A stretch of 64,000 nt of DNA, from assembly GCF_032050975.1 (NCBI RefSeq), contig NZ_CP116967.1:1919001-1983000 (forward strand), given 5' to 3'. The position numbers were made by a program, and so were the translations under genes. Below, piece by piece: positions 1 through 64,000 of this stretch (the first letter of the stretch is position 1; each line of letters begins with the position of its first letter). This stretch comes from Candidatus Nitrospira allomarina. GTDB taxonomy: Bacteria > Nitrospirota > Nitrospiria > Nitrospirales > UBA8639. A model generated the notes under the pieces. It was not told where the DNA came from. It did no database searches and saw nothing but the letters and a program-made list of their open reading frames with translations.

Positions 1-106
1 TGGTTCGTTAATGTTTCTGACATGAATGAAAAACGGTATCTCCCGGCCATGAATCATTCCTCACGTTACAGTAAATGACCTGGTAAAAAACCTATTTTAG
101 GGCTCA

Positions 107-640
107 ATGAATATGGAGACATTTCTTCCATTATTTGGATTAGCAATAGGGTTAGTGGTGGCAGCGGTTACGGATGTTCGGGAAGGGCGGATTCCCAATT
201 GGCTGACGGGTTCCTTGGCCGTCTTTGGAATTGGAGTGAATAGTATGGAGTATGGTTGGGAGGGATTCCTGTTTAGTCTCGGCGGTCTGATCATGGGGTT
301 GGTCTGCTTGATATTTTTTTATTTGAAAGGTGGGATGGGCGCCGGAGACGTGAAATTGCTTGGAGCGATTGGAACAATCCTGGGTCCGGGTCAGGTGGTC
401 TTTGCGTTTGCGTTTGCAGCCATGTTGGGGGGGCTATATAGCATAGCTCTGTTGTCCACTCAGGGTGGCATGCGCCACGCCTGGGATCGGATGTTTCTCC
501 TTTTGTCGACTCTGAAGGTGATCAGGACTATTCCGGTTTCGGGCGCACAAACTCCCACCGAGCCAAAGTTACGGTATGCCCTAGTTTTAGGGCTGGGTAC
601 TGTGATCGCCAAAACGTTGTTTTATTATGACGTGTTGTAA
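107..640 (+). CDS. cpaA: Prepilin peptidase CpaA/TadV (A24 family)
   Basis: Inner-membrane aspartic protease that cleaves the leader of Flp-type prepilins and pseudopilins. The 177-residue protein is almost entirely hydrophobic. It shows both A24 aspartates: D23 in the VTDVREGRIPN stretch and D81 in the GAGD motif (78-81) followed by VKLLGAIG. It lacks the N-terminal methylase domain of PilD, as expected for the short CpaA/TadV type. It is the first gene of a plus-strand Tad pilus operon, 180 bp ahead of cpaB. The start is taken as the ATG at 107; an ATG two codons later (113) is equally possible. Family call is firm; the exact substrate is inferred from context because no pilin gene is in the window. 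Confidence 0.9.
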   Translation: MNMETFLPLFGLAIGLVVAAVTDVREGRIPNWLTGSLAVFGIGVNSMEYGWEGFLFSLGGLIMGLVCLIFFYLKGGMGAGDVKLLGAIGTILGPGQVVFAFAFAAMLGGLYSIALLSTQGGMRHAWDRMFLLLSTLKVIRTIPVSGAQTPTEPKLRYALVLGLGTVIAKTLFYYDVL

Positions 641-819
641 CTCGTGTTCGCTTGGTTCTACGTGTTGAAAATGAGCAATCGGAGAAGATTCTTTACGTTG
701 TCTATTAAGAATGGCATTTGCCATCCGATATGCAGAGGTAGACAAATTGAAACCTCAGGATTGCTAGGTATGAATAAAAATTTCGGTTTGGATTTGGTGA
801 AGAAGGGGGAGGAAGTCTC

Positions 820-1662
820 ATGGGACAAAAACGGCCACTCGTATTTTTAGGAATCGCGATGATTATTGCCCTGGTGACGACCGTCATGGTGTATCGGTGG
901 CTTCAGGGACAACGAATGATCGAAACCGATGCTCCTGAAGTAGTGATGGAAGGTGTGAGTGTCGCAGTGGCCAGTGCCGATATCCCCTGGGGGACTCCAC
1001 TCGGTGAAAAAGCCGTTCGAGTAATGATGTATCCTGAAGAAGGTGTCCCCGTAGGTCACTTTAAGGACACGGCATCTTTAAATGGTCGAGTCGTGCTGAC
1101 AAACCTGAAAAAAAATGAGCCAATTTTAGAATCGAAATTGGCTCCGATTGATGTGAAAACGGGCGGAGTATCCGCGGTCATGGATCCCAATAAACGGGCA
1201 ATGGCTGTAAAAGTGAATGAAGTGGTTGGCCTTCCGGGATTTGTGCAGCCAGGAGATCGGGTTGATGTGATGGCGACCTTTGAGGATCCCAGGTCTAAAA
1301 AGAAGGACAATGGCGGTGGGAAGGAGGAGGTGACCAAGGTCGTCCTTGAGAACACGCTCGTGTTAGCGATCGATACGCAAATGGAACGATCAGCTGGAGA
1401 GGAAAAGCCCACTCCCGTAAAAGTCATTACGCTGGAGGTGTCGTTGGAGGAGGCCGAAAGGTTGGCCATGGCCGAAAATGGTGGGAAGTTACGATTGGCC
1501 TTACGAAGTCCACTGAATCCTGAGGTGAAGAAAACCAAAGGTGCCGACTTTAAGGATTTGATGCGTTCCCACCAACTCATTCCTCCGCCGCCCAGAGGGG
1601 GAAAGCCAAAAGAGCAAGTTGAGGTGATCCAGGGGACAACGCGGAAAACGATGAAATTTTAA
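820..1662 (+). CDS. cpaB: Flp pilus assembly protein CpaB (RcpC)
   Basis: Periplasmic, membrane-anchored protein of the Tad pilus machine. One N-terminal membrane segment (residues 6-25) precedes an SAF-like domain (about 45-115, with the IPWGTPLGEKAVR stretch) and the RcpC/CpaB C-terminal domain (about 115-250, including GFVQPGDRVDVMATF). The length of 280 residues fits the family. A purine-rich GGGGGAGGAA ribosome-binding site sits just before the ATG. In other Tad systems CpaB associates with the secretin CpaC, encoded next here. The C-terminus is rich in Lys, Pro and Gly and probably disordered. Confidence 0.9.
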   Translation: MGQKRPLVFLGIAMIIALVTTVMVYRWLQGQRMIETDAPEVVMEGVSVAVASADIPWGTPLGEKAVRVMMYPEEGVPVGHFKDTASLNGRVVLTNLKKNEPILESKLAPIDVKTGGVSAVMDPNKRAMAVKVNEVVGLPGFVQPGDRVDVMATFEDPRSKKKDNGGGKEEVTKVVLENTLVLAIDTQMERSAGEEKPTPVKVITLEVSLEEAERLAMAENGGKLRLALRSPLNPEVKKTKGADFKDLMRSHQLIPPPPRGGKPKEQVEVIQGTTRKTMKF

Positions 1663-1708
1663 GAGGGTCGTCGAGAGTGACGCGATGATCGTTAGGAAAG
1701 GTAAGGAT

Positions 1709-3208
1709 ATGAATCAGACTCACGGTTTTCCATTCAGGAGCATGGTGTTGGCTCTGGGCCTGGTCCTTGTGGGCTACACGGGAGCCTTGGGAGAAGGTCT
1801 CACCACCCAAGCGGTCCACGTCAATGAGCCCCAAAGCCTACGACTGACGGTCGGAGAGTCAAAAATTGTGGAGCGGGAGACGGCATTTAAACGTGCGTCG
1901 GTCGCCAATCCTAAAGTGGCGGATCAAATTGTGCTCTCCAGTAAGCAAATATACCTGACCGGAATCGAAGTTGGGACGACGACCCTGACCCTATGGGGTC
2001 AAGATGGTCAGGTGGCGAATGTTTTTCAAGTCCAAGTTTCTCCCGATGTGACTCGCTTGAAGGAGCAACTGTATACGATGTTGCCCCATGAACCCGGCAT
2101 TCAAGTGATGAACAGTCATGAGCACATTACTTTGACGGGCAATGTCACCAATATGGAGTCCTTGGCTAAAGCCCTCACTCTGGCCGAGCCCTATGCCCCG
2201 AATAAAATCATTAATCTGATTCAGGTGGGGGGCGTACAACAGGTGATGATGGAAGTCAAAGTCGCGGAAATGCAGCGTGGGCTGATGAAGCGTCTCGGGG
2301 TAAATTTTAAGCGGGCTCAAAAAAATCACCGTGATTTCTCCATCGGTCTCATTAATGATTTGTCCACGGTTGATGCCTTTGAACCGTTGGCGCATGCACA
2401 ATCCTCACAAACTACGACTCTGGAATTTCCGAGCGTGAGAACGCTGGCCTCAAACCTGATTTTAGGATTCGGGATTGGTGATGATTTATGGACTCTCTTT
2501 TTAGATCTGCTGAAAGAACATTCTCTCTCGAAAACCTTAGCTGAACCGACCTTGATTGCAGAGAGCGGGCAAGCCGCGGAATTCCTGGTTGGAGGAGAAT
2601 ATCCGATTCCAATTCCGCAGCAACTCGGCCAGGTGACCGTGAAATTTAAAGAGTACGGTGTCGGATTAAAATTTACCCCCACTGTTCTTTCTGAGGGGCG
2701 CATCTCCGTGATTGTGAACCCCGAGGTGTCAGAATTAGATTTTGCCAATGGTATTGTCATACAAGGATTTCAGATTCCCGCTTTGACCACTCGACGGGTG
2801 AAAACCGTAGTGGAATTAGGTGATGGACAAAGTTTTGCCATCGCCGGTCTTCTCCAGGAAAATATCAAGGAAACGGTTTCGAAATACCCGGTCCTCGGTG
2901 ATGTTCCGATTTTAGGAGCGTTATTCCGGAGCACCGCATTCCAAAAAAATGAGACCGAACTGATTGTGATTGTGACCCCTCATTTGGTGAAACCTCTGGA
3001 CATGGTGAAACAAACCTTGCCCACGGATCACTATTTAGAACCCAATGATTTTGAGCTGATGCTGATGGGCTATATGGAAGGGGTGTTTCCAGAACCAAAT
3101 GTCGCCAGGCCGAGCGAGGCCTACACGCTTGAGTCACCGAGGGTGGCAGGAAGAATGCCGTACCGTAAAGGTGGGATGGAAGGGATGTTTGGGCATCTGG
3201 CCCCATAG
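1709..3208 (+). CDS. cpaC: Tad pilus outer-membrane secretin CpaC (RcpA)
   Basis: Outer-membrane secretin channel through which the Flp pilus is extruded. The protein has a signal peptide (MNQTHGF to about GALGEG), a BON/pilus N-domain (roughly 45-150) and the conserved secretin domain (about 260-440), where the family signature VGGEYPIPIP and the VPILGALFRS stretch are visible. The ATG at 1709 is preferred over the in-frame ATG at 1685 because it follows AGGAAAGG and gives a cleaner signal peptide. About 20 bp separate it from cpaB and 26 bp from the lipoprotein gene, so it is co-transcribed. Confidence 0.93.
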   Translation: MNQTHGFPFRSMVLALGLVLVGYTGALGEGLTTQAVHVNEPQSLRLTVGESKIVERETAFKRASVANPKVADQIVLSSKQIYLTGIEVGTTTLTLWGQDGQVANVFQVQVSPDVTRLKEQLYTMLPHEPGIQVMNSHEHITLTGNVTNMESLAKALTLAEPYAPNKIINLIQVGGVQQVMMEVKVAEMQRGLMKRLGVNFKRAQKNHRDFSIGLINDLSTVDAFEPLAHAQSSQTTTLEFPSVRTLASNLILGFGIGDDLWTLFLDLLKEHSLSKTLAEPTLIAESGQAAEFLVGGEYPIPIPQQLGQVTVKFKEYGVGLKFTPTVLSEGRISVIVNPEVSELDFANGIVIQGFQIPALTTRRVKTVVELGDGQSFAIAGLLQENIKETVSKYPVLGDVPILGALFRSTAFQKNETELIVIVTPHLVKPLDMVKQTLPTDHYLEPNDFELMLMGYMEGVFPEPNVARPSEAYTLESPRVAGRMPYRKGGMEGMFGHLAP

Positions 3209-3234
3209 GAACTTTGATGAAAAAGGAGCAGAGC

Positions 3235-3663
3235 ATGCAACGCCAATCAATTGTGACAATGGCCGGTTTGATCGGCCTGATTCTGGTGGGGATGGGAGGT
3301 TGTGGTATATGGCCGGTCATGACAGAGGAGAATGGGCGGCGTCCTCAAGCGATGGGGAAAAGGGACCAGGTGCTCCTACCGTGGGCGCCTCAGCCCGTTC
3401 ATCTGAGTGAAGAGTATGGCCTGTCCTATCGACAGGCACTTGAAAATCAAATCGCGAATCCCGCAGCCGCCAACAATCTCGGCCCCATCGCTGGAGAGGC
3501 CGATTCACAAGCTCTGCAACAAAGTCTGGCTCGGTATCAGTTGATGTTTCAAAGTCCGCCGTATTCCCCTTTCAAGCTGAAGGGTGGCTCAGGCGGTGGT
3601 TCATCAAGTGGTGGTTCATCAGGCGGCAATGCGTCCATTGGGGTCTCTTCGGAGGGATATTAA
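3235..3663 (+). CDS. Tad-locus lipoprotein in the CpaD position
   Basis: Small predicted outer-membrane lipoprotein of about 142 residues. The N-terminal hydrophobic stretch ends in the lipobox VGMGGC. The middle is rich in Gln, Asn and Ala, and the last 25 residues are a Gly/Ser-rich tail. It occupies the place where cpaD usually lies (between the secretin and cpaE), so it may be a CpaD analogue or a pilotin, but I see no clear CpaD sequence signature. The start at 3235 was chosen because AAAAGGAG ends 6 bp upstream; the longer ATG at 3214 lacks a good site. Function is inferred from position. Confidence 0.7.
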   Translation: MQRQSIVTMAGLIGLILVGMGGCGIWPVMTEENGRRPQAMGKRDQVLLPWAPQPVHLSEEYGLSYRQALENQIANPAAANNLGPIAGEADSQALQQSLARYQLMFQSPPYSPFKLKGGSGGGSSSGGSSGGNASIGVSSEGY

Positions 3664-3664
3664 C

Positions 3665-4918
3665 ATGAAGGATAAAACTTGGAAGCCAAAACGTGTAGGC
3701 GGAGATTCCTCAGGTGCCTCATCCGATATGCCGGTCATTGAGCTTTCCATTCGGTCAACAGAATGTAAGGCGACACTTGAGGGCTTCATTCGGGAGATTG
3801 ACGGTGTGCGGCTCAAAGACGGTCAGGATCCCGGAGTTCCTGCACTTATGATTATGGAACTAGAAGAAAAGCCTGAGGATACGTTCTCCCTTATTCGAGA
3901 GCTGATGAAATTGAATAAAGGAATGGAGATATTCCTTACCGCCGCACGATTGGAGTCAAATATTTTATTGGAAGCCATGCGGGCCGGCGCCAAAGAGTTT
4001 TTGGCCCAACCGCTCCAAAAGCAAGAAGTGAGCGATGCGATAATGCGATTTTTGGAGCGAGCCGCAGCTCCGGTTCGTCAAGGTGACGGGCAACGAGCAG
4101 CTGGAAAGGTTCTGGCATTTTTTGGGGGAAAAGGTGGAGTGGGAACGACCAGTATCGCGGTCAATTTGGCCGCCGCTATCAAAAAAGGGCCGAACAACCC
4201 GTCCGTCGCCCTGGTGGATGTCAATCAGCATGGGGGAGATCTTCCCTTGTATCTCGATCTTCAACCGAACCATAGCTTCCGGGATATTGCGACCGATTTG
4301 TCCCGACTAGACCAAGCCTTTCTCATTCGTGTCCTTACCAAAACGGAATTGGGCATTCAAGTGCTCCCTTCGGGGTATGATGATCTCAGCACAGGTCGAT
4401 TAAGTCCGGATTGTGTGGAGGCAACCCTTCGACTGCTTCAATCCAGCTTCGACTATGTCATTCTTGATTGTGGACATGTATTGGATTTGACGACAAAAAA
4501 GGCACTGGAGCTTGCGACGTTAATCCTGGTGACGTCTACATTAATGGTCCCCGTGGTTCATCGAACGAAGCGAATTTTAGAATTGTTGCGTGGATCCGGA
4601 TTTCCTGCTGAAAAAATCCGATTGGTGATGAATCGATTTTTATCGGCGGAACAGGACGTGTTGAAAGAGACTGAAGAAATTCTAAAACAAAAAGCCTTCT
4701 GGCTGCTCCCTAATGATTATCCTTCAGCAAGTCAAGCCGTGAATAGTGGAAAGCCGTTGATCGATGTGGCTCCCCGGTCGGCAGTGGCTCAATCCTATCG
4801 GGATCTGGCCAGTTCATTTGGGGGACAATCCGCCAAATCGGCAAGCAAGGGATCGTTAGCCGGGTGGTTGAATCCCTTTAAAAGTCGGAATGTCCAATCA
4901 TCCCCTTCAGGGGCATAA
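3665..4918 (+). CDS. cpaE: Pilus assembly ATPase-like protein CpaE (TadZ)
   Basis: MinD/ParA-like protein that localises the Tad pilus machine at the pole in characterised systems. Residues about 20-135 resemble a response-regulator receiver fold, but the usual phospho-acceptor position reads LMIMELEEK with no Asp, so it is a pseudo-receiver. The MinD-like domain follows with a deviant Walker A, K156-GGVGTT-162: the signature Lys is present but the second Lys is replaced by Thr, as in many TadZ proteins. The ATG at 3665 has GGAGG nine bases upstream, lying within the end of the preceding gene. Residues upstream of it in the open frame are not coding. Confidence 0.88.
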   Translation: MKDKTWKPKRVGGDSSGASSDMPVIELSIRSTECKATLEGFIREIDGVRLKDGQDPGVPALMIMELEEKPEDTFSLIRELMKLNKGMEIFLTAARLESNILLEAMRAGAKEFLAQPLQKQEVSDAIMRFLERAAAPVRQGDGQRAAGKVLAFFGGKGGVGTTSIAVNLAAAIKKGPNNPSVALVDVNQHGGDLPLYLDLQPNHSFRDIATDLSRLDQAFLIRVLTKTELGIQVLPSGYDDLSTGRLSPDCVEATLRLLQSSFDYVILDCGHVLDLTTKKALELATLILVTSTLMVPVVHRTKRILELLRGSGFPAEKIRLVMNRFLSAEQDVLKETEEILKQKAFWLLPNDYPSASQAVNSGKPLIDVAPRSAVAQSYRDLASSFGGQSAKSASKGSLAGWLNPFKSRNVQSSPSGA

Positions 4919-4954
4919 TTTTATTCCTTTCATATTGTTGAGGTAAGCCGGTTT

Positions 4955-6280
4955 ATGTATGAGACAAAATGGGATGAAGTGGGGGCGGCAGCGGGCTTGG
5001 GGGCGTTAAACCTGGGTCCATTGAAAGAACGACTTCATCGTCAGGTGATTGATACTCTCGACCTGGCCGTTGTCGCGAAGTTGGATAACAATCTGCTCAA
5101 GGTCGAGCTGACTAAGCTCGTCCAGGAAATGTTGGAGAAGGAATCCGTCCCTCTCAGTATGAAAGAGCGGGAAAGTCTGATTGCCGACATTGAGCACGAA
5201 GTCATGGGTTTGGGCCCACTTGAACCCTTGGTGCAAGATCAAACGGTAAACGATATTCTGGTTAACAGGGCCGACCAAATTTACGTGGAGCGGGCCGGAA
5301 AACTGGAACTGACTGATGTAAAGTTTCGTGATGAAGCCCATCTCCGAAAAATTATCGAAAAAATTGTGTCGGCCGTGGGGCGACGAATTGATGAATCGTC
5401 GCCAATGGTAGATGCCCGGTTGCTGGACGGGTCTCGCGTTAATGCCATTATTCCGCCATTGGCTCTGAATGGATCTTCCATTTCAATTCGAAAGTTTTCC
5501 AAGGATAAGTTGCAGATTTCGGATTTGGTAAACAAACGTTCCCTTACCCCAGAGATTGCAGAGCTCCTTCGAGGGATTGTCGAAGCGAGACTGAATATTC
5601 TGATCTCGGGAGGAACGGGCTGCGGAAAAACGACCATTCTGAATATTCTGTCAGGATTTATTCCCTCCGACGAACGCATTGTGACGATTGAGGATTCAGC
5701 GGAGTTGCAATTGCGGCAAGAGCATGTGGTCCGGCTCGAAACGCGCCCCCCCAATGTGGAAGGGCGAGGAGAAGTGAGTCAGCGGGAATTAGTCAAAAAC
5801 TGTTTGCGTATGCGGCCGGATCGAATTGTGATGGGTGAGGTGCGAAGTGGGGAATGTCTCGACATGCTTCAAGCCATGAATACGGGACATGATGGATCTC
5901 TGACTACGATTCATGCCAATACCCCACGCGACTGCCTGACGCGGGTGGAGACTTTGGTGGCTATGGCCGGGTTGAATCTGGCAACGAAGGCGCTTCGCCA
6001 TTATATCAGTTCCGCTATCGACGTCATTCTCCAAATGACTCGCCTATCGGATGGATCCAGGAAAATGACCAGTTTGTCAGAAATTGTGGGTATGGAAGGC
6101 GAAACCATTACTCTTCAGGAAATATTCTTGTTTCAACAAACAGGACTTGATGAAGAGCGAAAGGTGCATGGGCAATTTAGAGCAACTGGTGTGCGGCCGA
6201 AATTTGTCGAACGGTTTAAAGCATTAGGAATTACTTGTGACCCAAGTATCTTCGACCCCGAGAAAATTTATGAGGTGTAA
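4955..6280 (+). CDS. cpaF: Tad secretion ATPase CpaF (TadA)
   Basis: Hexameric type II/IV secretion ATPase that powers pilus extension (and retraction in some Tad systems). The N-terminal domain (about 30-190) includes [12 protein letters not shown] and the VNDILVN stretch typical of CpaF. Walker A is GGTGCGKTT (219-227, Lys225). The Walker B/Asp-box/His-box region includes [13 protein letters not shown] and [13 protein letters not shown]. The length of 441 residues is normal. It is followed within 90 bp by tadB and tadC, the membrane platform proteins it acts on. Confidence 0.95.
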
Positions 6281-6370
6281 GACCCGTTTTTCAAATTGTT
6301 TCACCTTCACGATGGCCTTTCCTGTGGTGGTTCGTCTTGTTGATTCGTCATCTAGTTGGGAGGGCGTATC

Positions 6371-7348
6371 ATGACCGTGGCCATTAGCATTGGCATATTT
6401 CTGTCCATCATTTTGTTTGTGGAGGGAGCCTATTACTGCTACCACCAATATGTGAATCCCCACAATAAGAATCTCAAGCGGCGCTTGCGTGGTGGATCAG
6501 GAAGACCGGGAGATCTTCAAAAAACCCAAGAAGCACCCGGAATTCTTCGAAATCGGAAAATGAGTGACATTCCGTGGATCCAAAATTTGTTGGGTTCTAT
6601 GACCAACTTGGGAGGACTGGAAAAATTGCTCCAACAGGCCAATAGTCAAATGCCTGTTGGCGTGTTTTTCCTCTTATCCGGAGTGCTCGGAGGAGCCGGG
6701 TTACTGGTCGCGACCTTTCAAGACTATGGGATGGTTGCTGCCATGGGTCTCAGTCTTATGGGCATGAGTCTTCCTTTGCTTCAGATGAAACGGAAGCGGA
6801 AGCGTCGGTTTAAAGAATTTGAACGCCAATTGCCCGAAGCATTGGATTTGATGGCTCGTGCTCTTCGGGCGGGACATGCCTTTTCCGTGGGTATGAAGAT
6901 GATCGGGGATGAATTTCCGGATCCGATTGGTCCCGAGTTTAGTCGGACTGTTGAGGAAATTTCGTTTGGAATCGATGTCCCTCAGGCGATGAACAATTTA
7001 AATGGTCGTGTGATCAGTACCGATTTGAAGTTTTTTGTCACGGCCTTAGTTGTTCAACGAGAAACAGGGGGAAATTTAGCAGAAATTATTGAGGCGATTT
7101 CCCGACTCATTCGGCAACGATTTGAGTTACTTGGTCGAGTCAAAGCGCTGTCGGCCGAAGGCCGGATGTCGGGGATTATTTTATTCTGCATGCCGATTGT
7201 TATGAGCATTCTGTTGTGGTTCTTGAATGAAGCCTACATGCGTATATTGATTGAGGATGAGATTGGTCAAATGATGGCTCTAGGTTCAGGTCTGTTAATG
7301 CTCGTGGGAGCCTATGTGATGAAAAACATGTGCGATATTAAAGTTTAG
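6371..7348 (+). CDS. tadB: Tad platform protein TadB
   Basis: Polytopic inner-membrane platform protein with a T2SSF (GspF-like) domain. An N-terminal membrane segment (about 5-25) and a pair of membrane segments (about 95-140) precede the conserved cytoplasmic stretch FERQLPEALDLMARALRAGH. Two C-terminal membrane helices (about 270-290 and 300-320) follow. The start at 6371 has GGGAGG about seven bases upstream; a TTG five codons earlier is less likely. Only 9 bp separate it from tadC. Confidence 0.9.
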   Translation: MTVAISIGIFLSIILFVEGAYYCYHQYVNPHNKNLKRRLRGGSGRPGDLQKTQEAPGILRNRKMSDIPWIQNLLGSMTNLGGLEKLLQQANSQMPVGVFFLLSGVLGGAGLLVATFQDYGMVAAMGLSLMGMSLPLLQMKRKRKRRFKEFERQLPEALDLMARALRAGHAFSVGMKMIGDEFPDPIGPEFSRTVEEISFGIDVPQAMNNLNGRVISTDLKFFVTALVVQRETGGNLAEIIEAISRLIRQRFELLGRVKALSAEGRMSGIILFCMPIVMSILLWFLNEAYMRILIEDEIGQMMALGSGLLMLVGAYVMKNMCDIKV

Positions 7349-7357
7349 AGGAATGGC

Positions 7358-8311
7358 ATGATGGATCCATTATTCTTGATCAGTCTTTTGGTCTTTTTGG
7401 GGGTTCTCCTTATCGGCTGGGGTGCGTGGAGTTATATGCAGTCTCAGGAAAAGGTCAAAGACTGGAGTATACGGGCCAAGGGGCAATCCCTTTCGCAGAG
7501 TTCCTCCCAAAAAAATGACAAGAAAGTTAGTTTAAAAGATCAAGGGATGAAGCTCCTGGAGCGATTGGGTCAGGTTAATAAGCCAAAGGACCAAGCCGTT
7601 ACCACTCGTTTGCGTGCTTCATTGGCAACCGCAGGGTATCGAAACCCTCGAGCGATTGTGGTGTTTTTGGGGACACGGATTTTTCTGGCTATTCTGCTAG
7701 GCCTGGCCTTTCTCGTTTTTGGTTCCGAGGTGATGCAGGGTAAAAATCCCATGTTTTTCCCTATGGTGTTGATTGGTGTCATGATGGTGGGTTTTTATGG
7801 CCCCCAACTGTGGTTGAGCAGTGCCATCACTAAACGAAAAGAACGCTTAGTGAATGGGTTTCCCGATGCGTTGGATTTGATGGTGGTATGCGTAGAAGCA
7901 GGGTTAGGGCTGGATCAAGCCATTGCCCGGGTGGGGCAGGAAGTCAAGCAAGGCCATCCTGATCTTGGTGATGAGTTTATCTTGTTAAATCTAGAGCTCC
8001 GTGCTGGCTTAAGCCGGGAACAAGGACTTCGAAATTTGGTTAATCGGACCAACCTCGACGATATTCGTAGCTTAGTAGCCTTGTTGATCCAGACTGATCG
8101 ATTTGGTACGAGCATTGGTCAGGCACTTCGAGTTCATTCAGATTCCATGCGGTTAAAACGAAGGCTTAAAGCTGAAGAGCGAGGCGCACAGCTTCCAGTG
8201 AAACTCATGATTCCACTTATATTGTTCATATTTCCGGCATTAATGGTAGTGATTATTGGTCCGGGTGCTATCAGCTTAATGCGAAATTTAATGCCGGCTA
8301 TGGGAGGGTGA
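7358..8311 (+). CDS. tadC: Tad platform protein TadC
   Basis: Second T2SSF-type platform protein of the Tad machine. The N-terminal membrane helix (about 5-25) is followed by a charged linker. A membrane pair (about 105-155), the signature FPDALDLMVVCVEAGLGLDQA and a C-terminal membrane helix (about 280-305) are visible. It pairs with TadB in the inner membrane under CpaF. GAGGAATGGC precedes tandem ATG codons at 7358 and 7361, so the exact start may shift by one codon. Confidence 0.9.
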   Translation: MMDPLFLISLLVFLGVLLIGWGAWSYMQSQEKVKDWSIRAKGQSLSQSSSQKNDKKVSLKDQGMKLLERLGQVNKPKDQAVTTRLRASLATAGYRNPRAIVVFLGTRIFLAILLGLAFLVFGSEVMQGKNPMFFPMVLIGVMMVGFYGPQLWLSSAITKRKERLVNGFPDALDLMVVCVEAGLGLDQAIARVGQEVKQGHPDLGDEFILLNLELRAGLSREQGLRNLVNRTNLDDIRSLVALLIQTDRFGTSIGQALRVHSDSMRLKRRLKAEERGAQLPVKLMIPLILFIFPALMVVIIGPGAISLMRNLMPAMGG

Positions 8312-8485
8312 ACGCCTGAGAGCCAGGAACAAGAGATTCGATAAACATTTCAAGATCATAGAGGATGACAAACCATGGGAGTTCCATTTCACGAAACAAT
8401 AGAACAAAAAATCTCAACAGCGAATATGGCGGTTGGGTCGATTGTGTTACAGGCGGTAAACGAAACCTTTCAGATGAGGTACACA

Positions 8486-9487
8486 ATGAAGAAGGCGAGC
8501 CTCCTCGTATCTGTGTTCATATTAATTAATTTGGGTGCCGTTGGGTGTGCCCAAAAAGAAAAATCCATGTTCACTCTCCAGGATGAACATTACCAGCAAA
8601 TCATGGAACGACAGAAGGCCGGGATCAATCCGGAATCCCAAGCGCCCGTGGACCTTACTCAGGTCATGAACAGCGACGAGTTTGAAAAACTGGGAGATGC
8701 TCATTTACAACAAGGTGATTTTCAGACGGCAAAAATTCAGTATGAAAAAGTGTTAGAGGCTTCGCCCGAGCAGATTCCTGCACGGTACAAGTTGGCAGTG
8801 ATCTATTTGGAAAAAGGATCCCCTCAGAATGCCTATGACCAATTTCACCGAATCCTGGATTATGATTTGAATTTTGCTCCAGCCTATGAGGGAATGGGTC
8901 GGGCCTTGCTGAAGATGGAGAAGGATCAGGAGGCGGAGAAGGAATTCCAGGCGGCCTTAATGTATGACGCTGAAATGTGGACCTCCGAAAATTACCTTGG
9001 TATTGTGGCGGATCGGCGTCATGATCATAAAGAGGCGATCCACCTCTATGAAGTCGCCTTGCAGAAGAAGGCAGATGATCCTTCGATCTTGAACAATTTA
9101 GGTATGGCGTATTACCTCGATACCCAATATGAAGAGGCGGTCAGAACTTTTCAGCGTGCGGTTCAGGTTGGTGGATCCAACGACAAAATTTCGAACAATC
9201 TCGGGTTAGCTCTCACCAAACTTGGGCATTTCGATCTGGCCTACGAAGCCTATGCCCGAGGGATGGATTCGGCCAAGGCCTATAATAACTTGGGTGTGGC
9301 ATTTTTGGAAGTTGGGAAGTTTGCGCGAGCTTCCCGTTGTTTTGAGAAAGCCATTGAAACCCAACCGACCTTTTACGAAAAAGCCAAAGAGAATTTAATG
9401 CTCAGCAATCGAATGCTGGCGAAACTTCCTCTGGTTCAGCAGCAAGCGTTAATCCGACGCGACCCCGTGTGTGTCGGAGCAATTTGA
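8486..9487 (+). CDS. TadD-like TPR lipoprotein
   Basis: Predicted lipoprotein of about 333 residues: MKKASLLVSVFILINLG runs into the lipobox LGAVGC. The rest is a series of tetratricopeptide repeats starting near residue 60 (for example FEKLGDAHLQQGDFQTAKIQ). TadD-type TPR lipoproteins are needed for pilus biogenesis in characterised Tad systems, and this gene closes the operon. The start at 8486 was chosen over upstream in-frame ATGs (8375, 8474) because it has GATGAGG upstream and begins a clean lipoprotein signal. It also resembles generic TPR proteins, so the TadD name rests on position. Confidence 0.8.
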   Translation: MKKASLLVSVFILINLGAVGCAQKEKSMFTLQDEHYQQIMERQKAGINPESQAPVDLTQVMNSDEFEKLGDAHLQQGDFQTAKIQYEKVLEASPEQIPARYKLAVIYLEKGSPQNAYDQFHRILDYDLNFAPAYEGMGRALLKMEKDQEAEKEFQAALMYDAEMWTSENYLGIVADRRHDHKEAIHLYEVALQKKADDPSILNNLGMAYYLDTQYEEAVRTFQRAVQVGGSNDKISNNLGLALTKLGHFDLAYEAYARGMDSAKAYNNLGVAFLEVGKFARASRCFEKAIETQPTFYEKAKENLMLSNRMLAKLPLVQQQALIRRDPVCVGAI

Positions 9488-10380
9488 CGGGTCTCATTGG
9501 TGGAATTGTCCTGGCAATGGCTTCTCCCCAGAATTGATTACCCGGTTTGAGTCATTATTGACTTGGGTGATTGGGAGTGCATTTGGTGTGTAAGAAATGA
9601 ATTTCCTCTGACAATTAGTTAAAATGATCCTTACGAAGATCCTCTTCGATCCCCCCTCCAGATGGAATTCGCTCCTATCAGGAGGAAAAATCGCTGGTCC
9701 TTCCATCCTTTCCCCTCTTCGTATTGAATGTCTATGACCTCAATTGCTCCTGATTTTTAGGCTTATGCGCGTGGTTTGACGGGTAAGCCTTCTAGTTTTC
9801 TGGCATGTGCCTTTAACTCGTAAACGTTTGACCGGAGGGAAGGTGTGACACGATTATGTGTCCAAAACCACATGCCGGATATTTGCTTTCTCTTAATTTT
9901 CTGTCATCTATGCATTCTTCATTTTCTCTTCCGAAGTCATTAAGAAAATCCAACATAGATGTGGTTATGAAAACTAACGGGAATAGAGTGGCGTCCAGGT
10001 CGTTTCCAGACTTGACCGAACGACGACCAGTATAAGGCTTCACTGAATGTTGCCGAACTCAATCTAAATGATATCCGGGGGGCTACACTGATGCAAAAAT
10101 ATTGGGAGACGCATCCTTCAGAGAGTTCATTGAAGGCAGGATTGTTGATTGGTCTAAGCCGTTTCAGCGTAAATTCACTGGATCAAAGTATTAGGACGAT
10201 AAACTTGTAATGTCTCGGTAGGGAAAAATAAGGAATCTTTTGTCTAAGTCGATTCTGCTCTTTGTGACTGTGTGATATTAAATATGAGGGTTGGGCAGTC
10301 CGTCTTTTAGTATGCGACTTGAGTTGGATGGCTTACTAAAAACCATGAGGGTCTTAGGGAGATCAGTGGATTGTTTTACG
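9488..10380. other. Non-coding gap between convergent genes
   Basis: About 890 bp lie between the end of the Tad operon (+) and the end of the PAS kinase (-). The short open frames here have no credible start sites or family features. A small hairpin, CGAAGA-TCC-TCTTCG, lies at 9634-9648, without a T-run. I see no gene, tRNA or repeat. Confidence 0.5.
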
Positions 10381-13035
10381 CTAGTTTCGAGAAAACATGG
10401 ATTCAAGAGTTTTTGCAAGGTCGAAGATTTTATAGGGTTTGATCAAGATTCCCTGGAATCCATGGTCTTGAAAATGGGACATAATGGGATCGTCTGAATA
10501 TCCGCTCGTGACAATAGCTTTAATGTGAGGGTCTAAATTCCTAAGATGCTGAATGGCTTTAACTCCTCCCATCGCGCCCGGGATGGTAAGATCAAGAATG
10601 ACCACTTCGAACTTCATTCCATCAGCCAGTGCCTTAGAAAACAGGTCGATAGCCGTTTGTCCATCCGGGACGCTGACGACATCATAGCCGAACTGCGTTA
10701 GCGCATCCTCAACCATACGGCGAATGCTGTGTTCGTCATCCATAACCAGGATCCGTCCTCTGCATTTCCTGGGAATGTTTGAAAGGTGCTGTGCCTCACC
10801 TTCCTGGGTGATATATGTGGATGGGATATACACGGTAAAGGTCGTGCCGACTCCGACTTTTGATGTCACGCTGATATGTCCATGGTGCTGCTGGATGATG
10901 CTATGGGCCGTGGCTAACCCCAACCCGGACGCGCCCGGTTTGGTGGTATAATACGGATCAAAAATATTTGGCAATTGTCGGGCCTCAATACCGTTCCCCT
11001 GATCTTCAAAAGACACTTGCACATAGTTTCCAGGGATGAGTGATGATGAAGGAAGGGCCGAGGGATCTTTCAGTCCTACGTTTTCTACTTTGACGCTTAA
11101 GTGACCACCGTGAGGCATGGCCTGTCTGGCATTGAGGGTAATGTTTTGAAAAACCTGCCGGATTTGACCGGGGTCCGCATCAAGAGGCCAAAGGTCATCG
11201 GGGATGTCGAAATGACAACTGATTGATGACCCTGATAGGGCAAAAATCGTACTTTTTCGAAGCAGATCTCCTAACGCGATGGATGTCTTTATTGGGGCTC
11301 CGCCCTTGGCAAAGGTCAAGAGTTGTTGGGTCAATTCTTTGGCGCGCAAGCAGGCCTGCTCGGCTTGCTCGAGGTTTTGCGTCAGAGGGTCGTTGGACAC
11401 CATTCGCAATTTGGCCACGAATACGTTCCCCAATATCGTCGTGAGGATATTATTGAAATCGTGAGCCAGCCCTCCCGCCAAGACCCCCAAAGAATTGAGT
11501 TTGCTGATTCGTTGTTGTTCTTCCTGGTGACGGGATTGGTCGGTAATATCTCGGAAGACTATCACCGTACCTAGGAGATGGCCGCTATGATCGCGGATCG
11601 GTCCCTCTCTCAGGGTAATCTTCCGTTGCCGCCCATGTTTGGTCAATAATTGATGAGGGGCATCCAACTCAGAGAGGACAAGGGTTCTGGAAGAAAACTG
11701 CAAAGACGGCTCCTCATCATTTTTTTGGCTATCACCGGTCAGACGGAAAATTTCTTGGAATGGTCGATGCAAGGCTTCCTGGGTTGTCCATTCGGTGATC
11801 TGTTCCGCCAAAGGGTTTAAGAAAGAAATGCGTCCCTCTCGATCAGTTGTGACGATGCCTTCCGCGACTGATTGAAGCGTGGTGACCAGATGATCCTTTT
11901 CAGCAATGAGGGCATGTTCGAGGCGTTTCCGGTCTGAAATATCTCGAATGATAAAGCCGTAATGGGTGTCCATGCCGACTTTCCAACTGGTGGAAGAAAT
12001 TTCCAAGGGAAATGATTCGCCGCTTTTCCGTAGGCCGGTGAGTTCCAAGGGCTGCTGAAGAGGAAAGGTCGAAGTTCGACCATAACTGATATCTCCCAGT
12101 CCTTTCCGGTACATGTCTCGATAGCCTTCTTCCAGTAGGGTGACAATCGAGTGTCCAAGGACCTCGTCAGGCTGATAACCAAAGATGGACTCGGCGGCAG
12201 GATTCCACGAGACAATGGTTCCGTGTAAATCGGCAGAAATGATCCCTTCATGGGCGGAGTCCACCAGCGAGGAAAATTGAGAATGGAGTTCGGTCATTGT
12301 TTGGCTGACCCGCACATGATGCGTGATATCCAGGCCATATCCCCGCACGAGACCTTTTTCCTGGAGAGGCGAAAATGTCCAATCAAAGTGGTGATGCTCA
12401 ACAATGACCGTGAGACCTCTGATGGGGGTTGTGGTTTTGAGGCATCCCAGGGCGAGTTGTGTCAGTGTGGCTGGAAGTACCATTGGCACACCGTCTTCCC
12501 GAAATCCATAGGTATCGAGGAGGCGGATCATGGAAGGGTTGGCATAGGCCAGGTGTCCCTGCGCGTCCACTTCCACGATAGGATTCGGGCTTTCTTCTGG
12601 CATCGACGCAAGGTGTTGATGCGCTTCGTGTTGCCGGAGTTCCTGGCTGAGATCACGAAAAATAATCAGCGCACCTGAGTGGCGTGGGTTTGTCAGTGGT
12701 GTTGATTGGAATTCCACCCAACGGGTTTCCCCACTTGGCCGTCGGATCAAGAGTTGAGGCCTCCATATGGATTTTCCCGTGGTGATCGATCTTGCGATGG
12801 GGCAATGTTCCTCTTGTGTGACAAGATCAATATGCAGACATTCCGCGTGTGCATGAAAGGATTGCCCGAGGCACGAGGTTTCGGTTCGATGAAGAATCCT
12901 GGCGCCTTCCAGGTTGAGGGAAAGAATCTGGCCTTGGGTATCCACGTGGCAGATGCCAATGTTGATGGAGTCCATCAGGGTATGCACAAAGGCTTGGGAT
13001 GAACGTAATGCCGTCTCTAATCCAGGGATGTCCAT
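10381..13035 (-). CDS. Multi-PAS hybrid sensor histidine kinase with receiver domain
   Basis: Soluble hybrid kinase of at least 884 residues with no membrane segment. In order there are four PAS-like domains (about 10-130, 135-245, 250-375, 378-505), a HisKA domain with the phospho-accepting His in GGLAHDFNNILT, and a HATPase_c domain with GNGIEA and GLGLATAH motifs. A C-terminal receiver carries acidic residues in VMDDEH, the phospho-acceptor Asp in VVILDLTIPG, and the conserved Lys in LIKPY. The ATG at 13035 has no ribosome-binding site. Upstream, GGAAGGA followed by GTG at 13072 lies in another frame, and an eight-base homopolymer (13051-13058) separates the two, so the true N-terminus may be about a dozen residues longer. 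A convergent neighbour and an HD-GYP gene upstream suggest a signalling cluster. Confidence 0.9.
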   Translation of the reverse strand: MDIPGLETALRSSQAFVHTLMDSINIGICHVDTQGQILSLNLEGARILHRTETSCLGQSFHAHAECLHIDLVTQEEHCPIARSITTGKSIWRPQLLIRRPSGETRWVEFQSTPLTNPRHSGALIIFRDLSQELRQHEAHQHLASMPEESPNPIVEVDAQGHLAYANPSMIRLLDTYGFREDGVPMVLPATLTQLALGCLKTTTPIRGLTVIVEHHHFDWTFSPLQEKGLVRGYGLDITHHVRVSQTMTELHSQFSSLVDSAHEGIISADLHGTIVSWNPAAESIFGYQPDEVLGHSIVTLLEEGYRDMYRKGLGDISYGRTSTFPLQQPLELTGLRKSGESFPLEISSTSWKVGMDTHYGFIIRDISDRKRLEHALIAEKDHLVTTLQSVAEGIVTTDREGRISFLNPLAEQITEWTTQEALHRPFQEIFRLTGDSQKNDEEPSLQFSSRTLVLSELDAPHQLLTKHGRQRKITLREGPIRDHSGHLLGTVIVFRDITDQSRHQEEQQRISKLNSLGVLAGGLAHDFNNILTTILGNVFVAKLRMVSNDPLTQNLEQAEQACLRAKELTQQLLTFAKGGAPIKTSIALGDLLRKSTIFALSGSSISCHFDIPDDLWPLDADPGQIRQVFQNITLNARQAMPHGGHLSVKVENVGLKDPSALPSSSLIPGNYVQVSFEDQGNGIEARQLPNIFDPYYTTKPGASGLGLATAHSIIQQHHGHISVTSKVGVGTTFTVYIPSTYITQEGEAQHLSNIPRKCRGRILVMDDEHSIRRMVEDALTQFGYDVVSVPDGQTAIDLFSKALADGMKFEVVILDLTIPGAMGGVKAIQHLRNLDPHIKAIVTSGYSDDPIMSHFQDHGFQGILIKPYKIFDLAKTLESMFSRN

Positions 13036-13124
13036 TTGTTTGAGTTCTTGAAAAAAAATGTTGCCGATCCACTCAGCGATTCCTTCCTATCATAGCGACG
13101 ACATGGTTTGAACGATACCTCGTC

Positions 13125-14348
13125 TTACCATAAGGCTTCAAGGATGTTCGACATATCCCATCCTTCCCGGATAGGGTCCAAGGCTTTTTCAATTGATCGA
13201 TGAGGGGTTGTTGGGCTTTGTGCCGCCAAATCAATGATTTCCTGCTCAGGGTAGGGTTGGTCCAAAGAGTCCTTGAGTAATTTAATGGTAGGGGTCATTC
13301 GACTATGACTAGAAACCCACACAACGACGGCCTGTTCGCCGGTATTCAGCCGAACGAGGGAACCAATAGGATACACCCCTAAAAGTTGAATTAATCGTTG
13401 GACGAGAAACAGATGGTATTGCCCTCCGACAGCAGCCTGATACAGCTCGGATAAAGCCCGGGCAGGTGGCACGGGTGGACAGCTGCATCGTCCACTAATT
13501 TGCGCGTCATACGTATCGGCAATGCTCAGTATTTGGGTGAGTTCCGAAATCTGAAGGCCTCGTAATCCCCTGGGGTAACCGGATCCGTCAAGCCGCTCAT
13601 GGTGTTCCAAGACCATCCGTTTCGACTCGTCAGGAATATCGGGGTATTGCTTAAGAATGGCCACGCCCATTTCACAATGCGCCTGCATAAGTTTCTGTTC
13701 TTGCGGTGTGAATCGTTCCACCTTACGGATCATATTCAACGGGAGACGAAGTTGTCCGATGTCGTGAAGAAGAGCGGCAAGCCCAACGAGTTTTAATTGT
13801 GTCGGATCGCAGCCGTGTTCTTGTCCGATGGCCATGGCTAACATTCCCGTGTCTACCCCATGAGAGGCCAGATTAGGATCGAAGCGACGCATTTGAATCA
13901 GCGACACCATGGCGGCCTGGTGGTCTAAAATTCCATCAAGCAGGATGCTGACCACACTTCGAACTTCCTGGATGTGTTGGGGAGTGGGCGTCTCCATTTG
14001 ACGGAAAAATACCTCCATAGTGGAGATAGCTTCTGCGCGGAGGAGACGCGCGGCCTCAATATCTTCCGGATTGGGACCTGAACCTACCCTGGAGGATGTT
14101 AACGAGATTGAGGGAGAAAGGTCTTGGTCCCCTGACGTGTGCTGAACGTCACTCAACTCGGCAAGATCGCATCCCTTCTCGGTGTCAATCTGGACTTCCT
14201 TAATTCCATAATTGCGCAATAGGGCAATCTCATCCTCTCGTTTGATCGTCCATTTGTGACGGAGAAATGGGGTTTTAAACCATGATCGGTCCATGCCCGT
14301 GATATACATCCCAGGCCGCAGGTCATGAATAGAAATACGTTTATTCAT
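13125..14348 (-). CDS. HD-GYP domain protein with DUF3391 N-terminus (c-di-GMP phosphodiesterase type)
   Basis: The N-terminal DUF3391 domain (about 1-65, including GMYITGMDRSWFKTPF) precedes an HD-GYP domain (about 140-320). The HD pair (LLHDIGQLRLP) and the HHERLDGSGYP motif are intact, so c-di-GMP hydrolysis is plausible from family knowledge. The start at 14348 is chosen because its paralogue at 23645-24919 begins at the matching position (MAIKRIP versus MNKRISI). A longer GTG start at 14384 is possible; neither has a strong ribosome-binding site. It lies about 90 bp upstream of the PAS kinase, same strand. Confidence 0.9.
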   Translation of the reverse strand: MNKRISIHDLRPGMYITGMDRSWFKTPFLRHKWTIKREDEIALLRNYGIKEVQIDTEKGCDLAELSDVQHTSGDQDLSPSISLTSSRVGSGPNPEDIEAARLLRAEAISTMEVFFRQMETPTPQHIQEVRSVVSILLDGILDHQAAMVSLIQMRRFDPNLASHGVDTGMLAMAIGQEHGCDPTQLKLVGLAALLHDIGQLRLPLNMIRKVERFTPQEQKLMQAHCEMGVAILKQYPDIPDESKRMVLEHHERLDGSGYPRGLRGLQISELTQILSIADTYDAQISGRCSCPPVPPARALSELYQAAVGGQYHLFLVQRLIQLLGVYPIGSLVRLNTGEQAVVVWVSSHSRMTPTIKLLKDSLDQPYPEQEIIDLAAQSPTTPHRSIEKALDPIREGWDMSNILEALW

Positions 14349-14513
14349 GGTGCAAGGTTGGGCAAAAGGGGATAAAAAACGCACCAGATGAGATGTGAGA
14401 TGTACAGATGGGTACCAATCAACCGGGGACTGGATAGAATCGCGCCAATGGTAACGATATTCCCGTAAAAGGGCAAGAGAGGGCCGGCATTTAGAAGGAA
14501 AACAGGAGAAGGA

Positions 14514-15086
14514 TTAGGAGGAGCGTTTGAGAATTCGATCAATGCGGCCGGCAATCTCCGTCGCTTCCTCCTGGTGACCTTCAGCCAGTAGGAGGGCATG
14601 GTAAGTTTGCAGGGTGGAGAGTAATTGCGGGGCAGAAAGTCCCCAGGATTTTTCACGAATGGCTAAGGCTCGTTTGAGAAGTGGGCGGGCCATCTCCAAT
14701 TGGTTTTTCCGCTGATATAACGAGGCGAGGGCAGCCAAAGGATCGGCCATCCGAGGATGTTCAGAACCCAGAGATTGAGCCAGCAGGGGCAAGGCTTCCC
14801 AGTAATAGGCTTCGGCCTGAATCTCTTGTCCTTCTAACCGGGCGACCTCTCCCAACTGATAAATCACCAGGGCATATCGTTCATCCGTGGGCCCCTGTTT
14901 TCGAACCGTTGGTAACAGACGATGAAGCAGGTCTTTGGCTTCTTGTAATTGTCCACGGGAGAGAGCCGCATGGACCTGCTTCCATTGCCGATCCCATTCG
15001 GACGATGTCGGGCACCCGGTAAGCAGGCCGATGAGACCTGCAAGCAGCCACCCTATAATCAATGTTCGGTTTGCGATGTGGTTCAT
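14514..15086 (-). CDS. TPR lipoprotein
   Basis: Predicted lipoprotein of about 190 residues with a signal ending in the lipobox GLLTGC. The mature part has degenerate tetratricopeptide repeats of the kinesin-light-chain-like type (YALVIYQLGEVARLEGQEI, PLAALASLYQRKNQLEMARP). The start at 15086 (MNHIANRT) gives the best lipoprotein signal; the ATG at 15107 is also in frame. It is encoded about 165 bp upstream of the HD-GYP gene on the same strand and divergently from the YihY gene. No specific function can be assigned. Confidence 0.75.
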   Translation of the reverse strand: MNHIANRTLIIGWLLAGLIGLLTGCPTSSEWDRQWKQVHAALSRGQLQEAKDLLHRLLPTVRKQGPTDERYALVIYQLGEVARLEGQEIQAEAYYWEALPLLAQSLGSEHPRMADPLAALASLYQRKNQLEMARPLLKRALAIREKSWGLSAPQLLSTLQTYHALLLAEGHQEEATEIAGRIDRILKRSS

Positions 15087-15233
15087 AAGTGTCGGACGCG
15101 TCTTCACATCTCACTAAAGGCACAAGCGACTGAAGGAAACCTCGCGGTAGAATGTGGCAACCATCATGGGAAAATCCTGTGACATTCTGGACATTTTCTG
15201 TCACTCTTTGTAGGGTACCCCGGTGCAGAACCC

Positions 15234-16724
15234 GTGACGGAGATGAAGATGCTTGACCAGGTATTGCGATATTGCCAGCATGACGTGTGGAAGGAAGATG
15301 TCAATGCGTTAACGGGTTTTCGACAGTTCGGGGTCAAGGCTCTGCGTCTGGTATTGGTGGCGGTCGCCGAATTTCAGGAAAGTGTCCTGAGTATTCGAGC
15401 CACCAGTTTGGTCTATACCACTCTCCTCTCCCTGGTTCCGTTTCTAGCCGTTACCTTTTCGGTTCTCAAAGCCTTTGGCATTCATCAAAAGATCCAACCG
15501 ATTCTGGCGCAAGCGTTGGATCCGCTTGGCCCCAAAGGAATCGAGATTACCACGAATATCATCCAGTTTGTCGACAACATGAAAGTTGGGGTCTTGGGAG
15601 CGGTGGGCATTGCGGGACTGTTCTATACGACATATTCCCTGATTGAAAAAATTGAAGAGGCACTGAACTCGATTTGGCGAGTTGAAGCAGGGCGTCCGTT
15701 GGCCAGAAGGGTTACCGATTATTTAAGCGTCGTGCTCGTGGGTCCTGTGTTTGTCTTTACCGCCTTCGGGCTCACTGCCTCGGCGCAAAGTCATTGGCTT
15801 GTCCAAAAAATTCTGGAAGTCCAGCCGCTTGGCCATCTGATGGTCGTGCTCACCAATCTGCTGCCCTTCTTTTTTATGTGCCTGGTGTTTACGTTTCTCT
15901 ACAAGTTTCTGCCCTATACAAAAGTCAATTTTAACTCAGCGCTGATCGGGGGGGTGACGGCAGGGCTGCTCTGGCAAGTGGCCGGATTGGCGTTTGCATC
16001 ATTTGTCGTAGGGACAGGAAGATATAGCGCCATATACTCTGGATTTGCCGTGCTTATTCTCTTTCTCATTTGGCTCTATGTCGGATGGCTCATTGTGCTG
16101 GCAGGAGCGCAAGTCGCCTATTATCATCAGCATCCATCTGCATACCTCTTACATTTAGGTCGAAAACATCAGACTCCACTCTTTCGAGAATACCTCACCC
16201 TGTCATTGCTCACTCATATTACCCGCCGGTTTTTATCAGGGAAGCCACCTCTTAGGGCAGAGCAGTTAGCCCGCGCACAAGGTGTGCCTCTTACGTTGGT
16301 GGAATCGCTCATCGATGATCTGGTAAAAGGCCAGATGGTCGTGAAAGGCGATAAACCCAAAGGGTTGGTATTGGCGCAGGCACCAGAAAATATTCCGGTG
16401 GTCGAGGTGTTACGGGTGGTTCAGCATCAACTCCATGATGGGCCCCAGGCATTTACAGTGGGTTCAGATTCCATTAGTCGGGTCCTTATACGCCGGGATG
16501 CGGCGGTGAAAGCCGCATTGGAAGGCATGACGTTGCGGGATTTAGTACGACGTCAACCTGAAGTCGTTGAAGAAGAAAACGGAATGGACCAGGCCCAGGG
16601 TGAAGATCCCGGTGGGGCAGCTCACCCCGAGTCGGAGGGTGAGATTCCCGGTCCTCCAAACTATCTCCAAGAAACCAGACAACCCGATCCTCCTGTTGTC
16701 AGGAAAGGGAGGGCAAGGTCATGA
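15234..16724 (+). CDS. YihY/BrkB family inner-membrane protein
   Basis: Polytopic membrane protein of the YihY/BrkB (formerly RNase BN) family. Family landmarks are the SIRATSLVYTTLLSLVPFLA stretch near residue 60, FYTTYSLIEKIEEALNSIWR near 130, and GRYSAIYSGFAVLILFLIWL near 265. About six membrane helices span residues 35-300. The C-terminal 190 residues are cytoplasmic: a winged-helix-like region (about 325-445) and an acidic/proline-rich tail, which makes this longer than the usual 280-residue members. The start could be the GTG at 15234 or ATGs at 15243/15249. Function of the family is unsettled. Confidence 0.85.
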   Translation: MTEMKMLDQVLRYCQHDVWKEDVNALTGFRQFGVKALRLVLVAVAEFQESVLSIRATSLVYTTLLSLVPFLAVTFSVLKAFGIHQKIQPILAQALDPLGPKGIEITTNIIQFVDNMKVGVLGAVGIAGLFYTTYSLIEKIEEALNSIWRVEAGRPLARRVTDYLSVVLVGPVFVFTAFGLTASAQSHWLVQKILEVQPLGHLMVVLTNLLPFFFMCLVFTFLYKFLPYTKVNFNSALIGGVTAGLLWQVAGLAFASFVVGTGRYSAIYSGFAVLILFLIWLYVGWLIVLAGAQVAYYHQHPSAYLLHLGRKHQTPLFREYLTLSLLTHITRRFLSGKPPLRAEQLARAQGVPLTLVESLIDDLVKGQMVVKGDKPKGLVLAQAPENIPVVEVLRVVQHQLHDGPQAFTVGSDSISRVLIRRDAAVKAALEGMTLRDLVRRQPEVVEEENGMDQAQGEDPGGAAHPESEGEIPGPPNYLQETRQPDPPVVRKGRARS

Positions 16725-16748
16725 ACGTGTGTTGATAAGGGTAAGAGG

Positions 16749-18206
16749 ATGAATATGTGGATTATCCCCGGTGCGCCTCTCAATAATGGCCAAGGCTGGC
16801 GGATTTGGTGTTCGCAAAAAGGGGAAGGCAGTTTTGTTCCACCCGCTATTGAAGTGCGACAAGGTGGTACCATGGTCCCCGTTCACACTGAATGGAAGCT
16901 GTTGCCGCCATTATCAGGGCTGAAACGACGGATGGGGATAATGTCTGTGCGATTACAAAACACCCCGCCACCAGAAGGTGCACTTTTTGAGATCCAGGCT
17001 GGAACTAACAATGACGCCGAAGTTCAAACGTTTTCCTGGTCGACCCTTCCTCAGAACGTTACTGACAAAGGGGTCACGTTTCTCTTTTCCTCCTGTTTTT
17101 GGCAGAACAACGACCGGGATGGATATTACCGCGCAGGCATGAGGGAGTTGAAAATATTATGTCAGCCGCATTTTAAAATGCTGATTGGAGACCAAGTCTA
17201 TCTTGACTGGCCCCTTTATTGGGATATTGCTGATAAGGAGGCGATTCAACTTTTTGGAAAACGATATCGGCAATATTGGGAAGACGAACATTACCGGGAA
17301 GTCCTTCAACTCAACCCAAATTTTATCACGTGTGATGATCACGAATATTGGAACGATTATCCTGAAAAGCAAAAACATCTGATTCAGGCATGGGATGATT
17401 CACATCGCAATACCTATGGTCCTGTTGCTGATGAACTCTATTATCAATACCAGCAATGCCTGAATCCTGATGAAGCCCGCTGGTATTCTTTTGGTATTGA
17501 TCCCGTTTCTTTTTTTATTACCGATACCCGGTCCACACGGGGGGAGTGCCGCGACAAAGGAGCCGGACATTTCATTTTGGACGATCAATGGAAAGCATTA
17601 GAAGACTGGCAACAGGGGTTGCAGGGGCCTGGCGTGCTGGTATTAGGTCAACCTCTTTTTCAAAAAGACGGGAATTACAAAGATCATTCTTTATCCAATT
17701 TCAAGGAAGATTACGCCCGACTCTGGCGCGTGATTGAGCGGAGTTTAGGCGGAAAGAACACGCAGGGAATGCCACACGACATTTTGATCCTTTCGGGGGA
17801 TATTCACACCGGCCGATATGCTGAAGCCCATGGTCCTTTCCCCGATGCGCCTTATGGCGTGCCGGAATTCATCGCCTCTCCCGCCGCGATGATTAGTCCG
17901 GGGAATACTCGACCGGAGGCGCCCCCTCAACGAATTCGGGTCAAGCCGAATGCCCAGGGCGATGAATCCGTCTGGAACATTGATCCACAGAAAAATGTCG
18001 AGATCATGACCATTCAGAACAATGTCGGTATTGTGCGGATGTTTCCCGGCAGCCAGATGGGAGGAACGCCTCGCGTGCGATTCGAGCTGGAATTGTGGCG
18101 GTTGCCGGCTAAACGCATAGAATTGGATTGGGATGAAGTCCCTCCTCCTCAAGGAGAAGGAGGTCCATTAGAGTGTGTCTTTAAGAAGGAGTTGCTGCTT
18201 CGTTAG
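16749..18206 (+). CDS. PhoD-like metallophosphatase superfamily protein
   Basis: Probable binuclear metallophosphoesterase of the PhoD-like type, 485 residues, with no obvious signal peptide. Motifs seen in order are LFSSCFWQNNDRDGYYRAG (about 115), MLIGDQVYLD (about 145, metal-binding Asp), ITCDDHEYWNDY (about 195, the N/D-H pair), FFITDTRSTRG (about 255), and LSGDIHTGRYAEAHG (about 345, metal-binding His). Substrate is unknown. GAGGATGAAT before the ATG at 16755 makes that codon the likelier start. The following gene (18283) runs the same way with a 76-bp gap and may be functionally linked. Confidence 0.8.
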   Translation: MNMWIIPGAPLNNGQGWRIWCSQKGEGSFVPPAIEVRQGGTMVPVHTEWKLLPPLSGLKRRMGIMSVRLQNTPPPEGALFEIQAGTNNDAEVQTFSWSTLPQNVTDKGVTFLFSSCFWQNNDRDGYYRAGMRELKILCQPHFKMLIGDQVYLDWPLYWDIADKEAIQLFGKRYRQYWEDEHYREVLQLNPNFITCDDHEYWNDYPEKQKHLIQAWDDSHRNTYGPVADELYYQYQQCLNPDEARWYSFGIDPVSFFITDTRSTRGECRDKGAGHFILDDQWKALEDWQQGLQGPGVLVLGQPLFQKDGNYKDHSLSNFKEDYARLWRVIERSLGGKNTQGMPHDILILSGDIHTGRYAEAHGPFPDAPYGVPEFIASPAAMISPGNTRPEAPPQRIRVKPNAQGDESVWNIDPQKNVEIMTIQNNVGIVRMFPGSQMGGTPRVRFELELWRLPAKRIELDWDEVPPPQGEGGPLECVFKKELLLR

Positions 18207-18282
18207 CGGAACGTAAGATTTTCACAGAACCAAGTCATCCATTCAGATTGTTCTTCGAGTGATGTGACGAAAGGAATTCATC

Positions 18283-19068
18283 ATGCGCCATTCTCAAACC
18301 TCAACCAGAAATCCGGCCATCAAAGACTGGACCAGCAAATATGGCAAACGCACCAACCTGCAATTTTTTAATGATGCGTTTGCCGCCTTGCAAAAACAGG
18401 ACATCGGCAATCGTGGATTGATGACTGTGGGGTTGATCGGCAGTCGGGACCTTCCCGGACATACGTTGCGTACGGCACAGTCGATGTTGCGTTGGGATTT
18501 ACGCCCGAGTTTCTGGTCGCATGTGTTTGTGGTGGCCGAACCTGTGACCTCTCGCACGTCGTTGCGGTCTCTGCCGATTCTTGAAGTTCCCCTGCATTCA
18601 CGCAACGGGATGTTCCCAAGGCCGGAATGTAACGGCATTAATGAAGGCACATTAGGCCTGTATGAGGACAAGGATATCGATGCAAATGTCGGACTTGTGG
18701 CTGCCAGTATGACGGATGAGGAGGCCAAAAAGCTTAAAAAGCGCGCGAGAGATTGGAATCAGGATCGTGTCCGTTACAACTTTTGGGAGATGTTGGGAGT
18801 CTGGCAAAGCTATCTCTGGTCCCAAGGGGCCAAGCGCAATCCATTGCGGGAGGGTATGCCCATCGCTGCCTCGTCGTATATTGAATTTATTTTTGAAGGG
18901 GTGGGTTTGGGTGTGACACCGGGTACCTCCGAGCGCAATAGCGCCCCCGAGCACCTCTGGAATGCGGCCTGCTGGTGGCACAAGGCCTTCAAGGAGCAAG
19001 ACCGGAAAGTGGCCGGGATGTTTGTCGCGCGTGACCGAGGGTGTGCCATGGCCAGCTGCGACGAATAG
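18283..19068 (+). CDS. Hypothetical protein, possible papain-like (NlpC/P60 or YiiX-type) fold
   Basis: A 261-residue protein without signal peptide or membrane segment. Its layout resembles permuted NlpC/P60 proteins: an early SHVFVV strand with a His (near residue 85), then a helix-like MPIAASSYIEFIFEGVGL segment (near 195) where such enzymes carry a C-S nucleophile motif. Here the position reads S-S, so if the fold is right the Cys is missing. AAAGGA lies 8 bp before the ATG. Fold assignment is tentative and based only on motif spacing by eye. Confidence 0.55.
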   Translation: MRHSQTSTRNPAIKDWTSKYGKRTNLQFFNDAFAALQKQDIGNRGLMTVGLIGSRDLPGHTLRTAQSMLRWDLRPSFWSHVFVVAEPVTSRTSLRSLPILEVPLHSRNGMFPRPECNGINEGTLGLYEDKDIDANVGLVAASMTDEEAKKLKKRARDWNQDRVRYNFWEMLGVWQSYLWSQGAKRNPLREGMPIAASSYIEFIFEGVGLGVTPGTSERNSAPEHLWNAACWWHKAFKEQDRKVAGMFVARDRGCAMASCDE

Positions 19069-19440
19069 GTTCCTATTTATAGGGACCTAACTTTGAATGT
19101 CGTGGGTGTTATCCCCCAATTTCCGCAGGAGTTTGCGGGATCCATCGGAAAAATTGAGGATCGATTCCCGATGGAAGGTGTTGGGATTGATACCCTGTTT
19201 TCCTTAGTGCGGCCGATTCCCAGGGTTTTCCTTTCTCCTTTTTTAATGAGGCTTTTTTCTGAAGAAGACAAAGTAGCGAGGTGGGGTAGAAGTGTGATGT
19301 GGCTTATGAACTATAATAAGACACTTTACAATTGTTGACGGTACGGCCTTGATCTTTCCACCTCTCCCAACGGTATTTTGCATTTGGTAGGGGGCGACCT
19401 CTCCTTACAAATGGGGTGATGGATTCGAGAGGATGAAAAT
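19069..19440. other. Intergenic region before aguB
   Basis: A short imperfect hairpin TAGGTTCC-(8)-GGGACCTA at 19066-19089 overlaps the stop codon of the preceding gene and could weakly stop transcription, but no T-run follows. The rest holds no credible gene; a promoter for the polyamine operon is expected but not clearly recognisable. Confidence 0.4.
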
Positions 19441-20322
19441 GTGGTGAAAATCGGATTAATTCAATTGGCTTGCTCCACTAATCCTGCTGAGAATCTGGAG
19501 CGAGCAGTAGGGAAGGTCGGGGAAGCGGCGCGAAATGGGGCGCAGGTTATCTGTCTGCCTGAGTTGTTTCGCTCCCAATACTTTTGCCAGAAAGAGGATA
19601 CCGCTCTGTTTGATTTGGCAGAATCCGTGCCGGGGCCTTCCACAGAGGCCTTAGCCAAAATTGCCAAATCCCATCGTGTGACGATTTTGGTGTCGTTGTT
19701 CGAGCGAAGGACGGCAGGAGTGTACCACAATTCCATTGCCGTGGTGGACGAGCGGGGAGAGATAGCCGGCCTGTATAGAAAGATGCACATTCCGGATGAT
19801 CCTGCCTATTACGAAAAGTTTTATTTCACTCCTGGGGATCGGGGTTTTCAGGGGATCAAGACGACTCACGCTGTGGTTGGGCCGTTGATCTGTTGGGATC
19901 AATGGTATCCGGAAGGTGCGCGGATGACGGCCCTGCAGGGAGCGGAAATTTTATTTTACCCCACGGCCATTGGTTGGCATCCCAAAGAAAAATCAGAAGA
20001 GGGTCAGGCGCAACGCGATGCCTGGATGACGATCCAACGCAGTCATGCCATTGCGAACGGTGTGTTTGTGGTGGCCGTGAATCGTGTCGGTCATGAGGCT
20101 CCGGCCGGAGGTGATGGCCTGGAGTTTTGGGGTAGTTCGTTTGTCTGTGATCCTTTTGGGGTGGTGCTTGCGCAGGCGTCTATTGAGAAAGAAGACACGC
20201 TGGTGGTGGATATTGATCTCAAGCGCATTGAAGAAGTCCGCCGGAACTGGCCTTTTCTTCGCGATCGCCGCATTGATGCGTATGGGGGGATCACGAAGCG
20301 ATTTATGGATGAGTCTCATTAA
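19441..20322 (+). CDS. aguB: N-carbamoylputrescine amidase AguB
   Basis: Nitrilase-superfamily hydrolase that converts N-carbamoylputrescine to putrescine, CO2 and ammonia (agmatine route of polyamine synthesis). The catalytic triad is visible as E41 (CLPELFRSQYF), K114 (LYRKMHIPDDP) and C151 (PLICWDQWYPE). The length of 293 residues is normal and the YF..PGDRGF stretch is typical of AguB. It starts with GTG at 19441. The partner enzyme, agmatine deiminase, is the next gene, which supports the specific assignment over a generic nitrilase. Confidence 0.93.
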   Translation: MVKIGLIQLACSTNPAENLERAVGKVGEAARNGAQVICLPELFRSQYFCQKEDTALFDLAESVPGPSTEALAKIAKSHRVTILVSLFERRTAGVYHNSIAVVDERGEIAGLYRKMHIPDDPAYYEKFYFTPGDRGFQGIKTTHAVVGPLICWDQWYPEGARMTALQGAEILFYPTAIGWHPKEKSEEGQAQRDAWMTIQRSHAIANGVFVVAVNRVGHEAPAGGDGLEFWGSSFVCDPFGVVLAQASIEKEDTLVVDIDLKRIEEVRRNWPFLRDRRIDAYGGITKRFMDESH

Positions 20323-20348
20323 TCCGGCCTTTGTACAAATTTGCGGTG

Positions 20349-20403
20349 CTGACCCTTACCCTAGGCCTTTTCTTTGAGGCCGAGCTCTTTTAGGAAGAGG
20401 GAA
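20349..20403 (+). repeat. Left copy of a degenerate direct repeat flanking the DUF559 module
   Basis: Begins CTGACCCTTACCCTAGGCC and includes TTGAGGCCGAGCTCTT and an AGGAAGAGG end. It resembles the right copy at 20858-20902 (CTGACCTTGCCCT...TCGAGGCCAAACTCTT...AGGGAGAAGG). A third fragment with CCTTTGGGGAAAGGATCAGG follows at about 20450-20485. Such C/T-rich 'CTGACC-TT-CCCT' repeats often accompany DUF559 genes in bacterial genomes (recollection, not checked here). Confidence 0.55.
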
Positions 20404-20490
20404 GCGCTGTACCTTCCAAATGGGTAGCATGTTTTCCAATCTTCCAATTTTCCTCCTCCCTTTGGGGAAAGGATCAGGGTGAGGGAAGAG

Positions 20491-22020
20491 ATGAAGCGGA
20501 TTGCACCGAGATGGCGATCCATTGCGGCAAGGCTGCGTGGGAATCAATCGGATGCTGAACAACGGCTCTGGGGCCGGATTCGAGATGGTCAGATTAAGGA
20601 ATGGAAGTTCAGGCGGCAACATCCAATCGGTGGGAGTGTTGTTGATTTCTGTTGTTTGGAAGGGATGCTGATTATTGAACTGGAAGGGGAACAACATCCA
20701 GAACAGAAAAAAGCTGATGAGGAGTGCATCAATTATTTGACGACGTTGGGTTTTCGGGTCCTTAGATTTTGCCATGATGATGTTCTAACGAAGACTGATG
20801 ATGTGGTGAAGGAGATTGTGAGAGTCATGGAACGTTCTGAAGGCTTTGCCCCTATCCCTGACCTTGCCCTCTCCTCGAGGCCAAACTCTTCCAGGGAGAA
20901 GGACACGGAGGTTTTTTCGCCTGGTACTTTTTCCTTTCAAGAGAAAAATCCTCATAGAGAGAGTAGGGCTGAGTTAGGATTGAGAATGCCCGCAGAGTGG
21001 GAACGGCACGAGGCGACTTGGCTGGGATGGCCCCATAATACGAAAGATTGGCCTGGGAAAATGGGAGCGATCTCTTGGGTGTATGGGGAAATGGTCCGGA
21101 GGCTGTCTTTAGGAGAATTTGTTCGGATTCTCGTGAATGACAAAGACCATGAATTGAAAGCCAGACGGGTGTTGGACAAAGTTGGGGTCGATATGACCCG
21201 TATTCAATTTTTTCGTGTTCCGACCAATCGAGGGTGGGCGCGTGACTTTGGCCCCATTTTCGTAAAACGGGACCAGTCTGATCTTCAGGTGGCCATTGCC
21301 CGTTTTCGTTTTACAGCCTGGGCCAAGTATCCGGATTGGCAATTGGATGATCGTATTCCGGTTCGATTAGGCCGGAAACTTAAGATTCCCGTGGTCCCTG
21401 TTGAGCGAAATGGTGGAGGGGTGGTTCTGGAGGGTGGCGCCATCGATGTGAATGGCCAAGGAACGTTGTTGACCACGGAAGAATGTGTGTTGGATGAGCA
21501 GGTCCAGGTAAGGAATCCCGGGTTTTCCCGACAGGAATATGAGGAAGTGTTTGGCACACATTTAGGCATTTCCCAGGTTCTCTGGTTAGGACAAGGCATT
21601 GCCGGTGACGATACGCATGGGCATGTTGATGATGTATGCCGGTTTGTGGATCCCTATACGGTGGTGCTGTGTCAGGAATCCAATCCAGCCGATGAAAACT
21701 ATCGGCCCTTGGCTGAAAATGCCGAGCGATTAGAGGGAATGCGGGTGGAAGACGGGAGAAAGTTACTGGTGGTTCCCTTGCCGATGCCTGAGCCGCTCTA
21801 TTTTGAGGGACGACGGCTACCTGCCAGTTATGCCAATTTTTATATCGGGAATGCTGTCGTGTTGGTGCCGACCTTTAATGATCCCCACGATCGGGTGGCA
21901 GTGGGGATTATGTCTGACCTGTTTCCTGATCGAACTGTGGTAGGTATTCATGCCGTGGATCTGGTCTGGGGATTTGGGACCATTCATTGCTTGACGCAAC
22001 AACAGCCAGCCTCTGATTAA
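20491..22020 (+). CDS. aguA: DUF559 nuclease-like domain fused to agmatine deiminase AguA
   Basis: One continuous reading frame carries two unrelated modules. Residues about 1-115 are a DUF559 (restriction-endonuclease-like) domain with SDAEQRLWGRIRDGQI, VVDFCCLEGMLIIELEGEQH and LGFRVLRFCHDDVL. After a low-complexity linker (about 115-165) comes full agmatine deiminase, beginning MPAEWERHEATWLGWPHN at 20986. It contains the GDDTHGHVDD motif and a C-terminal GTIHC whose Cys (ten residues from the end) is the expected nucleophile. AguA hydrolyses agmatine to N-carbamoylputrescine, the substrate of AguB upstream. GGGAAGAG precedes the ATG at 20491; GTG at 20479 is possible. AguA may also start internally at 20986 (AGGATTGAG upstream), making two products from one frame. 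Whether the fusion protein is made is not known. Confidence 0.85.
   Translation: MKRIAPRWRSIAARLRGNQSDAEQRLWGRIRDGQIKEWKFRRQHPIGGSVVDFCCLEGMLIIELEGEQHPEQKKADEECINYLTTLGFRVLRFCHDDVLTKTDDVVKEIVRVMERSEGFAPIPDLALSSRPNSSREKDTEVFSPGTFSFQEKNPHRESRAELGLRMPAEWERHEATWLGWPHNTKDWPGKMGAISWVYGEMVRRLSLGEFVRILVNDKDHELKARRVLDKVGVDMTRIQFFRVPTNRGWARDFGPIFVKRDQSDLQVAIARFRFTAWAKYPDWQLDDRIPVRLGRKLKIPVVPVERNGGGVVLEGGAIDVNGQGTLLTTEECVLDEQVQVRNPGFSRQEYEEVFGTHLGISQVLWLGQGIAGDDTHGHVDDVCRFVDPYTVVLCQESNPADENYRPLAENAERLEGMRVEDGRKLLVVPLPMPEPLYFEGRRLPASYANFYIGNAVVLVPTFNDPHDRVAVGIMSDLFPDRTVVGIHAVDLVWGFGTIHCLTQQQPASD
20858..20902 (+). repeat. Right copy of the degenerate direct repeat, inside the reading frame
   Basis: This copy encodes the linker between the DUF559 and AguA modules. 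It matches the left copy at 20349-20403 in orientation and core (GAGGCC-A-CTCTT-AGG-AGAAGG). Its position inside the frame suggests that the module and its flanking repeats arrived as a unit. Confidence 0.55.
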
Positions 22021-22043
22021 TTATCGATCCTCATGGAGCGTTC

Positions 22044-23003
22044 ATGAATACCTCTTCCCCTGCGGCCGATCCTTTGATTCTTCCTTCGCCTGTTCGAATC
22101 GGATGGATTGGTGTCGGAGTAATGGGCGCGCCAATGTGCGAACATCTCCTTCGTGCGGGGTATGCGTTGACGGTATTTACCCGCACCCCTTCTAAAGCGC
22201 AGGTGTTGTTGGATCAAGGCGCCCGGTGGGCAGAATCTCCGGTTGCCGTAGCTGCGGGAGCCGATGTGGTTTGTACAATGGTGGGTTTTCCTCAGGATGT
22301 TCGTCAGATTTATCTCCAACCAGATGGACTGCTGCCGCAGGCTCGCCCTGGTCAGGTTTTCGTGGATTTCACCACTTCTGAGCCGACGCTGGCTCGTGAA
22401 TTAGCCAGGGTGGCCGCTTCAAAATCCGCATCGGCTCTGGATGCGCCGGTTTCTGGCGGTGACGTTGGGGCCAGAGATGGCAAGTTGTCCATTATGGTGG
22501 GTGGAGATTTAATGACATTTGAAGCGGTCAGGTCGATTTTGTCCGTGTTTGGCAGAACCGTAGTGTATCAAGGCCAAGCAGGATGCGGGCAGCATGCCAA
22601 ACTCTGTAATCAAATAACGATTGCGGGCACGATGATCGGTGTGTGTGAAGCGTTATTGTATGCCCACAAAGCCGGGTTGGATGGTGAAATCTTGTTGCGT
22701 TCCATATCCAGAGGGGCTGCGGGATGCTGGACACTTGACCATCTGGCACCTCGGATATTGAAACGGGATTTTGAGGCCGGATTTTTTGTGGAACATTTTA
22801 TTAAGGATATGGGTATGGCGTTAGATGAAGCCAAGCGAATGGGCTTACTTCTGACAGGGCTTTCACTGGTTCGAAAGCTCTATGTTGCGATTCAAGCCAA
22901 TGGTCACGGGCGTTCCGGGACGCATGCGTTGTTGTTGGCGCTGGAAGATCTATCTCCGACTTTTTTACCTGCAGATACCTCTCCTTCCGCTTTGTCAAAG
23001 TAG
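22044..23003 (+). CDS. NAD(P)-dependent beta-hydroxyacid dehydrogenase (3-hydroxyisobutyrate dehydrogenase family)
   Basis: A 319-residue 6-phosphogluconate-dehydrogenase-type protein. The Rossmann motif is IGWIGVGVMGAPM (about 18-31), the substrate-binding signature DAPVSGGDVGARDGKLSIMV lies near 135, and the catalytic Lys is in HAKLCNQ near 190. Family members reduce or oxidise small beta-hydroxyacids or semialdehydes; the real substrate is unknown. It is 23 bp after aguA, so likely in the same operon. Confidence 0.88.
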   Translation: MNTSSPAADPLILPSPVRIGWIGVGVMGAPMCEHLLRAGYALTVFTRTPSKAQVLLDQGARWAESPVAVAAGADVVCTMVGFPQDVRQIYLQPDGLLPQARPGQVFVDFTTSEPTLARELARVAASKSASALDAPVSGGDVGARDGKLSIMVGGDLMTFEAVRSILSVFGRTVVYQGQAGCGQHAKLCNQITIAGTMIGVCEALLYAHKAGLDGEILLRSISRGAAGCWTLDHLAPRILKRDFEAGFFVEHFIKDMGMALDEAKRMGLLLTGLSLVRKLYVAIQANGHGRSGTHALLLALEDLSPTFLPADTSPSALSK

Positions 23004-23103
23004 TGCAAATCCCTATCCGCATTTTCTCCAAGGTTTATTCCTATGAATACGGGCCAGGCTCCCGCTCTGCTGGACTAATGCTCGGTCGTGACGAAAATAC
23101 GCA

Positions 23104-23436
23104 TTAGCTTTTTTCGGCCAATGTTCCTAGAAATAAAATTGCTAACCCGAGTCTTTTCTTTTGTGTTTTATCTTCGTTATCTCTTTCCCTTGATCCTGCC
23201 TCACTGTGGTTGGTGAATTTTGACGGGTGGGGAGTACGATTTTTTTCTGAAGGGTGGGTCTTTGATGTCATGCTGATGGGGTGAGTACTGTGGATGTTGA
23301 GGGGGTGAATGGGGGAAGGCATGGGCAGTTCCCGAGCTTGTGCTTCATTCAGGAGAAACGCGACCGAGAGGGCCAGGCCTGTGAGGCCTACGAGACGCCA
23401 TATTTTTGTGGTCTGATGCTGGCGGATCTGTTCCAT
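23104..23436 (-). CDS. Small secreted or membrane-anchored hypothetical protein
   Basis: About 110 residues: a basic N-terminus, one hydrophobic helix (about 15-33, ending LLNEAQARE, possibly a signal peptide), a Pro/His/Ser-rich linker and a second hydrophobic stretch at the C-terminus (LGLAILFLGTLAEKS). The start at 23436 follows CGGAGGG by about seven bases and is better than the longer ATG at 23505. It lies about 210 bp downstream of the HD-GYP gene on the same strand. Not recognised. Confidence 0.55.
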   Translation of the reverse strand: MEQIRQHQTTKIWRLVGLTGLALSVAFLLNEAQARELPMPSPIHPLNIHSTHPISMTSKTHPSEKNRTPHPSKFTNHSEAGSRERDNEDKTQKKRLGLAILFLGTLAEKS

Positions 23437-23644
23437 TTTGAGCCCTCCGTTCCGCCACTGATGCGGCGAGACATCTTTGGGTAATACTCGGGCCAGTATC
23501 GACATTATTGTTTGAAACTTGCGGGAGGGCTTAGTGGTGGTTGTTCCTCGACATTGCCGTGGATTGCAGGTTATTTCAACGGGAACCTGTTCTTCCTGGT
23601 TGGACTGAGGGAGTACTCGCTAACTGACCGACGGACAGGGATGG

Positions 23645-24919
23645 CTACAACGCCATCCAATTTTCCAGGGCAGAATCAAGGTCAATGCCGACTTGTTCGG
23701 GGGCAAGGACCCGCACAATTTCTGGCCGTGATTCATGAGAGGAGAGTACAGAGATGTTGAACGGGATCGGTTCAGGCAAGGGTTGATGAATTGCGTCCTG
23801 GATAAGGAGGATCGTGGGTTGCAGCAGATCATCTCTTGAGTTCGCTGTGACGATTCCCCGTTCTCCGGTACTCAATTCCACCAGAGCATAGGTGGGATAG
23901 ATTCCAATAAGATTAATGAATGTCGCCACTAATGCGCCATCTAAAAGCCCTTTCTTGCCTTGTTGATATAACGATTGGAGGGCGCTTCTGACCGGGAGGG
24001 GCTTCCCTGTGTGATGACCGGTTAATAGTTCATCATATTCGTCGACAATACGGAGGATTCGACTGGATGTTTGAATTTTGGCTGGATCACTATTCGCAGG
24101 GTATCCAGTGCCATCCAGGGCAATATGATGTTCCCGGATTAACGTATCAACCTCGTCCGAGAGACTCGACTGTTGGGACAGTATCTCCACTCCCCGATGG
24201 GGATGTTTATGGTACAGGACTAATTCTGCGTCAGATAACTGGTTGATCGGTCGGTGAAGGACTTGTGGAATGTTCAAGAGCCCAGCGTCATGGAGAAGGC
24301 CCGCGCTTGCCAGGTGTTGTAACGCTGTATTGTCCAACCCCACAGCTCGTCCCAATAACACGGCTAATGTGCTGACCGCAAGTGCATGCTCGAATAAGGC
24401 GGGAGAAAAGTCTCTGGTCCGAATCATTGCGATACAGGCTTCTTCATGTCGGAGGGATTCGGCCATGACGGATTCAGTGATCTGATGAACCTGTTCCATG
24501 GCGAGCCGTCCGGTTTTTTGCAGTGTGTGGAGGATATCCTGGATGCCTTCAAGTATATACACCCTCACCATTTTCATCGTGGTAAGTTCACCGGATAAGG
24601 ATTTTCCCTTAACAGAGGGTGAAAGGTGGTCAAGTCGTGCGGCTTCGGGCGGGCGGGAGGAATCAGGTATGGGTGAATTCGGGGTGGATGAGACATCATC
24701 ATGGGTGTGCGGTGGTTTAGAATCTTGTAATACATCAAGCCCACGATCAGTATCAATGGTGATTTCTTGAATTCCAGCCTGTTCTAATTTGGCAATATCG
24801 CTCGAAGATTTGATGAGAAACCGGTGCACGAGGAATGGTGTCTTGAGCCATGAACGGTCGATTCCACAAAGGTACATTCCCACTTGAGCGGAAGTTGTTG
24901 GAATTCGTTTGATGGCCAT
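23645..24919 (-). CDS. HD-GYP/DUF3391 protein (paralogue of 13125-14348)
   Basis: The same architecture as the first HD-GYP gene: DUF3391 (about 1-60, VGMYLCGIDRSWLKTPF) and an HD-GYP domain (about 175-340). The HD pair is present (LLHDAGLLNIP) and so is the GYP motif. The HHExxDGxGYP signature, however, reads HHIALDGTGYP, so the Glu normally involved in metal binding is Ile. Activity on c-di-GMP may therefore be reduced or lost (inference). ATG at 24919. Confidence 0.88.
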   Translation of the reverse strand: MAIKRIPTTSAQVGMYLCGIDRSWLKTPFLVHRFLIKSSSDIAKLEQAGIQEITIDTDRGLDVLQDSKPPHTHDDVSSTPNSPIPDSSRPPEAARLDHLSPSVKGKSLSGELTTMKMVRVYILEGIQDILHTLQKTGRLAMEQVHQITESVMAESLRHEEACIAMIRTRDFSPALFEHALAVSTLAVLLGRAVGLDNTALQHLASAGLLHDAGLLNIPQVLHRPINQLSDAELVLYHKHPHRGVEILSQQSSLSDEVDTLIREHHIALDGTGYPANSDPAKIQTSSRILRIVDEYDELLTGHHTGKPLPVRSALQSLYQQGKKGLLDGALVATFINLIGIYPTYALVELSTGERGIVTANSRDDLLQPTILLIQDAIHQPLPEPIPFNISVLSSHESRPEIVRVLAPEQVGIDLDSALENWMAL

Positions 24920-25233
24920 ATGTACTCCGATGAGGAGTTCTTAGGAAGGAAATTTCATTTCTTCCTTGTGGGGAATGCCTGGTGTCCTCATCGGCGTTCT
25001 TTCTGCCGTTCTTAACCTCACCACAGTAGTGAACACGTGGTGAGAGTGAAGGGCTTGCCATCTCTAAGGATGTGTTGTGATAGGGGAGATGTCTCTGTTG
25101 TGCAATGACAGAAAATTCTGTGAATTGATAAGGCCCATGGACCATCAGAGTCAACAAACCATACTGCCTGACCTCATGAAATTTAAGTGTTCTCCTTGCC
25201 AGGCCGAAAAGGGGAAGACAGCTTTCACGGGGG
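24920..25233. other. Divergent intergenic region
   Basis: This region separates the minus-strand HD-GYP gene from the plus-strand Lon-like gene and should hold both promoters. It contains a short inverted repeat, CCTCACCAC-(10)-CACGTGGTGAG, near 25015-25045. This could be an operator or a hairpin. No gene is apparent. Confidence 0.35.
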
Positions 25234-26034
25234 ATGGCGATGGGTGGATGTCGAGCATCATTTCACGGGGGTTTTTCAGATTCTTTATCTGGTAGGCGTG
25301 GTACTCAACGGCATGTCCTTTCGACATCTTGGTCTTTCCTCATAGGTGCCCTCCTTTCGGTGTTCCTGTCATGGGGGCTTCCTTCCTCCGGGCATGCCGC
25401 TTCAGAATCGAGTTCACCAATCAAATTTGTTCGAACGGTGATTCCCATTCTTGGGACCACGATGAATGCACAATCCGAACAGGTTGGCATTGTTGCGGAA
25501 ATTCAATTGGAATTTCTTCAGCGACGGGATCACAAGGGCTTGGATCTTCAATTTCTTTCCAGGCCAGGGAAGTTTTCACCGTATGCACAACAATCGGTCA
25601 AAGACGCTTTAATTCTGGTGGTTGAGGCAGCTGGGCTGAACCCTGATTCATGGACGGTCAAGTTTATTTTGCCCTATCCGGGAGTCACGTTGTACGGGGA
25701 AAGTTTATCGGCCATGGCGGCTCTGAATGTCGTTGCCCTTGCTAAAAATGAGCCTGTGGATGAGGAGACGGTTTTGACGGGTACCGTCACGGCCGATGGA
25801 CATGTGGGAACTGTGGGAGGAGTCCCGTTAAAGATTTTGGCTGCGTATGAACAACGGTATCGACGAGTACTTATTCCAGAGGAACCGGACGTGGCGGATG
25901 ATGATTGGGAAACCCCGTTTCTGATGGAAGTGACACCGGTGGGATCCATCAAACACGCCTATCTCGCCTTAACCCATCGGCCTCTTCGAAGCCATCTTAA
26001 TGACCAGTCCCTTGCTGCCAGCCTAACCCACTAA
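25234..26034 (+). CDS. Secreted or membrane-anchored Lon-like (S16) Ser-Lys protease
   Basis: A hydrophobic segment (about 33-55, ending SSGHAAS) looks like a signal peptide or anchor, placing the protease domain outside the cytoplasm. The domain aligns by eye with the Lon proteolytic domain: YGESLSAMAALNVVALAKN corresponds to DGPSAG of Lon, followed by LTGTVTADGHVGTVGGVPLK and VLIPEE. The catalytic pair would be S157 and K200. Their spacing of 43 residues equals that of E. coli Lon (S679/K722). No AAA domain is present. The start is uncertain; ATGs at 25234 and 25240 both follow a G-rich stretch. Substrate unknown. Confidence 0.75.
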   Translation: MAMGGCRASFHGGFSDSLSGRRGTQRHVLSTSWSFLIGALLSVFLSWGLPSSGHAASESSSPIKFVRTVIPILGTTMNAQSEQVGIVAEIQLEFLQRRDHKGLDLQFLSRPGKFSPYAQQSVKDALILVVEAAGLNPDSWTVKFILPYPGVTLYGESLSAMAALNVVALAKNEPVDEETVLTGTVTADGHVGTVGGVPLKILAAYEQRYRRVLIPEEPDVADDDWETPFLMEVTPVGSIKHAYLALTHRPLRSHLNDQSLAASLTH

Positions 26035-26247
26035 CTTCTCTCCTATTGAACATACCGTCCTGTGTATCGTGATCTCTGTGGGGGAGGAGATTCCCCTTGT
26101 GTGGTGGATGAAAGGGTTTTGTCTCCCGCTTGCTTGTTTGGTTGGAATATTTCTATGGTAGCAAAAAGGGAAAGTATGAAATTTTGGCTTGGGTCTTTCT
26201 CTTTGCAGGTTTACGTGTTAAAGGAAATATCTATGGGGTAATTTTCT

Positions 26248-26916
26248 ATGATCCGACCATGTTTTGCGGTTGATATTGATAATGTCTTAGGCCGGGCGGA
26301 GCCTGAAGTTCAGCGTTTATTTCAGGAATTGACGGGAAGATTGTGGCCTGTGGGTCTGTATGGCAGTGCCGGTGGATTGGATGCTAGCCAGTTAGCGCCT
26401 GAGCTCCTTGAAGAGATTTTTTGCCGGTTCCACCAGGAGTCTATCCCACGGCTACCTTTGTTTCCTGGGGCAAAACAGGCCTTGACTCTCATCCATCGTC
26501 GCTATCGGGTTATCATTGTGACGGCCCGTCGTCCGTATTCACGACCTCAGACTCTTTGTTGGTTAGAAAGACATGGTCTTCCTTTTGATGCGTTGTACCA
26601 TACTGAAGAAAAAACCGACATTCCCGAAACAATTACAGCCGCGATTGACGATCATCCTCACCATATTCAGGCCTATCGTGCCCTCGGTAGACAAGTCTTT
26701 GTCATGGATCAACCCTGGAATCGTGCAATTCCTCATGCTGATGTTATTCGGGTGAGTGGTTGGGATGCTCTAGTGCAGTGGTTGCATGTCCGACATCTTC
26801 CCAGTTGGCCCAAACATATCCCGGAGTCTCCTACTGGTCGGCAGTTGTTCTCAGTTCATCTCAAGGTTTCTTCCTTGACGGCGGCCGGTGTGGGAACGGA
26901 ATTCACACAGCCGTAA
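26248..26916 (+). CDS. HAD-superfamily phosphatase (5'-nucleotidase C-like)
   Basis: A 222-residue protein with HAD motifs: motif I FAVDIDNVL (D9/D11), motif II VIIVTARRPYS, a Lys in TEEKTDIP, and motif IV AAIDDHPHH. The layout matches the small cap-containing NT5C-like group that dephosphorylates nucleotides, but specificity cannot be read from sequence. ATG at 26248, standing alone with 213 bp upstream. Confidence 0.75.
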   Translation: MIRPCFAVDIDNVLGRAEPEVQRLFQELTGRLWPVGLYGSAGGLDASQLAPELLEEIFCRFHQESIPRLPLFPGAKQALTLIHRRYRVIIVTARRPYSRPQTLCWLERHGLPFDALYHTEEKTDIPETITAAIDDHPHHIQAYRALGRQVFVMDQPWNRAIPHADVIRVSGWDALVQWLHVRHLPSWPKHIPESPTGRQLFSVHLKVSSLTAAGVGTEFTQP

Positions 26917-27049
26917 GTGGACGAGCGTTGGGGGGAGCAGGAAAGATTTTAAGGGAACCCGCCGATAAAGGGTAGAGGTTCTTTGCTTTTGAGATGCGGT
27001 TTAATTCCGCACAGATGTTGATCTCTGTTAAGCCAACTCCAGAAAACTA

Positions 27050-27535
27050 ATGATAACTCTGCCTATTCACACGGTCCTGCTTGTTGACGATAACCCTGAT
27101 GACTGTGAAATCGTCAAAGAGGCATGGGACGAGATCCCGATAGGACAGGAATTGCGGTGCGTGAATGATGGCACCGAATTGCTGGATTATTTGTATTGCC
27201 GTGGTCCATTTTCGAGGAGAGAATGCGCGCCACGCCCCAGTGTGATCCTCTTGGATTTGAATATGCCTCACATGACCGGCGGGGAAGTTCTCACTGAAAT
27301 CAAGAAGGATCCATCTTTAGCATCCATACCCATTGTGGTGTTGACTACGTCAAAAGCTCCAAGAGATATCGGTCATACCGCCGGGATGGGAGTGAATGGA
27401 TACATGCAAAAACCCGATTCTTATAGCGGGTATCTCCGGATGTTTACTAATTTGAAAATGCATTGGGCGGAAATTCTTGCCCAACCATTGGCCGGAAGTG
27501 GCGGGGATTCCTCTAACAATGTTGCCTGGTGTTAA
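27050..27535 (+). CDS. Single-domain response regulator (Rcp1-like)
   Basis: A stand-alone receiver of 161 residues. The acidic pair is in LLVDDNPDD (about 11-18), the phospho-acceptor is D69 (VILLDLNMP), a Thr lies in VVLTTSK, and the conserved Lys is in GYMQKPDS. No output domain. The long loop after the second strand (CRGPFSRRECAPRP) is typical of Rcp1/CheY-like partners of phytochrome-type or PAS kinases. The partner kinase is unknown; the PAS kinase at 10.4 kb is one candidate. Confidence 0.9.
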   Translation: MITLPIHTVLLVDDNPDDCEIVKEAWDEIPIGQELRCVNDGTELLDYLYCRGPFSRRECAPRPSVILLDLNMPHMTGGEVLTEIKKDPSLASIPIVVLTTSKAPRDIGHTAGMGVNGYMQKPDSYSGYLRMFTNLKMHWAEILAQPLAGSGGDSSNNVAWC

Positions 27536-27952
27536 AAGTCGGTGCTGTGAGGGATTTGCCATTCTTCCAGGCGAATTTTGGTTCCTGTTCTTTCTTCTCT
27601 CTTCATTTCTTTTGACCGCTCCTGCTCTAGATTGGTTTTTCCCGTCCCTCATGAAGGCTCGATATGCGGAATACAATTAGATTTCTTCATAATTAGCCGA
27701 TTTCTCCTCTTTTTCGTCACGTGCATTATTGGCTTCCAGTGGTCCTGCATTTCAATATTTCTTATCCTAACTAGGGATTGGGAATGTTCGTTCTGTCCAG
27801 ATAAGCGGCTTCTGCTCCCCCCTAAAGTTCTCTTCTCAACAACCGACACTATCCTATATGGACTAACGAGTAGTGATAACGAGAGATCCACCTGTCCAAT
27901 TATCCTTCAGGGATCCTCTAATCATTCCTTGCGTTTGAAAACCTTGGGGGCA
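27536..27952. other. Intergenic region
   Basis: About 415 bp without a convincing gene. A frame runs through it into the next gene but has no ribosome-binding site and an uncharacteristic composition. Nothing else seen. Confidence 0.4.
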
Positions 27953-27964
27953 ATGGGAAACACA

Positions 27965-28816
27965 ATGAAAACACATTCTATTTTGGCGGGCGCAGTTATC
28001 CTGATGGGAACAACATTGCTGACGACAAGTTTTGCCTACGAGGCCTCTGAATATTTGCTGTTGACCCGTCACCGGGATTCGAATGGTCATTTGCTGGCGG
28101 GACCAACCCACCACCAATCGCAACCTTCCGTGATTCAAAAAACGGTCGTTCCTGCCCAACCTCAGACGTTTGAGCGGCGAAGTACGGAGTGGGGGATGAA
28201 TGCCCAAGAGGTAAAGCTGAATGAACCGGTGCAACCGGTTTGGGAACTCCAATCTCCGGTCTTGGAGCCCTATGAGCAGCGGATAGGGTATCGTCGTCAA
28301 ATCGAAGGAATTGACGCCTCGTTAACCTACACGTTTTACGAAGACCAACTTGCTCAGGCAAATTATTTATTTGAACCCAAACATGATGATGCAGTGGACT
28401 ATGTGAACGATTTTCATACGGTCCAAAACTGGATAACCGAGTCCTATGGCATGCCGACCTCGATTCAGGAAATCTGGTTAGATACGTTGTACCAATATGA
28501 TCAAAGTCTCTGGGGACAAGCCCTGCTTCGTGGCCATCTAAAAATGGTGGCCGAATGGCGGAACGATATTACGAATATTACGCTCCTGTTAGATGGAGGA
28601 GAGGATACGATAGGGTTAATGGCTGATTTCGATAGCGTGGCAGTCATCGCTCCCGCCTCAATGGAAGCCAAGGTGATTGAGGAAATTCCTCTTGTGGAAG
28701 AGACCACAATTGAAAAAATCTCTGTCAGCGAAGAACATTCAATGGAAGCACCGTCAGGGGAAGAGATGCCAACTGAATTCATATCCCAGGAGAATGAACC
28801 GGACACAAAGTTGTAA
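27965..28816 (+). CDS. Secreted hypothetical protein
   Basis: About 284 residues with an N-terminal signal peptide (MKTHSILAGAVILMGTTLL to about SFAYE). The middle (about 95-215) looks globular, with IDASLTYTFYEDQLAQANY and VQNWITESYGMPTS. The last 60 residues are an acidic Glu/Ile-rich tail. The start is 27965 or 27953; both follow purine stretches. A strong terminator at 28862-28892 ends the unit. Not recognised. Confidence 0.65.
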   Translation: MKTHSILAGAVILMGTTLLTTSFAYEASEYLLLTRHRDSNGHLLAGPTHHQSQPSVIQKTVVPAQPQTFERRSTEWGMNAQEVKLNEPVQPVWELQSPVLEPYEQRIGYRRQIEGIDASLTYTFYEDQLAQANYLFEPKHDDAVDYVNDFHTVQNWITESYGMPTSIQEIWLDTLYQYDQSLWGQALLRGHLKMVAEWRNDITNITLLLDGGEDTIGLMADFDSVAVIAPASMEAKVIEEIPLVEETTIEKISVSEEHSMEAPSGEEMPTEFISQENEPDTKL

Positions 28817-28861
28817 ATTGACGGTCGAGTTTTCAACTTCGTCGAAATACTGGTGTATTGT

Positions 28862-28892
28862 GGGAGGAGGCCTTGCCTCCTCCTTTTTTTTT
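28862..28892 (+). terminator. Rho-independent terminator
   Basis: Perfect 9-bp stem GGAGGAGGC-CTT-GCCTCCTCC at 28863-28883, directly followed by nine Ts. It ends the secreted-protein gene 46 bp upstream. Confidence 0.92.
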
Positions 28893-29040
28893 CTAAAATT
28901 TTTAGCTGTTGAATCGGTTTGCCATGGCACAATGGAGTTCCTAAGTTGATCCAACCTTTAGAAATAATGGGATGCTTGAATTCCTGGGCCTCTTTGGAAG
29001 ATTACCGGCGAGAGATAGTGTGTGGAGGGGGAAAAGAGTT

Positions 29041-29652
29041 TTACCAATATCCAAAAGGGTAATAGGGATAAAACCGGCCATAACCTCCCCAGTACGAAAA
29101 CCCATAGGGATAGAACAAGGGTTGAGGATAAGGGCCATATCGGGCGTAGTCAGATGGATATGCTGGCCAAACTTTGAGATGTTTAATGATAAGAGTGGGA
29201 TAGGTATATATGGTTTCATCGAGACTTTGTTGGACAGAGCCGGATAGTTCTCCAGCCAGGGTGATCCGGCTTCCAGGAGGGACTGTGGCGGGATCTAGAA
29301 ATTGTTCCTGTTCGGCAATAAATCGTCCTTGGGATTGCGTCAGTTCGGTTGTAGGCTCCTGTTCATCGATGAGGGGTAATTGAAGGATCGTGAGTTGTGT
29401 TGAATCTTTTAATCGTTTTGCCGCCAGGACTTGCCCTCCAAGTATGATTAGTTTTCCTTTGAAGCTGTCTGGGTCCTCTTTGATGCGTGGGAACAGTAAT
29501 TGGGGGTCGATTTGGTCGGCCAGATCTGGAGGAAGGGTGCTTTTGTAGGGGGTAGAGCATCCGGTGGCATAAAACACGGTGAGGAATAAAAGGAAAACCA
29601 GTTTAGGGGGAAAAAATACAGGTGAGAGACTAATGGCGCGCGAGTAAGTCAT
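29041..29652 (-). CDS. Slp-family outer-membrane lipoprotein
   Basis: A 203-residue lipoprotein with signal and lipobox VFYATGC. The body matches the Slp/YeaY family: FPRIKEDPDSFKGKLIILGG, LTILQLPLIDEQEPT, and SQGRFIAEQEQFLDPATVPPG. The C-terminal 40 residues are an unusual Tyr/Pro/Gly-rich tail (many YPYG and YYP units), not a usual feature of enterobacterial Slp. The start may also be internal, near MTYSR. In enterobacteria the family is linked to starvation and acid stress; the role here is unknown. Confidence 0.85.
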   Translation of the reverse strand: MTYSRAISLSPVFFPPKLVFLLFLTVFYATGCSTPYKSTLPPDLADQIDPQLLFPRIKEDPDSFKGKLIILGGQVLAAKRLKDSTQLTILQLPLIDEQEPTTELTQSQGRFIAEQEQFLDPATVPPGSRITLAGELSGSVQQSLDETIYTYPTLIIKHLKVWPAYPSDYARYGPYPQPLFYPYGFSYWGGYGRFYPYYPFGYW

Positions 29653-30117
29653 CCTGCTCCTTCATCATCCTTTTTACAGCATATAGAGATGCAAATTCAT
29701 CAGATTCATCTGATGGTTCTTTTGACCCTAGAGTTTTTTTTTATAATGGGTTTGGCGCCCATTCTCCAAGATGGGATCTCAGTCCTCCCGTTTAAGTGAT
29801 TATACACTCCGGCCCATTTGCCCAAACTTGGCTCTTTGTCCTGCTTGTTTATGAGGTCGGTCGTCAGGGAGTTTTAAGGCCTCGCTATTAAGCCGGGATC
29901 CAGTCATGGGCATGACGTTGTCATGGACATTTAAAGGCAGGGAAAATTGATTAGAATCCTGGGGAGATCGAAAAAGGCACTTATCTTGAGAAGATAATGA
30001 GGATACGGGAAGAATTAAATTTTGGGTCAGTCAATCCGGAGGAAGCATGGATTCGGCTTTCCCTAAACATTAAATAATTTATATATCTCATTTTCCGTCG
30101 TGAGTCGTGTTCAGCAG
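29653..30117. other. Intergenic region with a palindrome
   Basis: About 465 bp between two minus-strand genes. Apart from the palindrome at 29698-29715, I see no gene or terminator. A T8-9 stretch near 29730-29740 is not preceded by a clear stem. Confidence 0.4.
29698..29715. promoter_or_regulatory. Palindrome upstream of the Slp-like gene
   Basis: Perfect 8-bp arms around a two-base centre, CATCAGAT-TC-ATCTGATG, 46 bp upstream of the Slp-family start. Position and symmetry suit an operator for a dimeric regulator, but a chance palindrome cannot be excluded. Confidence 0.35.
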
Positions 30118-30441
30118 TCAAGGCTTCTTTTTGGGTGTGGAAAACGTGATTTCGGTCGCAACCCAGTCGCGGTTTTCAGGGACGCCCTTTTTGGAAACCT
30201 CGGCCACCAGTCTGTCTCCAACCTGCGGCCGGGCATGCTCGACATGAATACCATTTTGTTGAAACGTAATTTGAGGATGAAAGGCAAGAGTGAGGGATTC
30301 CCCTTTTGGAGTTGTGACAACCACATGGTCATTTCCCAATTCAGTGACGGTTCCCATTACATGAGGAGCATCGCCATGGGCCCAGGCGGGGGTGGTCAAA
30401 AATAGGAAGCACAAAGCGGCTAGAATGCTGAAATATTTCAT
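30118..30441 (-). CDS. Small periplasmic protein (DUF5666-like)
   Basis: About 107 residues with a classic signal peptide (MKYFSILAALCFLFLTTPA, cleavage after AWA). The mature part starts HGDAPH and forms a likely small beta-barrel, with VMGTVTELGNDHVVVTTPKG and RLVAEVSKKG, similar to OB-like DUF5666 domains. The start at 30441 has AAGGAGT seven bases upstream. It is 25 bp after the cytochrome c gene, so the two are co-transcribed. Role unknown. Confidence 0.7.
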   Translation of the reverse strand: MKYFSILAALCFLFLTTPAWAHGDAPHVMGTVTELGNDHVVVTTPKGESLTLAFHPQITFQQNGIHVEHARPQVGDRLVAEVSKKGVPENRDWVATEITFSTPKKKP

Positions 30442-30466
30442 GATGGTGACTCCTTGGATAATAAAA

Positions 30467-31072
30467 TCAATGATGGTGCTCTTGGGGAAAGACATCTTCT
30501 CCTGATAAAAATTGATCAATGGCTTCTTGTTGCTCGCGTTCTTCCCGGGTAAGAGGATTATATTGTTTCATCTCCGCAATTTCTTCAGGAGTGATATTGG
30601 GAAAATGTCGAACGAGGTGAACTAATTTCCAACTATCGAAATCCTCTTCCGGCAGACCTTTTCCCCAGGCCGGCATACCGGTAAATCGAATGCCGTAATG
30701 GATGACATAAAACAATTCTCCATCAGCCATGGATTGAATCACTGGGTCCCTGAGGTCAGGAACAGGAGGATAGAAATTCGGACCCATATGGGTTTTTCCA
30801 CTTCCATCATTGGCGTGGCAAATGGCGCAGTGATCGGCAAAATGATGCCGGGCTTGTGCAAGATTTTCAGAAGAAAAAGGGACGGGGTTTGACATTTTGA
30901 GAAAGTGGCTCGGAGTTGCCAAATGTCGGATAAATCTGGCGGCTTTCACTTCCCACTCAGGCGGCGTGGCTTTGGCGGAGAATGTCCCCGGTAATACCCA
31001 GAGCGCAGCCAGGGTTGACCCGACCAACAGGAGAAGAATGATAATAAAAAAGATTTTAATTCGTCTCAACAT
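30467..31072 (-). CDS. Membrane-anchored class I cytochrome c
   Basis: A 201-residue monohaem cytochrome. One N-terminal membrane anchor (about 7-27) precedes the haem site C82-AIC-H86, with M133 (TGMPAWG) as likely sixth ligand. The C-terminus is acidic and ends in a His run. Probably periplasmic electron transfer; partner not visible. It forms a two-gene operon with the small periplasmic protein downstream. Confidence 0.88.
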   Translation of the reverse strand: MLRRIKIFFIIILLLLVGSTLAALWVLPGTFSAKATPPEWEVKAARFIRHLATPSHFLKMSNPVPFSSENLAQARHHFADHCAICHANDGSGKTHMGPNFYPPVPDLRDPVIQSMADGELFYVIHYGIRFTGMPAWGKGLPEEDFDSWKLVHLVRHFPNITPEEIAEMKQYNPLTREEREQQEAIDQFLSGEDVFPQEHHH

Positions 31073-31266
31073 AATTGGTCAGCTACTTATAGTGTACCTG
31101 TTCGGGGATTTTCTTCACAAGTCAAATGAACGTTCACCATCAGTGGATGCTTTTCCCTGTTTGGGGAAAGAAGTGAAATTGGGTAGTATGGGCAAATGGA
31201 TAGAGTGATTCCGGTCCGAAACGATGTAATTTTATCTCCTCTCATGTCCCCGATGGCCTTTATTTG

Positions 31267-32850
31267 ATGCCTATGACTTCTTCTCAGCTAGTCGCATCGT
31301 TGCAGGACCCGAAATGTTATTCACACCCTGTGAGTCAGGTTACGGTGGTGGAAACGCATATTTCGTGGGTATTGCTAACGGGTCAGTATGTCTACAAAAT
31401 AAAAAAGCCGGTGTTGTTTTCGTTTGTTGATTTTTCGACACTTGAAAAACGGAGATGGTTTTGTGAAGAAGAGGTTCGTCTCAACAGACGGTTAGCCCCA
31501 CAGCTTTATCTGGGGGTGGTCTCCATCACCGGGTCCCCTTCAGATCCTCGTATGGATGGCGACGGAAGCCCTTTTGAATGGGCCGTCAAAATGAAACAAT
31601 TTCCTCCCGATCAGGAGTTTCAATATCTTCTTGAGACGGGCAACCTGCATGAATCTATGGTCGGTCAACTAGCCATAGATATTGGGACGTTTCATGTCCG
31701 GATTGAACCTGCAGGAGAGTCCCTTTCCTATGGAGAGCTGGATAGGGTATGGGGACCTATAGCAGAGTCCTTTGAGGGCATTCCTCTGGCAGCCCTCCCT
31801 ACGCGGATTCAATTCTGTATGAAGGATATCGAGGAATGGACAAACCAGGAATGGAAACGATTGAGGCCAAAACTCAGAGAACGCAAATCTTCAGGGCAGA
31901 TTCGAGAATGTCATGGGGATCTTCATTTAGGAAATATTGCGCTATTTGATGGCCGGATTTGTGTGTTTGATTCCTTAGAATTTAAACCAGAGTTGCGATG
32001 GATTGATGTCATCAGTGAAGTCGCGTTTTTGGTCATGGATCTAGAGAGCAGTAAACGAGTGGATTTGGCCTATTGGTTTTTAAACTGTTATCTGGAAGTG
32101 ACTGGTGACTATGCCGGGATGAGTGTATTCAGGCTGTATGAGGTTTATCGGGCACTCGTTCGAGCTAAAGTGGCTGGCTTGCGTCTGGCTCAGGTCGAAT
32201 CAGGAGGCCCGGTACAGGAGGAGATCCTTAACGAGATAATTAGATACGTGGAGTTGGCCCATCGATTGATGATGCCTGCTCCTCCAATGTTGATCTTGAC
32301 GCATGGAGTATCCGGAACTGGGAAGACGACGGTCTCGACGGAAGTGGTGAAAGCTATGGGTGCCGTGCGCGTAAGATCCGATGTGGAACGGAAACGGATT
32401 CATTCCAAACAATGTAAGGTCGGCGCTGGTCCTGAAACATCAAAGAGGTTGTACGCGTCAGATATGACTCGTGTAACCTATGATCGGTTATGGGATCTTG
32501 CCAATACGATGTTAGAGGCAGGGTATTCTGTCGTTGTGGATGCTACATTCCTTGAGGGCGCACAAAGACAATCATTCATCCGACTCGCTCATGAACGACA
32601 CGTGACCATTCTCATATTGGACGTTTGGGCGCCAGATGAAGTGTTGGCGGAGCGAATAGCAAGTCGGGCCAAGCAACAGACCGATGCCTCCGATGCAACG
32701 ATTGGAGTCATGGAGGAGCAAAAGGCCAAAGAGGAGCCCTTAACCCAGGCCGAACAAGACACGACCATTCGCGTGGATTCGACCGATTTGGAAACGTTTA
32801 GATCTACGATAAGGAGCTTTATTGAACAACGAAGGAATAGTGAAACTTAA
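31267..32850 (+). CDS. Aminoglycoside-phosphotransferase-like/ATP-binding kinase fusion (COG2187 + COG0645)
   Basis: About 527 residues with two kinase-like halves. The N-terminal half (about 20-330) resembles an aminoglycoside phosphotransferase-type kinase: VYKIKKPVLFSFVDF, the catalytic-loop-like RECHGDLHLGNIALFDGR, and VFDSLEF. The C-terminal half (about 340-520) is a P-loop kinase with Walker A THGVSGTGKTTVS. This fusion is a known, widespread but uncharacterised protein. The start may be ATG 31267, ATG 31273, or TTG 31264. Confidence 0.85.
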   Translation: MPMTSSQLVASLQDPKCYSHPVSQVTVVETHISWVLLTGQYVYKIKKPVLFSFVDFSTLEKRRWFCEEEVRLNRRLAPQLYLGVVSITGSPSDPRMDGDGSPFEWAVKMKQFPPDQEFQYLLETGNLHESMVGQLAIDIGTFHVRIEPAGESLSYGELDRVWGPIAESFEGIPLAALPTRIQFCMKDIEEWTNQEWKRLRPKLRERKSSGQIRECHGDLHLGNIALFDGRICVFDSLEFKPELRWIDVISEVAFLVMDLESSKRVDLAYWFLNCYLEVTGDYAGMSVFRLYEVYRALVRAKVAGLRLAQVESGGPVQEEILNEIIRYVELAHRLMMPAPPMLILTHGVSGTGKTTVSTEVVKAMGAVRVRSDVERKRIHSKQCKVGAGPETSKRLYASDMTRVTYDRLWDLANTMLEAGYSVVVDATFLEGAQRQSFIRLAHERHVTILILDVWAPDEVLAERIASRAKQQTDASDATIGVMEEQKAKEEPLTQAEQDTTIRVDSTDLETFRSTIRSFIEQRRNSET

Positions 32851-33176
32851 AGACAAGATAGTATAGCGAGAGTGATTCGATGATCTGATCCTGGCACGAT
32901 ATTCTCGCCCAGTAGGAACTTATGGCAGGGTTTGTAGAGCATTGAGGGGGGGCGTCAGTTTTCAATTTTAGAAGTGCATCCGGAAGATCAAAAAGGTTAG
33001 ACATCTTTAGCAGCCCTAGTTCATCTTAACGCTGGGAGGCATGTGAAGAATGGCCGTGAAGGGTGTATCAGACTCCGTCTAATTCCTTTGCAGGTTTGTA
33101 TGAAAGATTGCTTTTTATACAATCTATAAGTATCTGGTGCGAGAGATTGTTCCTGAACAAATTTTGATGTTATAGG
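32851..33176. other. Convergent intergenic region
   Basis: Between the kinase fusion (+) and the Tad minor-pilin genes (-). A weak minus-strand hairpin (AGATTG/CAATCT) lies near 33101-33126, without a proper T-run. No gene seen. Confidence 0.35.
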
Positions 33177-33755
33177 TCAAAAAATCGCTTGGCTAAACAA
33201 GGTCACACTATTCCCTACAGAACCCGCCCCCCATCCAAATTGCGTCGCTAATGCCCCGAGAGGAGTTATCGGGTCATGTTCATAATAGACCTTTAACACA
33301 GTAAACTGTTGTACTGTTGCACCGGTGCCGGGAACATAGACCAAATAGTCGTAAAGATTTTGCGGCAAATCACAATTCGGAAGCGCTGGTGCCGCTACGC
33401 CTGAGCCGTTTAAGCCTCCTTGTTCAACGACCGTACAGGTAGGGTTATTGTTCGCGACGGTCCCGGCGGTAATTTGGGCTAAGTAAATATGATATTTGGA
33501 TGGATAATTTTTGAAATCCAGTGCATTGTCGGTGGAGCCCAGAAGATCCATCATGTTCTGATTGGTCGTCAGGTTTCGTGAAGCTAAGCTTGCGCCCTCT
33601 CTGGCTAGTTGAGTGAGTGCGTTGCGTTCGTTGATAATGCTTCCATATTCAACAATCCCAAACGCGACAAAGAGGAAAATCATGAGGGAAAAGGCGAGTT
33701 CGATGGAAGCGGTTCCCCGTTCATTCCGCCCCCTCTGTATCAATGATGTCATCAT
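33177..33755 (-). CDS. TadE-like pseudopilin
   Basis: A 192-residue protein with a TadE signature: a short basic N-terminus, ERGTASIELAFSLMIFLFVAFG (Glu at the +5-like position in the hydrophobic helix) and GIVEYGSIINERNALTQLAR. TadE-type pseudopilins are processed by CpaA/TadV and needed for Tad pilus assembly. It overlaps the upstream TadE-like gene by 4 bp, which indicates translational coupling. Confidence 0.85.
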   Translation of the reverse strand: MMTSLIQRGRNERGTASIELAFSLMIFLFVAFGIVEYGSIINERNALTQLAREGASLASRNLTTNQNMMDLLGSTDNALDFKNYPSKYHIYLAQITAGTVANNNPTCTVVEQGGLNGSGVAAPALPNCDLPQNLYDYLVYVPGTGATVQQFTVLKVYYEHDPITPLGALATQFGWGAGSVGNSVTLFSQAIF

Positions 33756-34285
33756 GACCCGCCTCCTAAGATGAAATTTTCATTGCGGTAGGTCCCCTCG
33801 GATGAAATGACGATGGAATCGCCTGGTCCAAATAACCCACCAATCAATTGAGTGAAAAATTGATGGGTGAAATTTACCCGGACTCGCATAAAGGCTCCGG
33901 CACCACCGGCGCTTGCCGTTGCCACCACTGCCGGATCATCAGGATCGGTCCAATCGGCATCGACGGGGAAAATGAAAATGTCTGAAGGGTCAATATCCAT
34001 GACTGCCGAGGCACTTTGTTGAATCGCTTGTTTGATTGAATTTTCACGGGATAAGGCATTCCCATTGCCATCGACTGAAGTCGCCCCCACGGTTCCAATA
34101 CGAATGCCCTCTCGTACTGCAGACGTGAGGGTGTTCTGGTGCACAAAAAACCAACCCATTTCTGCTACGGCGAAGAGAGCGGTGAGAAACACCAGCATGG
34201 TCGCTCCCACTTCCACCGCCGAGATTCCCGATTCGCTCTGGCATGGAGACATCAGTTTCCGAAAAAACCTGATCAAGCTGTTCAT
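33752..34285 (-). CDS. TadE/TadF-like pseudopilin
   Basis: About 177 residues. The N-terminal region has SGISAVEVGATMLVFLTALF, the TadE-type helix with a Glu, followed by AEMGWFFVHQNTLTSAVREG. The start at 34285 has AGGAGGG six to seven bases upstream. The gene overlaps the next TadE-like gene by ATGA and follows the TadG-like gene by about 78 bp. It is a second minor subunit in the same operon. Confidence 0.83.
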   Translation of the reverse strand: MNSLIRFFRKLMSPCQSESGISAVEVGATMLVFLTALFAVAEMGWFFVHQNTLTSAVREGIRIGTVGATSVDGNGNALSRENSIKQAIQQSASAVMDIDPSDIFIFPVDADWTDPDDPAVVATASAGGAGAFMRVRVNFTHQFFTQLIGGLFGPGDSIVISSEGTYRNENFILGGGS

Positions 34286-34362
34286 TGGGGAACCCTCCTG
34301 CATGTGGACCCACCATCTTTGTCACGCGTGTTGTATTGGCAATCGTGTGCCATTGTGGTTCC

Positions 34363-35685
34363 CTAACTTATAAGGACGAGTTTGAGGATATTGGCAATTT
34401 GTTGAAAAATTCCTTCAAGTTCTGATGAATCAGGGGTGTAATAGACAAATTTCGGACCACTGGAGAGAGCGCTCAAGAAGTTTTGGTCTATATTCCCCAA
34501 GCCGATGGTATAGATTTCAATGCCTTGAGCTTTGATTGCTGCGGCATTGTCAATTGCCATCTGTTTAGCGAGATAGTCTAGGTACCCAGCGAGTGGACCG
34601 CCGGGAATATTGCATTGCTGGGAACCGTAACCGGAAATTGGTCCATAACTACCCATTCCATAGGTGGGATCTGAAAAGACATACCATCTTACGTTTAATT
34701 TGTTGGTGCCGCTTGGGCCGGAAGTATTTGGACAAGATGTACTACCTGATGTTTTTCCATCGCCTGTCCTGTAAGTTTTGTCCACACTAAATGTCGTGAA
34801 CTGGTAGTCTGGTCGTTGCAAGTTTGACCATACAGCTGTGCCTGAACCATCAAGGGCGGCTACGGCATCATAATCGGTGCCATTATATTTAAACTGTCCA
34901 CGAAAAGCCGTGGGGTTTCCATCGGAAAAAAAGACAACGACTTGCTTGGTCCGTTCATTGGGGGGGACGCCTGATTGATCGGACCACGGAAGGGCAAGGG
35001 CTTGAGCTAACGCATCTTCGGCATTTGTCCCCCCAGTGGCATTAAGACCATTAATGGCCGTAGTCATGGGGGAGACGTATCCATGATTCATGTCATATAA
35101 TTTTTGGACCCCTGAGGCAAAGGATATTAGGGCAAATCGATTATCAGCTTGTTGATCGGTGAAGTTTTCTACAAAACTTTTAGCCCCATCTTTCAGGTCG
35201 CTGATGGGGCTGCCTCCCATTGACCCCGACACGTCAAGAACTAAGGCGATTTCCGCGTTACGGAGTTTGGCGGAACCGTCTGCTGCGATAGCGGTCTTGT
35301 CATGACCTCCCCCAACCACTCTTGCAAGTGAATTAATGGAGTTCGTGTCACCTTGCACCGTTACTTTTCCGTTTCCGTCGTCGGAAACCACGAACGTTGG
35401 TGTGTCAGTTCCTAACAGGCCTGGAGGAAAGTTGGCTTGAGCCACTTGTTCGACAAACCCGTGTAAGTCCGTAATATTCGGATTGTTTACATTCTTGGCT
35501 CCCGCAAAGGCGGCTCCATCGATCGCTTTACTCATTTCTCCCTGGATGGCATACCACCGTCCGACTTCAATGCCCAGGGCTGCAAACCCAAACAGGACCA
35601 CAACAGCGATGCCGGTAATCAGGATGTAGGCACCGTGTTGGTTTCGTAACGGATTCTGTATCCTTTTGACTGAATTGCGTCCCAT
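34363..35685 (-). CDS. TadG-like protein with von Willebrand factor A domain
   Basis: About 440 residues. The N-terminal TadG/TadE-like anchor (GAYILITGIAVVVLFGFAAL) is followed by a VWA domain (about 140-430) with an intact MIDAS motif, DVSGSMGG (Asp near residue 151). It contains several Cys in the insertion near 290-330 (TSCPNTSG and SQQCNIPGG). TadG proteins anchor or tip the Flp pilus. The start at 35685 has GGGAGA upstream; the frame runs to 35733 but without a site. It heads the TadG-TadE-TadE operon, which is separate from the main Tad operon at 0.1-9.5 kb. Confidence 0.85.
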   Translation of the reverse strand: MGRNSVKRIQNPLRNQHGAYILITGIAVVVLFGFAALGIEVGRWYAIQGEMSKAIDGAAFAGAKNVNNPNITDLHGFVEQVAQANFPPGLLGTDTPTFVVSDDGNGKVTVQGDTNSINSLARVVGGGHDKTAIAADGSAKLRNAEIALVLDVSGSMGGSPISDLKDGAKSFVENFTDQQADNRFALISFASGVQKLYDMNHGYVSPMTTAINGLNATGGTNAEDALAQALALPWSDQSGVPPNERTKQVVVFFSDGNPTAFRGQFKYNGTDYDAVAALDGSGTAVWSNLQRPDYQFTTFSVDKTYRTGDGKTSGSTSCPNTSGPSGTNKLNVRWYVFSDPTYGMGSYGPISGYGSQQCNIPGGPLAGYLDYLAKQMAIDNAAAIKAQGIEIYTIGLGNIDQNFLSALSSGPKFVYYTPDSSELEGIFQQIANILKLVLIS

Positions 35686-36167
35686 TTTCCATGTCTCCCT
35701 GGATAAAAGGATCAATAACTTCGCACACCTCACACCAATTACTCATTTTCACGGAAGCAACGCGGAGGTTCTTTGGTAGGAGAATATCGACTGAATCTTG
35801 AAAAACTTGCCAAATGAAAATACTGTCCAAATGGCTCGTTTTTCACATTTTGTGTCTAGTTGTCCGTGGAAGAGAGTACTTTTCGAATATTGCAAACAGG
35901 TCTTTTGGACAAAAACGTTGGTTTCCTGCCCCTTGTTCAAGGCCAATTGTGGTCATCGGATTTCCGGAGGTGAATCAGGTGTATGGATTTAGGAGAGGAG
36001 TCAGCTTTGAATAAGCTTTGAGGATTTGTAAGTGTTTAGGAGCGAAGCCCGTGAGCCTAAGGAGGAAGAATATGGGAAGACGAAGGAAATGGAGTGGATA
36101 GCAAGTTTTACGGCAGGAGAGGTCTTAATGAAGAATAGGAAGAATTTCTTGAGTGAATGGGAACGAT
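35686..36167. other. Intergenic region upstream of the TadG operon
   Basis: About 480 bp with no credible gene; it should contain the promoter of the TadG operon. No clear sigma-54 or other motif was recognised. Confidence 0.35.
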
Positions 36168-37244
36168 CTATTGCTCAAGTTGGTTAAGCAATTGTTGGAT
36201 TCGGGTGTCCGTTCCGCCAAGCTCAAGGTATTTCCGGTAGTGGATTTGTGCTTGAAGAAGATCCTTCTTGTGGAATTCGTAAAAGGCGCCAAGATTGAAA
36301 TGGCCCTCCAAGGAATTCGGTTGCAAGGCGATTCCGGCTTGATACGCTTGTTCTGCCTCCATGGATTGATGATTTCCTGCGAACAGGACTCCCAGATTGA
36401 GAAAGGCCTCGGCATCCTGAGGCCTGAGTTCACTGACGCGTCTAAAATGCTCGATCGCTTTTGGGAGATTTCCTTGTTGTTGGTAAAGAAATCCAAGATT
36501 ATAGTGGGCTTCCGATTGCTCCGGATTGTTTTGAATGACTTGTTGATAAGCATTTAAGGCCAGTGAGGGTTGATTTTGCCGTTCCGCAATTCGGCCAAGC
36601 AGTAACCAGCCATCTGTCTGGTGTGGGTGGTGGTCTGTCAATTGGGTAAGGAGGACCTGTGCTTGGTCGAAATCTTGGGCTTCCATAAACCGAGTAGCCA
36701 GATGATACAGCGCTTCTTCCTGGTAGGGTTGTTGAGTGAGAACTGCCTGGTATTCCTGAATAGCCTGACTCGTGAGTGCCTGTTTATCCAAGATTTTCGC
36801 GAGTGTGAGCCGAGCTTCCCAAAAACGCGGATAGATAGCGAGTGCCTGCTGAACGGCTTTTTGAGCGTCTTCCATATGATCTTGCTTGATATAGAGTAAC
36901 GCCAAATCGTACTGCGCTTGAGCTAAATTCGGGTTTAGGCGGATGGCCTCTTGAAGGGCGGAAATCGCCTGTTCAGGTTGTTGGGTTAGTTGAAACTTCA
37001 CCAAACCATACAAATGATGGGCTTCGGGAAAACCAGGGAATTCCTGGATGGCCTGTTCGAGTAATGATTGGGCGGTCTTGAAATTCTGCTTTTCAATGGC
37101 TGAAAGGGCATCACGATAAAAATTTCCGGCCTGGTGCCCGAACGCTGGCAAGGGCCAGAGGAATATAAGGCAAAGGAACATTCTCTGCCACGTTAAACCT
37201 TGCGAGTTAGCGCGGGGTAGAATGCCATGATTCGGATTGCCCAT
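36168..37244 (-). CDS. Periplasmic TPR protein, paralogue of 55637-56689
   Basis: 358 residues: a signal peptide (MFLCLIFLWPLPAFGHQ within the first 40 residues) and about nine tetratricopeptide repeats filling the rest (QAGNFYRDALSAIEKQNF, LAQAQYDLALLYIKQDHMED). The C-terminal end HYRKYLELGGTDTRIQQLL matches HYEEFLKLGGQDERIQTLL of the TPR gene next to tonB, so the two are duplicates. Both lie by TonB-system genes. Likely a periplasmic scaffold (inference). The start may also be the internal Met at about residue 22. Confidence 0.8.
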   Translation of the reverse strand: MGNPNHGILPRANSQGLTWQRMFLCLIFLWPLPAFGHQAGNFYRDALSAIEKQNFKTAQSLLEQAIQEFPGFPEAHHLYGLVKFQLTQQPEQAISALQEAIRLNPNLAQAQYDLALLYIKQDHMEDAQKAVQQALAIYPRFWEARLTLAKILDKQALTSQAIQEYQAVLTQQPYQEEALYHLATRFMEAQDFDQAQVLLTQLTDHHPHQTDGWLLLGRIAERQNQPSLALNAYQQVIQNNPEQSEAHYNLGFLYQQQGNLPKAIEHFRRVSELRPQDAEAFLNLGVLFAGNHQSMEAEQAYQAGIALQPNSLEGHFNLGAFYEFHKKDLLQAQIHYRKYLELGGTDTRIQQLLNQLEQ

Positions 37245-37425
37245 GGAGATCTTCTTTCAATCGAAGTGTTTTCAATCGGGAAGATTCAGAAAAACTGAGA
37301 TTGAAAATTGTATCGTATTGTCTGCTGATTTGCCAGAATGTGAATCAGGGGGATTGAAAAAATAAACCTCAAAGCCAGGGGGTATTGTCCTTCAGATAGA
37401 TAGGCTCGAACAGGAGAGTTTTTTT

Positions 37426-37521
37426 TTAATGTGCGACTGATTGAATCGCTAACAAGGGGGTTCTGGCACACAAGAGACCGAACAAAAGAAACCCTGAAAA
37501 AATGACAGAGCCACGCATCAT
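37426..37521 (-). CDS. Candidate 31-residue hydrophobic peptide
   Basis: A very good ribosome-binding site (AAAGGAGG) precedes tandem ATGs at 37521 and 37518. The peptide begins MMRGSVIFSGFLLFGLLC and ends IQSVAH, like a lone signal peptide. A nine-base homopolymer follows the stop codon, so it could also be the start of a frameshifted gene. It lies between receptor 1 and its TPR gene. No family recognised. Confidence 0.35.
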   Translation of the reverse strand: MMRGSVIFSGFLLFGLLCARTPLLAIQSVAH

Positions 37522-37628
37522 CAATCCTCCTTTGGAAACCAAATGGTGATAGAAAATCACGTCAGAAGATGTATGTATCGGCATATATCTCATATTCCGG
37601 TGTGCAGATTTCAGGTTCCGTGAAGACC

Positions 37629-37669
37629 GGGATGAAAAGCGGAGTAGGCGATACCAGGCTCCATCCCGA
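37629..37669. repeat. Intergenic element, copy 2
   Basis: On the plus strand it reads CGGGATG...GGAG-TAGGCGATACCAGG-CTCC-ATCCCG, folding as a nested hairpin (CGGGATG/CATCCCG and GGAG/CTCC). It shares a core, GATGA...GAG-T-GGCGAT-CC-GG-TCCATC-GATCA, with the copy at 38285-38321 (about 30 of 42 positions). Confidence 0.5.
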
Positions 37670-38237
37670 TCATTCTCACAGAAGGAAGAAGGCTCTCCTA
37701 GGGGGTCAGGGTTCCCTATTGCACCTCCCCTCCACAAGAGCTACACGCTTAAGCGTTGGTCAGAATTCCTTATGGGGTCATAAAAAGCATATAAGAACCT
37801 GTCTGACTTACTTAAGGGGAGTTTAGGGTTAGCTACAAAAATCGTCTACAGACGGTTGCTTACGTATGCAACACATTTTCCAATACATTCAATGAAGAGT
37901 CCAAAAATCTTATGTGTGATCAGGGATACATGCCTCGAAACGAAACTGTTATGAATAAAGGATCCTGGTGGCACAGAACTAAAATTATTTTGCAGTTGGC
38001 ATTGTTTGTTGGGTAAAGATCTTACATGAGAGTTTATGTAAGAGGCATACAGGATTATGCCCAACGTGGTGGTGGAAGATAAAAAGAGGCATACCTTGCC
38101 CATGTCGGTGAGGGCATCAGTCATCTCGGTAAAGCGGTGATCATGGAAAACAGGACAAGGCGCGGGCACGCATAGTCAGGAAGCTTTGAAGCATCTCCAA
38201 CAGGGACATTAAATTTTTCACAATTTCGGACGTAAAG

Positions 38238-38271
38238 GGCGGGGCATATCCAGTGACCCGCCATTTTTTTT
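38238..38271 (+). terminator. Orphan Rho-independent terminator (plus strand)
   Basis: Stem GGCGGG/CCCGCC (38238-38243 and 38257-38262) with a 13-base loop, followed by A and eight Ts. It points along the plus strand, but no plus-strand gene is recognised upstream within 5 kb. Confidence 0.75.
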
Positions 38272-38284
38272 GTGCGAAAATCAA

Positions 38285-38321
38285 GATGAGGGGGTGAGGT
38301 CGGCGATTCCTGGTTCCATCT
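38285..38321. repeat. Intergenic element, copy 1
   Basis: Plus-strand core AGATGAGGGGGTGAGGTCGG then CGATTCCTGGTTCCATCTGA. The GATG/CATC ends pair and the GGCGAT-CC-GG loop matches copy 2 at 37629-37669. It begins 14 bp after the orphan terminator and lies 117 bp past the receptor stop codon. Confidence 0.5.
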
Positions 38322-38437
38322 GATCAAGTCTTCCCTACTTGTTGGCTGTAGGCCAATCGTGTTCCGATCTACCAGGGGAGGGAGCACTCCGACCTCCCTC
38401 ACCCAGGGTCTACCCTCCGAAAACAACCATGGAATAT

Positions 38438-40753
38438 CTAGAACACCCCGATTGTCACACCTCCGTAGAAAGAGCGGCCATATCCGGCAAAGAACAGTTG
38501 CTTGTCGGCATCGGGTGTCGCGTCCGATACGACTTGACCGGACGCCGCGTATTTTTTGTCCGCAATGTTGTTCACTTCGAAAAAGAACTTGGCGAAGCGA
38601 ATCCAATCATTGTTGAAAGTAAAGGTCTTGTGAAGATTGACGTTTAGAATCCAGTAAGAAGGAATTCCCACAGTATTGCCGTTGTTCAGGAAATAACTAT
38701 TGTAATAATTAGACTCGACCCAGGCCCCCCAATCGTTTTTCGCATCATCATACATGACCTTCATGTTGAGGACATCCGAAGGAACGTTGGGGACGTCATT
38801 GCCGTCCTGTTTGACGTCGGTGACCACGCCATTCACCAGATACCGGTCTGTGAAGTTGATGTACTTGGCATCAATGTGGGTGTACGCAGCGTGAAATTGC
38901 CAACCAGTTATTGGTCTCCAATCTGCGGAGACCTCGACACCCCGATACTCCGAAGAATCGGCATTGACGGAGGCCGTGTTGGTACCTGAAATGTTTTGCG
39001 AAATAATTTCATCGCGAAAGAAAATCCAAAATCCCACGAGTTGCATATTGAAGGTATTATGAAGCTGGGCTTCGTGACCAAATTCCACGTTCACATTTTT
39101 TTGGGGCTTCAAGTCAAAATTGGAGCCCGGAAGACCCGTGAGGGGATTGCGGGTCAAATTGCTGAATTGCGGGATGCCATATCCGGTGGATCCCCTGATC
39201 CAATGCCGATAGCCTGCTCTGGGTTTCCATGTCAGGGACATTTCAGGAGCCCAATTGTAGTAGGTCTTGGTGGTGGAGGGACGGCTGGAGACCACCCCAT
39301 TGGTATAATTAATTGTCTGGATGCTTACGATGGACTGTTCAAACCCCAGACCCGCGGCGACGGTCCAGTTCGGTAAGAATGTGAGCTCTTCTCGGAACCG
39401 TCCCCCGATATTTCGAATGGTTCCCCGGTTATTCTGGATCAACGTGCCGCGCGTGCCTTGGCCGTCATCCAAATTTTGGAAGGTCTGCCCCTCCTGTTCC
39501 ATATTGTTGATGAAGAATCCGAGATAGCTGTTCAGCGGCATTCCTGAGATGTGGCCGGTATGGCGCAAATCGGTATAATGTTTCCAATTGGTATTCACAT
39601 TATCAAAGATTTGATTGAAATACTGGTTAATATCCTTGACGTCATAATCCCCTTCTGTCGTCAAGATGAGGTTGGGTGTCAACTGCCGTTCATACATTAA
39701 TCCGATAATGGTGCGGCGGTCGAGCCGAGATTGATCCCTTGCTTTCGTTCCAGTTCCGGCCTGTCGATCGTTTGCGTTAAATTGGCTCTTGGTAAGTCGG
39801 GTAGGCACCTTCGTATCCAGCCAGTTGGTGATGGCTTTGACGTACAGGCTCTGTTTTTCGTCAATGGTGAAGCGGAAGTTCAAATTCAACGTCTGGGTGT
39901 TATATCCACTATGATCAATATACCCGTTTTCAGCGGCGTTACTGGCAAATAACGATACATCAAGATTTTTCCAGTGTTGGCCGAACGCGCCCGCCTGTTT
40001 GTTATATCCGTATGATCCTCCGGCAAAAAACCCCTCGACTCCATTGATGTCACTGCCCCGTCGGGTTTTGAAATGCACCATTCCGCCTAGGGCATAATTG
40101 TCATACAGTGAGGAAGCCGCTCCACGGATTACTTCGGTCGATCTCATGAACCACGGGTCCTGGATATCGAGTCGTGACAATCCGTCCGACTGCGTTTGCT
40201 GAAACCCATCCTCATAGACTTTGATATCCCGGATGGCGAAGGCCGTTTTGATTCCGGATCCTCGAATGGAAATACTGAAGTCCCTGGGTCCATTAGCCTG
40301 GCGGAGTACCACGCCGGGAAGAGATTCCATGGATTCTTTCATCGTTCGGGTCGGTTGGGATTCGGTTTCCGATTGAGGGGTGGAGGAAAGTGTCAGGCCT
40401 TCGGGACGTTTGAAAATTCGGGTGCTGACAATACTCATCTCTTCTAGTGTCACCACTTCCTCCTCCTGGAGGGTCGCCTGTTTCTGGCGTTGTTCATCGG
40501 TTTGTTGGGTGGCAGGTGTTTCGTGCAATTCTCTAAGTTGTCTCCTGATTTCTTCGAGCCTGCTGTTGACGTGATCCAGTTCTCCCTCCAACTCCTGTTG
40601 TTGCTGAAGAAGGGATTCTTGGGTCACCGCAGAGGGGTCGCCTGATGCAGCGAACGTGGTAGAAGAGACGCTAAAAATTTGAGGAAGGCTCAAGATTATT
40701 ACGAAGGAATGCCATAACCACTTCCGCGAACAGACAGGAAGAAACTGTTTCAC
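38438..40753 (-). CDS. TonB-dependent outer-membrane receptor 1, with N-terminal coiled coil
   Basis: A 771-residue receptor. After the signal peptide (about 1-35) there is an extra helical segment (about 45-80, QQELEGELDHVNSRLEEIRR), predicted coiled coil, unusual for this family. The TonB-box-like EEMSIVSTR stretch (about 100) follows, then the plug (LPGVVLRQANGPRDFSIS, VIRGAASSLYDNYALGG) and a beta-barrel ending in the aromatic GVTIGVF. It is probably the last gene of an operon with the Asp-box protein, TlpA and a small CxxxC protein upstream. The substrate is not evident from sequence. Confidence 0.9.
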   Translation of the reverse strand: MKQFLPVCSRKWLWHSFVIILSLPQIFSVSSTTFAASGDPSAVTQESLLQQQQELEGELDHVNSRLEEIRRQLRELHETPATQQTDEQRQKQATLQEEEVVTLEEMSIVSTRIFKRPEGLTLSSTPQSETESQPTRTMKESMESLPGVVLRQANGPRDFSISIRGSGIKTAFAIRDIKVYEDGFQQTQSDGLSRLDIQDPWFMRSTEVIRGAASSLYDNYALGGMVHFKTRRGSDINGVEGFFAGGSYGYNKQAGAFGQHWKNLDVSLFASNAAENGYIDHSGYNTQTLNLNFRFTIDEKQSLYVKAITNWLDTKVPTRLTKSQFNANDRQAGTGTKARDQSRLDRRTIIGLMYERQLTPNLILTTEGDYDVKDINQYFNQIFDNVNTNWKHYTDLRHTGHISGMPLNSYLGFFINNMEQEGQTFQNLDDGQGTRGTLIQNNRGTIRNIGGRFREELTFLPNWTVAAGLGFEQSIVSIQTINYTNGVVSSRPSTTKTYYNWAPEMSLTWKPRAGYRHWIRGSTGYGIPQFSNLTRNPLTGLPGSNFDLKPQKNVNVEFGHEAQLHNTFNMQLVGFWIFFRDEIISQNISGTNTASVNADSSEYRGVEVSADWRPITGWQFHAAYTHIDAKYINFTDRYLVNGVVTDVKQDGNDVPNVPSDVLNMKVMYDDAKNDWGAWVESNYYNSYFLNNGNTVGIPSYWILNVNLHKTFTFNNDWIRFAKFFFEVNNIADKKYAASGQVVSDATPDADKQLFFAGYGRSFYGGVTIGVF

Positions 40754-40936
40754 AAGACAATCTCCTTACAAAAAAAGATAAATAGAACACGCATGGCCCA
40801 ACCGGCTATGCATGTGGCCAGCAACTAAGAATTAGGCTCACTGAAGGAATTTTCGTGTGAGATCCAGGTTAGGATTTATGAGTATGGGGAAGGAGGCGTG
40901 AATCTCCCGCAACTCACAACAGAGCCTTAAGAATCT

Positions 40937-41275
40937 TTAAGAGAAACAGGACAAGAGAATGTGTGGGGGAGCTCTGGCAGACTTACTCGAAAGAAAAGGG
41001 AGTGAACCGGACAGGGAATAGAGAGAAAGCACAGCCCCCAATTCCTGTAATGGCGAATGCCACGATGGGGAGGTGGTCAGGGAGGTTGACGAAAGCTTTC
41101 CGATGTGACAAGCCCAGTTGCAGAAAACCCCATGCAGAGGTTTCGTATTGGTGTGATGGGATTCTGGAGTGTCATGAGAGAGGTCCTGCACGGCCATGCA
41201 GGCCGTGGATGCCAGGAGCATGGCGAGAAAAAGGCTTGATGTCAGAAGAGCAATCGGTTGAAGCCGCTGGTGCAT
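40937..41275 (-). CDS. Small CxxxC/RAPP membrane protein, paralogue 1
   Basis: 112 residues: signal/TM segment (about 7-28), some His (SHDTPESHHTNTKPLHG), the motif C52-NWA-C56, a second hydrophobic stretch (about 78-95), and RAPP at 101-104 followed by HILLSCFS. The ATG is directly adjacent to the stop of the TlpA gene, and receptor 1 follows 184 bp later, so it belongs to that operon. One of five such proteins in the window (others at 47972, 48842, 52145, 57594). CxxxC near His suggests metal or redox chemistry (inference); the C-terminal RAPP recalls DUF2946 but I cannot confirm membership. Confidence 0.7.
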   Translation of the reverse strand: MHQRLQPIALLTSSLFLAMLLASTACMAVQDLSHDTPESHHTNTKPLHGVFCNWACHIGKLSSTSLTTSPSWHSPLQELGAVLSLYSLSGSLPFLSSKSARAPPHILLSCFS

Positions 41276-41797
41276 TTACTTCGGGTTGAGGAGGTTGTGG
41301 ATGTACGCCAGGGATTCAGGGCTATCCCATTCTCTGGGCCCCATGATTCGTTGGCTCAGATGTCCGTGAGTATCCACAATCACCGTTGTGGGAAGATTTC
41401 TGACCATGAGCGCTTGAGAAAGTTCTTCCTGTTCATCCAAGAGGACATCGAAATGTAAATTGAGTTTCTGCCAAAATATTTTGATTTCTCGTGGAGGAAT
41501 ATCAGTGGTAACCGCCAGTATGGCCAATTGGTCTGGAGGGAATTTTTGACGAAGACGTTCTAACGAGGGCATTTCTTCCTTACAAGGGCCACACCAGGTG
41601 GCCCAAAAATTCAAGATGAAGACTCGTCCTTTCAACTCATTCGAATGAATAGATGTGCCTTGCAGGGTGCGGAGCTGGAATGGAGGAAGGGTTTGGGCGG
41701 TATTGAATCGGCTAAGTGTGTACGGGGAAGAAGAGGGATTTCCCAAAGCCAGAGCCATTCCCAGGACTCCTGAAGCCAGCAGAGAAAGCGGTGTCAT
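41276..41797 (-). CDS. TlpA/ResA-like thioredoxin
   Basis: About 173 residues, membrane-anchored or secreted by its N-terminal hydrophobic stretch (MTPLSLLASGVLGMALALG). The thioredoxin active site is ILNFWATWCGPCKEEMPSLE, and the cis-Pro lies in RNLPTTVIVD. TlpA-type proteins reduce periplasmic disulfides, for example in cytochrome maturation or copper chaperones. The start at 41797 overlaps the stop of the upstream Asp-box gene by ATGA, so the genes are coupled. The small CxxxC protein immediately downstream is a plausible substrate (inference). Confidence 0.9.
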   Translation of the reverse strand: MTPLSLLASGVLGMALALGNPSSSPYTLSRFNTAQTLPPFQLRTLQGTSIHSNELKGRVFILNFWATWCGPCKEEMPSLERLRQKFPPDQLAILAVTTDIPPREIKIFWQKLNLHFDVLLDEQEELSQALMVRNLPTTVIVDTHGHLSQRIMGPREWDSPESLAYIHNLLNPK

Positions 41798-43083
41798 GGT
41801 TTTGGGTGTAATTGAGCCGTCCGCGGAGTGGGAAAAGAAAGAGGCTGGATTACCGTACTCCAACCCGGAAAAACTACTTGCTCCGACCAGGCAATGACGG
41901 CTTGTCCCTGGTCATTTAATGCCACGGCCGGACTCTTGGCTTTTTTCTCATTTAACTTTTTCGGGGGACTAAATGTCTGTCCCCGATCGAGGGAATAAGT
42001 GAACACAATTTCCCGCCGCACCGGGGATTGCTCCTCCCAGGATACGAGTAGATGGCCTTCTCGATTCACTGCCAGTTGAGGATGATCCGGAAACGTGCCT
42101 TTGGACATGTTCAACACACGTCGAGGCGTAAAGGTTTTCCCCTGATCATCGGAATAGGCTAAATACACACCGGGAGTATCATCAGGGCCTTCCGTATACC
42201 AGGTGACATAGAGGCGCCCTTGCTGATCGACTCCCATGGTGGCGGGACGATGGGGACAGCCCTCGTAGACCCATTGATCATTGCCCACGATGACCGGGGG
42301 AGAAAACGATTTCCCGTTATCGGTGGAACGAGACACGACGGTTTCCCTGACCGCACCGGCCAAGACCTTGCGCCAGGCCAGATAGACATTGCCATCAGAG
42401 GCAGTAGTCATATGGGTCCGGCAACAGACACAACTGGACTCGTCAATTTTCAGGTTTGGTGAAAGGGTTCTGCCCTGATCTTGGGAAAAGACCGTGTAGG
42501 TGGCCGGATCTTTCTTCCCTTCCCGGGCATCAAGCCAGGAGATATGGACGGAACCATTGGGACTGACCGTCAAATGATCAAAGGAATGGCCGGTGACGGC
42601 GTCGTCGTCGTTGACTCGAACAGGAGGAAGAAAGGTTTTCCCCCCATCAAGTGACCGGCTCAGGAGAAGAAGATTGGTAAATAATTTACCGCCGGCATTG
42701 GGGTGAGGTGTTGTCCAGGTGATGTACACATCGTTTTTGTGGCCTAATGCCAAGGCCGGTGGTTCGTGGAGGGACGTGGCGGGAGGACTGGATGGATTGA
42801 CTCTGATGGGTTCCGGGTACTGTTCCTGTGGAGGTGGGACCTTGAGATAATAGACTCCTCGATCTTCCTGCTTTTCTCCGCCCCAGGCAAGGTGAAGGGT
42901 CCCGTCTTTATCCAGTTGAGCGGCTGGGCCGGTGGTTTGCATGCCTTGATGGTCGATGACGTGTTTAGCCCCCGCCTGAACAATCGAAACAGATGGATCC
43001 GCCCCGAGGACTCCTGATATATCACCGCCCAGGCCCATCGAGAGAATTAGAGAAATGGTTCCAAAAAGTACAGGTCTTATCAT
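41794..43083 (-). CDS. Secreted Asp-box (sialidase-like) beta-propeller protein with CxCC motif
   Basis: About 429 residues with a signal peptide (MIRPVLFGTISLILSMGLG) and at least five Asp-box/BNR repeats (SLDGGKTF, SQDQGRTL, STDNGKSF, SDDQGKTF, SLDRGQTF), indicating a six-bladed propeller. Sialidase catalytic residues are not evident, so glycan cleavage should not be assumed. Near the middle is ESSCVCCRTHMTTASDGNVY, a Cys-rich CxCC motif unusual in propellers. The start at 43083 has GTGGAGGC upstream. First gene of the operon with TlpA, small protein 1 and receptor 1. Confidence 0.8.
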   Translation of the reverse strand: MIRPVLFGTISLILSMGLGGDISGVLGADPSVSIVQAGAKHVIDHQGMQTTGPAAQLDKDGTLHLAWGGEKQEDRGVYYLKVPPPQEQYPEPIRVNPSSPPATSLHEPPALALGHKNDVYITWTTPHPNAGGKLFTNLLLLSRSLDGGKTFLPPVRVNDDDAVTGHSFDHLTVSPNGSVHISWLDAREGKKDPATYTVFSQDQGRTLSPNLKIDESSCVCCRTHMTTASDGNVYLAWRKVLAGAVRETVVSRSTDNGKSFSPPVIVGNDQWVYEGCPHRPATMGVDQQGRLYVTWYTEGPDDTPGVYLAYSDDQGKTFTPRRVLNMSKGTFPDHPQLAVNREGHLLVSWEEQSPVRREIVFTYSLDRGQTFSPPKKLNEKKAKSPAVALNDQGQAVIAWSEQVVFPGWSTVIQPLSFPTPRTAQLHPKP

Positions 43084-43481
43084 GGGTGCCTCCACGGATA
43101 TTCGAATGTAGAAAGAAGACAAACGTTCATAATTCCAAAATGTGAGAGTGTGTAGTTTTACCAGAAGAGGGAAAGTCTATGCTACTTTAAGGATGTGGAG
43201 TGTGGGTCGTATACGCACCGGATGCATATCGATACTACAGTTTGTTTGTTAAATGAAAGATTTCGAACCATTCAATCAACATTTCTGGAAAACATCACTG
43301 AGTGATGTACTTCATTTCATATTTCACAAGGCTCAGCCTATGGGGAAGTAAAGGAACTTGGCGAATGACCAGTTCTTCGATAAGCAGTATGGATGCCAGG
43401 AAAAATGATTGTCCAAGAGATCGAGCCTCATGGGGAGAAAAAATGGAAAATCTGTATATGAATTTTGGAATAAAAAGTCAG

Positions 43482-43580
43482 GGTGAAGGCCAAGGAGGTT
43501 GCAAGTCCAAATGCCTTCACCCTGGAGTGGAGCGGGGTAGGTCAGGGATGAGTTACGCCGCTCCGGGTTCCGCTGGAAGA
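43482..43580. repeat. Structured ~100-bp element, copy A
   Basis: Starts AGGGTGAAGGCCAAGGAGGT and closes a hairpin with CCTTCACCCT at 43510-43525. A second hairpin GAGCGG/CCGCTC follows. The sequence matches copy B at 46464-46570 along most of its length, including the later TACGCCG and TTCCGC blocks. On the minus strand, TTTTTA follows the first hairpin. Confidence 0.55.
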
Positions 43581-43826
43581 GTGCAATGATCTCTCAACTT
43601 CAAGGAAAAATGTATCCGATCCGGTGAAATTGTTCTACCGATCCCTACTGATCGCTGCAACAGCCGGGAATATTCCTGGTAAACATGTTCAGAAACTTTG
43701 GAATAGTTCCACACTCAGAACCGGCCCGAGAAAACTGCTTGTCAATGTCTTCCTGCCTTTCCAATCTTTCGTAAGTCCATGTCAGTGGCTCTTTCTGGTA
43801 TTCGAAAAAACATTGCGTGAAAAACT

Positions 43827-43916
43827 AATGGTGCAACCATTGGTAGGCGAAAGCGTGGTTCGGTAGCGAGCCTTTCGAACACAGGATATATTCCTGCATG
43901 GTGGTTCGAAAGTTTT
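43827..43916 (+). ncRNA. Candidate structured leader (5' UTR) upstream of 43956
   Basis: Consecutive stems lie on the plus strand: AATGGT-GCA-ACCATT; GC-GAAA-GC inside an AACCA/TGGTT pairing; GGTTCG-GTAG-CGAGCC; and CTTTCGAAC...GTTCGAAAG (43872-43912) with an inner CAGGA/TCCTG, followed by TTTT. Alternative pairing between the AACCA and TGGTT parts is possible. It ends about 40 bp before the start codon, as in attenuators or riboswitches. No known riboswitch class was recognised. Confidence 0.4.
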
Positions 43917-43955
43917 ACATCCTTGTTCACCTTCACTAAAGAGGAGGATTCGTGT

Positions 43956-44612
43956 ATGCCGTGCACGCAAGTTGGTAAATGGTATGGAGTGGGCTCGGGA
44001 ATGTGTGTCTTGATGGCAATGGGATGGTTGATGCAATCGGTTGCCATGGCCAATCCTCATGAGCCAAGAGAGGTCGGGCCCTATACCTTGGCCGTCGGAT
44101 TTAGGATCGAACCGGCATTTGAAGATGTCGTCAACGCTCTTGATTTTTTTGTGACCCGAACATCAGACGGAAAGCCTATCAGCGTGAGTAACGGAGACGT
44201 GGTGGATATTGAAGCGGAGGTCCAGTTTCGAAAGGAAGAAAGCGTGGGTTCCGCAATCATTCAGGAGCATCGACTTGCCAAACCCGAGCAGGCTTTCGGA
44301 GCCGACAATCGGTACAATGCCTGGTTTAAACCCACGATCGACGGGGCATATGGTTTCAGGGTCAGGGGGGAGATCAATGATCTCAGCGACCCGCAAGCCG
44401 GGCCACTTTTTTTTGATGAGGTATGGGTATGCGGATCCGGAACGCAAAATCCCCAAGGCAGCCGGTTTGCCTGTGTAGCAGATCCGCAGACATTCCCCAA
44501 AGGTATTCTTGATCATCGAGGCATAGATCACCATGGGTATCAGGACGATGATAGAAATAAATTTTTCAGGGAAGGGGGGTCGCGTAGACACGGATTTCGC
44601 GATCGAGACTGA
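43956..44612 (+). CDS. Periplasmic protein of unknown function
   Basis: About 218 residues. Signal peptide (CVLMAMGWLMQSVAMA within the first 35 residues), then a mainly beta domain (about 35-165) with YTLAVGFRIEPAFEDVVNAL, NRYNAWFKPTIDGAYGF and VRGEINDLSDP. A C-terminal part has two Cys (WVCGSG and FACVAD) and ends with a charged His/Asp/Arg-rich tail. GAGGAGGA lies eight bases before the ATG at 43956, better than the earlier in-frame start at 43923. I recall similar proteins in Nitrospirota but know no function. Confidence 0.7.
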   Translation: MPCTQVGKWYGVGSGMCVLMAMGWLMQSVAMANPHEPREVGPYTLAVGFRIEPAFEDVVNALDFFVTRTSDGKPISVSNGDVVDIEAEVQFRKEESVGSAIIQEHRLAKPEQAFGADNRYNAWFKPTIDGAYGFRVRGEINDLSDPQAGPLFFDEVWVCGSGTQNPQGSRFACVADPQTFPKGILDHRGIDHHGYQDDDRNKFFREGGSRRHGFRDRD

Positions 44613-44651
44613 GAACCATCATTGGCATTTCGTCATGGACTCCGGTGACGG

Positions 44652-44679
44652 GGGAGAACTCGCGTATGCGTGTTCTCCC
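44652..44679. terminator. Bidirectional hairpin between convergent genes
   Basis: Stem GGGAGAAC/GTTCTCCC around TCGCGTATGCGT, with an inner CGC/GCG pairing. It lies between the 43956 gene (+) and the BamE-like pseudogene (-). There is no strong T-run on either side, so termination may be weak. Confidence 0.5.
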
Positions 44680-45095
44680 TCATCGTGGTTCGGAAGGGTG
44701 TCTTATTGGGGGAAGCGATGATGACGCTCTCTGTAAAATTCTTTCCCGAATTTCTGTGACGAGGCCATTCTGATCGAAGATAATCCCCACTTCTGTGGTT
44801 TGGCGGTGAGGACGGGTAATCGGAACTTGCGTGACCCTGATGGGCGCCCGGTATGAAGATTATGAACTGTGTCGTGAGTAAATAGGTCCACTTTGTACAA
44901 TTCCTCTCATTCTCAAAGACAATAATTTTTTCCTTTGGTTCTCCAAGGTGATTCCGCACGTGTTGGGTTGTCGTCCCAATGGTTAACCGAGCAAGCTGCT
45001 CGGGAGTGCATATGGCTATCCGTTCCACAACCTCTTAGGACTACACTCAGAAGCAGAAAAGCAGAGATCCATCCCGGTCTCCCGGCGAATGTCAC
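44680..45095 (-). pseudogene. Frameshifted BamE/SmpA-like lipoprotein
   Basis: Three pieces in different frames line up as one lipoprotein. First, a signal with lipobox (GWISAFLLLSVVLRGC) from a GTG near 45095. Second, ICTPEQLARLTIGTTTQHV and RNHLGEPKEKIIV...WTYLLTTQFIIF, which is the BamE/SmpA-type pattern (G-T-x-x-x-V...LG-x-P...W-x-Y). Third, APIRVTQVPITRPHRQTTEV and GIIFDQNGLVTEIRERI to the stop at 44680. Shifts fall near 45010-45025 and near 44840-44850. Two indels in 400 bp imply decay rather than one sequencing error, though errors are possible. Confidence 0.65.
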
Positions 45096-45269
45096 TATGT
45101 TACGAACCGTTATCCCATGGGCACACAATCCTGCAAATGGCTCGGGATCATGTTGCCCCAAAGGGTTGATGCGGTGGATCGGTAATTTCCGGAGTCGGGA
45201 ATGTTTGGGTACAGGGAAGGCCGACAACAGAGGCTTGATGAGATGGAGGCGAGGGCAAAGCCGGATCGT

Positions 45270-46157
45270 TTATTCCTGCCAATCGAATCCGGAGGCCCGT
45301 GCCAATTCTTGCGGGGTCTTGAGGCCGGTTAAACGGCGGTCACCGATAATCCACGTGGGGTAGCTTTTAATGTCAGCCTTGACGCAGGGAGCGGTGAGAG
45401 CGCTTCCTCGTCCTCCAGAACTGCATTCCACATAAGGAAGCCGCTTGGCGGACGAGAGAAATTCGGCTTTTTGTTCCTGGCAGCGTGGGCACCAATAGGC
45501 ACCGTAAAACTTGGCACCGGTTTCATTGAGGTGGATGGCTAAGGCTTGAAGTTGGGGATCTTCCGGGCCGGCGGCTGCGTCGAACACCCCGCTATAATGC
45601 AAATGAAGCCCGCCGACGAGGACAAGGCCGATCACGACTGCCTCTTTGAGGGATTTCGTCCAATCGGGAGGCCGTCGAGCGAGAGCCAGGCCAAGGATAA
45701 TCGTGATGATGGCAAATGAAGTCAGGCAATATGGACAGGTGGCTTCGATTTCTACGACCGAGATGATGGTCAAATAGGCGCTAACCGCGAATCCGCTCAT
45801 AGCCACGTAAATCAACACCGATCCGCTACCGGATTTTCCACGGCCTAACCAGGCGAGCCCGGCGATCACCACATAGGTCACGAAGCCCCACAAGGCCATG
45901 GGGATTCCCAGAAAGGTGGCCCATCGGCTGCTCTGCACAATGTCGCAGCCCGAGCCCTCGCTGCAAAATGCCGGATGAACCTCGAACGAGGCCATATAGG
46001 TCAGGTAAGCGGTTAATACTAGTCCGGCGCCGGCCAGAATAATGATGAGAAGGTCGAGTAGGGCTTTCGAACCTGAGAACATGGAAGACGGAGCGTTAGA
46101 TGGCTTTCTTGCTGTTTCAGGGCCGACTGATTGTGTCTGTCGTTTGGATTTTGCCAT
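45270..46157 (-). CDS. VKOR-family oxidoreductase fused to a thioredoxin-like domain
   Basis: About 295 residues. Four to five membrane helices form the vitamin-K-epoxide-reductase domain, with the conserved loop Cys pair (HPAFCSEGSGCDIVQSS) and the active-site TCPYCL pair. The C-terminal periplasmic thioredoxin-like domain carries YWCPRC and VKADIKSYPTWII. Such fusions form disulfide bonds in secreted proteins, replacing DsbA/DsbB. The start at 46157 (MAKSKRQ) is preferred; the frame extends to 46220. It lies in the TonB/small-CxxxC region, whose products have Cys pairs that could be substrates (inference). Confidence 0.92.
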   Translation of the reverse strand: MAKSKRQTQSVGPETARKPSNAPSSMFSGSKALLDLLIIILAGAGLVLTAYLTYMASFEVHPAFCSEGSGCDIVQSSRWATFLGIPMALWGFVTYVVIAGLAWLGRGKSGSGSVLIYVAMSGFAVSAYLTIISVVEIEATCPYCLTSFAIITIILGLALARRPPDWTKSLKEAVVIGLVLVGGLHLHYSGVFDAAAGPEDPQLQALAIHLNETGAKFYGAYWCPRCQEQKAEFLSSAKRLPYVECSSGGRGSALTAPCVKADIKSYPTWIIGDRRLTGLKTPQELARASGFDWQE

Positions 46158-46548
46158 GGCGTGCCTCGGGCACGAGTGTATCATGGGCTTCTTGCCATTG
46201 AAATCCCGACAATCAATCAAATACTCCCGAACTAGCGGAGACTTTTGCCAAGGTCATGTCAGGCCGGTATTCCTCACGATGGATTGCTGATCACAGAATC
46301 AAAACTCCAAACGGCTTGTTGCTTCAAGGTTCGGCGTAAGATAAGGGATTTGGAGGTCTTTTAGGAATCTTGAGGCCCTATGCCGAAACTATGTGCCGCG
46401 GAATGTATTTGGGCGCTGTTGTCCTGTGTTGAGGAAGGAAGAGATGAGGTGCGCATAGAAGTAGGGTGAAGGCCTAGGAGGCTGCAGGTGCGCAAACCAC
46501 CTTCACCCTACTCGTCCAAGGTAGGAGGCCGGTCCGTCCCTGGATGTT
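46158..46548. other. Intergenic region with copy B of the hairpin element
   Basis: About 390 bp between the VKOR gene and the P460-like fragment, both minus. The right part holds the structured repeat starting at 46464. I see no gene. Confidence 0.45.
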
Positions 46549-46570
46549 CTACGCCGATGTGTTCCGCCCG
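46464..46570. repeat. Structured ~100-bp element, copy B
   Basis: AGGGTGAAGGCCTAGGAGGC and CCACCTTCACCCT form the same long hairpin as copy A at 43482. Downstream GGTAGG and TACGCCG blocks also match. The right end overlaps the 3' end of the P460-like frame. Confidence 0.55.
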
Positions 46571-46866
46571 TAACCCGGAATATTCATCATACCGGTCGGC
46601 TTTTTTTTGGCGTTGTGGATTTCCATCACGAGAATGCTGCCATTGGCAAACGGGTGGCCCGCTCCTGCGCTTGCCCCGGTGGGGTTGATATAGAGGTCGC
46701 GGATAGCGTCCGATTTCTGAATCCCGTGGAGAAAGGCGGCATAGGATTTGTAAGCGGCCGGAAAGACTAATTCCCCGTCTTTCGGTGTGGAGCCGGATTG
46801 TGCCGCAATTGGCATGTTGGTGGATACACACCCTAGAACCACCAAAGCCGGAAACGTGATACTCAT
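46549..46866 (-). pseudogene. Truncated cytochrome P460-like protein
   Basis: About 105 residues. The signal region (SITFPALVVLGCVSTNMPIA) is followed by the front of a P460 fold: FPAAYKSYAAFLHGIQKSDA, DLYINPTGASAGAGHPFANG and SILVMEIHNAKKK. P460 proteins normally continue with another 50 or more residues ending in a haem CxxCH, which is absent here. Just before the break is a homopolymer of eight (46601-46608); a one-base insertion would extend the frame by about 20 residues but still without CxxCH. GGAGAGA precedes the ATG at 46866. It may also be a short non-haem relative. Confidence 0.5.
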
Positions 46867-47069
46867 TCTCTCCAAGTTTCTTCCCCTTTTTTGTTGATAT
46901 CTCGTCCGGTTGACGGAACCGACACATTGTTATAAGTCACATCCAGAACGTTGTCACGGTGGCACCAGCATACGATGGACCCTACAGCCCGTCTACAGAT
47001 GGGTACTGCCGGTTGCTACAGCGAGGTGGTCCGTATTGTATACCGCCCTCATTCCCAGAATTTTTTAGG

Positions 47070-47816
47070 TTAGGGATATTCCGAAGGCACATAAAAGTTT
47101 AATGGGTTCATCGCCTGATAACTGACGTTTGTGCCCATTCCCGCATCGGGATCGATAAATCCATCGGCCATACCGGTTTCATGCCAGGTGAATGCAAACG
47201 ATGCCGTGGGATCGCTATTGAATTGATAAACCCGCTGGGCGAATGTCCGCCTGGCCGCTTCAATCCGGTCAATTTCCTCGTCAGTACCGTATACGACAAA
47301 TGGTGGATACGGACGGCAGGTATCGATGGCCGCGTAAAAGACCTGACGGAGGTGCAAAAATGTATTAAGAGCGGCATTTCCCATTTGTTGTTGAGGTTCG
47401 GGGAGTGAGGCCATAAACTTGCTCCGCGCAATTCCTTCGGGGTGTTCTGTTGTAAAGATCACGGCATAATTTCGATCAAAGGCAATCGCGCCTTGGTTGA
47501 CGACTCCGTCGGTTAAATCCTGCATTCTGATGAAATGGACATACTGTTTGATTCTGGCTTCACTCGACTGAGAAGGCACAAATTGTCCGGGAACCCGGCG
47601 AATGACGAGATCCCGATATTTTGCCACTTGAATCCTGATGGATTTGTCGTGGCCGCTGCTTTGACAGAGGGCCGGGCTGAAGGGGCGTGGATCTAATCGA
47701 AGGGGAAGTATGTCCTGATTATTCGCGAACCCATAGCCTGGAATGACCATGAGAAGGACGATCAAAAGTATAAAACGGAAGGGGAATCGGGAAAAGTTAA
47801 CGTAACCATACCACAT
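47070..47816 (-). CDS. Secreted hypothetical protein
   Basis: About 248 residues with a signal peptide (FILLIVLLMVIPGYGFA, cleavage near residue 32). The mature protein looks globular, with SIRIQVAKYRDLVIRRVPGQ and CRPYPPFVVYGTDEEIDRIE. Two Cys (ALCQSS and DTCRPY) could form a disulfide. The start at 47816 follows TTGGAGGC by about nine bases; an upstream ATG at 47894 gives a less plausible N-terminus. Not recognised. It lies in the small-CxxxC cluster. Confidence 0.65.
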   Translation of the reverse strand: MWYGYVNFSRFPFRFILLIVLLMVIPGYGFANNQDILPLRLDPRPFSPALCQSSGHDKSIRIQVAKYRDLVIRRVPGQFVPSQSSEARIKQYVHFIRMQDLTDGVVNQGAIAFDRNYAVIFTTEHPEGIARSKFMASLPEPQQQMGNAALNTFLHLRQVFYAAIDTCRPYPPFVVYGTDEEIDRIEAARRTFAQRVYQFNSDPTASFAFTWHETGMADGFIDPDAGMGTNVSYQAMNPLNFYVPSEYP

Positions 47817-47971
47817 GTGAGAGTGCCTCCAATGCCTATGCCCAAAGTGTGCGTAGAAGAAATGAGCGGGTCTCTGCGTCTGTTCGAGACACACAATTAG
47901 ATTGAGACTATGAGAGAACCGATAACTTCCTCTTTCATCAAAGGGAAGCTGTTATGGATCAGACGACAAAT

Positions 47972-48283
47972 CTAGGCGGAGAGAAAACGGGGAGGAGCAC
48001 GAGAAGGTCTATGATGATGGCGGAAGAGATCCGGTGCGGTTGGTTTAAATCGCGTTAGAACGCCCAACAGCGAAAACGTACGGGGAATGTCGGCTGACAG
48101 CGTCTGAAGGCCTTGCCCGGCTTGACACGCCCAGCTACACCAACTGTTCCCATGAGTCTGCTGATCATGATGCCCGTGGTGTATGTGGAGCGGAGTCGTA
48201 TAGGCAAGGCCTCCGGTTACGAGCAGGAAGCACATGCTGAGCATGAACGCGGCAAGCGACTGTGTGGGAGTGGTTTTCCTCAT
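47972..48283 (-). CDS. Small CxxxC/RAPP membrane protein, paralogue 2
   Basis: 103 residues: signal/TM (about 8-28), a His-rich stretch (HIHHGHHDQQTHG, 33-45), C49-SWA-C53, and RAPPRFLSA at 95-103. The second Cys is 42 residues before the Arg of RAPP, as in paralogue 5. The region between is only weakly hydrophobic. Located 111 bp downstream of the HTH gene. Confidence 0.7.
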   Translation of the reverse strand: MRKTTPTQSLAAFMLSMCFLLVTGGLAYTTPLHIHHGHHDQQTHGNSWCSWACQAGQGLQTLSADIPRTFSLLGVLTRFKPTAPDLFRHHHRPSRAPPRFLSA

Positions 48284-48394
48284 CGTGGTCTATGGTTTCA
48301 GCATCAATGTCGATGATCTCTCTCGTCAGGCTAGCTGTTCCTTTGCAAAGTGTCTACGGACGAGTACTCATCGATGCAACATTTCACTTCATGC

Positions 48395-48601
48395 TCATTG
48401 ACATTCCGTAATAGCGAACTCCCAATGGTCTTTTCGATTTTGTTGAATCAACGTATCAATAGAATCCCGAAAAATTCGTAAGCTGCCTTTCCCAATTTTT
48501 GTCGCCTTCAGGCGATCTTCTTCAACCCATCGGTAGATAGTCCATCGGCTGACATTTAAGGTTTGAGCGGCTTCACCGACACGCAAGAGTTGTTTGTCCA
48601 T
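48395..48601 (-). CDS. Small helix-turn-helix protein (excisionase/MerR-like, HTH_17)
   Basis: About 68 residues: LLRVGEAAQTLNVSRWTIYR and WVEEDRLKATKIGKGSLRIF are the classic winged helix-turn-helix of excisionase-type proteins. No integrase or phage gene is nearby, so it is more likely a local regulator than an excisionase. AAGGAGA lies just before the ATG at 48601. It sits between two of the small CxxxC genes (48842 upstream, 48283 downstream). Confidence 0.85.
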   Translation of the reverse strand: MDKQLLRVGEAAQTLNVSRWTIYRWVEEDRLKATKIGKGSLRIFRDSIDTLIQQNRKDHWEFAITECQ

Positions 48602-48841
48602 GGTTCTCCTTCCGCAGCATATATGCTGTGTCATATGATTAACGTTAGGTGTTCGTGTCCGGTTGTTGACAGAGGAGACCGGCACGAAATGTTTTCAATC
48701 GGGTTGAGCGTGGTTTCTTCTGGAGCGCCAGACAACAAATTAATGGGGAATGGAGATCATTCAAGCATCAACCATTCTGCTCACGACGAAACGCTGCTCT
48801 TGAGATAAGGGTTCAGAGATGGATTGGTTGAGAGTCCCAAT

Positions 48842-49204
48842 CTATCCATGAATCAACAAACGAACGGGCGGGCCGCGAGGAGAGAAGGTGTGCACGGGGA
48901 AGGTTCGAGGAAAGGTGAATGCGGGTTTCAGAGCCCAGAGCAGGAGGAGAAGAACCAGCGCCGACCATTGAGGAATCGAACCGGCACCTGAAGCGATTTG
49001 GGCGACATGACAGGCCCACGAGCAAAGAAGAGAGAGGGATTCGGCGGGGTGGGAATGATGGGTGGAATTGGGGTCAAAGGACCTTGAAGCGCAGAATGCC
49101 CCCGCACCCAGAAGCAGGACGTGTAATCCAATCAATAGCACGATCAGGCAAGGTGCCAATCGAGAGTATAGATTGGTGGATGGGATTGGTGAGGGGTGCT
49201 TCAT
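48842..49204 (-). CDS. Small CxxxC/RGPP membrane protein, paralogue 3
   Basis: 120 residues: a strong first TM (about 16-38), His-containing THHSHPAES, C61-SWA-C65, a second TM (about 78-97), and RGPPVRLLIHG at 110-120. Cys-to-Arg spacing is 45. It starts 14 bp after exbD, so it is co-transcribed with a TonB-system energy component. Confidence 0.72.
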   Translation of the reverse strand: MKHPSPIPSTNLYSRLAPCLIVLLIGLHVLLLGAGAFCASRSFDPNSTHHSHPAESLSLLCSWACHVAQIASGAGSIPQWSALVLLLLLWALKPAFTFPRTFPVHTFSPRGPPVRLLIHG

Positions 49205-49218
49205 GGGATCCGGGTTTT

Positions 49219-49629
49219 TTAGGGTTCCGAATTGGGTTTTGTGGCAATTGCCATGTTGGGAATGCCGGCCAATCGAATGATATCCATGACCTTAATGACC
49301 TGACCGTGGGGGACCTGTTCATCGGCGTTAATGACGACCGAGGGGTCCGAGTCGGTTTGCCGAAGGCTTGTCAGCCGGATTTCCAGTTCCGAGAGTGCAA
49401 TACGGTCCTTATTGTAATACAGCGTTCCTTCATGGGTCAGTGTGAGGGAGATTTGATCGGGAACCTTATCCGTTGCCGAGTCGGCGGTCGGTAAATTGAC
49501 CGGCATCCCATGTTGAATGGTCATGGACAATGTCGCGATCATAAAGAACACCAAGAGAAAGAACATCGTGTCGATCATCGGAATGATTTCGATGCGGGCT
49601 TTCTTCTGTGTGACGGTAGATAGTCTCAT
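49219..49629 (-). CDS. exbD: Biopolymer transport protein ExbD
   Basis: 136 residues with a cytoplasmic N-terminus, a single membrane helix containing the essential Asp (IIPMIDTMFFLLVFFMIATL) and a periplasmic domain with SVVINADEQVPHGQVIKVMD. Works with ExbB and TonB to power outer-membrane receptors. exbB and tonB lie about 5 kb upstream, separated by an amidohydrolase, a small CxxxC gene and receptor 2, an unusual split arrangement. TolR is an alternative, but the neighbours favour ExbD. Confidence 0.9.
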   Translation of the reverse strand: MRLSTVTQKKARIEIIPMIDTMFFLLVFFMIATLSMTIQHGMPVNLPTADSATDKVPDQISLTLTHEGTLYYNKDRIALSELEIRLTSLRQTDSDPSVVINADEQVPHGQVIKVMDIIRLAGIPNMAIATKPNSEP

Positions 49630-49809
49630 GCGAATTTCATTGCCCAGTTCGTTAGTGTGAACAGGTTATCAAATAGGGTGTATTGAATTCCAAAAAAATC
49701 GTCATACCTTAATTTGTTGGCCCATTGAGCTTCATACCTAGAATAACGAACTAGGTGTGACAACCTCAATATTCCATATACCTGCACGATGGGGTCTAGA
49801 ATGAATCGA

Positions 49810-52032
49810 TTAATTGAATTTCCATTCGATTCCCCCAAACCCGCTGATTCCCTGACCTGGGTTGAAATACCGGCCCAGACTGTCATTAACGACGACAGCA
49901 CCCGCATAGGTTTGATCGGACAGGTTTCGTCCCTCTGCGAAAATGGACAGGTTTTTACTGTAATTATAACCTGCCTTCAAATTGACGATGAAATAGGCCG
50001 AGTTCTTGGCCGTGTTTAAGCTGTCCACGTAATAGCCGGCGATGATCCATTCAAAATTCGGCGCGATAAAAAACCCCGCCGGATGGTCATAACGTATTTC
50101 TCCGGCAAGTTGGTGTTCGGGCGCACCGGGAACCCGATTGCCGTCTTTGGCCACCAAGAATTTTTGGGTTCCATTTTCTCCTCCTCCGTACACGTCATCT
50201 GTGAATTTAAATAACGACCACGTATAGGCGGTTCGAACGGTGATCGTGTCGCTTTGGTTTTTCGGACCCTGAGCTAGCAGCCCGTTGGCCACCACCATGC
50301 TGCCTCCCGCTTCAATGCCTGTGTGTCGCGTCCCTTTGGCATTTTGATAGGTCGGTTGGTTATTGACATTAAACGTCAGAATTTCCTTTTGCATTTCCAG
50401 GTTATAGAAGGTGAGGTCCCAGGTATAGCGGTTATCCGCCGTGCTGCCTCGTGTACCGATTTCAAACTGCCAGGCCCGTTGCGCATCCAGGTTGATGAAG
50501 GGGCTGGTGGGGACGGAACCGTCGGGGTTGATCGATGAGGTCAATTCAACATTGATGGGGGGTTCGTACCCACGGCTGACGTTTCCGTAAATTTGCGATG
50601 TCGGGGTGGTTTGGTACACGAGCCCCATCTTTGGGATAAGAGCATTGAAATGACGTACACCGGTATCGCTGGTACTTAAATCTCCCGTAAAGGGACTGAA
50701 AAGTTGGTTTCTGCCCTGCCGGATGCTGTATTCCCAGCGTCCGCCTGCAATAACAAGGAGATCATCGGTTACATTGAATTGGTCTTCCAGGTAGGTGCTG
50801 AGATTAGTCGTCTCCAATGTGAGATTTTGGGTCTGAATCCCGCGTTTGCCTAAATTATTGACAAAACGCCGTTGATTCGTGTCCCCGTATCGTGGCTGAT
50901 TGCCAATGAGGAACTTGTTTTCATGCCCGAAAATAGGATGTGAATTGACGTATCGAATTTCCCCTCCCACATTATAGTTGTCCTGGACGATCGTTTGAAA
51001 AATAGGATGATCCAGGTACTGGTAGGAATAATAGGGGATAATTTCAAAAAACTGGTTGGCGGCGAATTCGTTGCGATAGGCGGCCCCGACCCGGATATAA
51101 CTATAGTACCGCCCCCATTTACAGGGCTCGTTTGGACCGCAGGAAAATGGACTGATTCCCCCCAAGGTGTTGGCCTGTCTTCGATTGGAATCCAATTGCG
51201 CTTGGGTGATCGACCCGGGGAGGGCTTCTGACACCTCGGCTCCCAGGATATAGGCGCGCACTTCCTGGTGATCGCCGATCTGAAATCCGAAGTTGGCATT
51301 TAACCGTCCGCGTGCTTGTTGGCTGTTATCCTGGAAGCCGTCCTGATGATTGCCCGACGCGCTGATATAGTAATCGGCTGTGGTGTCCATGGTGCCGACC
51401 TTAAATGGTTTGGTCACCTGCCCGCTGGAGACTTGCCCCGAATAGAGGCCGAAACTTCCAGCCATTCCACGCGTCTGGAAGAGGGAGGCGTTGTAGCCCG
51501 TCCGGGGCACAAAATTGATGGCTCCTCCCAGGGTATTGGCTCCATACCGGAGGGCGTTGGACCCTTTATATACCTCGATACGTTCATAGGCCATCAAGTC
51601 GATGGATTCGAAATCGGAGAACCCGTCCGCATCGCCGAAATAGATCCCGTTGATGAGAATATTAATACCGCGATGATGAAAGTTGTTCCTGAGGGAAGTC
51701 CCCCGAATTTGGAATTGGCCCTCGTCGGCGCCGAATCGGGATTGGAATCGCACACCCGGGGCAAATTGAAGGACGTCGGTTAAATTAAACGCACGGGATT
51801 CCTCGATTTCCTTTTCCGGGATCAGGATGGTGCTGGCAGGCCGACGAGCCAGCTCTTCCTTGACCGCATCGATGTTCTCGATCCGTGTTCCTTCCACGGT
51901 GAGTGTCGGCAGTGTTTCAATTTGCTCGTCAGCCCTGCTGAATGGAGGTTGGATCAGAAAAAACCCCGTCAACGTAAAAATCATCACGCTTATGATTACA
52001 TTGGAAAATATCACACATTTGTGGTTGTTCAT
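49810..52032 (-). CDS. TonB-dependent outer-membrane receptor 2
   Basis: A 740-residue receptor: signal peptide (to about SRADEQ), a TonB-box region ETLPTLTVEGTR, a plug with VLQFAPGVRFQSRFGADEG and VYKGSNALRYGANTLGGAIN, and a barrel ending GGIEWKFN with terminal aromatic residues. A short loop CGPNEPC near residue 300 could be disulfide-bonded. It resembles siderophore and metal-chelate receptors in general; the substrate is unknown. Neighbours are small proteins 4 (upstream) and ExbD plus small protein 3 (downstream). Confidence 0.92.
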   Translation of the reverse strand: MNNHKCVIFSNVIISVMIFTLTGFFLIQPPFSRADEQIETLPTLTVEGTRIENIDAVKEELARRPASTILIPEKEIEESRAFNLTDVLQFAPGVRFQSRFGADEGQFQIRGTSLRNNFHHRGINILINGIYFGDADGFSDFESIDLMAYERIEVYKGSNALRYGANTLGGAINFVPRTGYNASLFQTRGMAGSFGLYSGQVSSGQVTKPFKVGTMDTTADYYISASGNHQDGFQDNSQQARGRLNANFGFQIGDHQEVRAYILGAEVSEALPGSITQAQLDSNRRQANTLGGISPFSCGPNEPCKWGRYYSYIRVGAAYRNEFAANQFFEIIPYYSYQYLDHPIFQTIVQDNYNVGGEIRYVNSHPIFGHENKFLIGNQPRYGDTNQRRFVNNLGKRGIQTQNLTLETTNLSTYLEDQFNVTDDLLVIAGGRWEYSIRQGRNQLFSPFTGDLSTSDTGVRHFNALIPKMGLVYQTTPTSQIYGNVSRGYEPPINVELTSSINPDGSVPTSPFINLDAQRAWQFEIGTRGSTADNRYTWDLTFYNLEMQKEILTFNVNNQPTYQNAKGTRHTGIEAGGSMVVANGLLAQGPKNQSDTITVRTAYTWSLFKFTDDVYGGGENGTQKFLVAKDGNRVPGAPEHQLAGEIRYDHPAGFFIAPNFEWIIAGYYVDSLNTAKNSAYFIVNLKAGYNYSKNLSIFAEGRNLSDQTYAGAVVVNDSLGRYFNPGQGISGFGGIEWKFN

Positions 52033-52144
52033 CGGAGCATAAATCCTTTCCGGAACCTATGGAAATAGATCAAGATCAGAGCAAACAAAGGCCTGGCCCT
52101 GATGGAGAAAAAATATGGATTGGTTCTGAAACGCGGGACTTTGG

Positions 52145-52489
52145 TTAAACGGGAGGGCCGCGAGCGAGAGTCGGACTCAGGGTCGCCTGCATCGGGATTC
52201 TGAAAAAGAGGTAGACGACTCCGACAATAAATAGGGTGAGGGTAAGAAGTGCCTTGTGGGTCGTGTCGGACGAGTTCGCTTTCGAACTGACCTGACAGGC
52301 CCATGAGCAGAGCGAGGAATGGGAACTGGTGTTTTTGGAATGATGATTAATTGGAGAATGGTGGAGCTCATGAGATGCCACGCAATACGTGGCTATGCTC
52401 ACCAACGCGAGATACACCACTGCGAAGATGATTGAAAGGAGTTTAAGGGGGCGCGGCATTATGGGAAGGCTCGATAGCTTGTCAGGCAT
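52145..52489 (-). CDS. Small CxxxC/RGPP membrane protein, paralogue 4
   Basis: 114 residues: first TM (about 15-37), His-rich ASHELHHSPINHHSKNTSSH, C61-SWA-C65, second TM (about 78-98), and the extreme C-terminus RGPPV at 110-114. Cys-to-Arg spacing is 45. The start may be the internal Met at residue 11. It lies 112 bp upstream of receptor 2 and 60 bp downstream of the amidohydrolase. Confidence 0.72.
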   Translation of the reverse strand: MPDKLSSLPIMPRPLKLLSIIFAVVYLALVSIATYCVASHELHHSPINHHSKNTSSHSSLCSWACQVSSKANSSDTTHKALLTLTLFIVGVVYLFFRIPMQATLSPTLARGPPV

Positions 52490-52549
52490 GTTGAAGCTTG
52501 TATGTCTTGTGCCTTAAAAAATCCTGGTTATCTCAGAAGGAGTCGAAGG

Positions 52550-54043
52550 TTAATGCGCATGTTTGCCTGTGGCATCTGCATTCTGAGTTTCGCTCCATGA
52601 AAGAGGGAAACCTTGCTTGAGACGAAAGATAATGTTTTGAACCTGTTTGAAGTCCTCAAGCGGATTGCCCTGTAAGACAAGAAAACTGGCTTCGTATCCC
52701 TCGTCTAACCGTCCAATTTTCCTGGAAGGGAAAATCGTCTGAGGAGTGGTCTCACTCCACATTTTCAGTAAGGTCAGGTTGTCAAATATTCCCATCTGAT
52801 GTAGGTGAAGCGCCTCCGCGAGGGCTGTTTCCGCATGGTCGCTCCCGATGGCAATGGTGACGCCTGCCTGACGCAATAGTTTGAGATTTTCCACCTGAAT
52901 TTCCGTAGCAACAGTAAGAACATTTTCCACTGGTTGTTGTATATGCTCTTTGGAGCTTGCCAGAGAATGGAGATGCGTTTCCGTCTTGGTATGATGTCCC
53001 GCCGGATGAAAGTGCTCTGCGACGGTCGTCGTGATGATCACGGTCCGGTGTGCGGCCGCGAGTTGGGCATCCTCTTGAGTTAACAGCACGGCTGATCGTT
53101 GAGTGGGTGAAGGGAGAAACCACCCTGGAAGATGGGCGATCTCATCGACTTGCCCCTGGATGGCTGCCCGAAAGTCAGCGGCTGTTTCAATATGTGCGGA
53201 AACTCGCAACCCTTCCTGGTGAGCATGCGCGACAATCTGGGCGATGAGCTGAGGATCCAGCCCTTTTCGAAACCCATGCGTAACCGAGTGAGGTTCGTTT
53301 CCGAAATGTTCTGAGTCGGCAAGATACAGCTTCAGGAAGTCCGGATTGGTGGCCATGATCGTCGGCCACTGCTCCTTGAAATCTTTCAGTGTAGAGATAG
53401 GGAAGTAGGCTCGACCGTTGAACCAACCCTCTTCACGTTTACCAATGACCGGTTCATATCGATGGATGCGAAGCATGTTTTCGTAAAGATCGATGGGATG
53501 ACCGTTAGGCCCGGTGAGGCCGGCATGAGCAAAAACGACATCAATGGTCGTTGGTGTGTTGAGTTTACCGCGGATTTGTTCCACAAATTCGGAAATGGCA
53601 TTTGGATTTTTCACATAAAAAATACCATCCCGCACATAATGATTGATGACCTGGTCGATGTTCCAGGCGCCTTCGACATTATGTGTGTGGGCTTCACCAA
53701 ACGGCGGCACGACAAAACCGCCCTTCAGATCGATGGTCTGTTCAACAGAATTGGGCCGCAAACGGGTAAGTGAGCCCTGCACGGCATACCAGGTGTCCTG
53801 AGTGAAGCCTTGCCCATCAAACCATTGCCCATTGATAAAGGCATAGGTTTTGGCCGTATTCCTGTCGTGTACTGATTCGAAACTTGGAGTTGGTGGAGGA
53901 TGAGTGGTCGTGCTGCATCCCACCAATCCTAGTCCAACAATGAGGAACAGGGTAGTCATGTACAACATGGCATGAGTCGCCTGTTTTCTTAGATCCCATT
54001 GTCTTTCAGCCTCAACGATTGCGCCTCGATTGGTTTCAGGCAT
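52550..54043 (-). CDS. Amidohydrolase-family lipoprotein
   Basis: About 497 residues. A signal (MLYMTTLFLIVGLGLVGC, with lipobox) indicates a lipid-anchored periplasmic enzyme. Metal-site features of the amidohydrolase superfamily are visible: FGEAHTHN (HxH), KLYLADSEHF (possible carbamylated Lys), VSAHIETAAD, EIAHLPGW and IAIGSDHAET (catalytic Asp). The substrate is unknown; cyclic amides or peptides are usual for the family. The start is uncertain (54043, or 53968 next to the signal). It lies between exbB and small protein 4. Confidence 0.82.
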   Translation of the reverse strand: MPETNRGAIVEAERQWDLRKQATHAMLYMTTLFLIVGLGLVGCSTTTHPPPTPSFESVHDRNTAKTYAFINGQWFDGQGFTQDTWYAVQGSLTRLRPNSVEQTIDLKGGFVVPPFGEAHTHNVEGAWNIDQVINHYVRDGIFYVKNPNAISEFVEQIRGKLNTPTTIDVVFAHAGLTGPNGHPIDLYENMLRIHRYEPVIGKREEGWFNGRAYFPISTLKDFKEQWPTIMATNPDFLKLYLADSEHFGNEPHSVTHGFRKGLDPQLIAQIVAHAHQEGLRVSAHIETAADFRAAIQGQVDEIAHLPGWFLPSPTQRSAVLLTQEDAQLAAAHRTVIITTTVAEHFHPAGHHTKTETHLHSLASSKEHIQQPVENVLTVATEIQVENLKLLRQAGVTIAIGSDHAETALAEALHLHQMGIFDNLTLLKMWSETTPQTIFPSRKIGRLDEGYEASFLVLQGNPLEDFKQVQNIIFRLKQGFPLSWSETQNADATGKHAH

Positions 54044-54134
54044 GGTAATTGAGTGAACCTTCCGGTGGATGACCGCGATCCTGCTGCGTTGTTGTCCTGG
54101 GCTTTCATGACGGCACGTATTCTGAAGACGGGAA

Positions 54135-54722
54135 TTAGGAATGTCCCAGAAACGACTGGAGTTTTGTGGCATATTGTTCAATACGCTCGGTTTCACGTTC
54201 GACCAGGGAAAGAAATAAGTTGTAAGGAATGAGTGTAATGACGGCAACCCCAATTCCTGCCGCGGTGCAAATGAGTGCTTCGGCCACTCCCCCTGTGACC
54301 GCGTGGGGATTGCCGAGCCCTGTTTTGGACATGATGCCGAATGAATCGATCATTCCAATGATTGTCCCCAGTAGTCCCAGTAAGGGTCCCAACGTGATGA
54401 CCGTATCTAGAACGGATAACCCGCGCTTTAATCGAGAGATCTCGGCGATTCCCGTAGCTTCCATGGCTTTGTCAGGCTGTTGGTCTCGATGGAATATCCC
54501 TGCCGCAAGCACGCGGAGTGTGGGGCTCTGACGTTGTTCAGCCAAGGACAGCGCATCGGTCCATTTTCCCTGTTCAACCAGTTTGATCATCCGGTCCCCC
54601 AAGCGGCTAAACCGCAACGATCGGAATTGGAATCCACGTTCGATGCTGATGGTCAGAGCTAACAATGAGCAGCCTAAGATGGGGATCATCATCCATCCGC
54701 CACCCATTAGTAATTGAATCAT
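54135..54722 (-). CDS. exbB: Biopolymer transport protein ExbB (MotA/TolQ/ExbB family)
   Basis: 195 residues with three membrane helices (about 5-27, 105-130, 145-172) and the family signature LDTVITLGPLLGLLGTIIGM and GVAEALICTAAGIGVAV. Forms the proton-conducting complex with ExbD that energises TonB. It starts 27 bp after tonB, so tonB-exbB are an operon; its ExbD partner is at 49219. Confidence 0.92.
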   Translation of the reverse strand: MIQLLMGGGWMMIPILGCSLLALTISIERGFQFRSLRFSRLGDRMIKLVEQGKWTDALSLAEQRQSPTLRVLAAGIFHRDQQPDKAMEATGIAEISRLKRGLSVLDTVITLGPLLGLLGTIIGMIDSFGIMSKTGLGNPHAVTGGVAEALICTAAGIGVAVITLIPYNLFLSLVERETERIEQYATKLQSFLGHS

Positions 54723-54749
54723 GCCTCGGTTCCCTTCTTTTTGCGTGGC

Positions 54750-55640
54750 TTAACTATTCAGGTCAAATTTAATCGGGATGTCTACCCATTTGGCGATGGG
54801 GATGTTCCCGTCTTTGGCTGGCAGAAATTTCCAGTTTTTAATGGCTTCTTGGGCAGCCAGATCTAGAGCTTCATGACCGCAGCTCTTTCGAATTTCTACC
54901 TGGCTCGGAGCGCCATCGGCGGTAATCAACGTTCGGACAATAACCGTACCCTCCCAACCAGACTCACGCGCCACACGGGGATACAATGGCTTGGATGAGG
55001 CCACGATTTTCGGCTTGGAAGTTGAGGTTCCGGCCGCCATTGGCGGCGGAGTTTTTAATGCGGGACGAGCCGCCGGGCTTGGCGGAGGCGGCAGTGTGTG
55101 TTGGGTTCTTGGTTCGCGATTGTTCATTGGTAAGGGAGTTCTGGCAGTGGGTTGTTCCTGCTGTGGCGGCGCTGTTGAAAGCGGAGGCCTTTGTTGGTGT
55201 TGAGAAGGCACGGCCATTTTCATCATTTGACGACTCTTCATGGCCTGCTCCGTTCGCGTGTCTTTGAGCATCGGCTGTGCCTGAGGAAGAGGCGGCGGAG
55301 GAGTCAGAGGTTTGGATGGGGTCTGTTTGATCGATGCCTGCATCGGTGGCGCAGGCTTGGGCGGGGTAGGTTCGGTCAGGGGGGGCGGTGGCGTTGGCCT
55401 TGCACGTGGTGTGATTGGCGTGAGGGGTTTCGTGATCGGTTGTGGGGTGGGACTGATCTCTTGAATAGCCGGAACCAAAGTCACCTGAACCGTGGGGGCG
55501 GGGTCATCCAATGCCGGAGGACTTGGAATATAGGCCAGGGCTGCAAGAACGGCCGCATGAAGAATGGCGCTGCCCAGAGCGCTCAGTAGGAAAACCCGAT
55601 TGTTCACATTAGAAGAGGAATCTTCAAACGTGGAGTTCAC
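54750..55640 (-). CDS. tonB: Energy transducer TonB
   Basis: 296 residues: a cytoplasmic start, one membrane anchor (LLSALGSAILHAAVLAALAY, about 18-38), a long Pro-rich periplasmic spacer (about 45-215, many TPPPP units) and the C-terminal TonB domain with LYPRVARESGWEGTVIVR and WKFLPAKDG. Starts with GTG at 55640, overlapping the stop of the TPR gene by GTGA. Confidence 0.93.
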   Translation of the reverse strand: MNSTFEDSSSNVNNRVFLLSALGSAILHAAVLAALAYIPSPPALDDPAPTVQVTLVPAIQEISPTPQPITKPLTPITPRARPTPPPPLTEPTPPKPAPPMQASIKQTPSKPLTPPPPLPQAQPMLKDTRTEQAMKSRQMMKMAVPSQHQQRPPLSTAPPQQEQPTARTPLPMNNREPRTQHTLPPPPSPAARPALKTPPPMAAGTSTSKPKIVASSKPLYPRVARESGWEGTVIVRTLITADGAPSQVEIRKSCGHEALDLAAQEAIKNWKFLPAKDGNIPIAKWVDIPIKFDLNS

Positions 55641-56689
55641 GATTTGCTCCGTTGTAATAATGTTTGAATTCGTTCGTCCTGTCCCCCAAGCTTCAAGAAT
55701 TCTTCGTAGTGTTTGAGAGCTTTTTGCGGAGTATTGCGATGAAACTCATATAACATGCCAAGATTATAGTGGGCTTCGGCCAACTGATCATTCAAGGACA
55801 AGGCTGTTTGATATTCCTTCTCTGCTTGATCAATTTTTGATAAGGCTGCATAGACGACTCCCAGATTGACGTGCGCCTCCGAATTGTTGGGATCAAGTTT
55901 CGTGACTTGTTCAAACGCTTGCGCCGCTTCCTTGAAGGCTTCCTTTTGCTGGTAAAGAATGCCTAGGTTGAAATAGGCGCTGACTAAATCATGGTTTAAT
56001 TTGACGGCGTGTTGGTAGGCCTGAATGGCGTTGTCCACGTGGTCAGATTGTTGAGCGAGTGATCCGGCCATTAACCATCCATTGACATACGTGGGATGGA
56101 GGGAGACCAGTTGGTCGACGTAACGTTGGGCTTCATCAGGCTTTTGTTCCTGGGCCAGCCAAAAGGCGATGCCGTATAACGAATCGACGCGATGTGGCTG
56201 GAGTTCCAAGACGGCCTGATGGGCCTTGATGGCCTGCTGCGCTTGTTGTTGGTGATCATAAAAGGCTGCCAACGCGATGCGGGCCTCCGCAAACTTGGGA
56301 TAGGCCTTTAAGGCAAGATTGAATGATTGCTCGGCTTTTGGGAATTGGGCCTGTTGCTGGTAAATAGAACCGAGATCCACATAGGCTTGAGCAAATTGGG
56401 GATAGGCCTCCACCGCCCGTTGCAACTCCATGATGGCCTTGGCAGGCTGATCAAGATTACTGAAGATTAATCCTAACAGATGGTGCGCTTCAGCGTATCC
56501 CGGGTACAAGGTCAGCGCGCGCTCTAAGGGGCCAATGGCCGCAGTCCATTGTTGGTTTTCATAGGAGGAAAAGGCCTGAGCCAGAAGGTCATGGGCTTCT
56601 CCAGCCTGACTTGAGGGGCTGCCCATGCCGATATGGGTGAGGAAAAGAAAAACCGCGATGAGTCTGAGTTTTTGGAAAAGAGTTATCAT
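55637..56689 (-). CDS. Periplasmic TPR protein, paralogue of 36168-37244
   Basis: 350 residues: a signal peptide (LIAVFLFLTHIGMGSPSSQA) and about nine tetratricopeptide repeats (LLAQAFSSYENQQWTAAIGP, LVSAYFNLGILYQQKEAFKE). The C-terminus HYEEFLKLGGQDERIQTLL matches the TPR protein near receptor 1. Translational overlap with tonB indicates a direct role with the TonB system, perhaps as a periplasmic scaffold (inference). Confidence 0.82.
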   Translation of the reverse strand: MITLFQKLRLIAVFLFLTHIGMGSPSSQAGEAHDLLAQAFSSYENQQWTAAIGPLERALTLYPGYAEAHHLLGLIFSNLDQPAKAIMELQRAVEAYPQFAQAYVDLGSIYQQQAQFPKAEQSFNLALKAYPKFAEARIALAAFYDHQQQAQQAIKAHQAVLELQPHRVDSLYGIAFWLAQEQKPDEAQRYVDQLVSLHPTYVNGWLMAGSLAQQSDHVDNAIQAYQHAVKLNHDLVSAYFNLGILYQQKEAFKEAAQAFEQVTKLDPNNSEAHVNLGVVYAALSKIDQAEKEYQTALSLNDQLAEAHYNLGMLYEFHRNTPQKALKHYEEFLKLGGQDERIQTLLQRSKS

Positions 56690-56726
56690 GGGCTGACCTT
56701 GTTAATAGTGGCAATATTCCACAGGT

Positions 56727-57314
56727 TTATTGAAGCAAATCAAATCGAATGGGTAAATCCACGGTGGACGCAACTGCGAATTCTCCATTTTTTGCTGGTT
56801 CAAATAACCAGCTTTTTACCGATTGCACGGCACTCTCATCCAGGAGAGAAAATCCCGAACTTTCTTGAACCGTGGCATTCTTGACTATGCCATCGGCGGT
56901 TATCTGCGTTCGTAGCACCACCTTCCCCTGCCAGCCCTGCTCCCTGGCCATTCTCGGATAGAGAGGACGTTCGGTTTTCAGGGGCTTGACACTTGTCTTT
57001 CGCCCGCGTGTTGTACCAATCTGGTCCAGGAGAATACGTGGCATAGGCGGCTGTGGCAGGTCGACGAAATGGAGATCGGGAACAGCATGGTGGTAAAAGG
57101 TCGTGGTTGGCCATGAGGGTTCGAAAGAGGGCAGAGGAAATGAATAGGTTATACTGGCTTTCGTCACCGTTGCCCCAGTCACTTCAATGACCTCTAGTGT
57201 TTCTATAGGTTCTGAGGTTTCAGGTGGGTTTCCTGCCAAAGAAATTGGGTTGGAGGTCAGCGTGCACCAGAGAAATAAAAAAATATAGAACATCATATTG
57301 TGCCGACGTACCAT
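56727..57314 (-). CDS. Secreted TonB C-terminal-domain protein
   Basis: About 195 residues with a signal-like N-terminus (MMFYIFLFLWCTLTSNPISL), possibly cleaved, then a TonB-box-like ETLEVIEVTGATV stretch and a TonB C-terminal domain (PLYPRMAREQGWQGKVVLRT, VKSWLFEPAKNG). It lacks the long Pro-rich spacer of the neighbouring TonB. The ETLEVIEVTGA segment looks like a receptor TonB box, an odd combination. It is 37 bp upstream of the TPR gene. Possible regulator or accessory of TonB. Confidence 0.75.
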   Translation of the reverse strand: MVRRHNMMFYIFLFLWCTLTSNPISLAGNPPETSEPIETLEVIEVTGATVTKASITYSFPLPSFEPSWPTTTFYHHAVPDLHFVDLPQPPMPRILLDQIGTTRGRKTSVKPLKTERPLYPRMAREQGWQGKVVLRTQITADGIVKNATVQESSGFSLLDESAVQSVKSWLFEPAKNGEFAVASTVDLPIRFDLLQ

Positions 57315-57406
57315 TAGACCTCTTCCTCTTAAGTAACTTGACGACTGGTCGTGTTGCCTTATATCCACAGTTTATCTTTTTATTGTTTCGGGTATCGGCA
57401 TATCGA

Positions 57407-57435
57407 GAAAAAACCCGGCCAGCGTTTTTGCCGGT
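57407..57435 (-). terminator. Rho-independent terminator (minus strand)
   Basis: Read on the minus strand: CCGGC-(10)-GCCGG, then G and six Ts (57408-57413 are As on the plus strand). It lies downstream of small protein 5 (57594) and upstream of the TonB-domain gene, separating them. Confidence 0.75.
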
Positions 57436-57593
57436 AAAAAAATCACTCTCCCCTTAAGAAGTTTCCCTCTCGTTCGGTCTCTCCTGATCAGGAAGATATA
57501 CGTAGCCACCTTCTCTGATCGCGCTCTGGGGAACCGTTCTCCAACTCCACTGGCTTTGGTGAAAACGGTTTAGGAGACAAACTTAATCTGATT

Positions 57594-57887
57594 TTACCGG
57601 GGTGGAGCTCTGGTTGTAAGAAAATGAGTGGAAACGAGAGAAGGGACTGAAGGAAATGGCCATTCAATGATGGTAAGGAGTTGAAAACTGGGGGAAATAT
57701 CCAGGTGGTTTCCCGAAATGGTTTGTGCCGCAGCGCACATCCAGGAGCAGACTCCAGTACTGTGGGTTGTGGGTGTGTGATGATGGGTATGGTCCGTAAT
57801 ATGCGAAGCGTAGGTCCGATGCATGCTCCCCATGATGAGGAAGAGCATCAGAATAAAAACTATGGTCAGACTTTTTCGATAGGTCAT
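57594..57887 (-). CDS. Small CxxxC/RAPP membrane protein, paralogue 5
   Basis: 97 residues: signal/TM (about 5-22), His-rich ASHITDHTHHHTPTTHS, C47-SWM-C51, moderately hydrophobic middle, and the extreme C-terminus RAPPR at 93-97. Cys-to-Arg spacing is 42. It is the most upstream of the five, has its own terminator, and is divergent from secA. No good ribosome-binding site is visible before the ATG. Confidence 0.7.
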   Translation of the reverse strand: MTYRKSLTIVFILMLFLIMGSMHRTYASHITDHTHHHTPTTHSTGVCSWMCAAAQTISGNHLDISPSFQLLTIIEWPFPSVPSLVSTHFLTTRAPPR

Positions 57888-58172
57888 GGTATCTACAGAT
57901 CAGAAACGACTGAAACCCTCGCTAATAATGGAAGCTTATGCTAGGGAAATACCAAAGATTCTGTCAAGCAAATGGCTGGCCTCCGCATCGTGTCGGCGTT
58001 TGACACATGATGAGCGGTTGCCGCCATAAATCCCTTTCTCCTGAGTTGATTCCCACAGGCAATTCGGTATACTAAGACAACTGTACGGTTTGGAAAGGTG
58101 TATCTAGTCCTTCATCCCTATCCATCGTGAGTTTCTCCAACCCTATTTCTGTATCCGAGGTGTAAGGTCGAT

Positions 58173-60893
58173 ATGTTTGTTCGTCTATTAAATATCCTGT
58201 TTGGAAGCAAAAATGATCGAGAGCTGAAGCGGCTCAAGCCACTGGTGGTTCGAGCCAATGAAATTGAAGGTTCGTTGCAACCTCTTGATGACGCGGGATT
58301 GGCGGCAAAGACTTCAATTTTTAAAAAAAGACTGGAAGCCGGAGAGACCTTAGACGATTTGCTCCCGGAGGCGTTTGCTGTGTGCCGGGAGATGTCCAAG
58401 CGCCGGCTTGGCATGCGCCACTTTGATGTACAGTTGTTAGGGGGTATGGTCTTGCATCAGGGCCGCATCGCTGAAATGCGCACGGGCGAAGGAAAAACCC
58501 TCGTCGCGACCCTTCCCGTCTATTTAAATGCCTTGGAGGGAAAAGGGGTTCATCTGGTTACCGTCAACGATTATCTGGCGAAGCGGGATGCCCAGTGGAT
58601 GGGACCGCTCTACCATGGCTTAGGCTTGTCAGTCGGGACCATTCAACATGACGCCTCGTTTTTATTCGATCCGACCTATGATGCCCCGGATAAACGGTTG
58701 CAATTCCTTCGACCGTGTTCTCGACGTGAGGCCTATGGGGCCGATATTACCTACGGGACCAATAATGAATTTGGCTTTGATTATCTAAGGGATAATCTCG
58801 TGGTCACGGATTTGAGTCAGGGCGTTCAACGGGAGTTGAACTTTGCCATTGTTGACGAAGTTGACAGTATTCTCATTGACGAAGCTCGAACGCCGCTGAT
58901 TATTTCCGGGCCCGCCGAACAAAGCACTGACCTTTATTTCCAAGTGGATCGAATAATTCCTCACCTCAAACGGGAAGAGGATTATACGGTTGAAGAGAAA
59001 ACCAAAACAGTGTCGTTGACCGAGGAAGGCAATGCGCATGTTGAGAAACTCTTGGGTGTCGATAATCTCTATGACTTGAAACACCTGAGTTTGGTGCATC
59101 ACGTCATTAAGGCTCTCCAGGCCCATGTGCTCTATCACCGGGATGTCGAGTATGTGGTGAAAGATGGAGAGGTGATGATTGTGGATGAGTTTACCGGTCG
59201 ATTGATGCCGGGACGGCGCTGGAGTGATGGGCTTCATCAGGCTGTGGAAGCTAAAGAAGGGGTGAAAATTGCCAACGAAAACCAGACGCTGGCATCCGTG
59301 ACCTTCCAGAATTACTTTCGTATGTACAATAAGCTGGCGGGCATGACTGGGACAGCGGACACCGAAGCTGCGGAATTCGCGAAAATTTACAACCTTGAAG
59401 TGAATGTGGTGCCCACCAATAGCACCATGATTCGAATTGATAATCCGGATGTGGTCTACCGGACGGAAAAAGAAAAATTCGAAGCCATTGCCGACGAGAT
59501 CAAAGAGTATCATGAGAAGGGTCAACCGGTTCTGATTGGCACGATTTCCATTGAAAAATCCGAGCGTCTTGCGGCCTTATTGAAGCATCGTGGCGTGAAG
59601 CATCATGTTTTGAATGCCAAATTCCATGAAAAAGAAGCCGAAATTATTGCCCAGGCGGGGCAAAAGGGTGCGGTGACTATCGCGACCAACATGGCCGGCC
59701 GAGGCACCGATATTTTATTGGGAGGCAATGCTGAAGCGCTTTTTAAACAACAGGTTATTTATCGGGGGGAAGATCTGACGGAGGAGGAGCAACAAAAAGC
59801 CTACGCCACAATTAAAGCCGCTTGTGATCAGAATAAAAAGGAAGTGTTGGCTGCTGGAGGGTTACATATCGTCGGAACCGAGCGTCATGAGAGCCGTCGG
59901 ATCGACAATCAGTTGAGAGGCCGGGCGGGTCGGCAGGGAGATCCTGGGTCCTCACGCTTTTTCCTGTCCTTGGAAGATGACTTGCTTCGTATCTTTGCGT
60001 CTGAACGGGTCTCAAACCTCATGCTCAAGCTCGGCATGGAGGAGGGGGTGCCCATTGAGCACCGGATGGTCACCAAATCCATTGAAAACGCGCAAAAGAA
60101 AGTCGAAGGCCATAACTTTGAAATTCGCAAACACCTTCTTGAATATGATGATGTAATGAGTAAGCAGCGGGAGGTTATCTATAAACATCGTCGGAATGTG
60201 TTACATGCCACCGATGTGACAGAAGACGTTTTCGGTATGATCGAGGAAGTGGGCGAGCGCCTCGTCGATACTTATTGTCCTGAGGAGCAATATGCCGAGG
60301 AATGGGATATTGCGGGATTAGTCGAATCGGTGCAGGGACAATTCGGTGTGGATGTGATTCAAGCTGATGAGATTAAAGACGTCGGTCGAGACGCGCTCAA
60401 GGAAGAAGTTCCAGAAAAATTAAAGCAGGCCTATCGAAACAAAGTCCAATCCTTAATTCATGAGCATGGCGCCACCGAGGATTTAGTGCATTATGTGGAG
60501 CGCACGATTCTGCTTCAAATGATTGACCATCATTGGAAAGATCATTTGTGGGGAATGGACCAATTGAAGGATGGAATCGGCCTGCGCGGGTATGGGCAAA
60601 AGGATCCCCTTGCCGAATATAAGCGTGAAGGCTATGACATGTTTGCAGGTATGATGGAACGGATTAAAAATGACACCTTAGAACGGCTCTTTAAATTTCA
60701 ATTGGTTCGCGGGGAACGGCCTGAGCCTGAGCGGGAAACCCCCCGCCCGGCACAATTAAATTTGAACCGCGGAGGTGAATCCGCTGCCACTCCTCAACAG
60801 CGTACCGTTCAACGTGCCGAAGAGAAAGTCGGGCGGAACGATCCCTGCCCATGTGGCAGCGGGAAAAAATACAAGAAATGCCATGGGACCTAA
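58173..60893 (+). CDS. secA: Protein translocase ATPase SecA
   Basis: 906 residues. Walker A is in [20 protein letters not shown] (about residue 105); [20 protein letters not shown] is the DEAD-like Walker [15 protein letters not shown] and [20 protein letters not shown] are motifs of the second helicase domain. The C-terminus has the zinc-binding SEC-C motif [14 protein letters not shown]. Drives secretion through SecYEG. It is divergent from small protein 5. The ATG at 58173 follows GTAAGGTCGAT. Confidence 0.98.
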
Positions 60894-60925
60894 CGACTGA
60901 AAGCCCTCCGTTCTCTAACCCTTGA

Positions 60926-60947
60926 TGCCGGTCTTGTTGTGACGGCA
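60926..60947 (+). terminator. Possible weak terminator after secA
   Basis: TGCCG-G-TC/GACGGCA stem with one bulge, 33 bp after secA, followed by a mixed C/T stretch rather than a clean T-run. Low confidence. Confidence 0.35.
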
Positions 60948-61128
60948 CTCCCTTTCTGTTTACCATTTCTCTTCCTTTTTATCCTCACCAGGTTCGTGTC
61001 CATAACGTATTGAATCTATTGTTTTTTATTGGCTTAAAAAGTACAGAATTGCTTGACTTGGCTGAAGGTAGGCCGTTATCGTAACCGATTCTCAATAGGC
61101 ATATTGAAGGAGTGACCATAGTCCATTC

Positions 61129-62331
61129 GTGCCATTCGAATCACAGAAAATACAGAGTAAGTCAGAGCTTATCGGGAAGATTTTGTCTGAAATTGGCCTT
61201 CATGGGCCCATAAGTTTTGCGCGTTTTATGGAATTGGCCCTCTACGATGTTCCACACGGATATTATATGACCAAAAAGGTTGAACCTGACCTCTCCTCCT
61301 CAGACCGAATCGGATGGGATGGTGATTATTTTACTGCACCTGAACTCTCCCCACTTTTGGCGAAATCATTGGTTCGCCAGATTTTGGCTATCGATGACCA
61401 GTTAGGCCATCCCCCTCAGTTTACTTTTATGGAGATTGGAGCAGGGAACGGAACCTTTGCCTTCGATTTCATTCAAGAATGCCGAACGATCGCTTCTGAT
61501 TTCTTTCACCGCCTCTCTTATCAAATCATCGAGCGGAGTTCCCATCTCCAATCGCGTCAGGCAGCCAGGCTCGGCACCTTAGGAATGGAGTGGGGGGAAA
61601 GTCACCTGAGTTGGAAGGCTGCCATAGAGGAGATTGACTCGGATTCCATAACCGGAGTGGTCTTTTCCAACGAATTAGTTGATGCGTTACCTGTCCACCG
61701 GGTCCGAATGGCTGACCAACGCCTTCATGAAATATGTGTGGCCTACAAACGCGGGCGTTTTGTTGAATGTCTGGATCATCGTTTGTCTCCGCAATTGATC
61801 GAATACATCGAGACCCATAAGATAGCGTTGAGTGAAGGGCAAACCTCCGAACTCCATCTTGCCGCTGAGCGTTGGATGAAGCAAGTGGCTCGCCTTTTAC
61901 ACCGCGGTATTGTCATGACCGTCGACTATGGTCATACGCATCGGGATTATTATCGGTCCGACCGAAAGGACGGGACCTTTTTATGTTATCATCGCCATGC
62001 CATTTCAACCGATCCGTATGTAAGGGTTGGAGAGCAGGATATGACGGCTCACGTCAACTTTTCCGCGTTGGCAAGCGTTGGGATGGCCAATGGGTTGGAT
62101 CTCGTCGGATTGACGACTATGGCCAATTGGCTGATCGGGTTAGGAGTCGAAGAATTGGTGCGAGACCAAGATCAGGAGTCCCATGATGTAAGGGCGTTAG
62201 CGCATTTATTACGTCCGCATGGTATGGGGACAACGTTTAAGGTTCTGGTTCAGCGAAAAGGGATGGAGGCTTTCGCCCTTCAAGGGTTGCGTTATCCGGC
62301 TTTTTTTGATGACGTGGTGTTCTCGAATTGA
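61129..62331 (+). CDS. SAM-dependent methyltransferase, MidA/NDUFAF7 family
   Basis: 400 residues of the MidA family (COG1565). Features: ISFARFMELALYDVPHGYYM near residue 30, SAM-binding FMEIGAGNGTFAFDF near 104, GVVFSNELVDALPVHRV near 175 and VMTVDYGHTHRDYY near 265. In mitochondria NDUFAF7 methylates an Arg of the complex I 49-kDa subunit (NuoD homologue). Here the gene lies 73 bp upstream of nuoA on the same strand, which suggests the same role. The start is GTG at 61129; the nearest AAGGAG is 18 bp upstream, so the start is not certain. Confidence 0.9.
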   Translation: MPFESQKIQSKSELIGKILSEIGLHGPISFARFMELALYDVPHGYYMTKKVEPDLSSSDRIGWDGDYFTAPELSPLLAKSLVRQILAIDDQLGHPPQFTFMEIGAGNGTFAFDFIQECRTIASDFFHRLSYQIIERSSHLQSRQAARLGTLGMEWGESHLSWKAAIEEIDSDSITGVVFSNELVDALPVHRVRMADQRLHEICVAYKRGRFVECLDHRLSPQLIEYIETHKIALSEGQTSELHLAAERWMKQVARLLHRGIVMTVDYGHTHRDYYRSDRKDGTFLCYHRHAISTDPYVRVGEQDMTAHVNFSALASVGMANGLDLVGLTTMANWLIGLGVEELVRDQDQESHDVRALAHLLRPHGMGTTFKVLVQRKGMEAFALQGLRYPAFFDDVVFSN

Positions 62332-62404
62332 AGAAGGCAGAGAAGAAAAATGGTAAGCGGATGTAGGGTAGTGAGTATAACTCATGTTGGAATGAGAGTG
62401 ATCT

Positions 62405-62776
62405 ATGGGTAGTGAACCGGTTCCCTTTAATTATCTCCCCATCATCATCTTCATGGTTCTCGGGGCACTGTTTGGAGTCGGGTCCTTGGTTGTGGGGTGG
62501 ATTGTCCGTCCGAGCCGGCCCTATCGGGCGAAACTGCTTCCCTACGAAAGTGGCGCTCCGTTGTTTATGGACGCCAGGGTGCAGTTTCCGATGCGCTACT
62601 ACATCATTGCCATGCTCTTTGTCATATTTGATATTGAGGTCGTGTTTTTATTTCCATGGGCGGTGGTGTTTAAGAAACTTGGCCTTCTTGGCCTTGTTGA
62701 AATGGGGGTGTTTCTGGCCATTCTCATTGTGGGGTTTTGGTATGCCTGGAAAAAAGGTGCGTTAGATTGGGATTAA
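62405..62776 (+). CDS. nuoA: NADH-quinone oxidoreductase subunit A
   Basis: 123 residues, three membrane helices. The family landmark in the loop after helix 1, YRAKLLPYESGAPLF (usually with a Cys at the quinone site; here Ala-Pro follow), and ARVQFPMRYYIIAMLFVIFD are present. First nuo gene, followed by nuoB and nuoC. A GC-rich hairpin, ACCCCC-(7)-GGGGGT, at 62828-62846 lies between nuoA and nuoB. Confidence 0.95.
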   Translation: MGSEPVPFNYLPIIIFMVLGALFGVGSLVVGWIVRPSRPYRAKLLPYESGAPLFMDARVQFPMRYYIIAMLFVIFDIEVVFLFPWAVVFKKLGLLGLVEMGVFLAILIVGFWYAWKKGALDWD

Positions 62777-62892
62777 GAAATAGTTCTTTTCTCCTGGAAA
62801 AAACCGGAGTCCACCCAGTACAATGGCACCCCCATCTTTTGGGGGTAGGCAACGAGCTTCATACAAAACATTGAGGTACCCACGGTAATCTT

Positions 62893-63372
62893 ATGGGGAT
62901 GCTTGAACGACAGCTTGAACCGAATATTATTACGACCAACCTGGACTATTGTATTGCCTGGTGCCGGAAATCAGCCCTTTGGCCGATGACCTTCGGGTTA
63001 GCCTGTTGTGCGATTGAAATGATCGCCTCGGTGTCTTCCAAGTATGACATCGATCGTTTTGGAGCAGGGGTGTTTCGTGCGTCACCACGTCAGTCCGATT
63101 TGATGATTGTGGCTGGAACGGTCTGTCGGAAAATGGCACCGGTGATTCGTCGAATTTATGATCAAATGGCGGAGCCCAGATATGTGATCTCCATGGGATC
63201 CTGCGCGACATCCGGAAATCATTACAATAGTTACAGTGTGGTTCAGGGTGTGGATCAAATTGTCCCGGTGGATGTCTATATCGCAGGTTGTCCCCCAAGA
63301 CCTGAGGCACTCATGGATGGTCTCATTAAGCTCCAAGAAAAAATTCAGAAAGAAAAATACTTCGTGAAATAG
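62893..63372 (+). CDS. nuoB: NADH-quinone oxidoreductase subunit B
   Basis: 159 residues; ligand of iron-sulfur cluster N2. Cys ligands are seen in [15 protein letters not shown]-like [11 protein letters not shown] and [15 protein letters not shown]. Soluble subunit at the membrane interface of complex I. Confidence 0.97.
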
Positions 63373-63431
63373 CTCTGGAAGTTGTGTAGACGGTCTTTCG
63401 ATATTCCACGATTCAGCAACACATCAGATTT

Positions 63432-64000
63432 ATGCATGCTTTTCTCGAATCTCTGGTCAACCGCTTTCCTCAGGCTGTGCTGACGGCGCAGCAGGATCCT
63501 GTGCGTTTGGATTTGTGGGCACAAGTGCAAGCCGACCATTGGCCGGAAATTGCGCAATTTCTCCATGACGATCCCGCGATGGCGTTGGATCATATTACCG
63601 ATATCTGTTCGGCGGATTATCCTGATGCCCTCGAACGATTTGAAGTTATTTATCACTTTCTCTCCCTTCCCCATGGAACCCGCATCCGGATTAAAGCGCG
63701 CGTGACAGAGGATCATCCGGAGATCGCCTCAATCAGTGGGATCTGGAAAGGGGCCAATTTCCTGGAACGTGAAGTGTACGACTTAATGGGCATCCGCTTT
63801 ACCGGGCATCCCGACCTTCGTCGAATTTTGATGCCTGATGATTATGATGAAGGGTACCCGTTACGAAAAGATTTTCCGGCCGAAGGGAAAGGGTGGAGGA
63901 GCCGGTTCGATTTTCTTCCCAGGTTGGATGAACCGATCGGCGAATGGTCGGAATCCGAGGTGTCAGATGATCAACGCCATCAATTCATGGCGGAGGATCA
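63432..64000 (+). CDS. nuoC: NADH-quinone oxidoreductase subunit C, partial
   Basis: Open from ATG 63432 to the window edge, 189 complete codons. The 30-kDa-subunit signature is clear: LPHGTRIRIKARVTED, SISGIWKGANFLEREVYDLM, GIRFTGHPDLRRILMPDDY and GYPLRKDFPAEG. The 3' end is outside the window, so a NuoC-NuoD fusion cannot be excluded, though the local C-terminus resembles a normal NuoC end. Confidence 0.95.
   Translation, partial: MHAFLESLVNRFPQAVLTAQQDPVRLDLWAQVQADHWPEIAQFLHDDPAMALDHITDICSADYPDALERFEVIYHFLSLPHGTRIRIKARVTEDHPEIASISGIWKGANFLEREVYDLMGIRFTGHPDLRRILMPDDYDEGYPLRKDFPAEGKGWRSRFDFLPRLDEPIGEWSESEVSDDQRHQFMAED

Follow-up and report, generated by a model that had tools for sequence, protein, structure and literature searches.

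Putative metal-sensing arrest leaders upstream of TonB-system genes in Candidatus Nitrospira allomarina

CruR (Bp2923) from Bordetella pertussis is a DUF2946 protein encoded by a copper-responsive uORF upstream of the TonB receptor gene bfrG/crtA (PMC9426467). The function of DUF2946, given as unknown in the first-pass annotation of the present locus, is thus no longer so. In CruR, 45 residues lie between the CXXC motif and RAPP, and this spacing is needed for regulation; the gap to the next gene is 162 nt and a rut site falls within a C>G bubble (PMC9426467). CutF from Rhodobacter capsulatus, the uORF of the multicopper oxidase gene cutO, carries a CxxxC motif followed 45 aa later by a proline motif (PMC9973294). 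Two reports describe R[AG]PP as a ribosome-arrest motif (PMC10951233, PMC12992588), class both RAPP and RGPP as strong and record that CruR stalls there in vitro (PMC12992588; PMC10951233). Across Gram-negative bacteria, the target classes named in a survey of such uORFs include TonB-related and copper-related genes (PMC12992588).

In the window, the whole 64,000-nt stretch of the Candidatus Nitrospira allomarina genome that was analysed, five ORFs of 97-120 aa lie on the minus strand. They had been annotated as paralogues with one shared plan and with distances from the second Cys to the Arg of 45, 42, 45, 45 and 42 residues (P1 to P5); coordinates, plan and distances were all confirmed. The ORFs and the features around them are:

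38438-40753, minus strand: TonB-dependent receptor 1; GTG start with AAGGAG; putative P1 target, 183-nt gap
40937-41275, minus strand: candidate leader P1; 112 aa, RAPP, Cys2-Arg 45; first base directly after the tlpA stop codon
41276-41863, minus strand: TlpA-like thioredoxin, upstream of P1
47070-47816, minus strand: 'P274', 248 aa, no assigned family; ATG at 47816 with GGAGG; putative P2 target, 155-nt gap
47972-48283, minus strand: candidate leader P2; 103 aa, RAPP, Cys2-Arg 42; 111 nt after the HTH gene
48395-48601, minus strand: HTH_17 protein, 68 aa; ATG at 48601 with AAGGAG; putative P3 target, 240-nt gap
48842-49204, minus strand: candidate leader P3; 120 aa, RGPP, Cys2-Arg 45; 14 nt after exbD
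49219-49629, minus strand: exbD, upstream of P3
49810-52032, minus strand: TonB-dependent receptor 2; closest solved relative PqqU/YncD; putative P4 target, 112-nt gap
52145-52489, minus strand: candidate leader P4; 114 aa, RGPP, Cys2-Arg 45; 60 nt after the upstream amidohydrolase gene
54135-54722, minus strand: exbB, within the P5 gene run
54750-55640, minus strand: second tonB, within the P5 gene run
56727-57314, minus strand: tonB-like gene (TonB_C); putative P5 target, 279-nt gap
57594-57887, minus strand: candidate leader P5; 97 aa, RAPP plus one residue, Cys2-Arg 42; first of the gene run, upstream of tonB
57938-57967, minus strand: promoter-like site TTGACA-18-TAGCAT, upstream of P5; 10/12 consensus bases, a consensus match only

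All five ORFs combine a hydrophobic N-terminus (Kyte-Doolittle 15-mer maxima of 2.2-2.8 in 5/5, a measure of hydropathy only), a His-rich stretch (3 to 7 His per 30 residues), C-[SN]-W-[AM]-C and a C-terminal R[AG]PP. Alignment positions L17, H41, C52, W54, C56, R101, P103 and P104 are invariant, PP lies 2 to 10 residues from the C-terminal end and every ORF is under 150 aa. The distance from the first Cys to the Arg is 49, 46, 49, 49 and 46 residues, and likewise 49 in CruR; counted as intervening residues, Cys to RAPP is 44 in three leaders and 41 in two, CruR having 45, kept within one or two. The second hydrophobic part, first described as shared, is strong in P3 (48842-49204) and P4 (52145-52489) but weak in P1, P2 and P5. 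The sequences support the suggestion that His and CxxxC form a probable metal site in one TonB-linked family. A domain search returned no SCO1/SenC or other domain match in P1-P5. P274 gave no Pfam or NCBIfam match, and its AlphaFold model (pLDDT 70) no credible PDB fold match. Receptors 1 and 2 both match PqqU/YncD best, with no OprC or CrtA signal, and their identification as copper receptors was rejected.

The neighbouring genes, namely those for TlpA and receptor 1, exbD, receptor 2 and the tonB genes, are as originally annotated; VKOR-type redox proteins also occur beside leaders. To this must be added that each ORF lies directly upstream of a gene on the same strand, a fact missing from the first-pass annotation, and that all gaps are <1000 nt. 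P5 alone follows a divergent gene (secA); P1, P3, P4 and P2 trail a same-strand gene by 0, 14, 60 and 111 nt. Promoter-like sites are no more numerous in the region than in shuffles. We consider it likely that P1-P5 are cis-acting uORFs that sense metal through nascent-chain arrest, of the CruR/CutF kind, with one leader per downstream target. The targets, judged from sequence, are probably tonB, the two TonB receptors, the HTH protein and P274. Placement, intergenic gaps, tree and base composition together argue for cis-acting arrest leaders, and the reading is built on the observed motifs, fixed spacing, selection on the frames, same-strand position, co-inheritance with the next gene, C>G bubble and rho gene of this genome.

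A profile search located a sixth copy at 1245127-1245423 of the same genome (E 4e-10) and, within the Nitrospirales, the expected relatives elsewhere: homologues were found in 57/60 relatives and in 41/41 good-quality genomes, with up to 12 copies per surveyed genome. Only C52, C56, R101, P103 and P104 are invariant among 46 diverse members, M1 and W54 being kept in at least 90%. R[AG]PP is present in 162 of 177 unique members and R[PS]PP in 11, while 4 have none; Cys-to-Arg spacing is 42-45 in 165/165 members that bear CxxxC. An HMM built without the last columns, those of the C-terminal motif, found 87 homologues at E<1e-3, and 86 of these carry R[AG]PP within 20 residues of the C-terminus. 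As a control, R[AG]PP occurs in 89/3032 mechanical open frames (60-200 aa, same loci), nearly all of them family members. Within orthologue groups the leaders have dN/dS of 0.14-0.57 (purifying selection); the frames are therefore translated and selected. The noted likeness to DUF2946 (PF11162) is real in 16/46 members, which match weakly, those inspected reaching the last profile position. The best match, in a relative (L061:13572-13919), scores 23.7 bits, exactly at the Pfam cut-off, and P1-P5 gave no match to this HMM even at E 10. Several of these leaders coincide with DUF2946 matches in Nitrospirales genomes, with 0/118 genomes passing the cut-off; a plasmid search with the family member closest to DUF2946 found nothing.

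Neighbour genes were taken from codon-scored gene calling. In 167/173 family cases leader and next gene share a strand, and the median gap between them is 171 nt. The 115 distinct downstream proteins include 21 TonB receptors, 10 TonB_C proteins, 15 TlpA/SCO-like proteins, 3 HMA and 2 small metal-binding proteins; the whole 4.55-Mb genome, for comparison, has 6 plug-domain receptors and 4 TonB_C proteins, which bears out the proposed association with TonB genes. The leader tree follows the identity of the downstream gene (11 changes vs 37.8 in shuffles; 0/200 shuffles as low). The P3-type pairing with an HTH_17 gene recurs in 12 leaders and the P2-type pairing with P274 in 12/12. A strong ribosome-binding site precedes 14% of leaders vs 72% of targets, a comparison that is biased because the gene caller itself rewards a good site, and hence a hint only.

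In the final 90 nt of the leaders C-minus-G reaches +0.23, against 0.00 in other genes. The excess has p ~2e-29 when the final 150 nt are taken, and p 1e-7 when the count is confined to third codon positions; it is owed in part to His, Pro, Leu and Ser codons. The bubble peaks in this final 90-nt stretch and dies away within ~70 nt of the gap. Intrinsic terminators were not above shuffles, and Rfam gave no match.

By analogy with CruR, copper may be the ligand and Rho may be involved. Translation of a leader would begin at a weak start site and the Sec system would engage its N-terminus. The ribosome would then stall with R-A/G-P held in the P site and the final Pro in the A site, as is known for the motif elsewhere, which would leave the His-rich/CxWxC site, 42-45 residues back, just clear of the exit tunnel. 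A soft metal, copper being the likeliest, could bind there. As in CruR, the bound metal would lift the stall and the ribosome would leave; Rho could then load on the exposed C-rich leader end and halt transcription ahead of the target gene. In the metal-free state a stalled ribosome would protect the RNA, and the target (the receptor, tonB or another gene) would be expressed, if the direction is that of CruR. Counted against the metal-sensing arrest leaders were the lack of a DUF2946 HMM match in P1-P5, a CxxxC in place of CruR's CXXC, and the location of four of the five leaders inside gene runs, cruR genes heading operons. The PqqU/YncD-like receptors, unlike the copper receptors CrtA or OprC, and a spacing 3 residues shorter in two leaders than in the other three were counted likewise.

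It is unlikely, in our estimate, that the leaders act in the CutF manner, whereby metal prolongs the stall, the ribosome opens a stem-loop over the next RBS and metal turns the target on. The CxxxC is as in CutF (PMC9973294), and the target start regions are partly paired in predicted folds of the five gaps; however, the predicted RBS pairing of stalled RNA differs from that of free RNA only slightly or in no consistent direction, and CutF-type hiding of the RBS was set aside for want of a consistent switch. Moreover, with 112-279 nt between leader and target, a ribosome held where the leader ends could not extend as far as the target RBS, and the C>G bubble points to Rho. Five close relatives retain a hairpin at the end of leader P3 (alifold z -5.8 vs column shuffles), but it is ~200 nt away from where the target begins. 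Pair counts give one two-sided change only (213/500 shuffles as high), and we therefore do not claim a conserved hairpin.

Arrest leaders that sense the Sec or redox state, through export or a CxxxC disulfide, in the way of SecM or VemP, seem quite improbable. The sec and yidC genes do have RAPP arrest peptides that respond to export (PMC10951233, PMC10987492), the CxxxC pair can form a disulfide, a TlpA-family protein is encoded next in 15/115 cases and P5 is divergent from secA. Yet secA is not downstream of P5, the His-rich stretch is conserved, the targets are of metal-import and metal-binding types rather than Sec genes, and the signal peptide of CruR is dispensable (PMC9426467). The original proposal, that the mature proteins are metal-binding or redox membrane peptides acting in trans in the service of TonB-driven import, is probably wrong and now very unlikely: the signal/TM-like N-terminus, His-rich stretch and CxxxC, with TlpA and VKOR-type redox proteins among the neighbours, agree with it, but it leaves unexplained the invariant R[AG]PP (an arrest motif), the fixed spacing, the cis placement, the link between paralogue and target in the tree, the long gaps and the C>G bubble, and almost nothing is conserved beyond metal site and arrest motif. 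A redox or Sco-type effector was rejected on that conservation and on the absence of SCO1 or other domain matches.

If the ORFs are metal-sensing arrest leaders, the guess of metal peptides is replaced by a testable mechanism of gene control, and sensing of the CruR/CutF type is extended to the Nitrospirales, environmentally widespread nitrite oxidisers (PMC10579370), in whose surveyed genomes it appears near-universal and multiplied. More tentatively, the leaders could form a serial, operon-internal ladder of metal sensors: along a single TonB run, a duplicated leader would precede each functional block, evolve together with the target that it controls and owe its tuning to a Cys-to-Arg spacing of 42-43 or 45. 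One metal might in this way bring about graded or ordered shut-off, and such leaders, at up to 12 per genome, might serve Nitrospirales as a main regulatory layer with no need of a separate transcription factor. With five natural versions of one sensor, the locus is suited to asking how spacing, His content and RAPP vs RGPP set sensitivity. Metal-responsive targets would be predicted in organisms with few genetic tools.

ApdA, ApdP and the surveyed RAPP/RGPP uORFs share with the present family the arrest tetrapeptide near the C-terminus, a small exported-type protein and a same-strand gene downstream (PMC10951233, PMC12992588); Apd peptides differ in monitoring Sec/YidC and in having no metal site (PMC10951233). 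The passages from the survey (PMC12992588) make no mention of the Nitrospirales family, its serial arrays, or the targets HTH_17, TonB_C and P274. With CutF the leaders have in common the CxxxC, a putative Sec-type N-terminus, a C-terminal proline motif ~45 aa on, a same-strand next gene and the proposed cis control, and they resemble proteins selected by the CutF-like filters (<150 aa, PP among the 15 C-terminal residues, next gene on the same strand and no more than 1000 nt away; PMC9973294). Their motif, however, is R[AG]PP rather than the proline-rich motif of CutF, where a short-range stem-loop covers the cutO RBS, copper induces and the target is an oxidase. Unlike CruR, which has CXXC and opens a three-gene operon as a single copy, the locus has CxWxC and five leaders, four of them internal, and its receptors are PqqU-like with their own TonB-ExbB-ExbD, whereas the CruR target CrtA comes with PepSY. 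Like CruR, the leaders are small exported-type proteins with a Cys pair, R[AG]PP 42-45 residues on (about 45 in CruR), a long gap, in two cases a TonB receptor downstream, and a C>G bubble that begins in the latter half of the uORF and continues into the gap.

The five small minus-strand ORFs (97-120 residues; leaders P1-P5) are present as the first-pass annotation described them. They fall into one alignment in which eight columns are invariant, those of C-x-W-x-C and R-x-P-P among them, and the distance from the second Cys to the Arg is 45, 42, 45, 45 and 42 residues in P1 to P5, as previously given. Neither Pfam nor NCBIfam yielded a confident family match for the five. The dN/dS values of the five orthologue groups range from 0.14 to 0.57, and the frames are therefore translated and under purifying selection. 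Each precedes a gene on the same strand:

57594-57887, minus: P5, gap of 279 nt to the tonB-like gene (56727-57314)
52145-52489, minus: P4, gap of 112 nt to TonB-dependent receptor 2 (49810-52032)
48842-49204, minus: P3, gap of 240 nt to the HTH_17 gene (48395-48601)
47972-48283, minus: P2, gap of 155 nt to the gene of P274, a 248-aa protein (47070-47816)
40937-41275, minus: P1, gap of 183 nt to TonB-dependent receptor 1 (38438-40753)

Across the family, leader and next gene share a strand in 167/173 cases, with a median gap of 171 nt (quartiles 120 and 236; genes were called by a simple codon-usage caller and individual start sites may be off). In the first leader set the proportion was 56/59, compared with 288/362 for ordinary neighbours. 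P1 and P3 directly adjoin the gene before them, at 0 and 14 nt, and the corresponding distance is 60 nt for P4 and 111 nt for P2, which makes these four candidates for operon-internal leaders. The gene run is divided into about 57887-45270 and 43122-38438 by a gene-poor stretch and an opposite-strand ORF (43923-44612, plus; 229 aa, signal-like start, no family). A secreted BNR-repeat (sialidase-like) protein with a C-V-C-C motif is encoded upstream of tlpA (41794-43122, minus). secA (58173-60893, plus) is divergent from P5, not downstream of it, a position kept in several relatives.

The first-pass annotation took the five for metal-binding or redox membrane peptides serving TonB import. However, across 46 diverse members the only invariant residues are the Cys pair, the Arg and both Pro (the start Met and the Trp reach at least 90%), and R[AG]PP lies 1-11 residues before the stop. 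With nothing fixed but a metal site and this motif, the protein resembles a sensor joined to an arrest peptide rather than an enzyme or carrier. Among 177 unique members, 162 carry R[AG]PP, 11 R[PS]PP and four neither (some of these are truncated by contig ends); the distance from the second Cys to the Arg is 42-45 in every member having CxxxC. An HMM made without the C-terminal columns, to avoid circularity, found 87 homologues (E < 1e-3), of which 86 have R[AG]PP within the last 20 residues and one has RPPP. RAPP and RGPP arrest translation strongly in a number of contexts; in vitro, CruR of Bordetella stalls with one of its two prolines in the P site and the other in the A site (PMC12992588). 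Cryo-EM provides the basis: with RAP occupying the P site and Pro the A site, peptide bond formation is blocked (PMC10951233). Some more distant Nitrospirota leaders (loci L096-L101, L107, L111, L128 and L129) carry RPPP or RSPP instead, or have no second Cys (e.g. CAWLDH); these possibly respond to other types of ligand.

The profile search revealed relatives widely. The 4.55-Mb genome itself holds a sixth copy, which precedes a gene for an outer-membrane-type protein. Where relatives of the locus are named, they are Nitrospirales MAGs; the family occurs in 57/60 relatives and in all 41 of at least 90% completeness and at most 5% contamination. Phylum-wide it was found in 99/246 genomes, nearly all of the same order or class (one outside the class), with up to 12 copies per genome.

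On a 60-leader tree, leaders group by the type of gene that follows them, with 11 changes against 37.8 for shuffled labels (0/200 shuffles as low), and the P274 leaders form a single group (12/12). Two deep groups separate tonB, P274 and TlpA leaders (spacing 42 in the window) from receptor and HTH leaders (spacing 45 in the window). Leaders acting in cis would be expected to show such fixed pairing, to which orthologous synteny also contributes. The 115 distinct downstream proteins include 21 TonB receptors, 10 TonB_C proteins, 19 Phenol_MetA_deg-type outer-membrane proteins, 15 TlpA/AhpC-TSA proteins (14 members also match SCO1/SenC), eight HTH_17, three HMA and two small metal-binding proteins. 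The proposed TonB linkage is thus far above chance, given six plug-domain receptors and four TonB_C proteins in the whole genome (leaders precede two and one respectively), and it reaches beyond TonB genes to other envelope and metal genes. P274 (47070-47816, minus) had no Pfam, NCBIfam or PDB-fold match. Just before the ribosome-binding site of the 68-aa HTH_17 protein, between P3 and P2 (48395-48640, minus), is a conserved palindrome-like CAGCATA..TGCTG, which could be its own operator. Receptor 1 has an additional N-terminal coiled-coil-like stretch ahead of the plug.

CruR is a uORF of the DUF2946 family that precedes the TonB receptor gene bfrG/crtA. Expression requires its RAPP and copper control its CXXC, and the spacing of 45 residues is important (PMC9426467). 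The earlier statement that DUF2946 has no known function is therefore out of date. Copper brings about Rho-dependent termination in the 162-nt gap after the uORF (PMC9426467). The Rho site lies within a C>G bubble, and the leader ends here likewise show a strong excess of C over G: it is +0.23 over the last 90 nt compared with 0.00 in other genes (p ~2e-29 over the last 150 nt and 1e-7 at third codon positions alone, although leader kinship inflates the apparent independence). Because of this excess, the presence of a rho gene, the long gaps and the lack of a predicted switch at the target ribosome-binding site in folds of the window's five gaps, we prefer a CruR-like, Rho-dependent version to that of CutF. 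The P5-tonB gap also holds a GC hairpin resembling a terminator, with a T run after it (57405-57434, minus), not clearly kept in all relatives. Copper would be the likeliest ligand, by analogy and from the His/Cys site, but the closest solved structure to both receptor 2 (49810-52032, minus) and receptor 1 (38438-40753, minus) is the PQQ receptor PqqU/YncD.

CutF of Rhodobacter combines a signal peptide with CxxxC, and its proline motif lies 45 residues beyond the latter (PMC9973294). All five leaders fit the published CutF-like filters: each is short, has a terminal PP and a hydrophobic N-terminus, and is followed within 1000 nt by a gene on its own strand; for the signal peptide, hydrophobicity was the sole criterion. 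The suggested kinship with DUF2946 (PF11162) held in part: the window's five do not match the HMM, whereas 16/46 relatives match weakly, one at the cut-off. The leaders probably work like CruR and CutF and share homology with them, yet by the Pfam HMM they are not DUF2946 members. The cruR genes head operons, whereas P1-P4 are candidate operon-internal leaders. In a survey, RAPP/RGPP uORFs were seen in many phyla ahead of genes related to TonB or copper (PMC12992588), and we found no open-access paper describing this leader family in Nitrospirales. The regulatory principle is already published; the new element is the family itself, which is diversified, spans nearly the whole order and has serial paralogous leaders at a single locus.
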